64,000 nt of DNA, taken from assembly GCF_032854445.1 (NCBI RefSeq), contig NC_088302.1, forward strand, positions 55,964,237 to 56,028,236, written 5' to 3'. Below are positions 1 through 64,000 of the stretch, in pieces. Below the pieces are notes generated by a model. That model was not told where the DNA came from. It saw only the letters and a program-made list of their open reading frames with translations, and ran no database searches. Every line of letters starts with the position of its first letter. The stretch's first letter is position 1. A program made the translations under genes and the position numbers. Source of the DNA: Liolophura sinensis. Taxonomy: Eukaryota > Mollusca > Polyplacophora > Chitonida > Chitonidae.

Positions 1-1300
1 AACAAGAGCCGATTGTCACTTTTCATACCCAGAAATGATACATTTAATGCTGTTGACGTTCAAACAGACACAATGGTAATGTCTGAAAGCAAATAAACCA
101 CAAATAGGACAAATCTTAACGTGGCATATGAACAAAACTGAAATCACCGACTTACCATCTTGTCGAGTTTTGTTGATCTTCGAAACGAACTAAACCGCCC
201 GGATGTCTACGGCGGGCTTCGAAAAAGCTGAATCCTGATTGGTGGAAATCCAGCTGTCAGACCATCGAATGATCACTGTCGAGATGTCGGAAAAGCAGAC
301 AGCAAAGGTTTGAGAGAAAATTTAGACGATTTCTTATGGCCGTTATGTCATGAATGGAATTTAAATGCGATTAATTGATTGCTATGTAACAGTTGTTGTC
401 GGTAGTTAACTAGTTAAACTTGAATAAACAGGATCGTAACAAGTCACGACCAGCCCGCAAAGTCGAAGCGCACGTGGGCGCTTTGTCAGTTTTTCACACA
501 GTTGGTAGTTATGCAGTCGTCGGTTCACGCGGTGGGATTTTTAACACTGACTTGCAGCACACAGCTAAATAGCTGCGTGTAAACGATGTTTCAAAGTTTT
601 CAATGTTTACTGTGATGTGTTCACTCGAGATTATAATAGCATTTTAGTCATCTAATTAGATGACAGAATATTTTGGAAATAAAGAATAACAATTAATTAT
701 AGAGATAAATTTGAATTTGAATGGAAGAAAACTTATTACAGATGCGGAAAATCTCGCCAGATTATGAGTGTAACGCGTGGATATAGTACATAAGTCTGAA
801 AGGTTAGAGCGAGGAAACAGGACTGCTTGGCCTGGTGTCAGTAGAATGTGGCATGTCTGGTGTCTTCGTGGCTCCCTAAAGCTGTGATTACGTATAGTAT
901 CACCGCCCTGTCTTGATATATAAGCTTACCTTGAGCACCTCTGTACTTCCTGTTCTGGATCAACATAGGGCTGTGATGGTATATGTGATCACAGCCCTAC
1001 AAGGCTGGTGTCTTTGGTATGATACTTCAGTGGCGGCAGTGACTCGTCATCATCACATATATGACATTAAACGATACTCATTCATTCATTCAGTCGATCA
1101 TCACATTTTCATGCAGCTTCAAGGTTAACTTGATTTGGAATTAATAACCTGTGTGCAAATTGGATCATTGTTTTGCTTGAAATTCCTGTGTTGTATAAAT
1201 GATAATCTTTGAAATGATTGAGAATCCATCTACAGACTGGCGATGAAGCTTGTGATAACTTGGTCTATAACTAATTAATAATTATTGTATTATGTTGCAG
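1..1300. other. Upstream region of the NSDHL-like gene, no assignable exon
   Basis: No exon can be assigned with confidence. The first recognised NSDHL exon starts at 1301 in phase 0, so a start codon and a short N-terminal exon should lie here or further upstream. One weak candidate is ATG at 511 with a possible donor after 531, seven codons later, which cannot be verified. About 830-1110 holds a decayed SINE resembling the element at 10114-10445, recognised by a tail of ATGACATTAAACGATAC followed by CATTCATTCATT. Confidence 0.5.
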
Positions 1301-1459
1301 GGCAGGAAGTGTTTGGTGCTGGGAGGAGGGGGCTTCCTGGGACGTCATATGGTGGAACGGCTGCTGGACAGAGGCTATGATGTCTCCGTGTTTGACATGA
1401 GACAGACATTTGATGATGAACAGGTCCAGTTTTACTGTGGTGACCTTTGTAAGAAAGAG
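1301..1459 (+). CDS. NSDHL: NSDHL exon 1 of those recognised: Rossmann nucleotide-binding exon
   Basis: Acceptor TATGTTGCAG precedes 1301 and donor GTCAGT follows 1459. It encodes 53 codons in phase 0, including [12 protein letters not shown] (GxxGxxG nucleotide-binding loop) and FDMRQTF, ending in GDLCKKE. An in-frame ATG at 1292 lies in the intron end, across the acceptor, and is not the true start. Confidence 0.9.
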
Positions 1460-4400
1460 GTCAGTACTAATTAGTCTGTGTGTCACCTGTGTCAACAAAA
1501 ATAACCCACAAATGAATATATACAAATTAAGTAGATTTCAGAATATAGACTAGCACTTTGTCCACTAGGAATGACTTTAGAGAGATTGTGTTTCAAGCCA
1601 GCCAGTGTACAGTTTACAGAATGAGCTGAATGGCATCTGTTAGGTAATCTCTTGGTGCAATGGCTTACCCGCATGGCTACTCAATGTTTTCTTCACATAG
1701 GCTTTAGCCACGTGGATTTCAATGAAGTTCTACTGTTTGATACCAGTATCAGTGAGGAAAGAATATTAATACTTGTGCATGTAAAATCAAGTTCTTATGA
1801 AAAAGATGTTTACTGCAATGTACATGCAATAAGCATTGTAATACCCTTTGTGTTGAAAACACTGAAGCCATTTTTTAAGGGGTCATGTTCATATGTAGGA
1901 TGTTGTAAACATTGTATGCTTCCATTCATTTAAAGGTGTAAATATGTATTAGATGTGTTTGTTTCTGTTATGTTAATTCAGTTTTCTCCAGACTTACACT
2001 TTTACATTGTACTGTTTAATCTCGATTGCCCAGGACCTGCTGCCTGCCTTCAAGGACCAGGATGTTGTGTTTCACTGTGCTTCACCAGCTCCTTCCAGTA
2101 ACAACAAACAACTGTTTTATAAGGTTAACTACACAGGTACCAAGACGGTGATAGAGGCGTGTAAGGAGGCAGGTGTTAAGGTACTGTGCTGTTTGTCACA
2201 GATATCAGCAGTAAACTGGTCTTTTGATTGTATGGTGTGTATCTGCGTTATCTGTGTTATCTGTGTTATTTGTGTTATCTGTTTTATCTGCGTTATCTGT
2301 ATTATCTGCATTATCTGCCTGTTTTAAAGGATCATTGTGCTCTGTCTCACAGGATCAGCACAGGATCTTAACCTGTGTCACATGATCCTTGTTTTGGAGG
2401 GATCTTGTTGTGTCCTACTGTCTTATCAGATTTTACTTTGCAACTTGTGCTTGCGATGTTTACTCGCCACTACAGGAAATACAGGAAGTGTGCTTATATA
2501 ATGACACAACATAAGACATAATCGGAACATGGTCTTTGTATGCAGGATACTACAGATCTCATTTTATATATACTAAGTCTGGACACTGAACAGCGGCATT
2601 CAGTGTTGTTACCTTACACCTTACCCTAAAGGACTATACTTCATCTGATAGTGTGAATGTAGCCCACTGATTAGCTGAACAGTGTGAATGTAGCCCACTG
2701 ATTAGCTGAACAGTGTGAATGTAGCCCACTGATTAGCTGAACAGTGTGAATGCAGCCCACTGATTAGCTGAACAGTGTGAATGTAGCCCACTGATTAACT
2801 GAACAGTGTGAATGTAGCCCACTGATTAGCTGAACTGGATGAGGATGAACATTTTGGGAAGCCAACCACCATCAGCCTACAAACAGGCGATTATGTGGTT
2901 CAAAAGATTTGTTTATTTATTTACTTGTATTTGATTAGTGTACTTGTATTTGATTTTGGTTCAAAAGATTTGTTTATTTATTTACTTACATTTGATTAGT
3001 ATTTAATGCCATTGTCAAGAGTTTTCAGTTAAATGAATGTAGTCGGATTTATGGGTGGAAGGAAGGAAATGGAATCTCCGGAGTAAGACAGCATTCTTCT
3101 CCAGATACTTGAGAACCCTCCACAGTGGAACCAGCAAGAGTCGAGCTCAAGCCTGGTACTGTGATATTCGCCAGGCTCTTATTTACAGCATTTGGGGGCC
3201 TCCATGGCTCAGTCGGTTAAAGTGTTAGTGCAGCGCAATGACCCAGGAGTTTCTCACCAATGCGGCCGCTGTGAGTTCAAGTCCAGCTCATGCTGGCTTC
3301 CTCTCCGGCCGTACGTGAGAAGGTCTGTCAGCAACCTGCAGATGGTCGTAGGTTTCTCCTGGGCTCTGCCCGGTTTTCACCCACCATAATGCTGGCCGCC
3401 GCCGCATAAGTGAAATATTCTTGAGTACAGCGTAAAACACCAATCAAATAAATAAATAAATATTTACAGCATTTACCTGTAACACTGTACCTGAAAGAGT
3501 CAGCAGGGAATTCTCAACAGTGTTATGGACATACCTGTCATTGTGTTCCTTATTACCCTATTATAGCATTCACTTAGGAGCCTTTAACCAATGCGGTCAC
3601 TGTGAGATCAATTCCAGCTCATGTTGGCTTCCCCGCCTGCCATATGTGAGAAGGTCTGTCAGCAACCTGTGGATGGCCATGGGTTTCCTCCAGTCTCTGC
3701 CCATTTTCGTCCAGACATAATGCTGGCCACTGTCATATAAGTGAAATCTTCTTGAGAACGGCGTAAAACACCAATCAATAAACATCTCAGCATTCATGCT
3801 GTTTACAAGGCATCATATACATGTAGGCCATAGCATGATGACACCTGCCAGAGTGAAGTATATGTACGTGCAATAGTAGAGTCATTTGATTTGCCCAGAT
3901 TAGTAGTACACGCCCAAAAAAGGGTTTTACGCAGGCAGTTTCTTGTACATAGGTTTACAGTTAGATCAAGTGAGTGTAGTTATGTTTGTTGTTGACAGAG
4001 ACTAGTGTTAACGAGCAGTGCCAGTGTGGTGTACCAGGGAACTGACTTGAAGAATGGAACAGAAGAGTTGCCGTATGCTGGGAAACCCATTGATTACTAC
4101 ACAGAAACAAAGATTTTACAGGAGAAGGTAAGTATCATGCAGTTCCCTTAATGAGGCAATACCGTAGCTGACCCTTCTTCTGCCAGTGATTGGTCAGTGT
4201 ATGTGTTATGAGAATTGGATTGTCTTGGCAGCAAAAGGGTTAAACAAGGTTAAGAAATTTGATATATTTTATTTAATAGACAAGAGGGAAGTTCTGCCAG
4301 CAACAGTTCTGTCAGATGGTCATAGGTTTCTCCTGGGCTCTGCCCAGTTTCCTCTCACCATAATGCTGGCCGTTATCGTATAAGAATATTCTCATATACA

Positions 4401-7400
4401 GTGTAAAACATCAATAAAATAAAAAAGTAAATAAATTTGATACAAAGTTACTGGAGATTAAAGGACTGAACATCTATAATACCTCATTTAGCTCATATAT
4501 TGACATGGTGTACACAGACACATAATTGGCAAAGAAATGTGTACAGACACATAATTGGCAAAGAAATGAATTTGTTCTTGTTATAAAGTGAAGGTCCTTT
4601 GAATACTGAAACATGCTGTTGTAACCTACCTGCCAGTAGGACAGCATATATGAACGGTTGCAATCAAAGCACAACCGAGATACATATTTTGTTATCGACA
4701 ACGGATATTCTAGCTTGATACACGATTTGATTACTGATTTCACTCAGTCGCCTAGAACATACCTTGCGTCTTTCCAGCATCATGGAAAACTGTAGACTGC
4801 TTCTCTTTGCATGATTCTGTCCTATTTTTGTACTTTATATACTTCCTTCGTCATTTTGGGAACTGGCCTTGTGATTATTGACCTGGAACATCCCCAATCA
4901 CAACTGGTATACGAATGTCTGTTTTGCCACATAGATTCAGTAAGGTACTTTGTTTCTGTTGTAGGAAGTGTTAGCCGCAACCTGTGAGGACCTGTTTACA
5001 GTAGCAATCCGACCCCATGGGATATTTGGACCCCGGGACCCTCAGCTTTTACCTACAGCAGTGAATCTCTCCCAGCAAGGGAAGTTCAAGGTCATCATAG
5101 GGTACGAGGATTGAATGCCTTTATGTTGTTGTGACTGTATGACCTCACAAAGCTCAGCTTTTCCTGCCACAATACCATGTTCAACCCAAAGTTTTCTGAC
5201 ATTTCAGTTGTCATAAACTCAAATGCCTGTCGAAAGGTTAATGTCTGTTATTATATTTAAAACTTGCTTTCTTGTAACAAACTATATTAACACAAAATCA
5301 GTCACCATACCGTCCTAGTGTGCAGTTTCACTGGCTGACAGCTCCAGTTGAGAGACAGTAAATGTAGATGATGATGCCTTAAGGAACAAGGGAGATAACT
5401 TGGCCTGGATCCTGATGTAGTCAGTGTGCTTAGTAATTTGTAAATAATGGTGGTGTACATTTCCTCTGTACTATAATAGCCCTGTTTCTTCCAAGAAGCA
5501 AGGAGTCAGATATGCTGTAATCAATTAACTGCTTATTGTATGACTGCCAAATGATTTTTTTTTTTTTTTTGGATTGGTGTTTTACGCCGTACTCAAGAAT
5601 ATTTCACTTATACAACGGCGGCCAGCATTATGGTGGGTGGAAACCGGGCACAGCCCGGCGGAAACCCACGACCATCTGCAGGTTGCTGGCAGACCTTCCC
5701 ACTTACGGCCGGAGAGGAAGCCAGCATGAGCTGGACTTGAACTCACAGCGACCGCATTGGTGAGAGGCTTCTGGGTCATTACGCTGCACTAGCGCGCTAA
5801 CCGACTGCCAAATGAAGCTGACCACCATAAATATTCCTGAGTGTGTCAAAGAAATACCTTTTTCTTTATATTTTCCTTACAGTGATGGTAAAAACCTTGT
5901 GGACTTCACCCATGTGTACAACGTAGTAGAGGGACACATCCTGGCAGCAGAACACCTATACAACAGCTCTGTGGTATGTGGACAGGTAAGTCACAGTGAT
6001 GGTAAGGGGACTTCACCCATGTGTACAACGTGGAAGAGGGTCACATCCTGGCAGCAGAACACCTATACAACAGCTCTGTGGTGTGTGGACAGGTAAGTCA
6101 CAGTGATGGTAAGGTGACTTCACCCATGTGTACAACGTGGAAGAGGGTCACATCGTGGCAGCAGAACACCCGTCCCACATTTTTGTGGTGTGTGGATAGG
6201 TAAGTCACAGTGATGGTAAGGTGACTTCACCTATGTGTACAACGTAGTAGAGGGTCACATCCTGGCAGCAAACCACATGTACAACAGCTGTGTGGTGTGT
6301 GGACAGGTAAGTCATGTCACAGTGATGGTAAGGTGACTTCACCCATGTGTACAACGTAGTAGAGGGACACATGCTGACAGCAGAACACCCGTACAACAGC
6401 TGTGTGGTGTGTGGACAGGTAAGTCATGTCACAGTGATGGTAAGGTGACTTCACCCATTTGTACAACGTGGAAGAGGGTCACATCGTGGCAGCAGAACAC
6501 CCGTCCCACATTTTTGTGGTGTGTGGACAGGTAAGTCATGTCACAGTGATGGTAAGGTGACTTCACCCATGTGTACAACGTAGTAGAGGGACACATGGTG
6601 ACAGCAAACCACATGTACAACAGCTGTGTGGGGTGTGAACAGGTAAGTCATGTCACAGTGATGGTAAGGTGACTTCACCCATGTGTACAACGTAGTAGAG
6701 GGACATATGCTGACAGCAGAACACCTGTACAACAGCTGTATGGTGTGTCGACAGGTAAGTCATGTCACAGTGATGGTAAGGTGACTTCACCCATGTGTAC
6801 AACGTAGTAGAGGGACACATGCTGACAGCAGAACACCCGTACAACAGCTGTGTGGTGTGTGGACAGGTAAGTCATGTCACAGTGATGGTAAGGTGACTTC
6901 ACCCATGTGTACAACGTGGAAGAGGGTCACATCGTGGCAGCAGAACACCTATACAACAGCTGTGTGGTGTGTGGACAGGTAAGTCATGTCACAGTGATGG
7001 TAAGGTGACTTCACCCATGTGTACAACGTAGTAGAGGGACACATGCTGACAGCAGAACACCCGTACAACAGCTGTATGGTGTGTGGACAGGTAAGTCATG
7101 TCACAGTGATGGTAAGGTGACTTCGCCCATGTGTGGTGTAAGAGCAGGTAAGTCAGGTCACAAATTCATCACTGATAATTAGTTCGTTATTGTTTGTTAT
7201 TGTTATTGAAAGTTAGTGATGTCAGGTGCTGTTAACAGCTTTCTACTGACCAGTGAACAGACTTCTTTGAACTTATCAATGGTGGGGTTGTCTATAACCT
7301 AAGTTCAGAGATTCTGTTTCTCTCCCTGCACAGGGACAACTAGACCCCGATTCGGGTTCACCATTGTTGTTATGTAATACAGGTGTACCTTACCCATTTC

Positions 7401-8024
7401 CTAACTATACTGACCCCTGGCATTATGGAGTTTTGCAGTGAATGAAGATGTTTTTGTTTCCTCTTTTCTAAGTTAGAGATTCTTGTACATTTTCAGAAGT
7501 TTTTGAGCTCAGCTATGTTTCCCTGTAACAGGTTTTCTATAAAGCAGTATCTTGTGGGCGAAATGTTTTTTTGCAAGATGTCATCCATTAAGTCATTAAA
7601 CTTCTACAAATGTAATGGATATCCTAGCGTATATGTGTTACATAAAAATAACAATATAGCGGTATACTTTTGTTTTCGTCCACAGGCTTACAACATTACC
7701 AATGATGAGCCTGTATATTTCTGGACTTTCCTGACACGACTGTTGGTTGATTTGGGATATCGGCCTCCTAAATACCACATCCCTTTCTTCCTTTTGTTTT
7801 ACGTGGCCTTGATCTTACAGTTTGTGTGCAATCTTCTAAGACCCATCAAGGACATAAATCTGTCCTTCTCTCCCATGAAGGTCGCCCTGGCGGGAACTTT
7901 CCACTACTACAGTTGTGAGAAGGCAAAGAGAGACTTTCAGTACAAACCTGTGGTTAGCTTAGAGGAAGGCATAAGAATGACTGTCAAAAGTTTTGAACAT
8001 CTACGAAATCCAAATACATCGTAG
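1301..8024 (+). CDS. NSDHL: NSDHL-like sterol-4-alpha-carboxylate 3-dehydrogenase, decarboxylating (six exons, N-terminus missing)
   Basis: Spliced coding sequence 1301-1459, 2034-2180, 3999-4127, 4965-5101, 5883-5985, 7686-8024, all with GT-AG borders and matching phases, giving about 337 residues. The family is 3-beta-hydroxysteroid dehydrogenase type extended SDR; NSDHL uses NAD(P)+ to oxidise and decarboxylate the 4-alpha-carboxysterol during sterol C4 demethylation at the ER and lipid droplets. Seen in the sequence: a Rossmann GGGGFLGRH nucleotide-binding loop near the start, the LTSSAS catalytic-serine region, the YYTETK active site (YxxxK), the conserved [15 protein letters not shown] segment, the KNLVDFTHV segment, and a C-terminal hydrophobic stretch ([20 protein letters not shown]) typical of the membrane anchor. 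The order and length match vertebrate NSDHL (about 370 aa) except for the missing first residues. The intron after exon 5 carries an amplified copy series of exon 5. Confidence 0.94.
2034..2180 (+). CDS. NSDHL: NSDHL exon 2
   Basis: 49 codons in phase 0 between acceptor TTGCCCAG and donor GTACTG. It encodes [15 protein letters not shown] and [19 protein letters not shown], typical of the SDR segment that follows the nucleotide-binding loop in NSDHL. Confidence 0.92.
2238..2326. repeat. 9-bp tandem repeat (TGTGTTATC type)
   Basis: About ten imperfect copies of a nonamer TCTGTGTTA. Read forward it gives an ICVICV pattern that simply reflects the 9-bp period and is not evidence of coding. Confidence 0.8.
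2646..2836. repeat. 31-bp minisatellite, six copies
   Basis: The unit contains GTGTGAATGTAGCCCACTG followed by ATTAGCTGAACA. Copies differ by only a few substitutions, which suggests recent expansion. It lies inside NSDHL intron 2. Confidence 0.85.
3194..3460 (+). mobile_element. Full-length tRNA-derived SINE (family A) with 14-bp target-site duplication
   Basis: The head carries pol III boxes: A box TGGCTCAGTCGG near 3207 and B box GTTCAAGTCC near 3275. The body contains CCGGCCGTACGTGAGAAGG, CACCATAATGCTGGCCGCC and a tail AATATTCTTGAGTACAGCG with CACCAATCAAATAAATAAA. Perfect 14-bp direct repeats TATTTACAGCATTT flank it at 3180-3193 and 3461-3474. At least nine further, mostly truncated, copies of this family lie in the window. 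Confidence 0.92.
3575..3782 (+). mobile_element. 5'-truncated SINE family A copy
   Basis: Matches the body of the 3194-3460 element from the B-box region (CAATGCGGTCACTGTGAG) to the tail (CTTGAGAACGGCG, AAAACACCAATCAATAAA). It is more diverged, so probably older. Confidence 0.85.
3999..4127 (+). CDS. NSDHL: NSDHL exon 3: catalytic exon
   Basis: 43 codons in phase 0, acceptor GTTGTTGACAG and donor GTAAGT. It encodes [13 protein letters not shown], which carries the catalytic Ser region, [10 protein letters not shown] and [13 protein letters not shown] with the YxxxK pair. Confidence 0.94.
4285..4425 (+). mobile_element. SINE family A 3' fragment
   Basis: Retains CTGTCAGATGGTCATAGG, GGGCTCTGCCCAG, CACCATAATGCTGGCCG and an A-rich AAAACATCAATAAAATAAAA tail. 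The tRNA-like head is missing. Confidence 0.75.
4468..4964. other. NSDHL intron 3, remaining part
   Basis: Apart from a two-copy 29-bp repeat containing CAGACACATAATTGGCAAAG at about 4514-4568, nothing recognisable is seen. Confidence 0.5.
4965..5101 (+). CDS. NSDHL: NSDHL exon 4
   Basis: 137 bp, entering in phase 0 and ending after two bases of a Gly codon. Acceptor TTCTGTTGTAG, donor GTACGA. It encodes [17 protein letters not shown], one of the most conserved NSDHL segments, and KFKVIIG. Confidence 0.92.
5102..5554. other. NSDHL intron 4, unique part
   Basis: Ordinary intronic sequence with a poly-T run at about 5556-5570 that is the tail of the SINE that follows. No exon or other signal is seen. 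Confidence 0.5.
5555..5802 (-). mobile_element. SINE family A, inverted, with 13-bp target-site duplication
   Basis: Read on the minus strand it carries the tRNA-like head with B-box complement TGGACTTGAACTC, the CCGTAAGTGGGAAGG body and an A-rich tail (poly-T at 5556-5570 on the plus strand). Direct repeats GACTGCCAAATGA at 5542-5554 and 5803-5815 flank it. The head is shortened by some 15 bases compared with other copies. It sits only 68 bp upstream of NSDHL exon 5. Confidence 0.9.
5883..5985 (+). CDS. NSDHL: NSDHL exon 5
   Basis: 103 bp, entering with the last base of a Gly codon and leaving in phase 0. Acceptor TATTTTCCTTACAG has a good pyrimidine tract; donor GTAAGT. It encodes [17 protein letters not shown] and [10 protein letters not shown]. 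This exon with its donor is the founder of the tandem array that follows. Confidence 0.93.
5986..7150 (+). repeat. About 107-112-bp tandem array derived from NSDHL exon 5 and its 5' splice site
   Basis: About ten near-identical units plus a truncated last one. Each repeats most of exon 5 (ACTTCACCCATGTGTACAAC, GAGGGTCACAT, CAGCAGAACACC) and ends in GGACAG|GTAAGTCA, an intact strong donor. All copies share a 7-bp deletion against the real exon (GGTAAAAACCTTGTGGAC became GGTAAGGTGAC), which shifts the frame, so they cannot replace exon 5. Copies have only a CACAG before the exon-like part and lack the pyrimidine tract of the true acceptor. The real donor at 5986 is therefore followed by about eleven tandem decoy donors. 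Confidence 0.93.
7151..7685. other. NSDHL intron 5, unique 3' part
   Basis: Non-repetitive sequence between the exon-derived array and exon 6. No further signal apart from the acceptor TTTTCGTCCACAG at its end. Confidence 0.55.
7686..8024 (+). CDS. NSDHL: NSDHL exon 6: C-terminal exon and stop
   Basis: 113 codons including the TAG stop at 8022-8024. It encodes [15 protein letters not shown], the hydrophobic [20 protein letters not shown] segment, [19 protein letters not shown] and the C-terminus [13 protein letters not shown]. No C-terminal KKxx retention signal is visible. Confidence 0.94.
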   Translation, partial: AYNITNDEPVYFWTFLTRLLVDLGYRPPKYHIPFFLLFYVALILQFVCNLLRPIKDINLSFSPMKVALAGTFHYYSCEKAKRDFQYKPVVSLEEGIRMTVKSFEHLRNPNTS

Positions 8025-9010
8025 ACTGTATAAAAATTTTTCCATATTATTTTACATGTAAATTTATGACGGCTACACAATATCATATTTTTTTTATGAA
8101 TTATGTATTTATGACTTATTTATATGATGGTTTCCAGGAAATGTACATGTAATAATATGCTATTTTCATGTAACGTGTTATTTTTTTTTTATTAAACTCC
8201 TTAATTTGCATGATCAATCTCCTGATTGTGCCAAAGTCATTCATCATGCAAGAATGTTGTAAATTGAAACTGAATGGGGAATCAACAAGAAAAAAATTAC
8301 AAAAAAAAATTCAGATATGCTCTACGTCTGTATCTGAACAAGTCTCTTTCTAATCACGTGAACAACATGTAAAGGCCTTGCCTTAGTTCATGTTTGTTGT
8401 TTGAATGAAATTTCAATGTAGGCATATGTCAGGATATTTATTTATTCATTTGATCATGACGTGTTTTACACTACTCATTTGGAGCTCAAATTAAGCTTTG
8501 GTATTGTAAGAAATTCAGACAAGTGACCTTGAACCATGTATCGGGTTTCAACTACTCTAAGTACACAGCTACTTAGGTATGTATTCAATCATATTTAAAA
8601 GCAACTTTCCATTGTATCAAATTATCTGCTATTTGCTTCTTCCCTAAATTGCCACTATGAATTTCATAGAATGGAAACATATTTGAACATTCCTTCTACA
8701 GGAGTAAGTCATTTGTGTGAACCAGTGTGTTAATTAGCGTATCTGAGTTAATGACTAATGCTGTACTGACAGTCATTCATTTTACACCTGTTCTCTATCT
8801 GTGATTTACATCTGTTCTCTATCTGGATTTACATCTGTTCTCTATCTGGATTTCACAAAGTGAACCCTCTGTACATTTGTAATGAAGTGTCACAGATGAA
8901 AATTCTCTTTGTATTTGTAAAGAGGGCCTTGGCATATTTGCAGGTTGAGCCAAGCCATTGTAGGCTAGATTTTCAATATTCATGTGAAATAAAAGTGTAT
9001 TTTTAACTTT
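8025..9010 (+). other. Probable NSDHL 3' UTR
   Basis: AT-rich sequence after the stop codon. A 23-bp repeat of ACATCTGTTCTCTATCTGGA (three copies) lies at about 8785-8857. A canonical AATAAA at 8988-8993 followed by a T-rich stretch is the best polyadenylation candidate; ATTAAA at about 8191 and AATAAA at 9412-9417 are alternatives. Confidence 0.55.
8988..8993 (+). terminator. Candidate polyadenylation signal for NSDHL
   Basis: AATAAA followed within about 30 bases by TTTTTAACTTTTGTATTTTC. It lies 964 bases past the stop; usage cannot be confirmed from the sequence. Confidence 0.45.
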
Positions 9011-10110
9011 TGTATTTTCTTCTATTGACTGTTCTAATGTTTAGGAACTGGAAGTTATTAAAATCTTTACCATCCATCTTGTTCTACACATGTCGGCACA
9101 CAAAATTTTTGAGCTTCCGGAAGTATCAGACATTAAACATCTTGTGAATTTCCGCCAGCCATCTGTTAACGGCATACGACTATTCAGATTCCTAAGCAAT
9201 CTGTCTGATAGGACACAAATTGTCCAGTAGCAGTGGGGCCATTAATGGGGACAAAATTGTTGAGATCACCTTGTCTCCAGCACACAATTTATCAGGATTG
9301 ACTACTGTATGTTTGACAGTACATCAGTAAAACTGCACATAAATCTGTTTGAAAGTTTGTTTGAATTCTTTGTCAGTTTTATTTTGTACCAGAATTGAAC
9401 ACTGTCCATTCAATAAATCTTCCCTTTTTGAAGAATGTTTGTGACAACTTTACCATCAGTACAAATAGTTTGACAGAAGAGAATCTGCCAATTGAATTGG
9501 TTTTGGTTCTTCGCAGTAAAACATAGCTTGTTTACAGCATATTTTTTTTTATCAGTAATGGTATGTGTCAGTATATTGACGCCAACCATGAAAAAGGTGG
9601 ATGTTCATTGATGAATGTTCATTTGTTATTGAAACCTATTTAGATGATTACTGAAGTGCGAAAAAAGATATTCCTATCATTCCAGAGGTGGAAAGGCGAA
9701 GAAAAGGGACGCGCGTTTTAATAGGCCTGTGGGTGATCCATTCACCGAGGAGTATAACAATCCTATTCTAGTTCTGGTTTGGTAGAAGTACAAACATGGT
9801 CAAGAATCACAACCAAAAGTACTAGAACATTGAATTGTTGTTGTAACTGCAAACTTTACTGCATGTTAAACCACTGAGTGCAGGAGAACTACATTCGATC
9901 TAGTCCCAGCTTGGACGTGCTTTACCATCTCTGCACACCTCTCCATGTTAAAATAGTTATTTCATTTTTGTGTTATGAACTTGGCCATGACGTATGAAGT
10001 CATTGACGGAGGAACCCAAAGTGCACAGAGTAAGTCACAGACATGGGGCAAATTACAAAGAATATTTCTGGTGTGCCATTCAGCATATCAGTAATCGGTC
10101 ATCTCCAAGA
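9011..10110. other. Intergenic region between NSDHL and COMMD8
   Basis: No gene, RNA or clear repeat is seen. It lies between two tail-to-tail genes. Confidence 0.5.
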
Positions 10111-10113
10111 TCA

Positions 10114-10445
10114 CGATGGCTTCAGTGGCCTAATGGTTAGACAGCCTCCGAAGTCGGGAGATCAAAGACTTCAAAAATGGTACTTGTTGCTGCCTCTCTT
10201 GGCGATCAGCACTGAGAGATTTGAGCAAGTAAACATGACTGGTTGGTCAGGTGCCAGTATAATGTGACTGGGTGGGGTGTCATGTCTGGTGTCTTCAGCA
10301 TTACACTTCCGTGGTGGTAGCACTTTGGCAGCATGGACTCGCTCTGCCACAAGAAGACAGTATATGTACACACACCCAATGACTCCTCATCATATGACTG
10401 AAAAATTGTGAAGTATGATGTTAAACTCCAAGCATTCATTCATTT
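10114..10445 (+). mobile_element. tRNA-derived SINE, family C
   Basis: The head GATGGCTTCAGTGGCCTAAT, GGTTAGACAG and GGGAGATCAAAGACTTC resembles pol III A and B boxes. The tail CATATGACTGAAAAATTGTG, GATGTTAAACTCCAAGC and CATTCATTCATT is shared with family B, so the two families appear to share a 3' end but have different heads. Confidence 0.75.
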
Positions 10446-10529
10446 ATTCATTCTTCAAGATCACAGAGAATGATGAAAGCTTCAAGATTGCCTATCCAAG
10501 ATTAAGACAGAACTCATGGCTTGGATTTA

Positions 10530-10605
10530 TTTATTTATTTATTTGACTGGTGTTTTACGCCGTACTCAAGAATATTTCACTTATGTGACGGCGGCCAGCA
10601 GGTGG
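10530..10605 (-). mobile_element. SINE family A 3' fragment
   Basis: TTTATTTATTTATTTGACTG, TTTTACGCCGTACTCAAGAA and TTTCACTTATGTGACGGCGG match the inverted tail of family A; the remainder is absent. Confidence 0.8.
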
Positions 10606-11333
10606 GAGAAAATCTTAATAGCCATGCAGCTAAAATCTGCTTCATCTTCTTTTCACCATAAACTTGTTTCAATGTTAATGTGCTGCCTCACTGTATTCAC
10701 AGTGCTACCTGACCTGAAACATCATGTTGATGACACCAGACAGGACATCCTATCCAGAAAGAGTGTACAGACACCAATCCTGATGTTTCAATTTAACACC
10801 GTTTTCCTTGAAAACACCAAGCATGGGTTCTTTCCCAAAGACTTGGTACGACAGATTTAATGTAACTTATGACTTATGAAGATTGGCATGATAGCTACAA
10901 AAACAAAAAATTGTGACAAACTTATATGAAAGTAAACCTCAGGCCTGAATTCTTTCCTTAAGTTATTGTTGTAATGATTCATTTTCATGTCTAATCAAAT
11001 TTCAACTTCAAGAAAATGACCAACCAAACCAACAAAAACCATCAAGAGCTCTCATTTTCATCTTTATTTTTGTGTTTTCTTTCCAGCATGAAAGTGTAAG
11101 GTATCAAGACTACTAATATGAAAACACTACATTTATACACATTACTAACATAAAAATACAGATTTGCTACACTCACTTTCTGTTTTTGTGGAATGCACGA
11201 AGAAATTTTAGTCCTAATTTTCGACTGATTAGGTTTATTTTGTCGAAATTATGGCAAGTCAATTTTATTTGATCTATGTCTAAGCTATGCACATTCTACA
11301 GGCATGAAGAGTTTACACAATCTGAAGCAGATG
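10606..11333 (-). other. COMMD8 3' UTR and downstream sequence
   Basis: No gene seen. On the minus strand AATAAA signals lie at 11264-11269, 11234-11239 and 11063-11068, so a short COMMD8 3' UTR of about 70-280 bases is plausible. An open frame at 10516-10860 starts inside a SINE fragment and has no recognisable product. Confidence 0.45.
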
Positions 11334-11357
11334 TCAGGACTTCAACTGTTGCACCAC
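11334..11357 (-). CDS. COMMD8: COMMD8 exon 5 (last), 7 codons and stop
   Basis: Acceptor TTTCTGTCGTTTGTCAG on the minus strand, then codons for VVQQLKS and TGA. Too short to be found by ORF scanning; it completes the COMM domain, whose last helix normally continues EAANKVV. Confidence 0.9.
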   Translation of the reverse strand: MVQQLKS

Positions 11358-14300
11358 CTGACAAACGACAGAAAGAAAAACAAGTGAATTAGGTCAAGTT
11401 ACTATAGGCACTCAATTTAATAATGGACAAAGGCTAGTTTACAATACGTCATTTTTGAGCTACCGTATGTCCTTGGCACTGCAAAGCGGATGTCCCATTG
11501 AAAAATGACACTGCTACTTTACCGCAAGATAGGGTTAATTGTCTATCTTTAACCATGATAGTATTCATGCCTAGGTGAAACCTTCGCCAACATATCAGTA
11601 CTTTGGTAATATCTTACACCAAAACCTACACAAAACAAGACTGATCTAATCATGTTTAATTTGTTGTCTATTTTCTATGTACCAGTTCATACTAACACTG
11701 GCAGACTGACCCTGCCATGCCATGAAGTGAGGAGGCCACAAAGGAATGTTACTATGTTGTCCTAACATCTCATCTCAAAACATGCATATTAAGATGAAGT
11801 CAACAGTGTCTACCATGAAAACAAAACAATTAGAATTAGTTACACTAGAAAATGCAGGCAAGTTTTTCTCACTGAATGCCCACAGCAAACTTGATATAAA
11901 TTTAGCTGCTGTAACCGTGTCAATGGCACAACAGTAATTTCAGTGTTACACGATTACCTCCCTTCCCATGCACCTGCACCCCACTATCAACCAATGAACG
12001 TGTTACAAGAATAACTCACCTTATTTGCTGCTTCGAAACTTGTTATCATCTTCTCAAGCTCTAATTTGTTCATTTCTAAAGACACAGCCTTCTTCTTTTC
12101 GCTCTCTCTAATGTTCAGATCCACAACAAGAAGGGGCTCCTGAACTGTGGCCAGCTTGTCACTGGACATAGCCAACTGTTAACACACAAAAACAAGAAAC
12201 TATACCTATCCTCATCCAAAAATAGTGAGGTATGCCTTACAATACACTTCCAGTGAGTCCTAAACTTATGTTAAGTTAGATAATGTGCATATCCATGCAC
12301 TGTGCTATACTGCTGACACAGCCCAGAAAAACCAAGAATTATAACCACACAAATACACAATGATGAATGCTCACATTGAAATGGGAATTAGCACAATTTT
12401 CATAAATCTACAGCAGTAAAAAAAACACACAGCAATGTTACAATAGGCACAGTTCATTACAAACCTTCATTTGCCAGTCAAAGTCCTGCAGAGAGGCATT
12501 TGATATCTGTGTGGTTTTGGATCTGAGATGTTCACGCAGTTCATCTGATCTTGACAGGATCACTTCTGTCAGTATTTGTTTCTGATCTTTTGATAATTCA
12601 CTCACACTGTTTTCTATCTGAAGAGTAAATCCAAAAACACACTTCAACAAAAACAATATCATACTGAATTAAAACAGACCTGTTTTTTCTCATTTGAATA
12701 ATAGAGGTAAGTACAATAAATGTGAGTTATATTAGAATGCTATGATACAACTTCTATAACTTAACAATACATTTTTATAAAATATGTACAATGTTGTAAA
12801 TCCTCTACAAATTACAACATGACCACAACATAATAACTGGTCTAAAATGTTATGTATGAAAATCTACAATGTTATAACTACATCTCCATAACAAGATGTA
12901 ATCTTCATCTATTTATTTACGGTTTTACCTAAAGCATGTTTTAATCTATCTGATCATATTTCCCACATTTGAGAAGTCAAGTTTACATGAAAGAGAAATA
13001 TTGGAGTCGAGAGGAAATGCTTATATCTGACAGACCTTCATCTATAATCTGCAGAAGAACATCTGAAAAATGGGCCTCAGAGGCTAGATGTTTTTAAAGG
13101 GAAAATATTAAGTCTTTTTAGTAATAGGGGCTACTAATTAATATGTTAAACCTCACTGTTGAGGATTCCTACCTTATCTTTGGTCCAGCCATGCTTTATA
13201 GCTTGTTTAATAAAACTCTGGCATGTGTCACTGACATCCCACCAGTCCTGCAAATCCCATGTCTTCATGTAGTCCTGATACCTTACACATCGTCTCTCAC
13301 AAATTCCATCTACCAGCTCATGGAGAAGCTGGCAATGAAAGGTAATTGGAATGGTTGTCATTTTATATGCCAAAAAAACAAGTAAATCAAAACTATGTAG
13401 TGTAGTACCTTCCAGTGATGGCTCACGATATATAGGGTTAAAAACAAATGTTTCGTAAATTTTTCAACTGGAGTGTTTGTTCTTGCTTAAGCAAGTACTG
13501 CATTTCAAATAAAGTTTAGCATTTTTCAAGTGACACATTCTGCTTGATTCTGACTGATTCATCCACTTTTATTCAGACAATGCAGATGTTTTGTCAGAAA
13601 AACTTCAGTGTTGGCATCAAAAGTATCATTTTAAGACCTCTGTGGGTCTGAAAGTGCATTTTCACATATCAAACTTCAGGTGAAATACATGTACAGTGAC
13701 TGTGTATTTATTTATATGATTGGTGTTTTCTCTTACACCACAACAGTCATGTTTATGAATGAAGGAAATCAGATATCCTAAATCAGCCACCAATCTTCAT
13801 CTTCAGGTTCCTGAAAAGCCCTTGACCTCAAAACCTTGACCTGGATAGCTGGCTAACAGCCCATTGGGTGTTACCTTTATTTATTTATTTACTATTTAAC
13901 TCTAACTATAGTTTTTGTTTGGCCAAAGATGGCCCCTGTCGAAAATCAGAGCGCACTCCATTTAACAACCTAATGAACTTTCCATGGCAGGTTGTTATGG
14001 CATTTGGGAAAAAAGCATTCAATTTTGATTAATTAAATTAATCAATATTGCAGACACTTATGTTCCTCATCATTTTGTCTGTTGATTTATCACAAGCACA
14101 ACGTTGGTCGGTTATTTCCTGGGCTGTGTGGGTCAGAGATTCCTTGGTGATGCTCAAAGCTAATGGCCGTATTGACAGCCTCGATATATTTGACAAGTGC
14201 TGGTGACAGCATCAGGTTTTTGAACAGGGCGCGCTCTGATGTTGGTTTGTGGCCAATGTGGCTGGACAAAATTTTGCCAAACCTACAAATGTCACCTCAA

Positions 14301-15331
14301 TCTTGGACGAGTCATCAAGCCCTCTATGTCAGCTGTCAGCTTTAAGTTATAAGCCGAGTTCGGATTTTCAGGAATCTTGTGAGTTCATGACAGTTCTTGT
14401 GAGTTGAGACATGACAGGGTGGGGGCTCTTGCAAACTAATGCAGCTAAATGGTGCCAATGGTCTGACAGGCCCGGCTCTGCGAGATGTGTCTTTAGTCTA
14501 GCAAGTACCGTAAAATCTCGCCTTTTAGCTGCATTAGCTTGAAAGAGCCCCCACACTGCCTCGTCCACATCTTCCTGAAATGCCGATTAAGGTCATTCTG
14601 CAAGATGGGTCAGAAGTTGGGGGTCACGTGACCATCCTTTCATGCCTAAAATAAAATGGCCGAACAATGTTAAGACATTGGGAAAAAAAGTCACCATTTG
14701 CCACTTCGCTAGCGACCAGTAAGGTCTGGTTGCACAAAATAACATCATGAAAGCTATGAAGAAATCCTCAGTCTTGGACTGAAAATTCTACAAACCTGAC
14801 GGATACAAGATCGCTGACTGTGATTCAAAAATAGGTATTTTACTATGCAATGACGGTGGGACGACCGTTTTCTTCACCCCACGCCGTTTGTTGCTATAGA
14901 GATTACTTGGTCTATAGCTTCTGATCCGTTTTACAGAATTAAAATACCAACACTAGACTAAATTACTTATTTTTTTATTTTTCCATAGCGTTCTATTTTT
15001 TATCTCACAAAGTTTGCTTGTTGACGAGGAGTGGTCATTAAAATATCAGCTCTGATCTCGTAAGACCTAGGCTAGCATGTGACACCACGTCATAGTCCTC
15101 CGCGAACTATTCAGTGTCCAGATTTCATCGCAGGATAATTTCCGACCGATGCCAACATCCGTAGCTGAATAGGAAGGAACCGATTACTGAGACCCTGCTT
15201 TTTTCAGAAAATATGTGAAACTTGAAAGCACACATACGAACAAATGGAGGAAAGAAACAAACCTTATATAGTATGTCGTTGTCACATTTTGACAACACGC
15301 CCACAGGAATCGAGCACCTGTCACCCGCCAT
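11334..15331 (-). CDS. COMMD8: COMM domain-containing protein 8 (complete, five exons, 185 aa)
   Basis: Spliced on the minus strand: 15331-15263, 13328-13173, 12617-12465, 12175-12020, 11357-11334, all GT-AG and all phase 0. Residues 1-23 come from exon 1, 24-75 from exon 2, 76-126 from exon 3, 127-178 from exon 4 and 179-185 from exon 5. The N-terminal helical region has LLHELVDGIC and YQDYMKTWD; the C-terminal COMM domain has LQDFDWQMK, LAMSSDKLA, PLLVVDLNIRE, and ends LEKMITSFEAANK-VVQQLKS. The layout and length match vertebrate COMMD8 (183 aa). COMMD proteins form the heteromeric ring of the CCC complex with CCDC22 and CCDC93, which works with Retriever and WASH in endosomal recycling. 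The start ATG has G at -3 and G at +4. It is divergently paired with the ATP10 flippase gene. Confidence 0.93.
11358..12019 (-). other. COMMD8 intron 4
   Basis: Unique intronic sequence. A plus-strand open frame at 11746-11937 has no recognisable features. Confidence 0.5.
12020..12175 (-). CDS. COMMD8: COMMD8 exon 4: COMM domain
   Basis: 52 codons, phase 0, acceptor GTGTTAACAG and donor GTGAGT on the minus strand. It encodes LAMSSDKLATVQEPLLVVDL and ends LELEKMITSFEAANK, the signature C-terminal part of COMM domains. Confidence 0.94.
12465..12617 (-). CDS. COMMD8: COMMD8 exon 3
   Basis: 51 codons, phase 0. Acceptor TTTACTCTTCAG, donor GTTTGT. It ends with ISNASLQDFDWQMK, containing the DFDW element that opens the COMM domain. 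Confidence 0.92.
12618..13172 (-). other. COMMD8 intron 2
   Basis: AT-rich unique intronic sequence with nothing recognisable. Confidence 0.5.
13173..13328 (-). CDS. COMMD8: COMMD8 exon 2
   Basis: 52 codons, phase 0. Acceptor CTTTCATTGCCAG, donor GTAGGA. It encodes LLHELVDGICERRC, YQDYMKTWDLQDWWD and QSFIKQAIKHGW, matching the N-terminal helical domain of COMMD8. Confidence 0.92.
14359..14587. mobile_element. Foldback or MITE-like element with long terminal inverted repeats
   Basis: The arm GGGGGCTCTTGCAAACTAAT plus GCAGCTAAA (14421-14449) is repeated inverted at 14524-14552 with about 27 of 29 bases matching. The outer ends also pair: TTCGGATTTTCAGGAA on the left and TTCCTGAAATGCCGA on the right. 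A 74-bp spacer separates the inner arms. No ORF is inside and no clear target-site duplication was found. Confidence 0.65.
14623..14632. promoter_or_regulatory. GTCACGTGAC palindrome (E-box, CLEAR-like)
   Basis: Perfect 10-bp palindrome in COMMD8 intron 1. This is the motif bound by MiT/TFE and USF-type bHLH-zip factors. A second CACGTG lies at 15425-15430 upstream of the COMMD8 start. Function here is inferred only. Confidence 0.4.
15263..15331 (-). CDS. COMMD8: COMMD8 exon 1 (start codon exon)
   Basis: 23 codons from ATG at 15331 to donor GTTTGT after 15263: MAGDRCSIPVGVLSKCDNDI then LYK, joining in phase 0 to LLHELVDG of exon 2. The start has purine at -3 and G at +4. An upstream ATG at 15344 opens an out-of-frame 7-codon ORF overlapping the start. 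Confidence 0.82.
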
Positions 15332-15344
15332 TGCCCTCCGCCAT
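15321..15344 (-). other. Overlapping upstream ORF of COMMD8
   Basis: ATG at 15344 on the minus strand reads MAEGNGG then TGA at 15321, in another frame and spanning the COMMD8 start codon. Its context is weaker (C at -3) than that of the main start, so leaky scanning would be needed if the mRNA includes it. Confidence 0.45.
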
Positions 15345-16038
15345 GCGGGTTTTTGCTACGGCTTCTGTGATTGGCGAATTGGTATAATGCTGTCCAATGA
15401 AATGCCTTTAATGACAAAGTGGGTCACGTGTTCTGGGTTTGTGCGTGTTTGTTCTGGTATCGTAACAACGGAGGCATTAGGAAATGTCAGGCTGGTAGGA
15501 AATTCATCGATGTTATGAAGGTATGACAGCTGAGATTAAAACTCAAGTGATGTCCTAGCCTTTAGATTGTCAAAGGAAAGTGACAGTGGCATCTAAGGAT
15601 GGAAAAAGTTTGTTTTAACGTCGACGTTACAGATTTTTAGGAAGACATTTCACAACACGCAATACCGTCCACAGCGTGGGACATTTTTTTTTCTGGACGT
15701 CCCATTTGCGGAAGTGTCATCAAACTTAAAGGAGTTGGCCGGCCAGCCTAATGGATTTCCTTTTCTGTTTACTACGACGATTACACAGCCGAATATGACA
15801 GGTTGTTGTGTTGTGTCATCAGGATATAGATTGCGGACAGGTTATACTAGCTAGGATCTTATCGGAGCACAGATGGCCTCAGTAACACAGAAAAGAAATG
15901 GCATTTGTGGTATTGCCTAATCAAGGTGTGGTATTCCATCTCAAGAAAACATTCAACTAGTGATGGCCCCGAAAAGGGGGTAGTCGTCACAGTGTTGATT
16001 TATATTGCCAGAAATCTAATTAAGGACAGCTGAGCAAA
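15332..16038. promoter_or_regulatory. Probable bidirectional promoter of COMMD8 and the ATP10 flippase
   Basis: 708 bp separate the divergent start codons. Seen on the COMMD8 side: two inverted CCAAT boxes (ATTGG at 15370-15374 and 15378-15382), one CCAAT at 15394-15398 and CACGTG at 15425-15430. No TATA box is obvious. The spacing and motifs suit a shared TATA-less promoter, but transcription start sites cannot be read from sequence. Confidence 0.5.
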
Positions 16039-16439
16039 ATGGGGAACATATGCAAAAAGTTGTTCTTCACAAACAAACCAGGGCCCAAGGTCCGGACAGT
16101 TGTTCCTAATCTGACTCAGCCAGAAAATTTACCTTACCGCCACAAAAACCATCCTAACAGAGAGTATCCGTCCAATCGTGTCAAAACCACGAAGTATACC
16201 ATTCTGACGTTTTTACCCAAGAATCTTTTTGAACAGTTTCATCGTTATGCAAACATATATTTTATGATGGTGGTGTTGCTTAACTGGATACCTGGTGTTT
16301 CTGCTTTTGGGAAAGAGATCTCCATGATACCTCTCATGTTTGTTTTATCTGTGACTGCTGTTAAAGATGCTTACGAAGATTTCAGGCGCTATCAGTCAGA
16401 TAAGCGTGTGAATGCAGCATCATGTCGTCGTTATTCAAG
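16039..16439 (+). CDS. ATP10: ATP10 exon 1 (start, first membrane segments)
   Basis: 401 bp from ATG at 16039 (context CAAAATGG, A at -3 and G at +4) to donor GTAAGC. It encodes [30 protein letters not shown], two hydrophobic helices, and [16 protein letters not shown]. It ends after two bases of Arg134. The MGNICKK start could be acylated. Confidence 0.93.
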
Positions 16440-19400
16440 GTAAGCCATTAAAGGAAATTTAGAATGAAACGACCCTTTATACATCTAAAGCTCAGAAAAT
16501 GTTGACAAAGCCTGGTTAAATTCCCAGAAATGTTTTTGCTACTTGTATAGAAGAATTTGTCATAACTCTTATTTTGACATTATATAACTACATTTTTTTT
16601 GTGTGTGTGATCTCAATGGGGCAGATCTTCAAAGCTGTGACTCGAACACTGTCAGAAAATGTGTGTAACAACTTGTTTGATGGCTTGTTTATTAAAAACA
16701 ACTTAATTGTAAATAAAGTTGGTGGCAGCTAAGGTGTGAAAGTACATTCCACTGAAGTATGTAGGTAAATTAACACACACTCGCAATGCAACATGTAGCA
16801 CACTGTGTAACAATTTGTTAGTGTTTTAGCTTTCAGTGGATTATCACTTCCATGTATACTGGATGCACAACAGAGATTGGTGAACATACTTGTAGGCCTA
16901 TGTATATATAAGTATGAAATCTGATTTTGTCATGTATTAACCACACAAGTTTACAATGTGGTAATGATGACTGAAGTAGTCATAACATGTCTTCACTTTA
17001 CCCAGGAGCTAAATTGGGCTCCTGGTGATTTATTGAGGACAGCTCCAGGTCACTTGACCTCATGCTGTGGCACCAATTATCTGTTTACAGACTAAGCAAT
17101 TGATGGCCTTGGTTAATTTGGATGGATTTGACTGGTAATGTAGGGCTTTAAATGAAATCTGGGCTAGGACACAAAACCCCAATATAAAACACCTGTGTAA
17201 CCATTTGATTATGAACTGACAAAAGCATGTTATATAAAAAGCAAACAGACTGAGCACTGCTTTGTGCTTGTTTAAGCATGTACTGGAAGATTATGTCATT
17301 GATAAATATGGCATGTGGTATTAGAACTTTAACCAAGGCTAGTATAATACCATTGTGAGCAACTGGAGTAGATTCATTGCCACCATCTATTATTGTGTTA
17401 TATGCTCATGCCCCAACACATACATGTACATGAAAACTAACTTGATAGTCACCTTATGCAGCCCACATGGCAACATTGTTTACTTTATTAATTTGTTATA
17501 CATGTATACATTGCCGTCCAAGTAGGCAGAAATGTAAATTACATATTGTTACATATATTTATTTAGATTCAGTAATTTTATGACTAGGAAAATCACTAAC
17601 CCGGAATAAGTGATTATTATTAGGACCTTGTAGTGGATTTTGGATGTGTGCTTGTAGACCTGATGTATAAGAAAGGCAAATCTTTCTACAAATTCTATTT
17701 GATGGGATGAGTTTCAGTTTTGGTTAACTACTGATTATATTTTCCATGCAGGTCAGGTTGAAATATTGAAGATAAACGGACAGGCTGGGCAAAACTATTG
17801 CTCGCTCACCAAGAAAATCAATCAAAAATGAAGTTTCTCTGTGTCTTGTAGAAACAGTCCTCTTATGCTGTTAGTACAAGAGTATTGCGCAATGCTTTTA
17901 TATTGATCTGTTTGATATCCTTCCATCTTGGGAGCGTGTTTATCTTGGGCTTGTGCATTATGCTTTGGTCTTATGAGTATATGTACACACATGATCAAAT
18001 TCCACAGAACTATTTCCATTGCAGTGACCAATATTCTCTGCCTCGTTGACACTGAAATCGATCAGTGTGCAAGTGGTTAGTGTACAAAGTGGTGAAGAAG
18101 ATTACATATGAGGCCATTTTATTATTGTGTCTCTTGAAATGAGAAAGTCCAGATGTGAGAATGAGAATTGCACTACTTTGATTGGTGGTTGGTAAATTCA
18201 GGCCTGTGCGCAGTGTAAGTCCAGATGTGAGAATGAGAATTGCACTACTTTGATTGGTAGTTGGTAAATTCAGGCCTGTGCGCAGTGTAAGTCCAGATGT
18301 GAGAATGAGAATTGCACTACTTTGATTGGTGGTTGGTAAATTCAGGCCTGTGCGCAGTGTATCCAAAAGGGGGTGTTCTACTTGGTGGGTTTTCGCTGTT
18401 GATATCTAACTTGTTCATTTTGTTCTAGCATATCTAGCAGGGGGAGGTATATGAGCAGCTGTGACAAACATCACAGGACTTTGGGTTGCCTGTGTAATGT
18501 TTCTACAGGGTCTGGTGATCAGGAAAAGTCCCCCAGCCCTTCCAAAATCAAGTGTGTGTTCCTGTGTAGAATGAGCCTCTCTACAGTTACAAGTGTTTCT
18601 TATAAACTTGAGGCCATCGTTAAAAATTCCCTGTCAGGAAAAATAAAAAGTAAGTGTCTTAGATCTAAGAGGGTCAGTTAACTAACACCCAATGAAATTT
18701 TTTTTAAACATGGCCGAAGAAGTGTGATTTGTTGAAACATTCCATGTGTATGTGAAGCATTGACTACAAAGAGACATGTCAGAAGAGAGCTTGATACCTG
18801 TTTTAGCTCTGCTTGATTCACATGAGTGTAGAAAGTGTCCTGGACAAGTACGCAAGGAATGAAGTAACTACATATATTATTTTGTTTTTCATTGGATCAT
18901 AGATAGCTACTGAAGATTCCTGGTAACTGGCTGAGACTTTGTTCAGATGCCATAGGGTGCTGTAGCGTTGATTGTGCTGAGATATAGCTGTAGCAAAACT
19001 GTAGTCTGTGTAGATTCTCTGATTCTCTGATTGTCTGTCCTCGTCTTCGCTGTTAACTGTAACAGGTACCACAGTTGTTTGTGAGGTTTTATGCAGACCC
19101 ATGTGGTGATTTTCTTGCATGCCTGGCCTCTACTGGGATTTTCTCGCTGGCTCGTTAGAGTCATGATTTCCTTCATGGACAGGAGAGTGATGATGTAAAT
19201 GGGTACACTAAGGCCTATCAATAAATCAATAGACTCGTCTTTATTTGTTACCTCATTGACGACATCTTTCTTCTTTACGTAACACGATCCACTTAATCCA
19301 GTAATAATGCTAATAACTGTCTGGAAGGTAAACCAGCAGGATATAAGTGGTAGTTCTCAGGCAGTTCTAAGATGTAAAAAAAAAATTGTGGAGAAATCAA

Positions 19401-22400
19401 TGGTAAAAATTACAACTAAGGATGGTTTATAATGTAACAGTATTCTTACCTGTAATTAGTATATATACATGTTGGCTGTATTATACTTCAAAGCATAAAT
19501 ATCAAGTATCTGCTAAGGCCGCCATCATTTTTGTGGGATTACGATGGGTATAAAGCCCTCTATCACATCATTTGGTAAATGTGTCGTTCGTCTTTGGTTG
19601 TAACATTAGGCTGTTATTTACATAATATGTACATGTCTTTGTCATCTGTGCTGCTTTCAGTAGCTGAAATACCCTATACATATGTATCAATAATCATGCC
19701 CTATGGTGCTGTAGCATTTTGTGGACAGAGATCTTAATTTGATGGGAATATCATGTCTGAATTAGGGGGATGCTTATCAGTACATCAGTCTGCCATTTAC
19801 AGTCTAACTTTGTTAGAATAGTCATTTATAGCTACGTAGGGCAAACTAGCACTTGGATTTTAGGGCTTGACAATGACGGGAAGAAAGTTCTCCTATTATG
19901 CGTGCCCTCACCTGAAACTCTTTCTGTAATCGGCTGTTAAATGCGTGAAGTCCACAGGTCTACCCCACAAAAGTTGAAATTATTGAGTTATTATTTTACT
20001 ACAATTGTTATATTTCTATGAAATTTATGTAGCTGACCAGATTAGTGCTTCAACAATTATGTATAAGATTATTATATAGGCCTACATGTGTACATTTCCT
20101 GAAACGTAATTCAGTTGTGATTTGGCTTGGTCTCCCTAACCTGTTTTATGTGGCCAACTGTCATTTGCGGCCACTTTTTACGTGTCCCTTCACTGGCCGC
20201 ATACAACAGGTTTGACAGTATACATTTTGCAGAGCCCAGAAATTAGCCAGCCGAAACAATGTAGTTTTGTCTCCAAAATCAAATGAAAAAGGTGCATACA
20301 TTGCACTGAAATTTGCTCTTTCATATGTGAAAAATTTGAGGAATTTGAGGAATCATTATAAAATGATTTGATTGAGGATAAAATTTTCATAACTAAGTAA
20401 TAATTGAATTTACCTTCAAATCCATGCAAACCAGCACTTTACATTTAGCTGATATGTCACCGGAACCTTACAGCATCTGTTTGTTTGAGCCTCAAGGAAT
20501 ATCACTTGCACTGAATTTAGTGGATGAAGTTTTTAAGCAGTTTATTAAACCATCATGTCCTTCCACAGCCTTGGATGTAATTTGGACCTTTTTGTAGCAA
20601 TGTTTTTGGTGTTTTTCGTCAGTTGTAACTTGGCTTCTGTTAAGCGATATGAATTGAGACTTGTAAACGCCTGGCAATGTGTCATCTATGTAACATGCTC
20701 AACCTTGTGTTCCACTGAGTAGTTTATTTATTTGATTGTTGTTGAAAGCCGTAATCAAGAATGTTTCACTTATACGCGCAAGAAACCCACAACCATCGGC
20801 AGGTTACTGGAGAGGAAGTCGGCGTGAGCTGGACTTGAACTCACAGCGACCGCATTGGTGGAAGGCTCCTGGGTCATTACGTTGCGCTAGGGCACAAACC
20901 AACTGAGCCACGGAGACCCCCTACACTAATTAGGTTAAAGCAATACACGAGTAGTGTAACTCCGAAAAACGAAAGACTCGTTTCAAAGCCATTATAGAGT
21001 ATTGTTTAGATTCTGTCTGGCTGTTATGTTATCTTGCTGTTTGTATTCTCTTGTATCTATCTCTTATGTTGAGTCACACTACTTGTGTATAACATGTAGC
21101 AGGTGTAGGACCTCATACGGTACTCCAGCTGTATATGGTAGAACCTCATATGGTACCCCAGCTGTATATGGTAGAACCTCATACTGTAGGACCTCATACA
21201 GTACTCCAGCTGTATATTGTAGAACCTCATGGTAGAACCTCATACTGTAGGACCTCATACGGTACTCCAGCTGTATATTCTAGAACCTCATACAGTACTT
21301 CAGCTGTATATGGTAGAACCTCATACGGTACCCCAGCTGTATATTGTAGAACCCATATGGTACTCCAGCTGTATATGGTAGAACCTCATACGGTACCCCA
21401 GCTGTATATTGTAGAACCCATATGCTACTCCAGCTGTATATGGTAGAACCTCATACGGTACTCCAGCTGTATATGGTAGAACCTCATACACTACTCCAGT
21501 AGAACCTCATACAGTACTCCAGCTGTATATGGTAGAACCTCATACAGGACTCCAGCTGTATATGGTACAACCTATACAGTACTCCAGCTGTATACGGTAG
21601 AACCCATATGGTACTCCAGCTGTATATGGTACAACCTCATAGTGTGGCTTTCACTTTAATACCAACTAGTGGCTGTTGTTCATCAAATGGTATATACCAC
21701 ACACGTTCATGGTGATATAATTTCTTGATCAGACATAAAATGTCTTTGCCTTGAATTGAACGATTAAGGAATTCGAGCCAAATTGAGTCTGGGTAAACTA
21801 CAAATTGTATGATTACCATTATGTAATGCAAAGGCCAAAGACCCATCAACAACTGGGGTACCCATACCTGTAGTTGATTTGAACTGTTTTTTTTCCATGA
21901 TAAAACGTCAGCTGTACACACTGTTATTCTGTATCTACAGTATATGGTAGAACCTCATACGGTACTCCAGCTGTATATGGTAGAACCTCATACGGTACTC
22001 CAGCTATATATGGTAGAACCCATATGGTACTCCAGCTATATATTGTAGAACCTCATATGGTACTCCAGCTGTATATGGTAGAACCCATATGGTACTCCAG
22101 CTGTATATGGTAGAACCCATATGGTACTTCAGCTATATATGGTAGAACCTTCAAAGTGGCTTTGAAAGATGAGAGCAGTGCTGACCTAGTTATCGTCAGA
22201 GAAAGCAACTCGGCTTAAGCATGGTGTTTCAATGATTTTACTGTATTCATTGTATGCAAGAAAGACATAGGGCAATTTAAATTCTGCAGTTCCAATAAAT
22301 TGAATGAAAAAATTATATCCTAAGATTTAATTTGTTGTAAGCATTGCCAGATGAGATGCCGCCTTCTCATTCCCATAGACCTTCAACATCCCTGATGAAT

Positions 22401-25400
22401 TTTTCACTGACGGTTATATTTGTTGTTTAGCAACAGGAGGCTGACTAAACACTAACGTGAACGACAAAAAGTGTATTTGTATAATATAAACAGCATGTCT
22501 AAGTAGGCCTAAGGTTTACTGGGGGCCAAGAGGGTATGCTGCTGTCTGACATAATTTGTGATACCGTAGTTGAATAATCTGTGGTGGCCTGTAAATGATA
22601 CTGTCCCACAACACTGTGTGAAATGGCCCTACGGCTACATGTAAATAAATCAATCTCAAAAAGATGTCTTATGCAGGAGCTCTGTGTTATCACATGTCAC
22701 TTCATGGGGTGAATGGGTAAAGGCTATGTCACAGCTTAGTCCGCATAATCTGATAGCAATGTGTTTGATTGGATAAAATTCCCAAGATGTCTGCCTTGAT
22801 TCACACCTGCCATTTGTGCAGTATTGTCATTTTGTTCTACATATTATTCGGTGAAATCTCATTAAAGTAAGAAAGTATGATACTATTTAGAAAGCTTGTG
22901 TATCCTACTTTCGACTTGAATATGTTTTAGCCAGGTGCTGTCTTATCCTTTAAGGCAGTGGTAATGTGCTAAAGACGTACATGTTAAGGTATGTACGGTA
23001 ACATATACCCACCTGGGATTATCAGGTATGTTGGGTAGCGTATATCCACCTGGGATTATCAGGTATGTGGGGTAACATATATCCACCTGGGATTATCAGG
23101 TATGTAGGGTAGCGTATATCCACCTGGGATTATCAGGTATGTACAGTAACATATATCCACCTGGGATTATCAGGTATGTACAGTAACATATATCCACCTG
23201 GGATTATCAGGTATGTACGATAACATATATCCACCTGGGATTATCAGGTTCGTACTGTAACATATATCCTCCTGGGATTATCAGGTATGAACGGTAACAT
23301 ATGGGACTTTCAAATGTCTGATTTCTCTAACACAGGCTAGGTACAGGCTCCTCTAGAACTAATCAACAGGAAATGATATTTGAAAATCAAATTAATTAAC
23401 AATCCCAGACATATTTTGTCAGCTTTTTGAAGCTCAAGGCAATCTGTGTCATGATACCTACATGTAGCACAAGTGAAACCTTGTGAATGTGATGTTATTC
23501 CGCACTAATTTAGTCTCTGTGAGTGTTATCACCACATACACGTAGGCTACTGTATAGGCTGTCTGGCATAAAGCCATGTGTGCTTTATTCACCCTTGTTG
23601 GGTCATGTACAGTATTAATACGGATAATATTCCTGAATTGTGGACAAAGAAAGCCAGCTACAATTCCCTTCTGCGCTCAGTGAATGGGAAAGCCCTTCAC
23701 TGCAGCTGTGTCATGTAGCCTGCTATCAACCCCATGTGGTCTCTATTGACCTACTTACTGGTATACATCTATACACCTAGGGGTGTGTCTGGTGTCTAAA
23801 GCTTGACATTCCCAGCTGGTTAATGACCCGCTACTCACCCTTGTATAATAGGGTCAGTTATGTATAGGTCACTTCCTCTCAAGCCAAATCCAGTGATGAC
23901 CATGGCACTTTGCTTTCTGACCTTCTTAATAGCACAACAATGTTGGTTAACATTGACTCTCTGGGATGAAATATATATCTTAGGTGCTAAGTAGGTTTTA
24001 TGTTTCATTGTGTTACAGTAAATATACCTACAGCTAAGTTGGTCTAGCCCATTGCCCATGACCACACTGATTCAGGTTCACTGTGTCTGTGAAGATGACA
24101 TGGGATTAAAGCTTCATTATAGGCACTGCCATTGATATATCTATGGGCTAGTTATGTCTCATTTTCATTTTAGGCACTGTCATTGATATATCTATAGGCT
24201 GGTAATGTTTCATTTTCATTTTAAGCACTGCCATTCTTATATCTTTAGGCTGGTCATGTCTCATTTTCATTTTAGGCACTGCCATTCATATATCTATGAA
24301 CTGGTCATGTCTCATTTTCATTTTAAGCACTGCCATTCATATATCTATGGGCTGGTCATGTCTCATTTTCATTTTAGGGACTGCCATTCATATATCTTTA
24401 GGCTGGTCATGTCTCATTTTCATTTTAAGCACTGCCATTCATATATCTTTAGGCTGGTCATGTCTCATTTTTGTTGTAGGCACTGCCATTGATATATCTA
24501 TAGGCTGGTCATGTCTCATTTTCATTTTAGGCACTGCCATTGATATATCTATAGGCTGGTCATGTCTCATTTTCATTTTAAGCCCTGCCATTCATGTATC
24601 TCCAGGCTGGTCATGTTTCATTTGATGTTATGGCCTATCTGTGTCCAACTTGTGTGTAATAACATGGGGTACATTGTTATTTTTTACACACCTCTGCAAT
24701 TAGGGGGAGCATATGTTGTGACATACAAGTAGTGTGACTTAGATGTTATAGCTTATATTTGGTCCTTCTGTCCATTTGTTGGTGTTCATTTCCGGGCTGT
24801 GTTGTGTCAAACAGTTTTCTATGTAGAATTTTAATTTTTGGTGGATACATACAAACTCAGATGACGATGTTTCGCGACTCACATTTGTCCATTTTAGCAG
24901 TTGTCATGGTAACCAGATAGTCATTTTCCTTATATACGATATAAATAGACATGATTTGGTGTCCAAGTTCTAACTGCAACATTCTCTGTAGAGTTTTAAT
25001 TCTAGCTGGATACATAGATACACATAAGACGATGAGTTGCGACTCACATTTGTTCTTTTCCACTGTTTTCACGGTAACCAGATAGCCATCTTCCTTATAT
25101 GTACTAAATAAATGAATTTGATTTTCATGTCTGGGCAACAACCCCTGCACCTCCCATCATGGGTTATACTCACAACAGTGCTGCTGGTATTCTTGTATAC
25201 ATTTCAAACAAATACATTTGTTGGGACGTATGTTGTGTTAAGACTGAATTAATACAGTGAATCATTTTGTATTTTTTGAAATATTATACATGTAATTTGA
25301 ATGTATTAAATCTAATTACGTTAATTTGAACTTTTTCTAACTTTTAACTCTGCACTTCAACTGTGTGTGATGAGTAATTAGCACTGATATTATATCACCA

Positions 25401-28400
25401 GTGTGGACTTTTGAACTGGTCCTTCAGCAGAGTCAATCTGTCAGTCAGAGATAGACTGATCTACTGAAACAGATACTGGAGAACAGAGACTACACACAGA
25501 AATAGAAATGATAGCAAAGAGTTATAATTATTGAGACGTGTCAACATTTTATTGGAGGTTTGTTAGGTTAGGGAAAAATGGGGATACACTTGTGTCACTC
25601 TGTATTCTTCCACCCGTACATGTTACTCCTAACTGCCATCATATATTTGTGCATGTGAAAAGTGTAACACCAATATATTGACAAGTACACTACGCCCATC
25701 GCATAACTTACCTCATTGGTCGCATATTCACAACACGTTGACCGCAGATGGAGCACAGTGAAGTCTTGACTTGTTCACGACTTGTCTTTTCAAGTGGAAA
25801 CATACCTTGAAGAAAAGTTGTGGCTCACCTGGGGATTGATCCACGTCGTGAAGTCCATGGACGAACTGTTTTTCGGCATTTATGCTGTTTTATTGCAGAT
25901 TTTCTAAAGATAAAACAAATTTCAAGTAAAGCCGCCATTTTCCGCCAGCCTGCCGTTTCATGTTCTTTCTTTTTGTAAAACCAAGAAAAAAAGCATACAG
26001 TGGAACATTAAGAGTGTAAAGTAAAAATATAAGAAGTAAAATAGTTTTACAAGAACCATCCTTTCATTGCCAAAGAAATAAATTACCAGTACAACAAAAA
26101 AAAATCGGACTTGCCCTTGATTTTGTCACTTATGAATGTAAAATGGAAGTTGAGTCATAGTGAAAGTTTTTTTTTCTTGTCACTGTTCTGCTATCTAGCT
26201 TAAATTTTTTAATGTGAATTCTTTTCCCAGAGAGAGTAGTCACTTGTTCACCCACAAAGGAGTAGGAAGAGGAGTTAAAAAGTCGCCCAGCATCGCCATT
26301 GTCTATGTGACTAAACTTGAAGATAATGAAGGCTTAAAGTGTGATACAAGGGCTGTAAAACTTATTTGAAATAAAATACCGAGAGTGTTTTCTTCCCTAT
26401 ATCTATAGGCTGGTCATGTCTCATTTTCATTGTAGGCCCTGCCATTCATATATCTATGGGCTGGTCATGTCTCATTTTCATTGTAGGCCCTGCCATTCAT
26501 ATATCTTTAGGCTGGTCATGTTTCATTTGATGTTATGGCCTATCTGTGTCCAACCTGTGTGTAATAACATGGGGTACATCGTTATTTTTTACACACCTCT
26601 GCAGTTAAAGTAAAATAAAAATATAAGAAGTAAAATAGCTGTACAAGAACCATCCTTTCATTGCCAAAAAAATAAATTACCAGTACAACAAAAAAAAAAA
26701 AATCAGACTTGTCAGTTACCTTTGATTTTGTCACTTTTGAATGTAAAATGGAAGTTGAGTCATAGTGGAAGTTTTTTTTTCTTGTCACTGTTCTGCTATC
26801 TAGCTTAAATTTTTTAATGTGAATTCTTTTCCCAGAGAGAGTAGTCACTTGTTCATCCACAAAGGAGCAGGAAGAGGCGTTGAAAAGTCGCCCAGCATCG
26901 CCATTGTCTATGTGACTAAACTTGAAGATAATGCAGGCTTAAAGTGTGATACAAGGGCTGTAAAACTGATTTGAAATAAAATACCGAGAGATTTTTCTTC
27001 CCTATATCTATAGGCTGGTCATGTCTCATTTTCATTGTAGGCCCTGCCATTCATATATCTTTAGGGTGGTCATGTTTCATTTGATGTTATGGCCTATCTG
27101 TGTCCAACTTGTGTGTAATAACATGGGGTACATCATTATTTTTTACACACCTCTGCAGTTAAAGTAAAATAAAAATATTAGAAGTAAAATAGCTGTACAA
27201 GAACCATCCTTTCATTGCCAAAGAAATAAATTACCAGTACAACAAAAAAAAATCGGACTTGCCCTTGATTTTGTCACTTATGAATGTAAAATGGAAGTTG
27301 AGTCATAGTGAAAGTTTTTTTTTCTTGTCACTGTTCTGCTATCTAGCTTAAATTTTTTAATGTGAATTCTTCCCTATAAGCCAATCGCCGATCACAGGCA
27401 GGCAAGGGAACGTTGCTGGACAAATATACCCATTTTAAGATAACTTCACTTCACCTGTCCCTTATCTGTTTCTAGTTTTCATTGTGTTTAAACTTGGTTC
27501 TGCATGTATAGAAATACATGATTGACTGCAACAGGTTAGACTGGCGAATTCGCTTTGTTTTGACAAAGTGTACCGAGCAGATGGATTCGACTTGATGTGT
27601 GCTCGCTCATTGTTGTGAACCTTTTTCGCAAATCCACAATACATTAAAATGTTTTGGGAAATATATTCACCTCCACTTGGCCCCTTCTTCATGGCTGTGA
27701 AAAATTCACTGCCAGTTGTTGAAAAACGCCCCAGGATGCCTCAGGGATCTCGTAAAAGCCATTGGCTCGATGTGTTGCAGAAGTGTACAGTGAAACATTT
27801 TACAAGGTTAAGATCAGATCATTAAGCTTGACTCGCCCGCAGATCGGTTGCTTAAATCTGCAGCTAGGCCGCAGTGAAATTGCAGCCCAGGTGTGGATTG
27901 ACTGTGTCTGAAGCACAGTTTGGGAGGAAGTTACATGTTGCGTGTACTGTAGATAGGTAAATGATAGAGTTAGGTTGCAGCATGTGGAGTCTAACCTTTT
28001 CTGAAGTGTTTAAGCACTTTCACATGGACTTTTGATGTTTGTTACAGGTCAGAAGGGCGCTATGTGAGGGCAACGTGGTGTGAGCTGCGGGTGGGGGATT
28101 TTGTTCACCTGTCCTGTAACGAGATTATCCCTGCTGACATCCTCCTCCTGCGCTCCAGTGACTCCTCCAACGTGTGCCATATAGAAACCAGTAACATTGA
28201 TGGAGAAACCAATCTCAAACAGCGCTTCACTGTCTCGGACAGCAGCAATTCTGTGAGTACACACTGTCTCTGACAGCAGCAGTACTGTGAGTACACACTG
28301 TCTCTGACAGCAGCAATGCTGTGAGTACACTCTCTCTACAACAGTAGCAATATTTTGAGTACACACTGTCTCTGACAGCAGCAATATTGTGAGTACACAC

Positions 28401-31400
28401 TGTCTCTGACAGCAGAAATGCTGTGGGTACACACTGTCTCTGACAGCACCAGTGCTGTGAGTACACTCTCTCTATAACAACAGCAAGAATGTGAGTACGC
28501 GCTTTCTATAACAGTAGCAATGCTTTAAGTACACATTGTCTCTGGCAGCAGCAATGTTGTGAGTACACACTTTCTATAACAGCAGCAATTCTGTAAGTAC
28601 ACATTGTCTCTGGCAGCAGCAGTGTTGTGAGTACACACTTTCTATAACAGCAGCAATTCTGTAAGTACACATTGTCTCTGGCAGCAGCAGTGTTGTGAGT
28701 ACACACTTTCTATAACAGCAGCAATTCTGTAAGTACACATTGTCTCTGGCAGCAGCAATGTTGTGAGTACACACTTTCTATAACAGCAGCAATTCTTTAA
28801 GTACACATTGTCTCTGGCAGCAGCAATGCTGTGAATACAGGCTCTCTATAACAACAGCAACACAAATCCTATAACATCCAAACAAAAAAGTACACACTCT
28901 CTATAACAGCAGCAGTATTGTTAGTACACACCTTTATAATAGCGGCTTACTTGCCTTCGGTAAGTCGTCTCAGTGAAGCAGCACTAAATAAAAGAGCGGT
29001 GGAAATCTGTCCTGCAACAAGGAGGCACATTACATGTACATGCACCCTAATGATTCCTTCGTCGTCATATGACTGAAAAAGTGTTGAGCACGATGTTAAA
29101 CCCCAAGCACTCACTCACTCACTAGGGCAGGGTCATGTTTTGTAATGGGTCAGAGATCTCCAACTTTTGTATACCCCCAGTGACATTGACCAAGCTGAGT
29201 GGAAGGCCAGTGTGCCATATATAAAAATTATTATGCCATGTTCTGTACAGAATGGTAATTAAATGTTTGACTTATTATGCCATGTTCTGTACAGAATGGT
29301 AATTAAATGTTTGACTTATGCCATGTTCTGTACAGAATGGTAATTAAAAGTCTGACTTATTATGCCATGTTTTGTACAGAATGCTATTAAAAAGCATAAA
29401 CCTTTTCTGCTGCATGGAATGGATGTCCGCTTGAGTTCTTTTCTCGCTCATTTTCGACAGCAAGCCTACATTGGCACACCCACAAACACACGCACATGTA
29501 CTTAATGTACTTGAAAGTAAGTAAAACTTCAGGAAAGGAAAAAAAACAAGCTTAGTGGAAGGTGCCGGTTAAATAATACGTCAAGGACACTAGCCGTCAG
29601 ATATGTATAATAGAGGTAGATTTATATTATATGAGGTGTTGTACCCATGTGTATTATGAGCCTGGGACACTTCTGCTCTGAGATTAAACTTGCTTGGGCA
29701 AGGTGAACACAAACATTACGTTTTTCCCCCGGGCTCTGTCCAGTTTCCTCCCACCATAATGCTGATTGCCATCGTATGAGCAAAATATTCTTAAGTATGG
29801 CATAACAGACCAATGACTACAGGAACGAAAGCATCACTGCTAGTTATTGTGGTAGTTACAAATAATCCATGTAACTCATTTACTGTGAAAACATTATACG
29901 TTGAGCCCTGGTAGATATGGTAGTTGATGCACCAGTTATTTTTATTTAGTTATTATTTTTTTTTTGCAACGTAGGGTTTTACTTATCCATTTTAAGCTAG
30001 CATATAAGAAGGTGAATCAGAAAGTGAAACAAGATACAAGTATTTAGTCTTTGCATGTCATTTATAAAGTTTTTGCAACAGCATAAATGGAAAAAATGAT
30101 TTTTGGCAACTGTATATACAGGTAGCAAGAAATTAATAACATATATACATAATTTCCACTCTAACTTCATAATTATCTCAATACTCTATTTTATTGCTCA
30201 TTCTTTGAGTATCTACAGGTTTTTGTTTACACTATTTTGTGTTCATTATTTTGTGGATCGACAACATCAATCTTTGTAGACTACATGACGTTTTGCACGC
30301 TGTAAACATCTCTGTTGTGTACATTTTCTTGTTAGCCTGTTTAATACTATCCATGTTTGTTGTTTAAATAGACAGATTGCAGTACACTACCACTAGCCAC
30401 TACATTTACTTATGTAAATCAGATATGGTATTTCTGCAGCCCCTAGCTTCCAAGTTCGCTCACTGTGATTGTATAGCCTGATAGTCTCTCGTGGGTGGGT
30501 CACATAAGCATTTCTATCATGCTCATGGTAACAAAGCTGTTGTAGACATTTCAGGGATACTTTGATACAGAAGCTTTTCACACTCCATTTTATTTATTTT
30601 CTGAAAAATGTTTTACTGCTACAATGATAATCGTAGGGTTTGAGGTACCTGAGGCACCTTTAATACTAACCTCCTGTCTTATACCCTCTACCAAACATGC
30701 AGGTGAACAATTCAATTGGAGAATTTTTTTATTATTTCTCATGCATTTGCTGAATATATCTGCACATGTAAGCCTGTCAGCATGTTGTTTGACTGATACA
30801 GAAGTGTTTAAAGATTTCTGGTTTTTATGTTACCGGGTTTACACCTGTTTCCACTCATTGCTGGTGGTCATGTGTTTGTCTGGATGTGTTGGGACTAGAT
30901 GTGGCAGCTGTCTAACCACAACTGTTTAACAAGGATAATGGAGGATTACATTGTCTATGTGGTAATCTCCCCAGCCACAACCAGGCATGAAGTTATGTTT
31001 AATCGTTTATAGCTGGCACGTACATAAGTTAACTGAACAACATGTGTACATCACAGACAGTGACCAAGCCCTAGTCATAACTGATTACTGGATGATCTAA
31101 TGTGAACTGTATTTCAGCTAACATTTGAATTGATTTTTGCTGATTCAGTCACCTCATAGGCAACTTAGGAGTTCGATTTCTTATTTCTTATCAGAAATGT
31201 ATCATCTTACGGCCTTTATTTCCTCCTTTAAGTTCATTTTTACATGTCAACTTTAGCTGAAATACTACACTAATTATTGTTGTGAATTTATTATTTAAGT
31301 TAAAAATAAAATCAGATTTGGTATTTCTCCTGCCCCTTCCAATTTCACTCTCTTTGATCATACAGTCTAATTATTGAGCTTCACTACATCAGCAGAAACA

Positions 31401-34400
31401 GTACTGCATGTCTGTCAAGTCTGATTGTTTAAATTTGTCCAGGTAAGTTGATGATTATTGTAAGTGTCTTCATATAAATGTTACAATATCATTTTTGGCA
31501 TCATGAAAAACAAACAGAAGAAAACACAGGAAAAACCCAAAACAGGTTAATCATTTTTAATGGGCATGTAGGGTAAAAGTGTTGTTTTAGTTAGTACATC
31601 CAAAATGCCTGAGAGCTAGAAGATAATGTTGTTTAATAGTGAGTGAGTGAGTGCTTGGGGTTTAACGTTGTACTTCACAATTTTTCAGTCATATGACGAT
31701 GAAGGAATCCTTAGAGTGCATGTAATGTATCTCCTTGTTGAAGGATGAATTTCCACTGCTCATTTATCTAGTGTTGCTTCACTGAGAAGACTTACCGAAG
31801 GCAAATAATCTGCGCCACCCGAGCCATTATACTGATACGGGTCAACCAGTTGTTGCACTATCCCCTCCATGCTGAACGCCAAGCGAGGAAGATACAACTT
31901 CCTCTTTTAAAGTTTTAGGTGTGACTTGACCTTTTGTGTAATAACGTAATGTCTATCACAGTTTACTTTCAAGACACGAGCTGATGTTGGACAGTTGTTG
32001 TAAATGAGTCACTTTTTGAAAGCCTGCAATTTCAATGATCTTACATGTATAAACATGCTAGCAGATATAGGGGTCCCTATATAGTCTGCCTGGACACAGT
32101 CACTTTTATGGTATGTTTTAATATTAGCTAAGTCATCATACATATCGGTGCAGTATACTAAGTACAGGTAAGCCCACAAATACAGGTGTACATGGTACAC
32201 ATGTATTGTTGTATTGATTAGTACGACAAAGGACAGAGATGTACGTGTCTGTGTTGGAGTGATGCCGTACTTCAGGGATGTATTTCACATATGATTTAGA
32301 TTCAATTTGAACTGGTGTGGGATAAATTAATGGTACATGTGAATACAGGCTTTGAGATGTTGCTAATCATGGTATCACAGACCCACATAAATACCTGTGG
32401 GGAGGCTTACTGGGGCACCTGTTAGCTTATTCCCGCTTTGACACAGCCACCTTTGTGAAGCTGACTGGGTGTGGTTTACTACTGGTCAATGTGCTGAAAT
32501 TCTCTTGTGTGTAACTCCTTACATCCAGGTGTGCAGGATCTCTTGTAGGAAGAGTATACGAATAGCTGGATTAATTCTTTACTACATGTTCAATGTACCA
32601 ACTACGTTAAACAGTGGGAGAAGAAAGTTTTATATTAGGAAAGAGCACCCGTCATCTGTAAAGAGAGTGACATTTCAAATGACAAAAAAAGAATTTCGGT
32701 CTGGGCCTTTTTAATGTTGGCCCTAAAGAATTAATAAGACAAAGTAGTATTAATTTCTAGGTCCCACCACATTAAACTTATGCATTATCAACTGCCCTGG
32801 TAGCTCAGTCGGCAGAGTTTCGGCTTCGGGGCAATGAGATCCAGGTTCACTCCAGTCAACTATTTAAATGAGTGAGGTAATACGTAAACAAAGAATATCA
32901 AATGTAATTTAATGATTAATATTTTAATGAACACTATTGCGTTGTTAACATCAATCAAACAATAATATTAGAAACAGTTCATATGCGTGATAATTCTCTG
33001 TACGAATTTTTCCTTCAAATGGAATAAAAACTGATACTTTAAAAACAAAGGAAACATATCAGTTGTAAAATGTTACAGCGATCTATCTGTATATGGATTG
33101 TGGATATATGTAACAGACATTTAAGCACCTGATGATATACATCTCTGTAATCAGATGAAAAAGTGAATTTATGGGTTTGGAGTACCCATACACCTTTCTA
33201 GAGGCTGACGTCACTTAGATCACATAGAAGTAGGAAGAAAGCCATGCCTGATGTATGACTGGCAGTAGAGAGTATGGTGGGATGATTGTCAAAATGGCGG
33301 GAGTGCATGGTGCAAACACGTGGAGAGAAGTAAACTTTCAAACAGAACTGATAAATTTGTCCTGCTCCACATATATCACAAGAAGTGTCTTTTTCACAAT
33401 AGAGTTTAACAGAAATTTATTCAGTTTTTCTCTAGCTTGTAGCATACTCTTGAGTATTTTAAGCTGCGTATACAGTATTTTGAAGTAGTTAAGATCAGTG
33501 TCTACGAACCCCTGGAACTATCAACCATAGCAAATACTTCTTACTTTAGATTTCATTCATTTATACACACTTATTCCATTGTCCCACACACATATTCCAT
33601 TGTCGCACTCTCTTATTCCATTGTCCCACACACTGATTGCTGAGGACCTTTGTTACTGTTGCTCCCTGTTACTGCACACATTTATTACTGTGGCTCCCAC
33701 CTGTTGCACACATTTATTACTGTGGCTCCCAGCTATTGCACACAAGTATTACTGTGGTTCCCAGCTATTGCACACAAGTATTACTGTGGCTCCCAGCTAT
33801 TGCACACATGTATTACTGTGGCTCCCATCTATTGCACACTTATTACTGTGACTCCTAACTATTGCACACAAGTATTACTGTGGTTCCCATCTATTGCACA
33901 CATGTATTACTGTGGTTCCCAGCTATTGCACACATGCATTACTGTGGCTCCCAGCTATTGCACACATGTATTACTGTGGCTCCCAGCTATTGCACACATG
34001 TATTACTGTGGCTCCCATCTATTGCACACTTATTACTGTGGCTCCTAACTATTGCATACAAGTATTACTGTGGTTCCCAGCTATTGCACACACATATTAC
34101 TGTGGCTCTCAGCTATTGCACACACATATTACTGTGGCTCCCAGCTATTGCACACGTGTATTACTGTGGCTCCCAGCTATTGCACACATGTATTACTGTG
34201 GCCCCCAGCTATCGCACACAGGTATTAATGTGGTTCCCAGCTATTGCACACACATGTAACTGGGGCTGCCAGCTATTGCACACACATATTACTGTGGCTC
34301 CCAGCTATTGCACACATGTATTACTGTGGCCCCCAGCTATCGCACACAGGTATTAATGTGGTTCCCAGCTGTTGCACACACGTTTAACTGGGGCTCCCAG

Positions 34401-37400
34401 CTATTGCACACACCTATTACTGTGAATTCGCAGCCAGATGAGAATTAGTCTACAGCTTTATCATTGTAATAATACTAAATGGTCTATTTCAATCACAATA
34501 CATTGCATATCACAAGCTCATATGCTTGAAAAAAAAATTATGTCTGAGCTTGATTTTGGGACTGTACTGTAGATAATAAGTTGTATTACGGGCTCGGTAT
34601 AGACTGACAGGAAGCACTTTCTCTGTAGCTGCATGTGACATTTATGATAAGATGGAGATCAATCGAATCATTTACCCACAACCCATGACCATGAAAACCC
34701 CACAACGAGAATGAGTATCAGTCGAATCATTTGCCCACAACCCATGACCATGAAAACCCCCACAACGAGGATGAGTATCAGCCGAATCATTTACCCACAA
34801 CCCATGACCATGAAAAACCCCACAACGAGGATGAGTATCAGTCGAATCATTTACCCACAACCCATGACCATGAAAACCCCACAACGAGGATGAGTATCAG
34901 TCGAATCATTTACCCACAACCCATGACCATGAAAACCCCACAACGAGGATGAGTATCAGTCGAATCATCTACCCACAGCCCATGACCATGAAAACCACCA
35001 CAATGAGGAGGAGTATCAGTTGAATCATTTACCCACATCCCATGACCATGAAAACCCCCACAACGAGGTTGAGTATCAGTCGAATAACTTACCCCACAAC
35101 CCATGACCATGAAAAACCCCACAACAAGGATGAATATCAGTCGAATCATTTACCCATAACCCATGACCATGAAAACCCCACAACGAGGATGAGTATCAGT
35201 CGAATCATTTACCCACAACCCATGACCATGAAAACCCCCACAACGAGGATGAGTATCAGTCGAATCATTTACCCACAACCCATGACCATGAAAAACCCCA
35301 CAACGAGGATGAGTATCAGTCAAATCATTTACCCACAACCCATGACCATGAAAACCCCACGACGAGGATGAGTATCAGTCGAATCATCTACCCACAACCC
35401 ATGACCATGAAAACCCCACAACGAGGATGAGTATCAGTCGAATCATCTACCCACAACCCATGACCATGAAAACCCCCACAACGAGGAGGAGTATCAGTCG
35501 AATCATTTAGCCACAACCCATGACCATCAAAAACCCCACAACGAGGATGAGTATCAGTCGAATCATTTACCCACAACCCATGACCTTGAAAACCCCACAA
35601 CGAGGATGAGTATCAGCCGAATCATCTACCCACAACCCATGACCATGAAAACCCCCACAACGAGGTTGAGTATCAGTCGAATCACTTACCCACAACCCAT
35701 GACCATGAAAACCCCACAACGAGGATGAGTATCAGTCGAATCATTTACCCACAACCCATGACCTTGAAAACCCCACAACGAGGATGAGTATCAGCCGAAT
35801 CATCTACCCACAACCCATGACCATGAAAACCCCCACAACGAGGATGAGTATCAGTCGAATCATTTACCCACAACCCATGACCATGAAAACCCCACGAGGA
35901 TGAGTATCAGTCGAATCATCTACCCACAACCCATGACCATGAAAAACCCCACAACGAGGATGAGTATCAGTCGAATCATTTACCCACAACCCATGACCAT
36001 GAAAACCCCCACAACGAGGATGAGTATCAGCCGAATCATTTACCCACGACCCATGACCATGAAAACCCCCACAACGAGGATGAGTATCAGTCGAATCATC
36101 TACCCACGACCCATGACCATGAAAAACCCCACAACGAGGATGAGTATCAGTCGAATCACTTACCCACAACCCATGACCATGAAAAACCCCATAACGAGGA
36201 TGAGTATCAGTCGAATCATTTACCCACAACCCATGACCATGAAAACCCCGCAACGGAATGAGTATCAGTCGAATCATTTACCCACAACCCATGACCATGA
36301 AAACCCCACAACGAGGATGAGTATCAGTCGAATCATCTGCCCACAACCCATGACCATGAAAACCCCACAACGAGGATGAGTATCAGCCGAATCATTTACC
36401 CACAACCCATGACCATGAAAAATCCCACAACGAGGATGAGTATCAGTCGAATCATTTACCCACAACCCATGACCATGAAAACCCCACAACGGAATGAGTA
36501 TCAGTCGAATCACTTACCCACAACCCATGACCATGAAAAACCCCACAACCAGGATGAGTATCAGTCGAATCATTTACCCACAACCCATGACCATGAAAAC
36601 CCCGCAACGGAATGAGTATCAGTCAAATCATCTACCCACAACCCATGACCATGAAAAACCCCACAACGAGGATGAGTATCATAGTCTGCTTTCGCATATA
36701 GTACTGTTCCATATTCCTGTCAGGACAGGTTATGATACATCAGAATTTTACTGGTGGTCAGTGTCCTCTTGTACATTTATTTATGACAGGTTTTAGGACA
36801 TAAAAATTGTAATACACACAATACATGCAATAAAACAGTGAAGGAGGTTTAGTCTTACTTAACTATTTCTGTAGAGCCTATACTATAATTAGTCAAAATT
36901 GGATGGGATTTATCCCTCAAAAGCATTGATAACTCTTAAGCTTTTATCAAGCATATATACATGTACATTTCTTGACACTTTAGGTTTTAAAAATTTTGAT
37001 GTATTAAAGAATTTTACCAAAGCATCAGTATTTAATAAAATCAGTCATGTATTATAGATCATGTACATAATTAAAGCTGTTGAGATTTGTTTGCTTGCGT
37101 GTCTACAAGTGCAGTGTAGATTAAAACTTCAGTGTTCAACCAGGACAAGTGCTTGTATATGGACCTGCATACATTGTATCACCTAGGTACTTTATATCAC
37201 CTGGGTAATGTATATCACCTGGGTACTTTATATCACCTGGGTAATTTATATCACCTGGGTACTTTATATCACCTGGGTACTTTATATCACCTGAGCACTT
37301 TTTATATCACCTGAGTACTTTATATCACCTAGGTACTTTATATCACCTGGGTAATTTATATCACCTGGGTACTTTATATCACCTGAGTACTTTATATCAC

Positions 37401-40400
37401 CTGGGTACTTTATATCACCTGAGCACTTTTTATATCACCTGAGTACTTTATATCACCTGGGTACTTTATATCACCTGGGTAATTTCCTTGTTTCTGATTG
37501 TGCAGTAAATCAGATGTTGTGATCACTTTTTCAAGAGTTTTATTTTGGTTACAATTGAAGTGTTCTAAAAAAGATATTAATTTACAAACTTGTGACTTAC
37601 AAATACACAACTGGGATGCAGCATGATAGTAAATGAAAATGCAGATGTAAAAGTATGGACCTGTTACATATGGTAGACAGGTGTGGTTGTACCTCAGGGG
37701 CACTTACGGACCTGCTACTTGTGGTAGACCAGTATGATTGTAACTCAGGGCCACTTACGGACCTGTTACATGTGGTAGACCAGTATGGTTGTACCTCAGG
37801 GGCACTTTCGGACCTGTTACATGTGGTAGACCAGTATGGTTGTACCTCAGAGGCACTTACGACCTGTTACATGTGGTTGACTGGTATGGTTGTACCTCAG
37901 GGGCACTTACACACCTGTTACATGTGGTAGACTGGTATGGTTGTACCTCAGGGGCGCTTACAGACCTGTTACATGTGGTAGACCAGTATGGTTGTACCTC
38001 AGGGGCATTTACGGACCTGCTACATGTGGTAGACTGGTATGGTTGTACCTTAGGTAGACCGGTATGGTTGTACCTCAGGGGCGCTTACGGACCGGTTACA
38101 TGTGGTAGACCTGTATGGTTATATCAGGGGCGCTTACGGACCTGTTACATGTGGTAGACTATGGTTGTACCTCAGGGGCACTTAAGGACCTGTTCCATGT
38201 GGTAGACCAGTATGGTTGTACCTCAGGGACACGTACGGACCTGTTCCATGTGGTAGGACTGGTATGGTTGTACCTCAGGGGCTCTTACGGACCTGTTACA
38301 TGTGGTAGACCGGTGTGGTTGTACCCGAGGGACACGTACGGACCTGTTACATGTGGAAGACCATGGGTTGTACCTCAGGGACGCTTACTGACCTATTATA
38401 TGTGGTAGACCAGTATGGTTGTACCTCAGGGGCACTTACAGACCTGTTACATGTGGTAGACTGGTATGGTCGTACTTTAGGGGTGCTTACGGACCTGTTC
38501 CATGTGGTAGACCGGTATGGTTGTACCCTCAGGGGCACTTACAGACCTGTTACATGTGGTAGACTGGTATGGTCGTACTTTAGGGGTGCTTATGGACCTG
38601 TTAACATGTGGTAGACCAGTATGGTTGTACCTCAGGGGCACTTAAAGATTTCCTTACAGCTTAAGTTAGAATTATATCTGTGCAGCGAAAACACACACAG
38701 AATCTGTTAAATATGCCGTATCATACTGCATATATTCAAGTATCAAAACCATTAAAACACCATTAAAACCATAAATTTTAAATTTTAGGAATTGGAACTG
38801 TAAAACATACAAAGATGTGTCTGATATTTTTGAAGTGTAATTATTTGGGCTGTTTTTAAATAATAGCAAGGCGGTCAATTTTGTTGCCAAAAGTCTCTGG
38901 TGTGGCTTCTGTGCAGGTATATTCGGTCATTTGTCTGTTATTTCTGAGAATTGAGTTAGCGTCCTGTTTCATCTTATCGGTGTACACACCAGTCAAGGTC
39001 AAGGTCAGTGAGTGGACCGTCATGGGTGTAGACACAGTACAGTGGTGTAGGTACAGCTGTGGTCCACAGGTAACCATATAGTGTTGTCTGATATCTGCTT
39101 TCGCATGTCTGTGTCACATACACACATACATCAGGTAGATCACATCCAGGTAATGTGTGTCATATAGATAATCCTGCACCAGATAATCCTGCTGATTACA
39201 CAAGTCTGAACTGTGTGTTACTCTGTTTGCAGAAATCCCCTCTGTGTATTCCATCCATTTCACAAAATGTGGCATGGACTTAAGTTGAGAATCATCCCAT
39301 TATTGTCATTCTTGTTCTGAGAAAATTCAGTGGTTAGAAATTCTAAGGAGCAAGTATAAAATAGCTCAACCAAATTAAGGCTGTTATAGAATATTTTCAT
39401 TCATATGTGTGCTGAAATAATATGAGGCTTTGGAAATTATGCCCCCAAACTTACTTTTAAAAGTAATGACCTTGAAAACAAGTATAATGCCTGAAAGAAA
39501 ATATTTACAATTACCTGTTTGTACATGTATTTATCATTTACATGAAGCACCTTTAGAATTTGGTACAGGTATGTGTACAGTTTAATATATCTTGTGTAGT
39601 TTAATATATGTTGTGTTCAGGAGGTACTCTGTGTTACGCTTGTGTGTGCAGATGTACTGTATAGCTATGGTGTTCAGGGAGTACTCTGTGTTACACTTGT
39701 GTGTGCAGATGTACTGTATAGCTATGGTGTTCAGGGAGTACTCTGTGTTACACTTGTGTGTGCAGATGTACTGTATAGCTATGGTGTTCAGGGAGTACTC
39801 TGTGTTGCACTTTTGTGTGCAGATGAACTGTATAGCTATGGTGTTCAGGGTGTACTCTGTGTTACAATTGTGTGTGCAGATGTACTGTATAGCTATGGTG
39901 TTCAAGCAGTACTCTGTGTTACACATGTGTGTGCAGATGTACTGTATAGCTATGGTGTTCAGGAGGTACTCTATGTTACACTTGTGTGTGCAGATGTACT
40001 TCAGTGCTGTGGCTATTTAGCATTATTTTACAAGTAGGTGTGTAGGAAGAAGCATGTCTTTTTTCACCCCACATATAAATCAGATTCTGCAGTTGTATAC
40101 TGATTCAGTGGGCTCCCAGCTCGTGTGTACAGAACAGTTGTATACTGATTCATTGGGCTCCTAGCTCGTGTGTACAGAACAGTTGTATACTGATTCATTG
40201 AGCTCCTAGCTCGTGTGTACAGAACAGTTGTATACTGATTCAGTGGGCTCCCAGCTCGTGTGTACAGAACAGTTGTATACTGATTCAGTGGGCTCCCAGC
40301 TCGTGTGTACAGAACAGTTGTATACTGATTCATTGAGCTCCTAGCTCTTGTGTACAGAACAGTTGTATACTGATTCATTGAGCTCCCAGCTCTTGTGTAC

Positions 40401-43400
40401 AGAACAGTTGTATACTGATTCAGTGGGCTCCCAGCTCTTGTGTACAGAACAGTTGTATACTGATTCATTGAGCTCCTAGCTCTTGTGTACAGAATAGTTG
40501 TATAATGATTCAGTGGGCTTCCAGCCCTTGTGTACAGAACAGTTGTATACTGATTCAGTGGGCTCCCAGCTCTTGTGTACAGAACAGTTGTATACTGATT
40601 CATTGAGCTCCCAGCTCTTGTGTACAGAACAGTTGTATACTGATTCAGTGGGCTCCCAGCTCTTGTGTACAGAACAGTTGTATACTGATTCAGTGGGCTC
40701 CCAGCTCTTGTGTACAGAACAGTTGTATACTGATTCATTGAGCTCCCAGCTCTTGTGTACAGAACAGTTGTATACTGATTCATTGAGCTCCTAGCTCTTG
40801 TGTACAGAACAGTTGTATACTGATTCAGTGGGCTCCCAGCTCTTGTGTACAGAACAGTTGTATACTGATTCATTGAGCTCCCAGCTCTTGTGTACAGAAC
40901 AGTTGTATACTGATTCATTGAGCTCCTAGCTCTTGTGTACAGAACAGTTGTATACTGATTCATTTAGCTCCCAGCTCTTGTGTACAAAACAGTTGTATAC
41001 TGATTCAGTGGGCTTCCAGCCCTTGTGTACAGAATAGTTGTATACTGATTCAGTGGGCTCCCACCTCGTGTGTACAGAACAGTTGTATACTGATTCACTG
41101 AGCTCCCAGCTCTTGTGTACAGAACAGTTGTATACTGATTAAATGGGCTCCCAGCTGTTGTGTACAAAACATTTTTATACTGATTCAGTGGGCTTCCAGC
41201 TCTAGTGTACAGAACAGTTGTATACTGATTCATTGAGCTCCCAGCTCTTGTGTACAGAACAGTTGTATACTGATTCATTGAGCTCCCTGATTGTCATAAA
41301 AGCTGACATTGACTTTATTATTGGCCCAATAAGACCTTTGTTTGACAGGCAGTAAATAGTGTGGCCTGTTTTAATACTACATGTACATAGACAGTCCTTG
41401 AGTTGTGTATTCCTGTTAAAACCTTGCAGAAGAGCTTTCTAATGTATTTATGTGATTGATGTTCTGTGTCTTATTCCAGAATATTTCACTTATACAACGA
41501 CGGCCTGTCATCATTTGTCTGTTTTCTCTGTTTGTAGGCTGAAAATTTCAAACCTATGAAATTCACCCGTAGCATAGAATGTGAACTTCCAAGTACAGAT
41601 ATCTACAAGTTTCACGGAAATATTATGTAAGTGCTGTTCTTAGTATTACATAGTATTTTGAAATATTTTACATTTTTACATGCTGGGCTAATGTCAGGCA
41701 CACAGTAACTGTAGAAATCATTTCGCTGTGTTTATGGTTATTAGTAGCTACAAAACTACAAGTTTCTGACAATGTATGGTGATCCATTCAAATGTGGAAA
41801 ATGTGAAAACAGATTGCCTTAATATGAATACAAACAATCATGTGAAAACAGATTATGTTCTCCTTTAAGGGTGTTTGCTTTTTTAATTTGTATTTTCAGA
41901 TTAAATGAAAATCGGAAGATTCCAATAACCCAAAATAACTTACTGCTGAGAGGATGCGTAATTCGGAACACAGACTTTGTGGAAGGGATCGTCATATATG
42001 CAGGTCGGTTATTGTTCATCTGTCTCCAAACGCCTTGTCAAAGTGAAAGTAAATAAAGTAAATAAAAAATGAAGTCAGGTCAGGCAAAAGATTACAGGAA
42101 ACTATATTCCAGAATACCATTACTTATTGCTTTATAGAATTGTTGTATCGACATAATAATGTAACACAACAACAAGGTGATTTTCATAATGTTAACCGAT
42201 GAGTAAGGCCATCGGCTCCAGATTTCTTTACTCAAGATTCATGTCTTGTGTGACAGTATTTGTCAACAGCTTCTCCAAATTAAAAGCTGTTTGGATTTAT
42301 TTGGACAATTATAATTGCCGCAGACTCAACCATGCTTGATGTCACTGTTACAGCTCAAGTATATAGATCCCAGAATCCACCAGTGTGAAATGGGAATTGC
42401 CTAATTTGTTAGTGATATTGTCCTACTGTATGTAAAAGCAAATAAATTAGGCACAGTAGCCTTTAAGGAAAATATCTGGAAATTCTTCCATTTTTGCTGT
42501 AAAAGTTAAAGTAAATTAAAAATGAAGTCAGGTCAGTCAAAAGGTTACAGGAAAGTATATCCCAAAATACCATTACTTATTATTTTATAGAATTGTAGTT
42601 CACTGACTGATCTTTTAGTTGTAATGCCTTTGTCCCAGGCTAGGGTAATCACGCCTCACAATTACAGTTTTTATTTGCTTTCGAAGGACTCTTGCTGCTT
42701 GCAAATTTTGTTCACACCAGGCCAGAATTGAGCGAATATCTACATGTAAGCGAATAAGACATCTGAATAATTCCAGTGGGTATTTTGTTTGCATTTTCTT
42801 TTTATTAACTCCTGTTTGAAATACCTGCATGTCGGTTCTAAGTTTCTGAGCTTCTAAAGGGTCAACATTTGCACAGCCAACTATATATGAGGTTACCACC
42901 AATGCTCTTGAATAAAGCTGGCTGAATAATACCTGTAATATCGTAATCCATAAATTGCCACATCACCATGACTGTGGGACAGGTATGACCTGTAACTGTC
43001 CTTAATAAAGGTAATAAATATAATGACATTTACCTGTGGGTGCCAGCCGAGGAATCAATACTGTGTACAGGGTCAAAAGCAAGCGTACTTGTGTACTGGT
43101 GTATATACATATATACATATAACAAGCTATCCCAATGTTGTTGTGCAATCCACTTAACCCCTGTAGTCTTCACCATTTTGGAGCCTGAAATCAGCATGTT
43201 TCAATACAGGGTACAGGTAGGCTTATTATAGAGGTAATTGCCTTTGTAAAGAGGTAATTGGTCAGTTATTAGAGATCTTCGTTATAAATAGCGAATTTAA
43301 AGAAACTCGAGCTGTTGACATTTGTACTCTAGATTTAGTAGAAGGCACCTGTGGAATATGAGAAAATGAGAGAAGTCACGACTACAAGGTGCCTTTATTT

Positions 43401-46400
43401 CAAGAAGGTGAACCTAAGGGTCAAAACTAAGACCTTTCTTCCTCAAGGCCCTAATAACCTAAAGTAGTGGTTAAAGGACAAGCACTATAGCTGACTAAAC
43501 CAGTTGCTGGCCAAACCAGTCGTTGGCCAAACCAGTCGCTGGCCAAACCAGCAGCTGGCCAAACCTGTAGCTGGCCAAACCAGTCGCTGGCCAAACCAGT
43601 AGCTGGCCAAACCAGTCGCTGGCCAAACCAGCAGCTGGCCAAACCAGCAGCTGGCCAAACCAGCAGCTGGCCAAACCAGTAGCTGTTTGGCACCTCACAC
43701 TAGCATGCACAAGGCATGCACTGTACAACTGCAGAAGGAGGACATGAATTATTCATAGGCTGTTTACCTTATTGCATCAAAGCCATGAAAACAGCTGACA
43801 TGTGTAATATCCATTGTCTAGGGTATCACATGTGCACCTGAGCTCCTCATGCCAGATGTCAACTCTTGTGCACTGTAAAGAGTCAAGGCCATCTGCCAAA
43901 GGGTTAAGGTCAAGGAGTACACATTTCTGCTCAGTCCATCAGCCAAAACAATAAAGCGTGAGGAGCAATAACTTGGAGACTGGATAATCTGATCAATAAA
44001 ACTTAAAGTTATTGAAAATTTAACGGATATTGACGGTGAATTTGTTAAAGTGTCTGATACATGTACGTATTAAACTTTGAGCAGCGACATAAATGTCTCC
44101 CTGAGCCATGGCGGTGTGAATAATAAGCACATGTCATAACATAAAAGTAAATAGATAAATAAGAAATGATTGATTGACATATCTATCAGCTTTTAGCAGA
44201 CAATATCTGCTGTTTTAAAGGAATACACCATATCTCTCTATCAAGGTTTTGTTGGCGATGATGATTGTTTTGGTTATAAAATGTGATATAATTGTTAGGT
44301 AGAGGACAAGTGTATAAGTCAATAGCTGTGTACCATTCTAAGTGAAAAGCTGTAATATCCTTATAAGTCAATAGCTGTGATACCCTTACAGGTGAATAGC
44401 TATGATACCCTTATAATTGAATAGCTATGATACCCATATAAGTGAATAGCTATGATACCCATATAAGTGAATAGCTATGATACCCTTATAAGTGAATAGC
44501 TATGATACCCATATAAGTGAATAGCTATGATGCCCTTATAAGTGAATAGTTATGATACCCTTATAAGTGAATAGCTGTGAAACCCTTATAAGTGAATTTC
44601 TATGATACCCTTACAGGTATGAATAGCAGCACAATAGCTGTGTACCATTCTAAGTGAAAAGCTGTAATATCCTTATAAGTCAATAGCTGTGATACCCTTA
44701 CAGGTGAATAGCTATGATACCCTTATAATTGAATAGCTATGATACCCATATAAGTTAATAGCTATGATACCCATATAAGTGAATAGCTATGATACCCTTA
44801 TAAGTGAATAGCTATGATACCCTTATAAGTGAATAGCTATGATATCCTTATAAATGAATAGTTATGATACCCTTATAAGTGAATAACTGTGAAACCCTTA
44901 TAAGTGAATTTCCATGATACCCTTACATGTGATTAGCTATAATACCCTTATAAGTGAATAGCTGTGAAACCCTTATAAGTGAATAGCTGTGAAACCCTTA
45001 TAAGTGAATTTCTATTATACCCTTACAGGTGAATAGCGATAATACCCTTCTAAATGAATAGCTATAATACCCTTATAAGTGAATAGCTATGATACCCTTG
45101 ACCGACCCCGATAACACAGTTAGTCGAGAGTCCACTTCGGGAGCGTTAGATCCAGGGTCAATCCTGGGTCGAGTAACACCTAAGAGGAAGTTCCTCGCTA
45201 GGGCTTCAGCATGAAGGGGATAGTGCAACAACTGGTTGACCGGTATCAGTATAATGGCTTGGGCGAGCAGCTTACTTGCCTTCGGTAAGGCGTCTCCATA
45301 AAGCAGCATAAAAGAATGGTGGAAATCCGTCCTGCAACAGTGAGGCACATTACATGCACTCTAAGGATTCCCTCGTTGTCATATGACTGAAAAATTGTTA
45401 GGTGCAACGTTAAACCCCAAGCACTCACTCACTCACTATGACACCCTTATAAGTGAATAGCTGTGATACGATTCATGTAGATGATGTGTATATTTGTAGG
45501 TCCAGAGACGAAGGCCATGCTGAACAACCGAGGCCCTCGGTACAAGCGCAGCAAACTGGAGAGGAGGATGAATAGGGATCTGGCCTGGTGTGTCGTACTG
45601 CTGCTCTTCCTCTGCTTCTTCTGTGCCATAGGTCAAGTATTATTTGCTCTTGAATATTTCCAAACCTGGAATGTAAGGGAATGTAAAGTGTACAAAACAC
45701 ATGTAGATATATGTGGATTATGTCATCTCTTTGAAACGGGTGCATAAATTGTCTACGTTCTGACTTTTTCATGGGTATCTGTATGTGAGAGGCTTAGACT
45801 GGAACACTTCATATCACACGTTCTTAGCACAAGAGGTCACATGTTCAAATCCACCCCCTGCTTGCTTTGTTTCTGCCTATCCTAACGTCTGATAGGGGAA
45901 CCTAATGGAGGGATTATTGTTTCTCATGAAGTTAGATTAGGAACCATGAGGATGTGTCTGTTACTTGATGACGTTCTGTGTTTCAGGCAGTGATATCGTG
46001 GTTGGGAACCAAGAGGATGTGTCTGTTACTTGATGATGTTCTGTGTTTCAGGCAGTGATGTCGTGGTTAGGAACCATGAGGATGTGTCTGTTACTTGATG
46101 ACGTTCTGTGTTTCAGGCAGTGATATCGTGGTTGGGAACCAAGAGGATGTGTCTGTTACTTGATGTGGTTCTGTGTTTCAGACAGTGGTATCTGGATTGG
46201 GAACAATGAGGATATGTCTGTTACTTGATGTGGTTCTGTGTTTCAGGCAGTGATATCGTGGTTGGGAACCAAGAGGATGTGTCTGTTACTTGATGTGGTT
46301 CTGTGTTTCAGGCAGTGGTATCTGGATTGGGAACGATGAGGATGTGTCTGTTACTTGATGACGTTCTGTGTTTCAGGCAGTGATATCGTGGTTGGGAACC

Positions 46401-49400
46401 GTGAGGATGTGTCTGTTACTTGATGATGTTCTATGTTTCAGGCAGTGATGTTGTGGTTAGGAACCAAGAGGATGTGTATGTTACATGATGTGGTTCTGTG
46501 TTTCAGGCATTGGTATCATGGTTGGGAACCAAGAGGATGTGTCTGTTACTTGATGATGTTCTGTGTTTCAGGCAGTGATATCATGGTTGGGAATCAAGAG
46601 GATGTGCCTGTTACTTGATGACATTCTGTGTTTCAGGCAGTGATATCATGGTTGGGAACCAGGAGGATGTGTCTGTTACTTGATGTGGTTCTGTGTTTCA
46701 GGCAGTGTTATCGGGGTTGGGAACCAAGAGGATGTGTCTGTTACTTGATGATGTTCTGTGTTTCAGGCAGTGTTATCGGGGTTGGGAACCATGAGGATGT
46801 GTGTGTTACTTGATGATGTTCTGTGTTTCAGGCAGTGATGTCGTGGTTGGGAACCAAGAGGACGTGTCTGTTACTTGATGTGGTTCTGTGTTTCAGGCAG
46901 TGATATTGTGGTTGGGAACCAAAAGGATGTGTCTGTTACTTGATGTGGTTCTGTGTTTCAGGCAGTGATATCGTGGTTGGGAACCAAGAGGATGTGTCTG
47001 TTACTTGATGATGTTCTGTGTTTCAGGCAGTGGCATCTGGATTGGGAACTACGCAGATATTTCAGCTGTACCTTTCATCCCCCAGCAGCAGTTTGATGAC
47101 TTCAGTCCACTTTACCAGGGATTTTTGGTCTTCTGGACATATATTATTATATTTCAGGTATTGTATATGTGTCACCATTTCACAGATTGGTGTACACTTC
47201 TGTTATTATTTTCTTGAACATTACCATACAGTATAAAATTCAACACTACATAATGAGTTTTTGAAGCAAATGTGATAGTGAGATGTCTTTTATATTGCCC
47301 CATAAAACTCCAAGCTCGACTGTGTGCGCTGTAAGAAGATTCTGATATGTGTGTGACTGAAGGTAGGCCAAACGTGGAATTCGGTGAACAAACGAACAAA
47401 CAAATTCACAGACTTCAAGTAAACGTTTAGGATAGCTCCTCTTGCTGGCCAACTCCTCTTGACCTGGATGCCAGCTCTGTGGTTGCCATGGTGAAGTTGT
47501 TCAGTTATGTTCACTTACTGATGTGCTGTGGTTTTACACAGATTATTTCTGTTTTTTTTCCTCATGTATTCTAGAACTACAACAAACTAATGGAACAATT
47601 ATCTATATAAGATCATTGAAGTAATTAAAGTGACACACCTGTACTGTTACAGGCAGTGATTCCATTACCTCTCTACGTGTCGCTGGAGGTGATTAAGCTG
47701 GTGCAGGTGTACTTCATCCAGAATGACAAGGAGCTCTACTATGAACCCATGGACAAGAGGTTGGAATGTCGAGCTCTTAACATCACAGAAGACCTGGGCC
47801 AGGTGGAATACATCTTCTCTGACAAAACAGGAACGCTGACAGAAAACCAGATGGAGTTCAAGTCCTGTACGATAGGAGGCATTGACTATCCTCATGGTTG
47901 GTACATCTATCCTCATGGCTGGTACATCTATCCCCATGGCTGGTACATCTATCCCCATGGTTGGTACATCTATCCCCATGGCTGGTACATCTATCCTCAT
48001 GGCTGGGGCATCTATCCCCATGGCTGGTACATCTATCCCCATGGTTGGTACATCTATCCCCATGGCTGGTACATCTATCCTCATGGCTGGTACATCTATC
48101 CCCATGGTTGGTACATCTATCCCCATGGCTGGTACATCTATCCTCATGGCTGGTACATCTATCCCCATGGTTGGTACATCTATCCCCATGGCTGGTACAT
48201 CTATCCCCATGGCTGGGACATCTATAAATGATCGTGTAGTTTTGCAGCATCATGGCCTATGAAATCTTGTATGATAGGCGGCATTGACTCTCCTCATGGC
48301 TGGTACATATATAAATGATCGTGTAGTGTCTCAGCATCATAGCCTATCAAATCCTATATGATAGGCGGCATTGACTATCCTCATGGTTGGTACATCTATA
48401 AATGATCATGTAGTGTCTCAGCATCATAGCCTATCAAATCCTGTATGATAGGCGGCATTGACTATCCTCATGGCTGGTACATCTATAAATGATCTTGTAG
48501 TGTTTTAGCATCATAGCCTATCAAATCCTGTATGATAGGCGGCATTGACTATCCTCATGGTTGGTACATCTATAAATGATCGTGTAGTGTTTCAGCATCA
48601 CAGCCTATTTGATATCAAGAATAATAAAATGGCTTAAAGGTTAAAATAAAAAGGTACCTAATAAAATAATGAGTATTTGCAAATAAGTTTTGTTATTTTG
48701 AGAGGAGGAAGTCAAAATCACTGGAAATGTGGCATTAGGTTCCAGTCTCCGGTTTGAATGCCCTCAATAGCAAGTTGTTTTACTTGTTTTAACCGGCCTG
48801 AATAGCACAATTGGTGGAGCATCCACTTCGGGAGGCAGTAGATCCACAGTCAATCCTTGGTCAGGTCACACCTAAGGCCTTGAAACAGGATCTTCTTCAC
48901 TTGGCATTCTAACATGAAGGGGATAGTGCAATGTCTGGTTGACCCATATCAGTATAATGGCTTGGGTGGGACAGATTACTTGCCTTTATTAAGCCATCTC
49001 AGTGAAGCAGCACAGATAAAAGAGTGGTGAAAGTCTGTCCTGCAACAAGGAGGCACATTACAATCACTCTAAGAACATCTTCGTCATCATATGACTGAAA
49101 AATTAATAAGTACAATGTTAAACCCAAAGCACGCACTCACTCACTCAACCGCCCACCCACCCAGCCACTGTTTCAGTATGAAGCACAAAGAGTTACTGAC
49201 TCAACACGTGTCCAGTGTTTCCTGTAGAAGTATTTGGGATACAGTGGATGATATGTGTATACATACCTTTTGTGAAATATATGCAATAGTTTTGTGGTTC
49301 ACAGTGTTTGGTAGTAATAAGATTTTATCAGTTTTGCCGTATGTTTGTGTTGTACAGGTGAGATGGAGGATTCAGCCAGTGAGATGAGGAGAAGCCGCCT

Positions 49401-52400
49401 TTCCATGAGTAACATCAGCAGATGCAGTTCTGTAAGTTTTTCACAGAGAAAGCGGTCGTCCCACTGCTGCTGGAATTCTCATTATTATACATCACATCAT
49501 ATTATTTTGTAAATTAGTTGATAAATATGCCACCCTAATGGTAGCAGTTAATCTCCACATGATGTATTCTACCTAGAGCTGAATGGCTCTCGAGTCCTGG
49601 AAAACATAAAATAGCAGATTCTTGAAAGTCCTGAAAAACACAAAATAGCAGGCTCTTGAGTCCTGGAAAACATGGAATAGCGGGTTCTTGAAAGTCCAGG
49701 AAAACATAAAATAGCAGCTTCTTGAAAGTCCTGAAAAACACAAAATAGCAGGCTCTTGAGTCCTGGAAAACATGGAATAGCGGGTTCTTGAAAGTCCAGG
49801 AAAACATAAAATAGCAGCTTCTTGAAAGTCCAGGAAAACATAAAATAGCAGCTTCTTGAAAGTCCAGGAAAACATAAAATAGCAGCTTCTTGAAAGTCCA
49901 GGAAAACATAGAATAGCCGGTTTTCTATCACATTTTCTATCATAGGAGGCACCCTGAAATAGCAAAGAAAGATAAAACTTTGGTGTTACATAATCATTAG
50001 GTTTTGTGTCTCAGAACTTCTAATCAGTTATTTTTTTTTACATAAGATAGGTTAACTTAGTTCTACCTAACCAGTACAAAATTCTGCCTTACCAGATGTA
50101 AAGGTTTACTTTTATAGAGAGTCTGTGAGATTACTGAAAAATTGACAGCTTTCTGGAATGTGGACATGAAGGGTCTGAAGAAATTAATGAAAAACAGTTA
50201 TCACACTGACCCCACTACCTGCCATCATAAAAATAAAAAATTAATTATCTAGAGCATATATTTCCTCTCCGGCCATACGTGGGAAGGTCTGCCAGCAACC
50301 TGCGCATGGTCGTGGGTTTCCCCCGGGATCTGCCTGGTTTCCTCCCACCAAAATGCTGGCCGCCATCATATAAGTGAAATATTCTTGAGTACGGTGTAAA
50401 ACACCAATCAAGCATATAAAATAAATAAATCTAGAGCATGTAGTCAAAAAGCATACATGTAAATTTGCTGACGAGATGTTTCCTCTGTTTAGGAGTTTTT
50501 GGACCTGAGGCTGGAACCATCGCTTCAGAGAGACGTCTCCATCATGTCGCTGCGAACCCTGGACAACATTGACATTATGGTGCCGCCCCAGACGAAACGA
50601 GTGCACGACTTCTTCCTACTCTTGACAATCTGTAACACAGTGGTTGTCTCCCCTCATTCCCATCAGGATCACGTGGGTGGCTTCATTTCGTTGCATCAGA
50701 TTCACTCAAGATAAATTCTTCACTTGTTTGGAAAAGCTTATAATCTCACATTTTAATAAACAAAGCTAGGAGTATTAATTTGGGACAGTCCGTTGGACTG
50801 TAACTCTGTGGTACCCCCGCGCCAACTGCTCCAAATTTTGTACAATTTTGATGGAAATTTGTGTGCAGATTCATATCAGATAAAGGAAGTACATTTTTGA
50901 ATATTTACATATAGCTAGGGATGTAAATTTCTGGAACTTTCTTGCTATCAGTAACAACAGAACTGTTTCTCCAAGAGGTTATTGGAAACAGTGGGACTAT
51001 TTTTCGAGGAGGTTATCAGTAAAAATGAGATTGTGTCTGCGGGAGTTTATCAGTAACAGTGGGACTGTTTCTCCAGGAGGTTATCAGAAACAGTGGGGCT
51101 GTTTCTCTGAGAGGATATCAGTAACACTGTTGGTATTTATCAGGAAAGTAACAGTGAAACTGTTTCTCCGGTGGGTTATCAGTAACAGTGGGACTGTTTC
51201 TCCAACAGGATATCAGTAACACTGTTGGTATTTATCAGGGAGGTTATCAGTAAGAATGAAACTGTTTTGACACTAGAAGAAAAACAAACATTAAAACCTT
51301 AAAAGAATATATTAATTTTTTTAAAATGTGTCATAATATTTTTGTGCCTGTATATTGTGCAGTTGGATGCCAGTGGTCTGATCATACAGAATGGTGACGG
51401 TGGGAATGACAGGCACCATGGGGATGAGAGCTTCCCTGCAGGCAGATACCGTGGTTTGGAGAACGTGGGGTTTTCTGTGGAGGACGACCTGTCGTCGCGC
51501 GCCCGCACCCCGTCGGAGGGTAGCATGACGGACACTTCTACCTCTATACTCTCGGAGTCTACCCTGGAAGGACGGTATGACGCAGAAAGCCCAGATGAGT
51601 TGGCACTTGTCAAGGCGGCAAGCACATATGGCTGTCGTCTCCTCAAGAGGATGCCTCACAGCGTGATGGTGCTCTTGCCAGCAGAGGGCGTTGTAGAGTT
51701 TGACGTCCTGCACGTCCTTCCCTTTGACTCCGTCCGCAAACGCATGTCTGTGATAGTCAGATGTCCTAACACCAAGGAGATTATCTTGTTCACGAAAGGT
51801 GCTGACAGTGCCATCCTTAGTCAACTTAGCAGGTGTTACAAAGGTGAGAAGTATTCTGTATTTGACCTAAAATTTGACCTGTAAAAATGTACTTTCAGTA
51901 GCTCATGAAAGCCTTAAAATGATACTTTTGATGCCAAGGCTTAAGTTTTTCTGATAAGAAATTAATCAAACCACAAAAAAAAATCCATGCGTTGTTCTTA
52001 CTGCGTGTACTACTTTCCATATGTACAAATGTTCATGTAGTGCTGTTCACATATGGTGGACATCTTGGATGTTTTCATTTTTATACATTTCACAAATACT
52101 TAATGTTGAACAGCTCAAGTTTTTGTTCCAGGTGCTCTTTCCATTATCTGTTACATAAGGATGAAATTTATTTTGTAACTGTGTGTATGATGTTTGTGCA
52201 GAGAAGGAAGAAGACAAGAGAGTTATGGAGCTCACCCTGGACCACTTAGGCTCTTATGCCAGGAAGGGCTTGAGGACACTTTGTATGGCAAAGAGGGTAA
52301 GTGTACATCTAGCTCGTGCTGAAAATCCTGCTCATTGCACAGATATACCAAGGGTAGTCAGCCTTAACATTAGTAAGGTAGTGTGTCTGTTCCAAGTCAG

Positions 52401-55400
52401 TAAAGCTATTGTTAGTTTTGTGTAATTTTTCTAAAAGAATGGTTGAGGGTTAGCCCCCCAAAAATGCATCTTAAAGGAAAAGAAAATGACGATTGAGGCA
52501 AGCACCAGTGGAAAAACTGTGTCTGAAAATAGATTTACATGTATTTTTTTCCCCAAGATTTCTGTTTTCTCTGAATTAAATGCAGTCAGATGTTGTGAGG
52601 TATATTTATGATGTTATTGTTGAGTTCACACACTTTTCTCTGTATTTTATGCCAGAATGGCTTTGTCATGCTTTTTCATTACTACGTGAGTAAAGTTTGC
52701 CAGATTTGATTTGATCACATGTTCTTTTTTATTCAGGTTTTAGATCCACAGGACTATGAGATATGGAGACTCAAACACTTGGTGGCTGAGAACAGCATGG
52801 AGGATCAGGAGAAAAAACTGTTTGATTCGGCCTGTAACATCGAGATGGACCTAGAATTGCTAGGTAACCACAGACGTGTAGCCTTTGTGTGGTGGTATTG
52901 AGAGGGCAATGCAGGAATCAAGTGTTCTGAGAGAACATACACCTTCCAAGGTTGCAATATCCTTGAGTTAGCTCCCTTTAGTCCCTGTTTGTTGTTAAAG
53001 AGCAAACAAGCAAACCATTGGCAGACTTTGGAAATGCTACAGTGAAGTCATTATTTATTTACTTTATTGGTGTGTTATGCCATACTCAAGAATATTTCAC
53101 TTACATGATGGCGGCCAGAATTATGGTGGGCGGAAACTGGGCAGAGATGGGTAATACTCATGATCATCTGCAGGTTGCTGCCAGACCTGCCCACTGTAGT
53201 CCCAATAAAACTCAGACATTCCTGGTAAGTTCAAATGTTGTCTAATATATTTCATCTGAATTAGGAATAGTCCCATGTTTCATTTACTGCTGAATAGTGC
53301 AGCATGTTTGTACATCTCTTGATTCTCTGAACAGTTTTATCTGTTAGAGGGTCTGTCATCACACTTTTGTTGGTTTTCATCTGTGTCTTGTTACCTGCTT
53401 CACAGGTGCGACAGGTATAGAAGACAAGCTTCAGGAAGGCGTGCCAGAGACGATAGCTAACCTGAGGAAGGCAGGCATCAGGATCTGGGTGCTGACTGGG
53501 GACAAGCAGGTCAGTGTTGCGCTTGGACAGCTGAACTCACAGCATTGTATGGCAGAAATGTTGAGGAGGATGGCGTGAATCTGTCTCCAGTTCCTGGCCC
53601 TACATGTATATGTACCTGTGGAAAAGTCTTTTACTTGGCTGCTGTAGCCAGTTTGCTCTCTGCTTCCTTCATCCATACACTTGATCAAAGTTGTACTAAA
53701 GGAAACACTGTATTTGCACCCAAAATCTCCCAAAACAGTTCATTTTTACATAATGAAATGTTACTTTGCTGATATCATCCCATACAACTGTAAGTACCTT
53801 CCAAACAAACCTCAAAAACTTTGGCAATTAAGAATCAGACAACAACTTAATCATAGAGGAAATTTTAGGTTTAATTCAGAACTGTTTAGTTCAACTGTAT
53901 GGAAAATGTAGGAGTTTGAGACAGAGAATATAGTGTCAGGACTGTGTAGCAGGGCTCTATATTACGGGCACATGGGTTCTTATAGGCACCCACAGTTTAG
54001 CTGACAGGAGACAGCCATTCAGGTGGCTTTTGCCAGTGCTAAGGTGATCTGTGTGTCAGTTGATTATTAGATCCCTGTGTGACAAGTGCATCCGTTGTGT
54101 TTGACAGGAGACAGCCATTCAGGTGGCTTTTGCCAGTGCTAAGGTGATTTATGTGTCAGGTGATTGTTAGATCTCTGTGTTACAAGTGCACCCGTTGTGT
54201 TTGACAGGAGACAGCCATTCAGGTGGCTTTTGCCAGTGCTAAGGTGATCTGTGTGTCAGTTGATTGTTACATCTCTGTGTTACAAGTGCACCCGTTGTGT
54301 TTGACAGGAGATAGCCATTCAGGTGGCTTTTGCCAGTGCTAAAGTGATTTATGTGTCAATTGATTGTTACATCTCTGTGTTACAAGTGCACCCGTTGTGT
54401 TTGACAGGAGACAGCCATTCAGGTGATGTTTGCCAGTGCTAAGGTGATTTATGTGTCAGTTGATTGTTAGATCTCTGTGTTACAAGTGCACCCGTTGTGT
54501 TTGACAGGAGACAGCCATTCAGGTGGCTTTTGCCAGTGCTAAGGTGATTTATGTGTCAATTGATTGTTACATCTCTGTGTTACAAGTGCACCCATTGTGT
54601 TTGACAGGAGACAGCCATTCAGGTGGCTTTTGCCAGTGCTAAGGTGATTTATGTGTCAATTGATTATTAGATCTCTGTGTGACAAGTGCACCCATTGTGT
54701 TTGACAGGAGACAGCCATTTAGGTGGCTTTTGCCAGTGGTAAGGTGATTTATGTGTCAGTTGATTGTTAGATCCCTGTGTGACAAGTGCACCCGTTGTGT
54801 TTGACAGGAGACAGCCATTCAGGTGGCTTTTGCCAGTGCTAAGGTGATTTATGTGTCAGTTGATTGTTAGATCCCTGTGTGACAAGTGCACCCGTTGTGT
54901 TTGACAGGAGACAGCCATTCAGGTGGCGTTTGCCAGTGCTAAGGTGATTTATGTGTCAGTTGATTGTTACATCTCTGTGTTACAAGTGCACCCGTTGTGT
55001 TTGACAGGAGACAGCCATTCAGGTGGCTTTTGCCAGTGCTAAGATGATTTATGTGTCAGTTGATTGTTAGATCCCTGTGTGACAAGTGCACCCATTGTGT
55101 TTGACAGGAGACAGCCATTCAGGTGGCATATGCTAGTTAGGTGATTTATGTGTCAGTTGGTTGTTACATCTCTGTGTTACAAGTGCGCCTGTTGTGTTTG
55201 ACAGGAGACAGCCATTCAGGTGGCTTTTGCCAGTGCTAAGGTGATCTGTGTGTCAGTTGGTTGTTACATCTCTGTCTTACAAGTGCACCCATTGTGTTTG
55301 GCAGGAGACAGCCATTCAGGTGGCATATGCTAGTTAGGTGATTTATGTGTCAGTTGGTTGGTACATCTCTGTGTTACAAGTGCACCCGTTGTGTTTGACA

Positions 55401-58400
55401 GGAGACAGCCATTCAGGTGGTGTATGCTAGTTAGGTGATTTATGTGTCAGTTGATTGTTACATCTCTGTGTTACAAGTGCACCCATTGTGTTTGACAGGA
55501 GACAGCCATTCAGGTGGCGTATGCTAGTTAGGTGATTTATGTGTCAGTTGATTGTTACATCTCTGTGTTACAAGTGCACCCATTGTGTTTGACAGGAGAC
55601 AGCCATTCAGGTGGCGTATGCTAGTTAGGTGATTTATGTGTCAGTTGATTGTTACATCTCTGTGTTACAAGTGCACCTGTTGTGTTTGACAGGAGACAGC
55701 CATTCAGGTGGCGTATGCTAGTTAGGTGATTTATGTGTCAGTTGATTGTTACATCTCTGTGTTACAAGTGCACCCGTTGTGTTTGACAGGAGACAGCCAT
55801 TCAGGTGGCGTTTGCCAGTGCTAAGGTGATTTATGTGTCAGTTGATTGTTACATCTCTGTGTTACAAGTGCACCCGTTGTGTTTGACAGGAGACAGCCAT
55901 TCAGGTGGCTTTTGCCAGTGCTAAGGTGATTTATGTGTCAGTTGATTGTTAGATCCCTGTGTGACAAGTGCACCCATTGTGTTTGACAGGAGACAGCCAT
56001 TCAGGTGGCATATGCTAGTTAGGTGATTTATGTGTCAGTTGGTTGTTACATCTCTGTGTTACAAGTGCGCCTGTTGTGTTTGACAGGAGACAGCCATTCA
56101 GGTGGCATATGCTAGTTAGGTGATTTATGTGTCAGTTGGTTGTTACATCTCTGTGTTACAAGTGCGCCTGTTGTGTTTGACAGGAGACAGCCATTCAGGT
56201 GGCTTTTGCCAGTGCTAAGGTGATCTGTGTGTCAGTTGATTGTTACATCTCTGTGTTACAAGTGCACCCGTTGTGTTTGGCAGGAGACAGCCATTCAGGT
56301 GGCATATGCTAGTTAGGTGATTTATGTGTCAGTTGGTTGGTACATCTCTGTGTTACAAGTGCGCCCGTTGTGTTTGACAGGAGACAGCCATTCAGGTGGC
56401 GTATGCTAGTTAGGTGATTTATGTGTCAGTTGATTGTTACATCGCTGTGTTACAAGTGCACCCATTGTGTTTGACAGGAGACAGCCATTCAGGTGGCGTA
56501 TGCTAGTTAGGTGATTTATGTGTCAGTTGATTGTTACATCTCTGCGTTACAAGTGCACCCATTGTGTTTGACAGGAGACAGCCATTCAGGTGGCGTATGC
56601 TAGTTAGGTGATTTATGTGTCAGTTGATTGTTACATCTCTGTGTTACAAGTGCACCCATTGTGTTTGACAGGAGACAGCCATTCAGGTGGCGTATGCTAG
56701 TTAGGTGATTTATGTGTCAGTTGATTGTTACATCTCTGTGTTACAAGTGCACCCATTGTGTTTGACAGGAGACAGCCATTCAGGTGGCGTATGCTAGTTA
56801 GGTGATTTATGTGTCAGTTGATTGTTACATCTCTGTGTTACAAGTGCACCTGTTGTGTTTGACAGGAGACAGCCATTCAGGTGGCGTATGCTAGTTAGGT
56901 GATTTATGTGTCAGTTGATTGTTACATCTCTGTGTTACAAGTGCACCCGTTGTGTTTGACAGGAGACAGCCATTCAGGTGGCGTATGCTAGTTAGGTGAT
57001 TTATGTGTCAGTTGGTTGTTACATCTCTGTGTTACAAGTGCACCTGTTGTGTTTGACAGGAGACAGCCATTCAGGTGGCGTATGCTAGTTAGGTGATTTA
57101 TGTGTCAGTTGATTGTTACATCTCTGTGTTACAAGTGCACCCATTGTGTTTGACAGGAGACAGCCATTCAGGTGGCGTATGCTAGTTAGGTGATTTATGT
57201 GTCAGTTGGTTGTTACATCTCTGTGTTACAAGTGCACCCGTTGTGTTTGACAGGAGACAGCCATTCAGGTGGCGTATGCTAGTTAGGTGATTTATGTGTC
57301 AGTTGATTGTTACATCTCTGTGTTACAAGTGCACCCATTGTGTTTGACAGGAGACAGCCATTCAGGTGGCGTATGCTAGTTAGGTGAGTTATGTGTCAGT
57401 TGGTTGTTACATCTCTGTGTTACAAGTGCACCCGTTGTGTTTGACAGGAGACAGCCATTCAGGTGGCGTATGCTAGTAAGCTGATCTCATCAGGTGAAGA
57501 ACTGATAATCATCAATGCCAAAAACAAGGTGAGTAGCACATACACCGCTATAAACACAACTTTGGGTTTGAAGAAAACCAGCTGTTTTTCTGCCTAATCG
57601 TGTCACTGAAATATGTGTGAGGTGTGATTCTGTTACAAAGCTTGCCATTTTTATTTGAATAAAGCTTAAATTTTTCTGGTTCACGTGTATATTTGTGTGC
57701 CATCCATGTCCTAAATTCATAAAGTGAATAGTATGCAAAATTTTGATCTAGAATCAGAAGACTGATATATATGGTGATGTATTTCCCATTTTAGGAGGAG
57801 ACATGTGACTTGCTTCAGCACCATTTAGAACAAATGGAGAAGGATGCGGAGGCTACTAGTGGGGAAAGAACAAACTGGGTGGCCAAGAGAAGATCCCCCA
57901 AGAAGAAGAAAGAACCTCCGAGGTCGGCCGCTCTGATTATTGATGGGATAACTTTGTCGTATGCTCTTCAGCCTGACGTGGACAAGGCCTTCTTACATCT
58001 GGCCATGAGGTGTTCGTCTGTTGTCTGCTGTCGGTCTACTCCTATACAGAAGGTATAGCCACACACCTGTATTAAGGTTACATGCCTGTATTTAGGTCAC
58101 TTACCTGTATTAAGGTCACACACCTGTATTAAGGCCACACACCTGCAATAAGGTCACACACCTGTAATAAGGTCACACACCTGTGTTAATGCCACACAGT
58201 TGTGCTAAGGCCACACACCTGTGCTAAGGCCACACACCTGTATTAAGGTCACATGCCTGCATTAAGGTCATTTACCTGTATTAAGGTCACACACCTGTAT
58301 TAAGGCCACACACCTGTAATAAGGTCACACACCTGTAATAAGGCCACGCATCTGTAATAAGGCCACACACCTGTATTAAGACCACACACCTGTATTGAGG

Positions 58401-61400
58401 ACACACACCTGTATTAAGGCCACACACTTGTAGTAAGACCACACACCTATATTAAGGCCACACGTTTGTATTAAGTCCACACACTTGTTACAAGACCACA
58501 CACCTGTATAAAGGCCACACACCTGTTACAAGGCCACATACTCCAACAAGGCCACACAAGTAATATGGCCACACACATGTAATAAGGCCACACACCTGTA
58601 TTAAGGCCACACACCTGTATCAAGGCCATACACCTGTATTAAGGCCACACAACTGTATCAGGGCCACACACCTGTATAGCTTTGTGGTCATCTACAGAGT
58701 TGGTTGTGTATGAAAGTCTGGTTAACATACTTGAAAAACATGCATCAGAAAACGAATGCCTTGCAAGAGGAAGTCCTTGATCACACTCTGTGATTTGGTA
58801 CAGATTTGCAGAATTCAGCAAAATTGTAACTTGTGAATTGTAGATGACAGCTTCAGATTTTCACTGGATGCCTCAAATTTGACAAAGTCAAACGTATTTC
58901 AAATCGCCGCACAGAATATCTTGTCTGTGGTAATACTTGTACTGATGTATATTTGTAGTTGACTTCCACGTAATACAACTAATTCATTTAAGAAGTTCTG
59001 TTGTTTAGCACAAATACTTATTCATATTCTTATATTCTTTGGTACTTAGCATTTTACCATTTTATTAATCTTGTGTTAACAGGCTGCTGTGGTAAAATTA
59101 GTGAGAGATGAACTCAAACAGCTCACACTGGCTATTGGTAAGTTGTAAACATTTGATAAATCTACCAATTTCAATTATACAACACACAAAAAATAACAAT
59201 ACAAAGACTAGTCCTAAAATAATTTACATGCAGATGTTGACAAAGAAGAGCTGCTGTACTGTAGGTACTGTGATGCTTCAGTGTCAGCTAAACTTTATGG
59301 TACAACTTTCAAAAAGTATTTCAGGTCATTTTCTCATAAATAAAGCAAGATAATTTATAGGAAGTGTTGCTAAAAATTGATTTGCTAGGTGATGGTGCCA
59401 ATGACGTGAGCATGATCCAGACCGCTGATGTTGGCGTGGGAATCTCTGGCCAGGAGGGCATGCAGGCAGTGATGGCTTCGGACTTTGCTATGGCTCGCTT
59501 CAAGTTCTTGGAGAGACTGTTACTGGTACATGGGCACTGGTGCTATGACAGGCTCGCCAGATTCGCTCTGTATATGTTCTACAAGAATCCAGTAAGTAAT
59601 AGGTTCTCACTGGGGGGGACTCTCAGTGGGGAAGTTATCACTCATGTTGTCGTTTGATTGCTGTTCAAAACTTCAGACTTTTTACTGAGCCAATTTGGAG
59701 GGTGAAATTAAACCTCATAAAGTTACTGATAAAGTTTTCTTGTCAAAATTTAGGAATATATGAATTATTATTATAACTGGTATATATATATATATATACC
59801 AGTTTTCATAAGTGATTTCACATTGTTATAGATATTCATTGTTATAGGTATTCATTGTTAATATTTATATTCTTTGGTACAACATTTCGACTAATGGTTT
59901 GCCTTCATGTCAGTGTTCTTAATTGCATTCTGTCTTTTTCAGCTGCCGAACTTCACGATCTTCTGGTTCCAGATCTACAGCGGGTTTTCTGGCTCGATCA
60001 CCATGGATCAGTACTACTTACTCCTCCTCCACGTTCTCTTCACAGCCTTTCCTCCTGCTGTCAATGGCGTATTTGACAAGGACGTCTCCGCCAAGACGCT
60101 CCTTACCAGACTGGACCTGTACAAAGTCGGCCAGGAGGGACGGGTACGGGACTTCATCTCACTTTATTGTAACAGTTGTAATGTTTGCTTATTTGGTGAA
60201 TTTGAAGACATCTGGATTATCATGAAAAGCAACAATTTAAACAAATGTTACATGTTGTTAGAAAAGAATAATCAATCTTTGTCACATTTTGTCATCTTGA
60301 TGATTCACAAGTCAGCATCATGTATTCCCTTGTTGTGTAATTATGTTCTGTGTTTTCAGAGTTACACAACGGTTCTATTTTGGATATATATATTGGAGAC
60401 CTGGCTTCAGAGTATAGCACTACATTTTATACCTCATTTGGTAAGTATATGTGTACAAGTACATTTTATACCTCATTTGGTAAGTATATGTGTACAAGTA
60501 CATTTTATAACTCATTTGGTAAGTATATGTGTACAATTTTATACACTGTACCTCATTTGGTAAGTATGCATGTACAATTTTATGCCTCATTTGTTAAGTA
60601 TATGTGTACAATTTTATACACTGTACCTCATTTGGTAAGTATGTGTGTACATTTTTATGTCTCTGTTAAGTATATGTGTACAATTTCCTTTACTTTTGCC
60701 AGTATTGAGGAAACATTTGAAAATGAATATAACCTACATAAGTGATGTGGAAACCAAATTGCAGAAGAAAAGAAGAAGTTAATTCATTTGCAGAGATCTC
60801 TTGTTAGGTTCAGACATATTTACAAAAATTAATGTTTTTTTCAAGATCAGCGTCACAGTACATTGTACATTTGTCAGCCTACATGTAGTGCATTCATGAA
60901 CAAATGTGTCTTATTTTTGGGTTTTGGGTCGATATTAGAATAAAATGTGATAGTTTATGCTCATTTTTGGGGGATTCCGGAAATTCTGTGTAAATGTTCA
61001 GAAATAATCAAACTTACCTGGAGGTTGACAGACGTTTTGCTGAAAGGTTTCCTGAAGTGGGTTTATTGTTCTTTTCTGTTTGAGAATCTCATCTAGCATA
61101 TGAACAGAATCTGAATTGATTATGACTCCATAAAGTTTCTGATTAAAATAGGCAGTGATAACTTCATATCCTTGATGTCCCTGTAGTATCGTTGTGTTGT
61201 TGTTGTTGTAGGCCTATGCTGGCAGTGATGTGGGATTGTGGGAAGTAGGGACCACAATGACGGTCAGCCTCATTTTAACCATGCTGCTGTTCTTAGGGAT
61301 CGAAACCTGGTGCTGGGTAAGTGGTCTCCCAGAGTCTGATCTATGTAATAACCTGTAATGATTCTAGTGCAGAGTAAAGTTGTCTCCCCTATGTCACTGC

Positions 61401-64000
61401 CTCAGGTGATGGGTGCAGCTAGTGTTAGACATAGTCTTAGAAATATTTTGGATTCAGACCTCAGAAGATAAAGAATACAGTACAGAAAGAGTCTTTGTCA
61501 TCCCACAAATTAGATGTAGTACTTTTACTCATTTTGCACATTGCGCTGGAGTCTAGTGGTTTGAACAGAAATTTGGTATTCACTCCCCGTCTCGACCTGA
61601 AAAAATTTGCCAAAATTAAATCCCATAGAGACAGCAGGGTTTTGCGTTTATAAATAGGCTGGCGAGTTTGCTGTGCACTTTTATTAAAGAAGAATGCATT
61701 AGTTGAACCAGATATGGCTTTGTGAATGTCCTAATGAAAAATAGAGGGCAAAAGACTGACCTGTCTGTTTGTTATCAAGATGTTACCTAGACCAAAACAA
61801 AAAACAAAAAAAAAACAGTAGTTGATGAAGTTTTTGACACTGTTGATCTGTTGGGTGGTATTTTATAGTGAAGTGACAGACATCTGTGATTCTAGACATG
61901 ATCTGCAACATTCTACACATCCATAGCTGTACCTCCCTCCCTACCATATTTGTACCTCCCTCCCAACCACACATGGTGGTATTTTATAGTGAAGTGACAG
62001 ACATCTGTGATTCTAGACATGATCTGCAACATTCTACACATCCATAGCTGCACCTCCCTCCCTACCATATTTGTACCTCCCTCCCTACCACACATGGTGG
62101 TATTTTATAGTGAAGTGACAGACATCTGTGATTCTAGACATGATCTGCAACATTCTACACATCCATAGCTGTACCTCCCTCCCTACCATATTTGTACCTC
62201 CCTCCCTACCACACATGGTGGTATTTTATAGTGAAGTGACAGACATCTGTGATTCTAGACATGATCTGCAACATTCTACACATCCATAGCTGCACCTCCC
62301 TCCCTACCATATTTGTACCTCCCTCCCTACCACACATGGTGGTATTTTATAGTGAAGTGACAGACATCTGTGATTCTAGACATGATCTGCAACATTCTAC
62401 ACATCCATAGCTGCACCTCCCTCCCTACCATATTTGTACCTCCCTCCCTACCATATTTGTACCTCCCTCCCTACCACACATGGTGGTATTTTATAGTGAA
62501 GTGACAGACATCTGTGATTCTAGACATGATCTGCAACATTCTACACATCCATAGGCTGTACCTCCCTCCCTACCATATTTGTACCTCCCTCCCAACCATT
62601 CATATGTGTACCTCCAATCCAACCGTAGTTGTACCTCCCTCCCAACCAAGTTGCACCTGCCTCCCTCCCACCCACCCATCCACAAAAGCACTCCCACCAA
62701 TCCATCATCACAAGTACCTCCCACACATCTGCACAAGTACTTCCCACCCATTCATACACCTCCTGCTCATCCACGCACGTTCCTCCCACCCATCAGTACA
62801 TGTACTTACCACCCAACCATAGCTGTGCCTCCCACCCAACCATAACTATTTCCCACCCATCTACACAAGCACACCCACCCATCCACACACACATGTACCT
62901 CCCACCCATCCATCCCGCATGTATCTCCTGAACATCCACACATTTACCTCCGACCATCCACACAAGTGCCTCCCACCCATCCAAAAAAGTATCTCTGCCC
63001 ATGCATACATGTTGTTCCCGCCCATCCACACAAGTATCTCCCACCCATCCACAAAAGTACCTCATACTCATTTATACATGTATTTCCCATCCAACCATAC
63101 ACATACCTCTCACCCAGCCATATGTGTACCTACCACCTATCTATGCTTGTACCTCCCTCCCATCTACACAAGTAACTCCCACCCATTCATACATGTACCT
63201 TCCACCCATCCAACCTTCCACGCATCCATACTTGTATCTTCCGTCCATACAGTAACCCCCACCAACATATACCTCTCACCCATCCACACAAGTACCTCAT
63301 ACTCATTTATGCATTTACTTCCCATCCAACCGTACCTCCTGCCCATCCACACATGAATCTCCAACCAATCCATGCATGTACCTCCAACCCCTCTACACAT
63401 GTACCTTCAACCCATCTACACAAGTACCTCCCACCCAACCATAGATGTACCTCCCTCCCATCTACACAAGTAACTCCCACCCCTCTATACGTGTACCTCC
63501 AGCCATCCACACATGTACCTTCAACTCATCCATACAGGTACCTCCAACCCCCGTATACTTGTATCTCCAGCACATCTATATAGGTACCTCCAGCCCATTT
63601 ATAGCTGTACCTCCAACCCATCCATAGCTGTACTTCCCACCCAACCATAACATGAGTCTCCAACTTATCCATACACGTACCTCCATACACGTACCTCCCG
63701 CCCATCCACACATGAATCTCCAACTTATCCATACTCCAACCACTCTATACACGTACCTCCAATCCCTCTATACAGGTACCTCCAGCCCAGTCATAGCTGT
63801 ACCTCCCACCCATCCATACATGAATCTCCAACCTCTCTATACGTGTACGTCCAACCTATCTTATACCTGTACCGCCAACCCATCTATACATGTACCTCCA
63901 AACCCCAAACTCCCCTCTCCATTACATGTACCTCCAACCCCTGTGTACACGTACCTACAGATGACTCCTTACTTTCAGACTTGGCTCCACTGGTGTACCC
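16039..64000 (+). CDS. ATP10: Class V (ATP10-type) P4-ATPase, phospholipid-transporting flippase, 3' end outside window
   Basis: Exons 16039-16439, 28048-28252, 41538-41626, 41900-42003, 45500-45631, 47027-47157, 47653-47896, 49358-49431, 50493-50672, 51363-51843, 52202-52296, 52737-52863, 53406-53509, 57448-57528, 57795-58052, 59083-59137, 59389-59591, 59943-60143, 60360-60440, 61212-61316 and 63979 onward. All phases agree, giving 1117 residues up to exon 20. P4-ATPases flip phospholipids to the cytosolic leaflet; most pair with a CDC50 subunit. Seen: N-terminal [15 protein letters not shown] and first membrane pair in exon 1, actuator loop DGETNLKQR (DGET 185-188), phosphorylation site DKTGT (Asp 411), FTKGADS (663-669), TGDKQETA (785-792) and [11 protein letters not shown] (921-931). 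The long insert between the phosphorylation site and the nucleotide-binding domain and the SVRKRMS segment fit class V (ATP10A/B/D). The PISL motif of membrane helix 4 reads PLPL (358-361). Which ATP10 paralogue it equals cannot be decided. Confidence 0.94.
16440..18145. other. ATP10 intron 1, unique 5' part
   Basis: No exon, RNA gene or repeat recognised. The whole intron runs to 28047 (11.6 kb). Confidence 0.5.
18146..18361. repeat. 72-bp tandem repeat, three copies
   Basis: Three nearly identical units with AGTCCAGATGTGAGAATGAG, GATTGGTGGTTGG and CAGGCCTGTGCGCAGTG. The length being a multiple of three leaves a minus-strand frame open across it; nothing suggests coding. Confidence 0.88.
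18362..20724. other. ATP10 intron 1, unique stretch
   Basis: About 2.4 kb without recognised exons or repeats. Short open frames on both strands show no family similarity that I recognise. Confidence 0.5.
20725..20925 (-). mobile_element. SINE family A, inverted, nearly full length
   Basis: On the plus strand it begins TTTATTTATTTGATTG and ends in the inverted tRNA-like head (GAGCTGGACTTGAACTCAC, CAACTGAGCCACGGAGACC). An internal section covering the ATGCTGG/GGAAACC part is deleted. Confidence 0.85.
21106..21648. repeat. 33-bp minisatellite, first block
   Basis: About 16 copies of a unit containing ACCTCATACGGTACTCCAGC then TGTATATGGTAGA, with deletions in some. The 11-codon period leaves frames open. 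Confidence 0.88.
21649..21939. other. Unique spacer between two blocks of the same minisatellite
   Basis: About 290 bp of unique sequence interrupts the array. The same repeat resumes on its far side, so it is probably an insertion or a recombination product. Confidence 0.55.
21940..22152. repeat. 33-bp minisatellite, second block
   Basis: About six more copies of the unit at 21106-21648 (TATATGGTAGAACCTCATAC, GGTACTCCAGC). Confidence 0.88.
22153..22980. other. ATP10 intron 1, unique stretch
   Basis: Nothing recognisable. Confidence 0.45.
22981..23303. repeat. 37-bp minisatellite with a donor-like CAG/GTATGT in each unit
   Basis: About eight copies containing ATATCCACCTGGGATTATCA followed by GGTATGTACGGTAAC. 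TTATCAG|GTATGT resembles a 5' splice site in nearly every copy, but no exon borders this array. Confidence 0.87.
23304..24120. other. ATP10 intron 1, unique stretch
   Basis: Nothing recognisable. Confidence 0.45.
24121..24620. repeat. About 60-bp minisatellite, eight to nine copies
   Basis: The unit has GGCTGGTCATGTCTCATTTT, CATTTTAGGCACTGCCATTC and ATATATCTATA. The period keeps frames open in two phases; repeats of the same unit recur at 26398-26530 and 26998-27075. Confidence 0.88.
24822..25110. repeat. Diverged two-copy direct duplication (about 165-bp offset)
   Basis: About 24822-24945 and 24987-25110 share GACTCACATTTGT, GGTAACCAGATAG and CCTTATAT with many substitutions, so the duplication is older than the neighbouring arrays. 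Confidence 0.7.
25111..26017. other. ATP10 intron 1 stretch with a CpG-containing segment
   Basis: Mostly unique. About 25680-25950 is richer in CpG than its surroundings, and on the minus strand holds AAAATGGCGGC (YY1-like) and two donor-like sites (CCCCAG|GTGAGC and ATGAG|GTAAGT). No protein could be recognised; see findings. Confidence 0.4.
26018..27375. repeat. Composite block repeated three times (period about 570-590 bp)
   Basis: Copies start near 26018, 26606 and 27161 with AGAAGTAAAATAG, CAAGAACCATCCTTTCATTG and GTTCTGCTATCTAGC. They are joined by pieces of the 24-kb minisatellite and its terminal segment (GATGTTATGGCCTATCTGTG, also at 24603-24705). The third copy breaks off after GTGAATTCTT. 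Copies differ by few substitutions, so this is a recent complex duplication. Confidence 0.88.
27376..28047. other. ATP10 intron 1, unique 3' end
   Basis: No repeat recognised. It ends in acceptor TGATGTTTGTTACAG. Confidence 0.5.
28048..28252 (+). CDS. ATP10: ATP10 exon 2: actuator domain
   Basis: 205 bp completing Arg134 and encoding residues 135-202. It contains [31 protein letters not shown] and [17 protein letters not shown] corresponds to the TGES dephosphorylation motif of other P-type ATPases. Donor GTGAGT after TCGGACAGCAGCAATTCT. Confidence 0.95.
28253..28935 (+). repeat. 34/68-bp array derived from the 3' end of ATP10 exon 2 and its donor
   Basis: About 20 units each repeating GACAGCAGCAATNCTGTGAG then TACACACTGTCTCT, that is exon end plus donor plus intron start. 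Many units keep GTGAGT or GTAAGT. A higher-order 68-bp form alternates TTCTGTAAGTACACATTG with TGTTGTGAGTACACAC. Reading past the real donor gives a stop after six codons. Confidence 0.92.
28940..29125 (+). mobile_element. SINE family B, 3' portion
   Basis: Contains GCGGCTTACTTGCCTTCGG, GAAATCTGTCCTGCAACAAG, CATATGACTGAAAAAG and the CACTCACTCACTCAC tail of family B; the tRNA-like head is missing. Confidence 0.88.
29222..29395. repeat. About 49-bp repeat, four copies
   Basis: The unit holds TTATGCCATGTTCTGTACAG and AATGGTAATTAAATG. Confidence 0.85.
29396..31640. other. ATP10 intron 2, mostly unique
   Basis: A SINE family A 3' fragment lies at about 29722-29818 (GGGCTCTGTCCAGTTTCCTC, ACCATAATGCTG). 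Otherwise no exon or repeat is recognised; an open frame at 30624-30929 has no recognisable features. Confidence 0.5.
31641..31932 (-). mobile_element. SINE family B, inverted, head truncated
   Basis: On the plus strand it starts GTGAGTGAGTGCTTGGGG and includes CAGTCATATGACGATGAAGG, ACTTACCGAAGGC, GAGCCATTATACTGATACGG and CTTTTAAAGTTTTAGGTGTG. It stops before the pol III boxes. Confidence 0.88.
31933..33636. other. ATP10 intron 2, unique stretch with a tRNA-like SINE head fragment
   Basis: At about 32792-32860, CCCTGGTAGCTCAGTCGGC and GATCCAGGTTCACTCC resemble tRNA A and B boxes, but there is no full cloverleaf and it matches the head of SINE family B. The rest is unremarkable. Confidence 0.5.
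33637..34425. repeat. 32-bp minisatellite, about 24 copies
   Basis: Unit TATTACTGTGGCTCCCAGCT followed by ATTGCACACATG. Variants of 27-30 bp occur. Long overlapping frames across it are products of the repeat. Confidence 0.92.
34660..36690. repeat. 59/60-bp minisatellite, about 34 copies
   Basis: The unit contains GAGTATCAGTCGAATCATTT, ACCCACAACCCATGACCATG and AAAACCCCACAACGAGGAT. Runs of A and C vary by one base, alternating between 59 and 60 bp. It is 2 kb long and lies in ATP10 intron 2. Confidence 0.94.
36691..37160. other. ATP10 intron 2, unique stretch
   Basis: Nothing recognisable. Confidence 0.45.
37161..37485. repeat. 20-bp minisatellite, about 16 copies
   Basis: Unit TATATCACCTGGGTACTTTA with variants GGTAAT and GAGCACTTTT. 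Confidence 0.92.
37655..38645. repeat. About 51-bp minisatellite, about 19 copies
   Basis: Unit contains TATGGTTGTACCTCAGGGGC, ACTTACGGACCTGTTACATG and TGGTAGACC. Indels make the frame shift from copy to copy, against coding. Confidence 0.92.
38646..39585. other. ATP10 intron 2, unique stretch
   Basis: Nothing recognisable. Confidence 0.45.
39586..40010. repeat. 57-bp minisatellite, seven copies
   Basis: Unit contains GATGTACTGTATAGCTATGG, TGTTCAGGGAGTACTCTGTG and TTACACTTGTGTGTGCA. The period of 19 codons keeps three frames open across it. Confidence 0.9.
40088..41290. repeat. 45-bp minisatellite, about 26 copies
   Basis: Unit contains CAGTTGTATACTGATTCAGT, GGGCTCCCAGCTCTTG and TGTACAGAA. 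Because 45 is a multiple of three and the unit has no minus-strand stop in one frame, an open frame of about 300 codons with a 15-residue period exists there; I read this as a by-product of the repeat. Confidence 0.93.
41291..41537. other. ATP10 intron 2, 3' end
   Basis: Contains an inverted SINE family A fragment at about 41447-41505 (GAATATTTCACTTATACAAC, GACGGCC) and the acceptor TTTTCTCTGTTTGTAG. Confidence 0.6.
41538..41626 (+). CDS. ATP10: ATP10 exon 3
   Basis: 89 bp, phase 0 in, leaving two bases of a codon. It encodes [18 protein letters not shown] and DIYKFHGN; donor GTAAGT. Residues 203-231. Confidence 0.92.
41900..42003 (+). CDS. ATP10: ATP10 exon 4
   Basis: 104 bp. Acceptor TTTGTATTTTCAG, donor GTCGGT. 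It encodes [20 protein letters not shown] and [15 protein letters not shown], the conserved P4-ATPase strand leading to membrane helix 3. Confidence 0.93.
42004..43494. other. ATP10 intron 4, 5' part, with a 95-bp direct duplication
   Basis: About 42050-42145 and 42507-42600 are near-copies (AATGAAGTCAGGTCAG, TACAGGAAA, AATACCATTACTTATT), 455 bp apart. Nothing else is recognised. Confidence 0.65.
43495..43690. repeat. 16-bp minisatellite, about 12 copies
   Basis: Unit CAAACCAGTCGCTGGC with variants AGCAGCTGGC and TGTAGCTGGC. 16 bp is not a multiple of three, so the overlapping frames are accidental. Confidence 0.92.
43691..44335. other. ATP10 intron 4, unique stretch
   Basis: Nothing recognisable. 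Confidence 0.45.
44336..45099. repeat. 25-bp minisatellite with higher-order duplication, about 28 copies
   Basis: Unit TAGCTATGATACCCTTATAA then GTGAA. A block starting TGTGTACCATTCTAAGTGAA occurs twice (near 44325 and 44640), so the array itself was duplicated. It resumes after a SINE at 45437-45475, ending about 25 bases before exon 5. Confidence 0.92.
45100..45436 (+). mobile_element. Full-length tRNA-derived SINE (family B) inserted in the 25-bp minisatellite
   Basis: Head GATAACACAGTTAGTCGAG and GGGTCAATCCTGGGTCG with pol III box likeness; body GGAAGTTCCTCGCTAGGGC, AACTGGTTGACCGGTATCAG; tail CATATGACTGAAAAATTG and CACTCACTCACTCAC. Flanks TATGATACCCTT and TATGACACCCTT are target-site duplications of the minisatellite, differing at one base, so insertion came after array growth. 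Confidence 0.92.
45500..45631 (+). CDS. ATP10: ATP10 exon 5
   Basis: 132 bp. Acceptor GATGTGTATATTTGTAG, donor GTCAAG. It completes a Gly and encodes [20 protein letters not shown] then [20 protein letters not shown], the YAGxETK motif and membrane helix 3. Confidence 0.94.
45632..45935. other. ATP10 intron 5, unique part
   Basis: Nothing recognisable before the acceptor-derived array. Confidence 0.5.
45936..47026 (+). repeat. 65-bp array derived from the 5' end of ATP10 exon 6 and its acceptor
   Basis: Acceptors TTCTGTGTTTCAG recur every 65 bp from 45981 to 47021, 17 in all; the last is the real one. After each AG the unit reads GCAGTGATATCGTGGTTGGG then AACCAAGAGGATGTGTCTGT, giving [15 protein letters not shown] and a stop. 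This is recognisably the start of the real exon ([13 protein letters not shown]), so exon sequence was amplified with the splice site. Confidence 0.93.
47027..47157 (+). CDS. ATP10: ATP10 exon 6
   Basis: 131 bp, acceptor being the last of the 65-bp series; donor GTATTG. It encodes [34 protein letters not shown] and TYIIIFQ, the lumenal loop and the start of membrane helix 4. Confidence 0.92.
47158..47652. other. ATP10 intron 6
   Basis: Unique intronic sequence; no further feature. Confidence 0.5.
47653..47896 (+). CDS. ATP10: ATP10 exon 7: membrane helix 4 and phosphorylation site
   Basis: 244 bp, phase 0 in, one base out. It encodes [20 protein letters not shown] and [20 protein letters not shown] then [20 protein letters not shown]. 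Asp411 of DKTGT is the phosphorylated residue. The donor is taken as CATG|GTTGGT because it gives a Gly codon in frame with exon 8; it is weak, and the exon could run on into the 21-bp array by multiples of seven codons. Confidence 0.9.
47880..48231 (+). repeat. 21-bp array at the end of ATP10 exon 7, open in frame
   Basis: About 16 copies of TATCCCCATGGCTGGTACATC, in frame with exon 7 and encoding YPHGWYI repeats for 111 codons until TAAATGA. Units with CATGGTTGG keep a GT donor at the exon-7 position; those with CATGGCTGG have GC instead. Confidence 0.94.
48232..48610 (+). repeat. About 88-bp array of the exon 7 end plus intron start
   Basis: Four to five copies of a longer unit with TGTATGATAGGCGGCATTGA, CTATCCTCATGGTTGGTACA and TCTATAAATGATCGTGTAG. 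It repeats the last 25 bases of exon 7 ([10 protein letters not shown]) together with the following intron; it nests the 21-bp expansion. Confidence 0.9.
48611..48790. other. ATP10 intron 7, unique stretch
   Basis: Nothing recognisable. Confidence 0.4.
48791..49147 (+). mobile_element. SINE family B, nearly full length
   Basis: Head CCGGCCTGAATAGCACAATT and GTAGATCCACAGTCAATCC, body CATGAAGGGGATAGTGCAAT, tail CATATGACTGAAAAATTAAT and CACTCACTCACTCA. More diverged than the copy at 45100. Confidence 0.88.
49358..49431 (+). CDS. ATP10: ATP10 exon 8
   Basis: 74 bp. Acceptor TTGTGTTGTACAG, donor GTAAGT. It completes a Gly and encodes [18 protein letters not shown] then ISRCSS, a Ser/Arg-rich cytosolic insert typical of the variable loop in ATP10 proteins. 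Confidence 0.85.
49432..50492. other. ATP10 intron 8 with a minisatellite and a SINE fragment
   Basis: Contains the repeat at 49595-49922 and a SINE family A 3' part at about 50262-50430 (TTTCCTCTCCGGCCATACGT, GGCCGCCATCATATAAGTG). Otherwise unique. Confidence 0.65.
49595..49922. repeat. 34-bp minisatellite, about nine copies
   Basis: Unit GAAAGTCCAGGAAAACATAA then AATAGCAGCTTCTT, with shorter variants AGTCCTGGAAAACATGGAAT. Confidence 0.9.
50493..50672 (+). CDS. ATP10: ATP10 exon 9
   Basis: 180 bp, 60 codons. Acceptor TTTCCTCTGTTTAG, donor GTGGGT. It encodes [15 protein letters not shown] and [20 protein letters not shown], the conserved nucleotide-domain start of class V flippases. Confidence 0.92.
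50673..51362. other. ATP10 intron 9 with a minisatellite
   Basis: A 30-33-bp repeat (GTTATCAGTAACAGTGGGAC, TGTTTCTCCAGGAG), about eight copies, at about 50978-51262. The rest is unique. Confidence 0.75.
51363..51843 (+). CDS. ATP10: ATP10 exon 10: nucleotide-binding domain
   Basis: 481 bp. Acceptor TATATTGTGCAG, donor GTGAGA. It encodes a polar insert (residues 521-590), then [36 protein letters not shown] and [21 protein letters not shown] is the KGA nucleotide-binding motif. Confidence 0.95.
52202..52296 (+). CDS. ATP10: ATP10 exon 11
   Basis: 95 bp. Acceptor GATGTTTGTGCAG, donor GTAAGT. It encodes [20 protein letters not shown] then MAKR, the GLRTL strand of the nucleotide domain. Confidence 0.93.
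52297..52736. other. ATP10 intron 11
   Basis: Unique; nothing recognisable. Confidence 0.45.
52737..52863 (+). CDS. ATP10: ATP10 exon 12
   Basis: 127 bp. Acceptor TTTTTATTCAG, donor GTAACC. It encodes [20 protein letters not shown] and [10 protein letters not shown], leading into the P domain. Confidence 0.92.
52864..53405. other. ATP10 intron 12 with a SINE fragment
   Basis: An inverted SINE family A copy at about 53048-53200 (TTGGTGTGTTATGCCATACT, GATGGCGGCCAGAATTATGG). The remainder is unique. Confidence 0.7.
53406..53509 (+). CDS. ATP10: ATP10 exon 13: P domain, TGDK
   Basis: 104 bp. Acceptor TTACCTGCTTCACAG, donor GTCAGT. It encodes [20 protein letters not shown] and [11 protein letters not shown] (TGDK 785-788), part of the Mg/phosphate site. 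Confidence 0.95.
53510..54000. other. ATP10 intron 13, unique 5' part
   Basis: Nothing recognisable before the large acceptor-derived array. Confidence 0.5.
54001..57447 (+). repeat. 97/100-bp array derived from the 5' end of ATP10 exon 14 and its acceptor, 35 decoy copies
   Basis: TTGACAG|GAGACAGCCATTCAGGT recurs at 54008 and then every 100 or 97 bp to 57351; the real exon at 57448 is the 36th. Two forms exist. Form A (100 bp, about 15 copies, mostly 54008-55008) reads GTGGCTTTTGCCAGTGCTAA then GGTGAT, coding [12 protein letters not shown]. Form B (97 bp, about 20 copies) reads GTGGCGTATGCTAGTTAGGT, with a stop where the real exon has AAG. Form B is closer to the real exon. Each unit is about half exon and half intron end. 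Confidence 0.95.
57448..57528 (+). CDS. ATP10: ATP10 exon 14
   Basis: 81 bp, 27 codons, phase 0 on both sides: [20 protein letters not shown] then IINAKNK, donor GTGAGT. It is the last copy of the 97/100-bp series and the only one that continues into a full exon. Residues 790-816. Confidence 0.94.
57795..58052 (+). CDS. ATP10: ATP10 exon 15
   Basis: 258 bp, 86 codons. Acceptor CCCATTTTAG, donor GTATAG. It encodes a charged stretch with [11 protein letters not shown], then [14 protein letters not shown] and [14 protein letters not shown], the conserved P-domain segment. Confidence 0.94.
58053..58680. repeat. 19-bp minisatellite starting at the exon 15 donor, about 32 copies
   Basis: Unit GGCCACACACCTGTATTAA. 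The first copy starts at base 6 of the intron (GTATAGCCACACACCTG), so the array touches the splice site without including exon sequence. Confidence 0.93.
58681..59082. other. ATP10 intron 15, unique 3' part
   Basis: Nothing recognisable; ends in acceptor AATCTTGTGTTAACAG. Confidence 0.5.
59083..59137 (+). CDS. ATP10: ATP10 exon 16 (short)
   Basis: 55 bp encoding [18 protein letters not shown] plus one base of Gly921. Donor GTAAGT. It joins CRSTPIQK to GDGAND as in all P4-ATPases. Confidence 0.92.
59389..59591 (+). CDS. ATP10: ATP10 exon 17: GDGAND hinge
   Basis: 203 bp. Acceptor AAATTGATTTGCTAG, donor GTAAGT. It encodes [20 protein letters not shown] then [18 protein letters not shown] and [15 protein letters not shown], with the Mg-binding GDGxND motif and start of membrane helix 5. 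Confidence 0.96.
59592..59942. other. ATP10 intron 17
   Basis: Contains a short TA microsatellite at about 59781-59799; otherwise unique. Confidence 0.55.
59943..60143 (+). CDS. ATP10: ATP10 exon 18: membrane helices 5-6
   Basis: 201 bp, 67 codons. Acceptor CTGTCTTTTTCAG, donor GTACGG. It encodes [18 protein letters not shown], hydrophobic [20 protein letters not shown] and [11 protein letters not shown]. Confidence 0.94.
60360..60440 (+). CDS. ATP10: ATP10 exon 19
   Basis: 81 bp, 27 codons: [20 protein letters not shown] then LHFIPHL, acceptor TTCTGTGTTTTCAG, donor GTAAGT. The donor is the first of a tandem series. Confidence 0.92.
60422..60680 (+). repeat. 39-bp array derived from the ATP10 exon 19 end and its donor
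   Basis: Units ACATTTTATACCTCATTTGG then TAAGTATATGTGTACAAGT. Donors TTTG|GTAAGTAT recur at 60441, 60480, 60519, about 60559 and about 60634; two further units read TTAAGT and have lost the GT. The first units stay in frame ([13 protein letters not shown]). Confidence 0.92.
60681..61211. other. ATP10 intron 19, unique 3' part
   Basis: Nothing recognisable; a TTGTTGTTGTTG tract precedes the acceptor. Confidence 0.5.
61212..61316 (+). CDS. ATP10: ATP10 exon 20
   Basis: 105 bp, 35 codons: [20 protein letters not shown] then [15 protein letters not shown], a membrane helix. Acceptor TTGTTGTTGTAG, donor GTAAGT. Ends at residue 1117. Confidence 0.93.
61317..61829. other. ATP10 intron 20, unique 5' part
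   Basis: Nothing recognisable. Confidence 0.45.
61830..62570. repeat. About 121-bp tandem repeat, six copies
   Basis: Unit includes GGTGGTATTTTATAGTGAAG, GACAGACATCTGTGATTCTA, GACATGATCTGCAACATTCT and CCTCCCTCCCTACCATATTT. Copies are nearly identical. Confidence 0.93.
62571..63960. repeat. Degenerate C-rich minisatellite (about 18-24-bp units) up to the exon 21 acceptor
   Basis: Units based on CACAAGTACCTCCCACCCAT and CCATACATGTACCTCCAACC run for 1.4 kb with strong C/A over G/T strand bias. It appears to have grown from the pyrimidine-rich end of the 121-bp unit and stops just before the acceptor at 63978. It is G-rich on the minus strand. Confidence 0.85.
63979..64000 (+). CDS. ATP10: ATP10 exon 21, first 22 bases (cut by window end)
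   Basis: Acceptor CCTTACTTTCAG then codons TWLHWCT, continuing ETWCW of exon 20 in phase 0. The similarity to the membrane-helix loop of ATP10 proteins is short but fits. Confidence 0.7.

Follow-up and report, generated by a model that had tools for sequence, protein, structure and literature searches.

Six tandem arrays in a 64,000-nucleotide stretch of the HiFi assembly of the chiton Liolophura sinensis (the window, within which all coordinates are given) each copy a splice junction together with its flanking exon and intron. We consider it likely that these arrays are "mirages", that is, minisatellites that can start at almost any intronic position and whose presence at a junction is tolerated, since a single exon-flush copy is still spliced. 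We observed the arrays themselves, repeat units that span the junctions, a predicted splice form that runs uninterrupted, and recurrence of such arrays in genes chosen by protein family. At the sampled junctions mirages occur at a pooled 1.6 to 2 times the rate of random placement. On the simplest interpretation, this genome is rich in repeats and puts up with junction arrays instead of directing them there.

The arrays probably originated as follows. Slippage or unequal exchange would produce a tandem duplicate of a short segment, nearly anywhere in a gene, and the array would then expand and become homogenised. If the first segment happened to lie across a junction, its copies would inherit part of the exon along with the splice signal. 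Selection would demand only one exon-flush copy, intact and used, so that arrays would extend downstream from donors and upstream from acceptors, into the intron, with the remaining copies acting as tolerated decoys.

Junction-spanning arrays in two genes of the window

The six junction-copying arrays had been described in an earlier note on this DNA, and tandem-repeat analysis (TRF) found all of them close to where that note had placed them. The junctions under the arrays were placed by reading frame and consensus, and all features below lie on the + strand. In an NSDHL-like gene, the authentic copy of exon 5 (103 nt, 5883-5985) is followed by a donor mirage at 5902-7134 (112 bp x 11) with units of 107-112 bp. 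Each unit consists of an acceptor-like start (acag/TGATGG, the slash marking the exon boundary), a 96-nt version of exon 5, the donor (/gtaagt) and a spacer of 11 or 16 nt. Thus, the donor is indeed copied as had been claimed, but the unit holds the whole exon, 7 nt shorter and with its acceptor-like start, and not the donor side only. The junction search found eight extra copies, with GT in 8/8. Joining the six exons found through the flush copy gives an uninterrupted frame of 337 residues, which matches sterol-4-alpha-carboxylate 3-dehydrogenase (PDB 6jkg) over residues 2-230 (6.6e-101).

The other five arrays belong to a P4-ATPase (ATP10-like) gene, in which 19 exons joined via the exon-proximal copies form an open frame of 1057 residues that matches TIGR01652 (phospholipid-translocating P-type ATPase) over residues 43-1057 with 1071.9 bits. 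Exon 2 (28048-28252) has a donor mirage at 28228-28860 with a 34-bp unit and a 68-bp higher-order unit; GT is present in 15/18 of its extra copies. Exon 6 (47027-47157) is preceded by an acceptor mirage at 45940-47049 (65 bp x 17) with AG in 16/16 extra copies, and exon 13 (57448-57528) by the acceptor mirage at 54002-57485 (97 bp x 35.5) with AG in 35/35. Exon 18 (60360-60440) carries a donor mirage at 60421-60686 with units of about 39/75 bp and GT in four of five extra copies. The last two exons had earlier been numbered 14 and 19, which the present count changes to 13 and 18. A 19-bp array at 58058-58677 adjoins the donor of exon 14 and was left out of the spanning count.

Exon 7 (47653-47896), which carries DKTGTLT and has a weak donor (CATG/gttggt), has a donor mirage in two parts extending over 47886-48608. 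The first part (47886-48225, 21 bp x 16) is open in the frame of the exon, and in the second, an 87-bp array at 48201-48608, the exon end is copied too. Among its 19 extra copies GT is found in six and absent in 13. According to the earlier note, the frame is kept by the exon-proximal copy alone. The flush copies do give uninterrupted NSDHL-like and P4-ATPase frames, but the suggestion fails at exon 7, where every 21-bp copy stays in frame.

Since the units carry splice signals, they could in principle be introner-like mobile elements that bring their own splice sites. However, they hold the exon sequence of the local gene, and the NSDHL unit, the one window unit that was searched, matched at its own locus only in a search that skips very common words, and we regard such an origin as extremely unlikely. 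Assembly artefacts are extremely unlikely as well. Tandem arrays commonly attract assembly errors and the HiFi coverage is given as 14x (PMC11068029), but the reads average 8,347 bp (PMC11068029) against 3.5 kb for the longest of the six arrays and could therefore span them. In addition, the TRF matches between copies are 76-94%, so the copies are not identical, and like arrays recur at other loci.

Splice signals and reading frame in the extra copies

Across 19 of the 20 mirages (six in the window and 14 outside it; in one of the 20, L082, the junction search found no copy), GT or AG was kept in 195/217 extra copies, that is, in many but not all. The extra copies are spaced 21-140 bp apart and number up to 50 per array. 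Together with the uninterrupted predicted splice form, this retention indirectly supports the earlier proposal that repeated splice sites are tolerated. The proposal had also allowed for a benefit, for example if the repeated sites were selected for as spares or because they generate variant proteins or isoforms. The 21-bp array of exon 7, being open in the exon frame, would fit this idea, and so would the retention of donor GT, which was 0.970 compared to 0.895 for random base pairs within the unit (P=0.036, uncorrected, 11 donor arrays). Against it, acceptor AG was not significantly better kept than random in-unit pairs (P=0.27, three acceptor arrays), and 13/19 extra copies of exon 7 are without GT. 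Both values come from columns inside the array; an earlier form of the test, in which variable columns were omitted, yielded P=0.38 (11 donor arrays) and P=0.28 (four acceptor arrays). The exon 7 array and arrays with few copies were excluded from both tests, and adding the exon 7 array would weaken the donor result. Furthermore, the length of the insert created by using the next copy would be divisible by three in 5/19 cases, which is near one third and indicates no frame preference among these inserts. Selection for the repeated sites is thus very unlikely, and the benefit that had been allowed for is not borne out.

Separately, among 102 arrays off the annotated junctions, a donor score of at least 8 was observed in 10 in the sense and six in the antisense direction. 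This is a weak signal of splice-like motifs in non-spanning arrays, arising partly from unannotated exons.

Frequency of spanning arrays and the test against chance

Tandem arrays cover 30.8% of the window, and therefore some of them should span junctions by chance alone. Within the window, 6/32 arrays span a junction compared to 1.76 expected (P=0.006), in line with the earlier remark that this is more than chance would give, but the window was chosen for this very feature. Outside the window, in genes sampled by Pfam family, spanning arrays were found at 14/369 junctions, or about 1 in 26, and thus the recurrence of junction arrays beyond the window is confirmed; the excess over chance there is small. 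In the first sample, 20 genes picked for several close exon matches (103/131 Pfam matches, with one further listed match left out), 10/86 arrays span one of 205 junctions, whereas 3.8 were expected under random placement (P=0.004) and 3.9 from array density; the donor end of CCT_e exon 1, which was wrongly extended, had been removed from the junction list. In the replicate sample of 82 exons and 164 junctions, four junctions were spanned compared to 3.1 expected from array density (P=0.37). For this sample 92/156 Pfam matches were kept by hand (no stops, away from profile ends) and 82 used, and the exclusion of matches with internal stops may have lost some mirage exons. Strong enrichment at junctions, favoured by the first sample, was consequently rejected on the replicate.

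Pooled without the window, the 14 spanned junctions compare to 7.0 expected under uniform placement (P=0.012) and to 8.8 after a GC correction reflecting the higher GC of array units (P=0.062). With the window, which was selected, 16/118 arrays span junctions, whereas the GC-weighted null predicts 7.9 (P=0.0035). A separate test based on 24-mers, for which the replicate had a usable splice site at 78/82 donors and 80/82 acceptors, found arrays at 12/364 junctions compared to 2.15% in the control (P=0.097). The mirage counts are minimum values, since any exon that Pfam missed went unannotated; a myosin donor array (L020) was overlooked for this reason. For the 118 arrays with the window included, the distance bins from exons were at 0.69 to 1.45 times expectation, junction-spanning arrays aside, and a general attraction of arrays to exons was therefore rejected.

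It had been proposed that a mutational process favours splice junctions. Such a process could start minisatellites preferentially there, chiefly at donors; transcription-coupled nicks or R-loops forming at 5' splice sites are one conceivable mechanism. It would be supported by the excess in the first sample and, in the 24-mer test, by donors at 8/103 in the 20 genes (P=0.0018 against the 2.15% control) and at 8/181 when pooled with the replicate (P=0.043). Mirages occur at both 5' and 3' boundaries, with 14 at donors and six at acceptors overall, window included. However, the difference between donors and acceptors has P=0.12 on all 20 mirages and P=0.26 in the 24-mer test, and the replicate is close to expectation, with 0/78 donors in the 24-mer test, although that test missed two donor mirages found by TRF. 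The pooled excess after GC correction does not establish the process either. No clear transcription-linked strand skew of the array units was seen either (63 positive versus 47 negative of 118, P=0.15). We therefore hold a junction-targeted process to be unlikely, and still more doubtful is the wider idea that in chitons an active process preferentially seeds minisatellites where transcribed genes have their 5' splice sites, and that the thousands of donor mirages so produced are a raw material for intron gain.

Meaning and comparison with known systems

These results turn junction-spanning minisatellites from a lancelet curiosity into a frequent feature, in the present sample, of a mollusc genome. 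The arrays amount to a natural collection of duplicated donor and acceptor sites, with which it could be tested how the spliceosome chooses among near-identical sites and whether arrays feed intron gain. The results are also a warning to gene annotators, as decoy exon ends are present in the chiton genome.

Among the titles and abstract openings listed in a literature search, mirages were described in two amphioxus papers and in none on molluscs or chitons. An amphioxus origin of the DNA, considered at first in view of the mirages of lancelets, was rejected, as the mitochondrial gene order (COX3-ND3-ND2-COX1-COX2-ATP6 on one strand, ND5-ND4-ND4L-CYTB-ND6-ND1 on the other) is that of molluscs. 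In amphioxus, mirages are described as tandem, minisatellite-like duplications that span the exon-intron boundary, in Adh3, the globins BflGb6 and BflGb9, troponin C and PGBD5 (PMC3087553, PMC3902484). Like the chiton arrays, they are described from 5' boundaries as well as from 3' boundaries, and many of their copies carry splice signals. According to these papers, the data on Adh3 and the globins suggest that regular splicing goes on undisturbed (PMC3087553, PMC3902484). The present case differs in its mollusc host, in having six arrays in one window, and in the 14/369 sampled junctions outside it. Splicing is here predicted from sequence, and the distance between copies and their number are as given above. 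Tandem genomic or internal gene duplication is described as a route to new introns (PMC4974935, PMC3443670), and intron gain by tandem duplication has been proposed for mirages (PMC3087553). Such duplications resemble the chiton arrays as tandem copies of segments carrying AG/GT (PMC4974935, PMC3443670), but the chiton copies sit within existing introns. In polyubiquitin, tandem dual-specific AGGT splice sites are reported, and as in the chiton the sites stand in tandem at repeat boundaries (PMC10809524). In contrast, each polyubiquitin repeat is a coding unit, and the number spliced varies (PMC10809524), whereas use of the next copy in the chiton arrays would shift the frame in 14/19 cases.

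Junction-spanning arrays in two genes

Tandem arrays are abundant in this stretch of the chiton genome, with 35 arrays covering 30.8% of the window (TRF, overlapping rows merged), and two genes were found on the plus strand. The first is an NSDHL-like gene (six exons found at 1301-8024 in a search for those after the first), whose product matches sterol-4-alpha-carboxylate 3-dehydrogenase (PDB 6jkg, E=6.6e-101, residues 2-230). The second runs from 16039 to past the window end with 19 exons found, and its product matches the P4-type phospholipid-transporting ATPases (TIGR01652, 1071.9 bits), a match that establishes the P4-ATPase family only. The ATP10 label given earlier is consistent with what we take to be the traits of that subfamily. 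In this one window, the intergenic part (8025-16038) is almost free of arrays, 0.9% being covered compared to 22% and 38% in the gene bodies. After exon 19, a long array of 23-bp-based repeats (61854-63901) has a strong strand asymmetry, the GC skew being -0.61 over 62001-64000.

The earlier note described six arrays lying across splice junctions in these genes, and TRF together with the placed junctions bore this out. They span the donor of exon 5 in the NSDHL-like gene and, in the ATPase gene, the donors of exons 2, 7 and 18 and the acceptors of exons 6 and 13. In the predicted splice form, where the copy adjoining the exon (the flush copy) is spliced, the reading frame is uninterrupted at all six junctions. 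A 19-bp array also adjoins the donor of ATPase exon 14.

Splice signals in the extra copies

Most likely, a short segment spanning a junction was by accident duplicated in tandem, giving an array that inherited the splice signal; the duplication steps are inferred. Only the flush copy would then be required to work, the remaining copies lying within the intron. GT or AG is retained in 195 of the 217 extra copies, and 147 equal or exceed their own authentic site in score, 91 of these being in three arrays (summed from the table). With so many intact and equal or better signals, the spliceosome must choose among like sites, or errors must be tolerated. Use of the next copy would insert a multiple of three nucleotides in 5 of 19 cases, which matches chance. 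Evidence of constraint on the GT of decoy donors was marginal (P=0.036 over 11 donor arrays, a set that excludes the one at exon 7), and the test for decoy AG was negative (P=0.27, 3 arrays).

The exon 5 array of the NSDHL-like gene was first read as copies of a donor. The junction is indeed copied in tandem, but each unit opens with a sequence resembling an acceptor (acag|TGATGG) and continues with a 96-nt version of exon 5 (authentic length 103 nt), a donor and a spacer; it is therefore a tandem copy of the exon and not of the donor alone. The copies in 5883-7134 lack 7 nt of the authentic exon, near its start. The spacer is 11 nt in early copies and 16 nt in later ones, gaps which we take to be too short to function as introns. 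The claim that only the exon-proximal copy keeps the frame fails at ATPase exon 7, where the 21-bp units have no stop in the exon frame (47886-48225 reads (PHGWYIY)n), and several copies are therefore in principle usable in frame. From its sequence, this array could possibly be an in-frame variable repeat in the ATPase. The authentic donor of exon 7 is weak (score 3.9), and GT is missing from 13 of the 19 extra copies.

Generality and excess over chance

A first sample of genes outside the window was chosen, blind to repeats, by Pfam family with several nearby exon matches. It comprised 20 genes, 9 for chaperonins and 11 for myosins, with 103 exons and 205 junctions in 242,006 bases, and 10 arrays in it spanned a junction. 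The replicate drew on kinesins and class I tRNA synthetases, from which 82 exons were taken with 180 bp of flank on each side, and it gave four further spanning arrays (loci L050, L112, L082 and L084). Spanning arrays were thus present at 14 of the 369 junctions sampled outside the window versus 6 of 48 inside, and the window is an array-rich example. At myosin locus L020 (890-1933), an additional, uncounted donor array has units ending like a myosin exon (HYIKQGGDHK, then gtgagt), its exon being absent from the Pfam matches. Locus L014 has the same myosin exon in two neighbouring versions (5695-5799 and 6791-6886), perhaps mutually exclusive exons. On contig C99 of the assembly, COX1 is matched seven times at intervals of about 15.5 kb, and the contig appears to be a mitochondrial concatemer that was retained in the assembly. 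The order of the mitochondrial genes is consistent with that of molluscs.

The earlier note held that such arrays exceed chance, implying favoured junctions or a tolerance or benefit. When the unit of each array was placed uniformly on sequence in which every array had been reduced to a single unit, the first sample had 10 of 86 arrays spanning versus 3.8 expected (P=0.004), and the window, which was selected for this feature, 6 of 32 versus 1.76 (P=0.006). Together these gave 16 of 118 versus 6.2 (P=0.0004), or versus 7.9 (P=0.0035) when the weighting of seeds took account of the higher GC found in array units. However, the replicate had 4 versus 3.1 expected, and the pooled data from outside the window, 14 versus 6.95 (P=0.012), became 14 versus 8.76 (P=0.062) with a GC factor of 1.26 derived from the weighted analysis of first sample and window. 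The pooled excess, 1.6- to 2-fold, is unproven.

Local copies of the junction-centred 24-mer gave a test free of TRF. At least two extra copies within 4 kb were found at 16 of 256 junctions (donors 12/128, acceptors 4/128) versus 2.6% of 8,380 collapsed intron positions (window genes included), and at least one at 16 of 256 (6.2%) versus 4.8%, which is barely different. The antisense (0/256) and other-gene (0/251) controls within 4 kb were empty, and the matches are therefore real local copies. Confined to a one-sided 168-bp stretch, the 24-mer test (control 2.15% of 31,363 positions) detected 8/103 donors and 2/103 acceptors in the first sample and 0/78 and 2/80 in the replicate. Pooled outside the window, this was 12/364 junctions (P=0.097), with donors at 8/181 (P=0.043) and acceptors without excess at 4/183 (P=0.56). 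Two replicate arrays were overlooked by this 168-bp test: at L082 the donor chosen for the search lay downstream of what is probably the true one, and at L084 the copies had diverged. Among all 20 spanning arrays, those of the window included, donor arrays outnumbered acceptor arrays 14 to 6 (P=0.12).

Relation to known mirages

No mollusc report of mirages, minisatellites whose unit includes an exon-intron boundary, was found in a literature search of partial coverage, with most subscription papers outside it. In amphioxus, two papers describe mirages in Adh3, globins, troponin C and PGBD5; regular splicing is reported to be unharmed by them, and they are proposed as a source of new introns (PMC3087553, PMC3902484). 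We file the chiton arrays with these known mirages of amphioxus.
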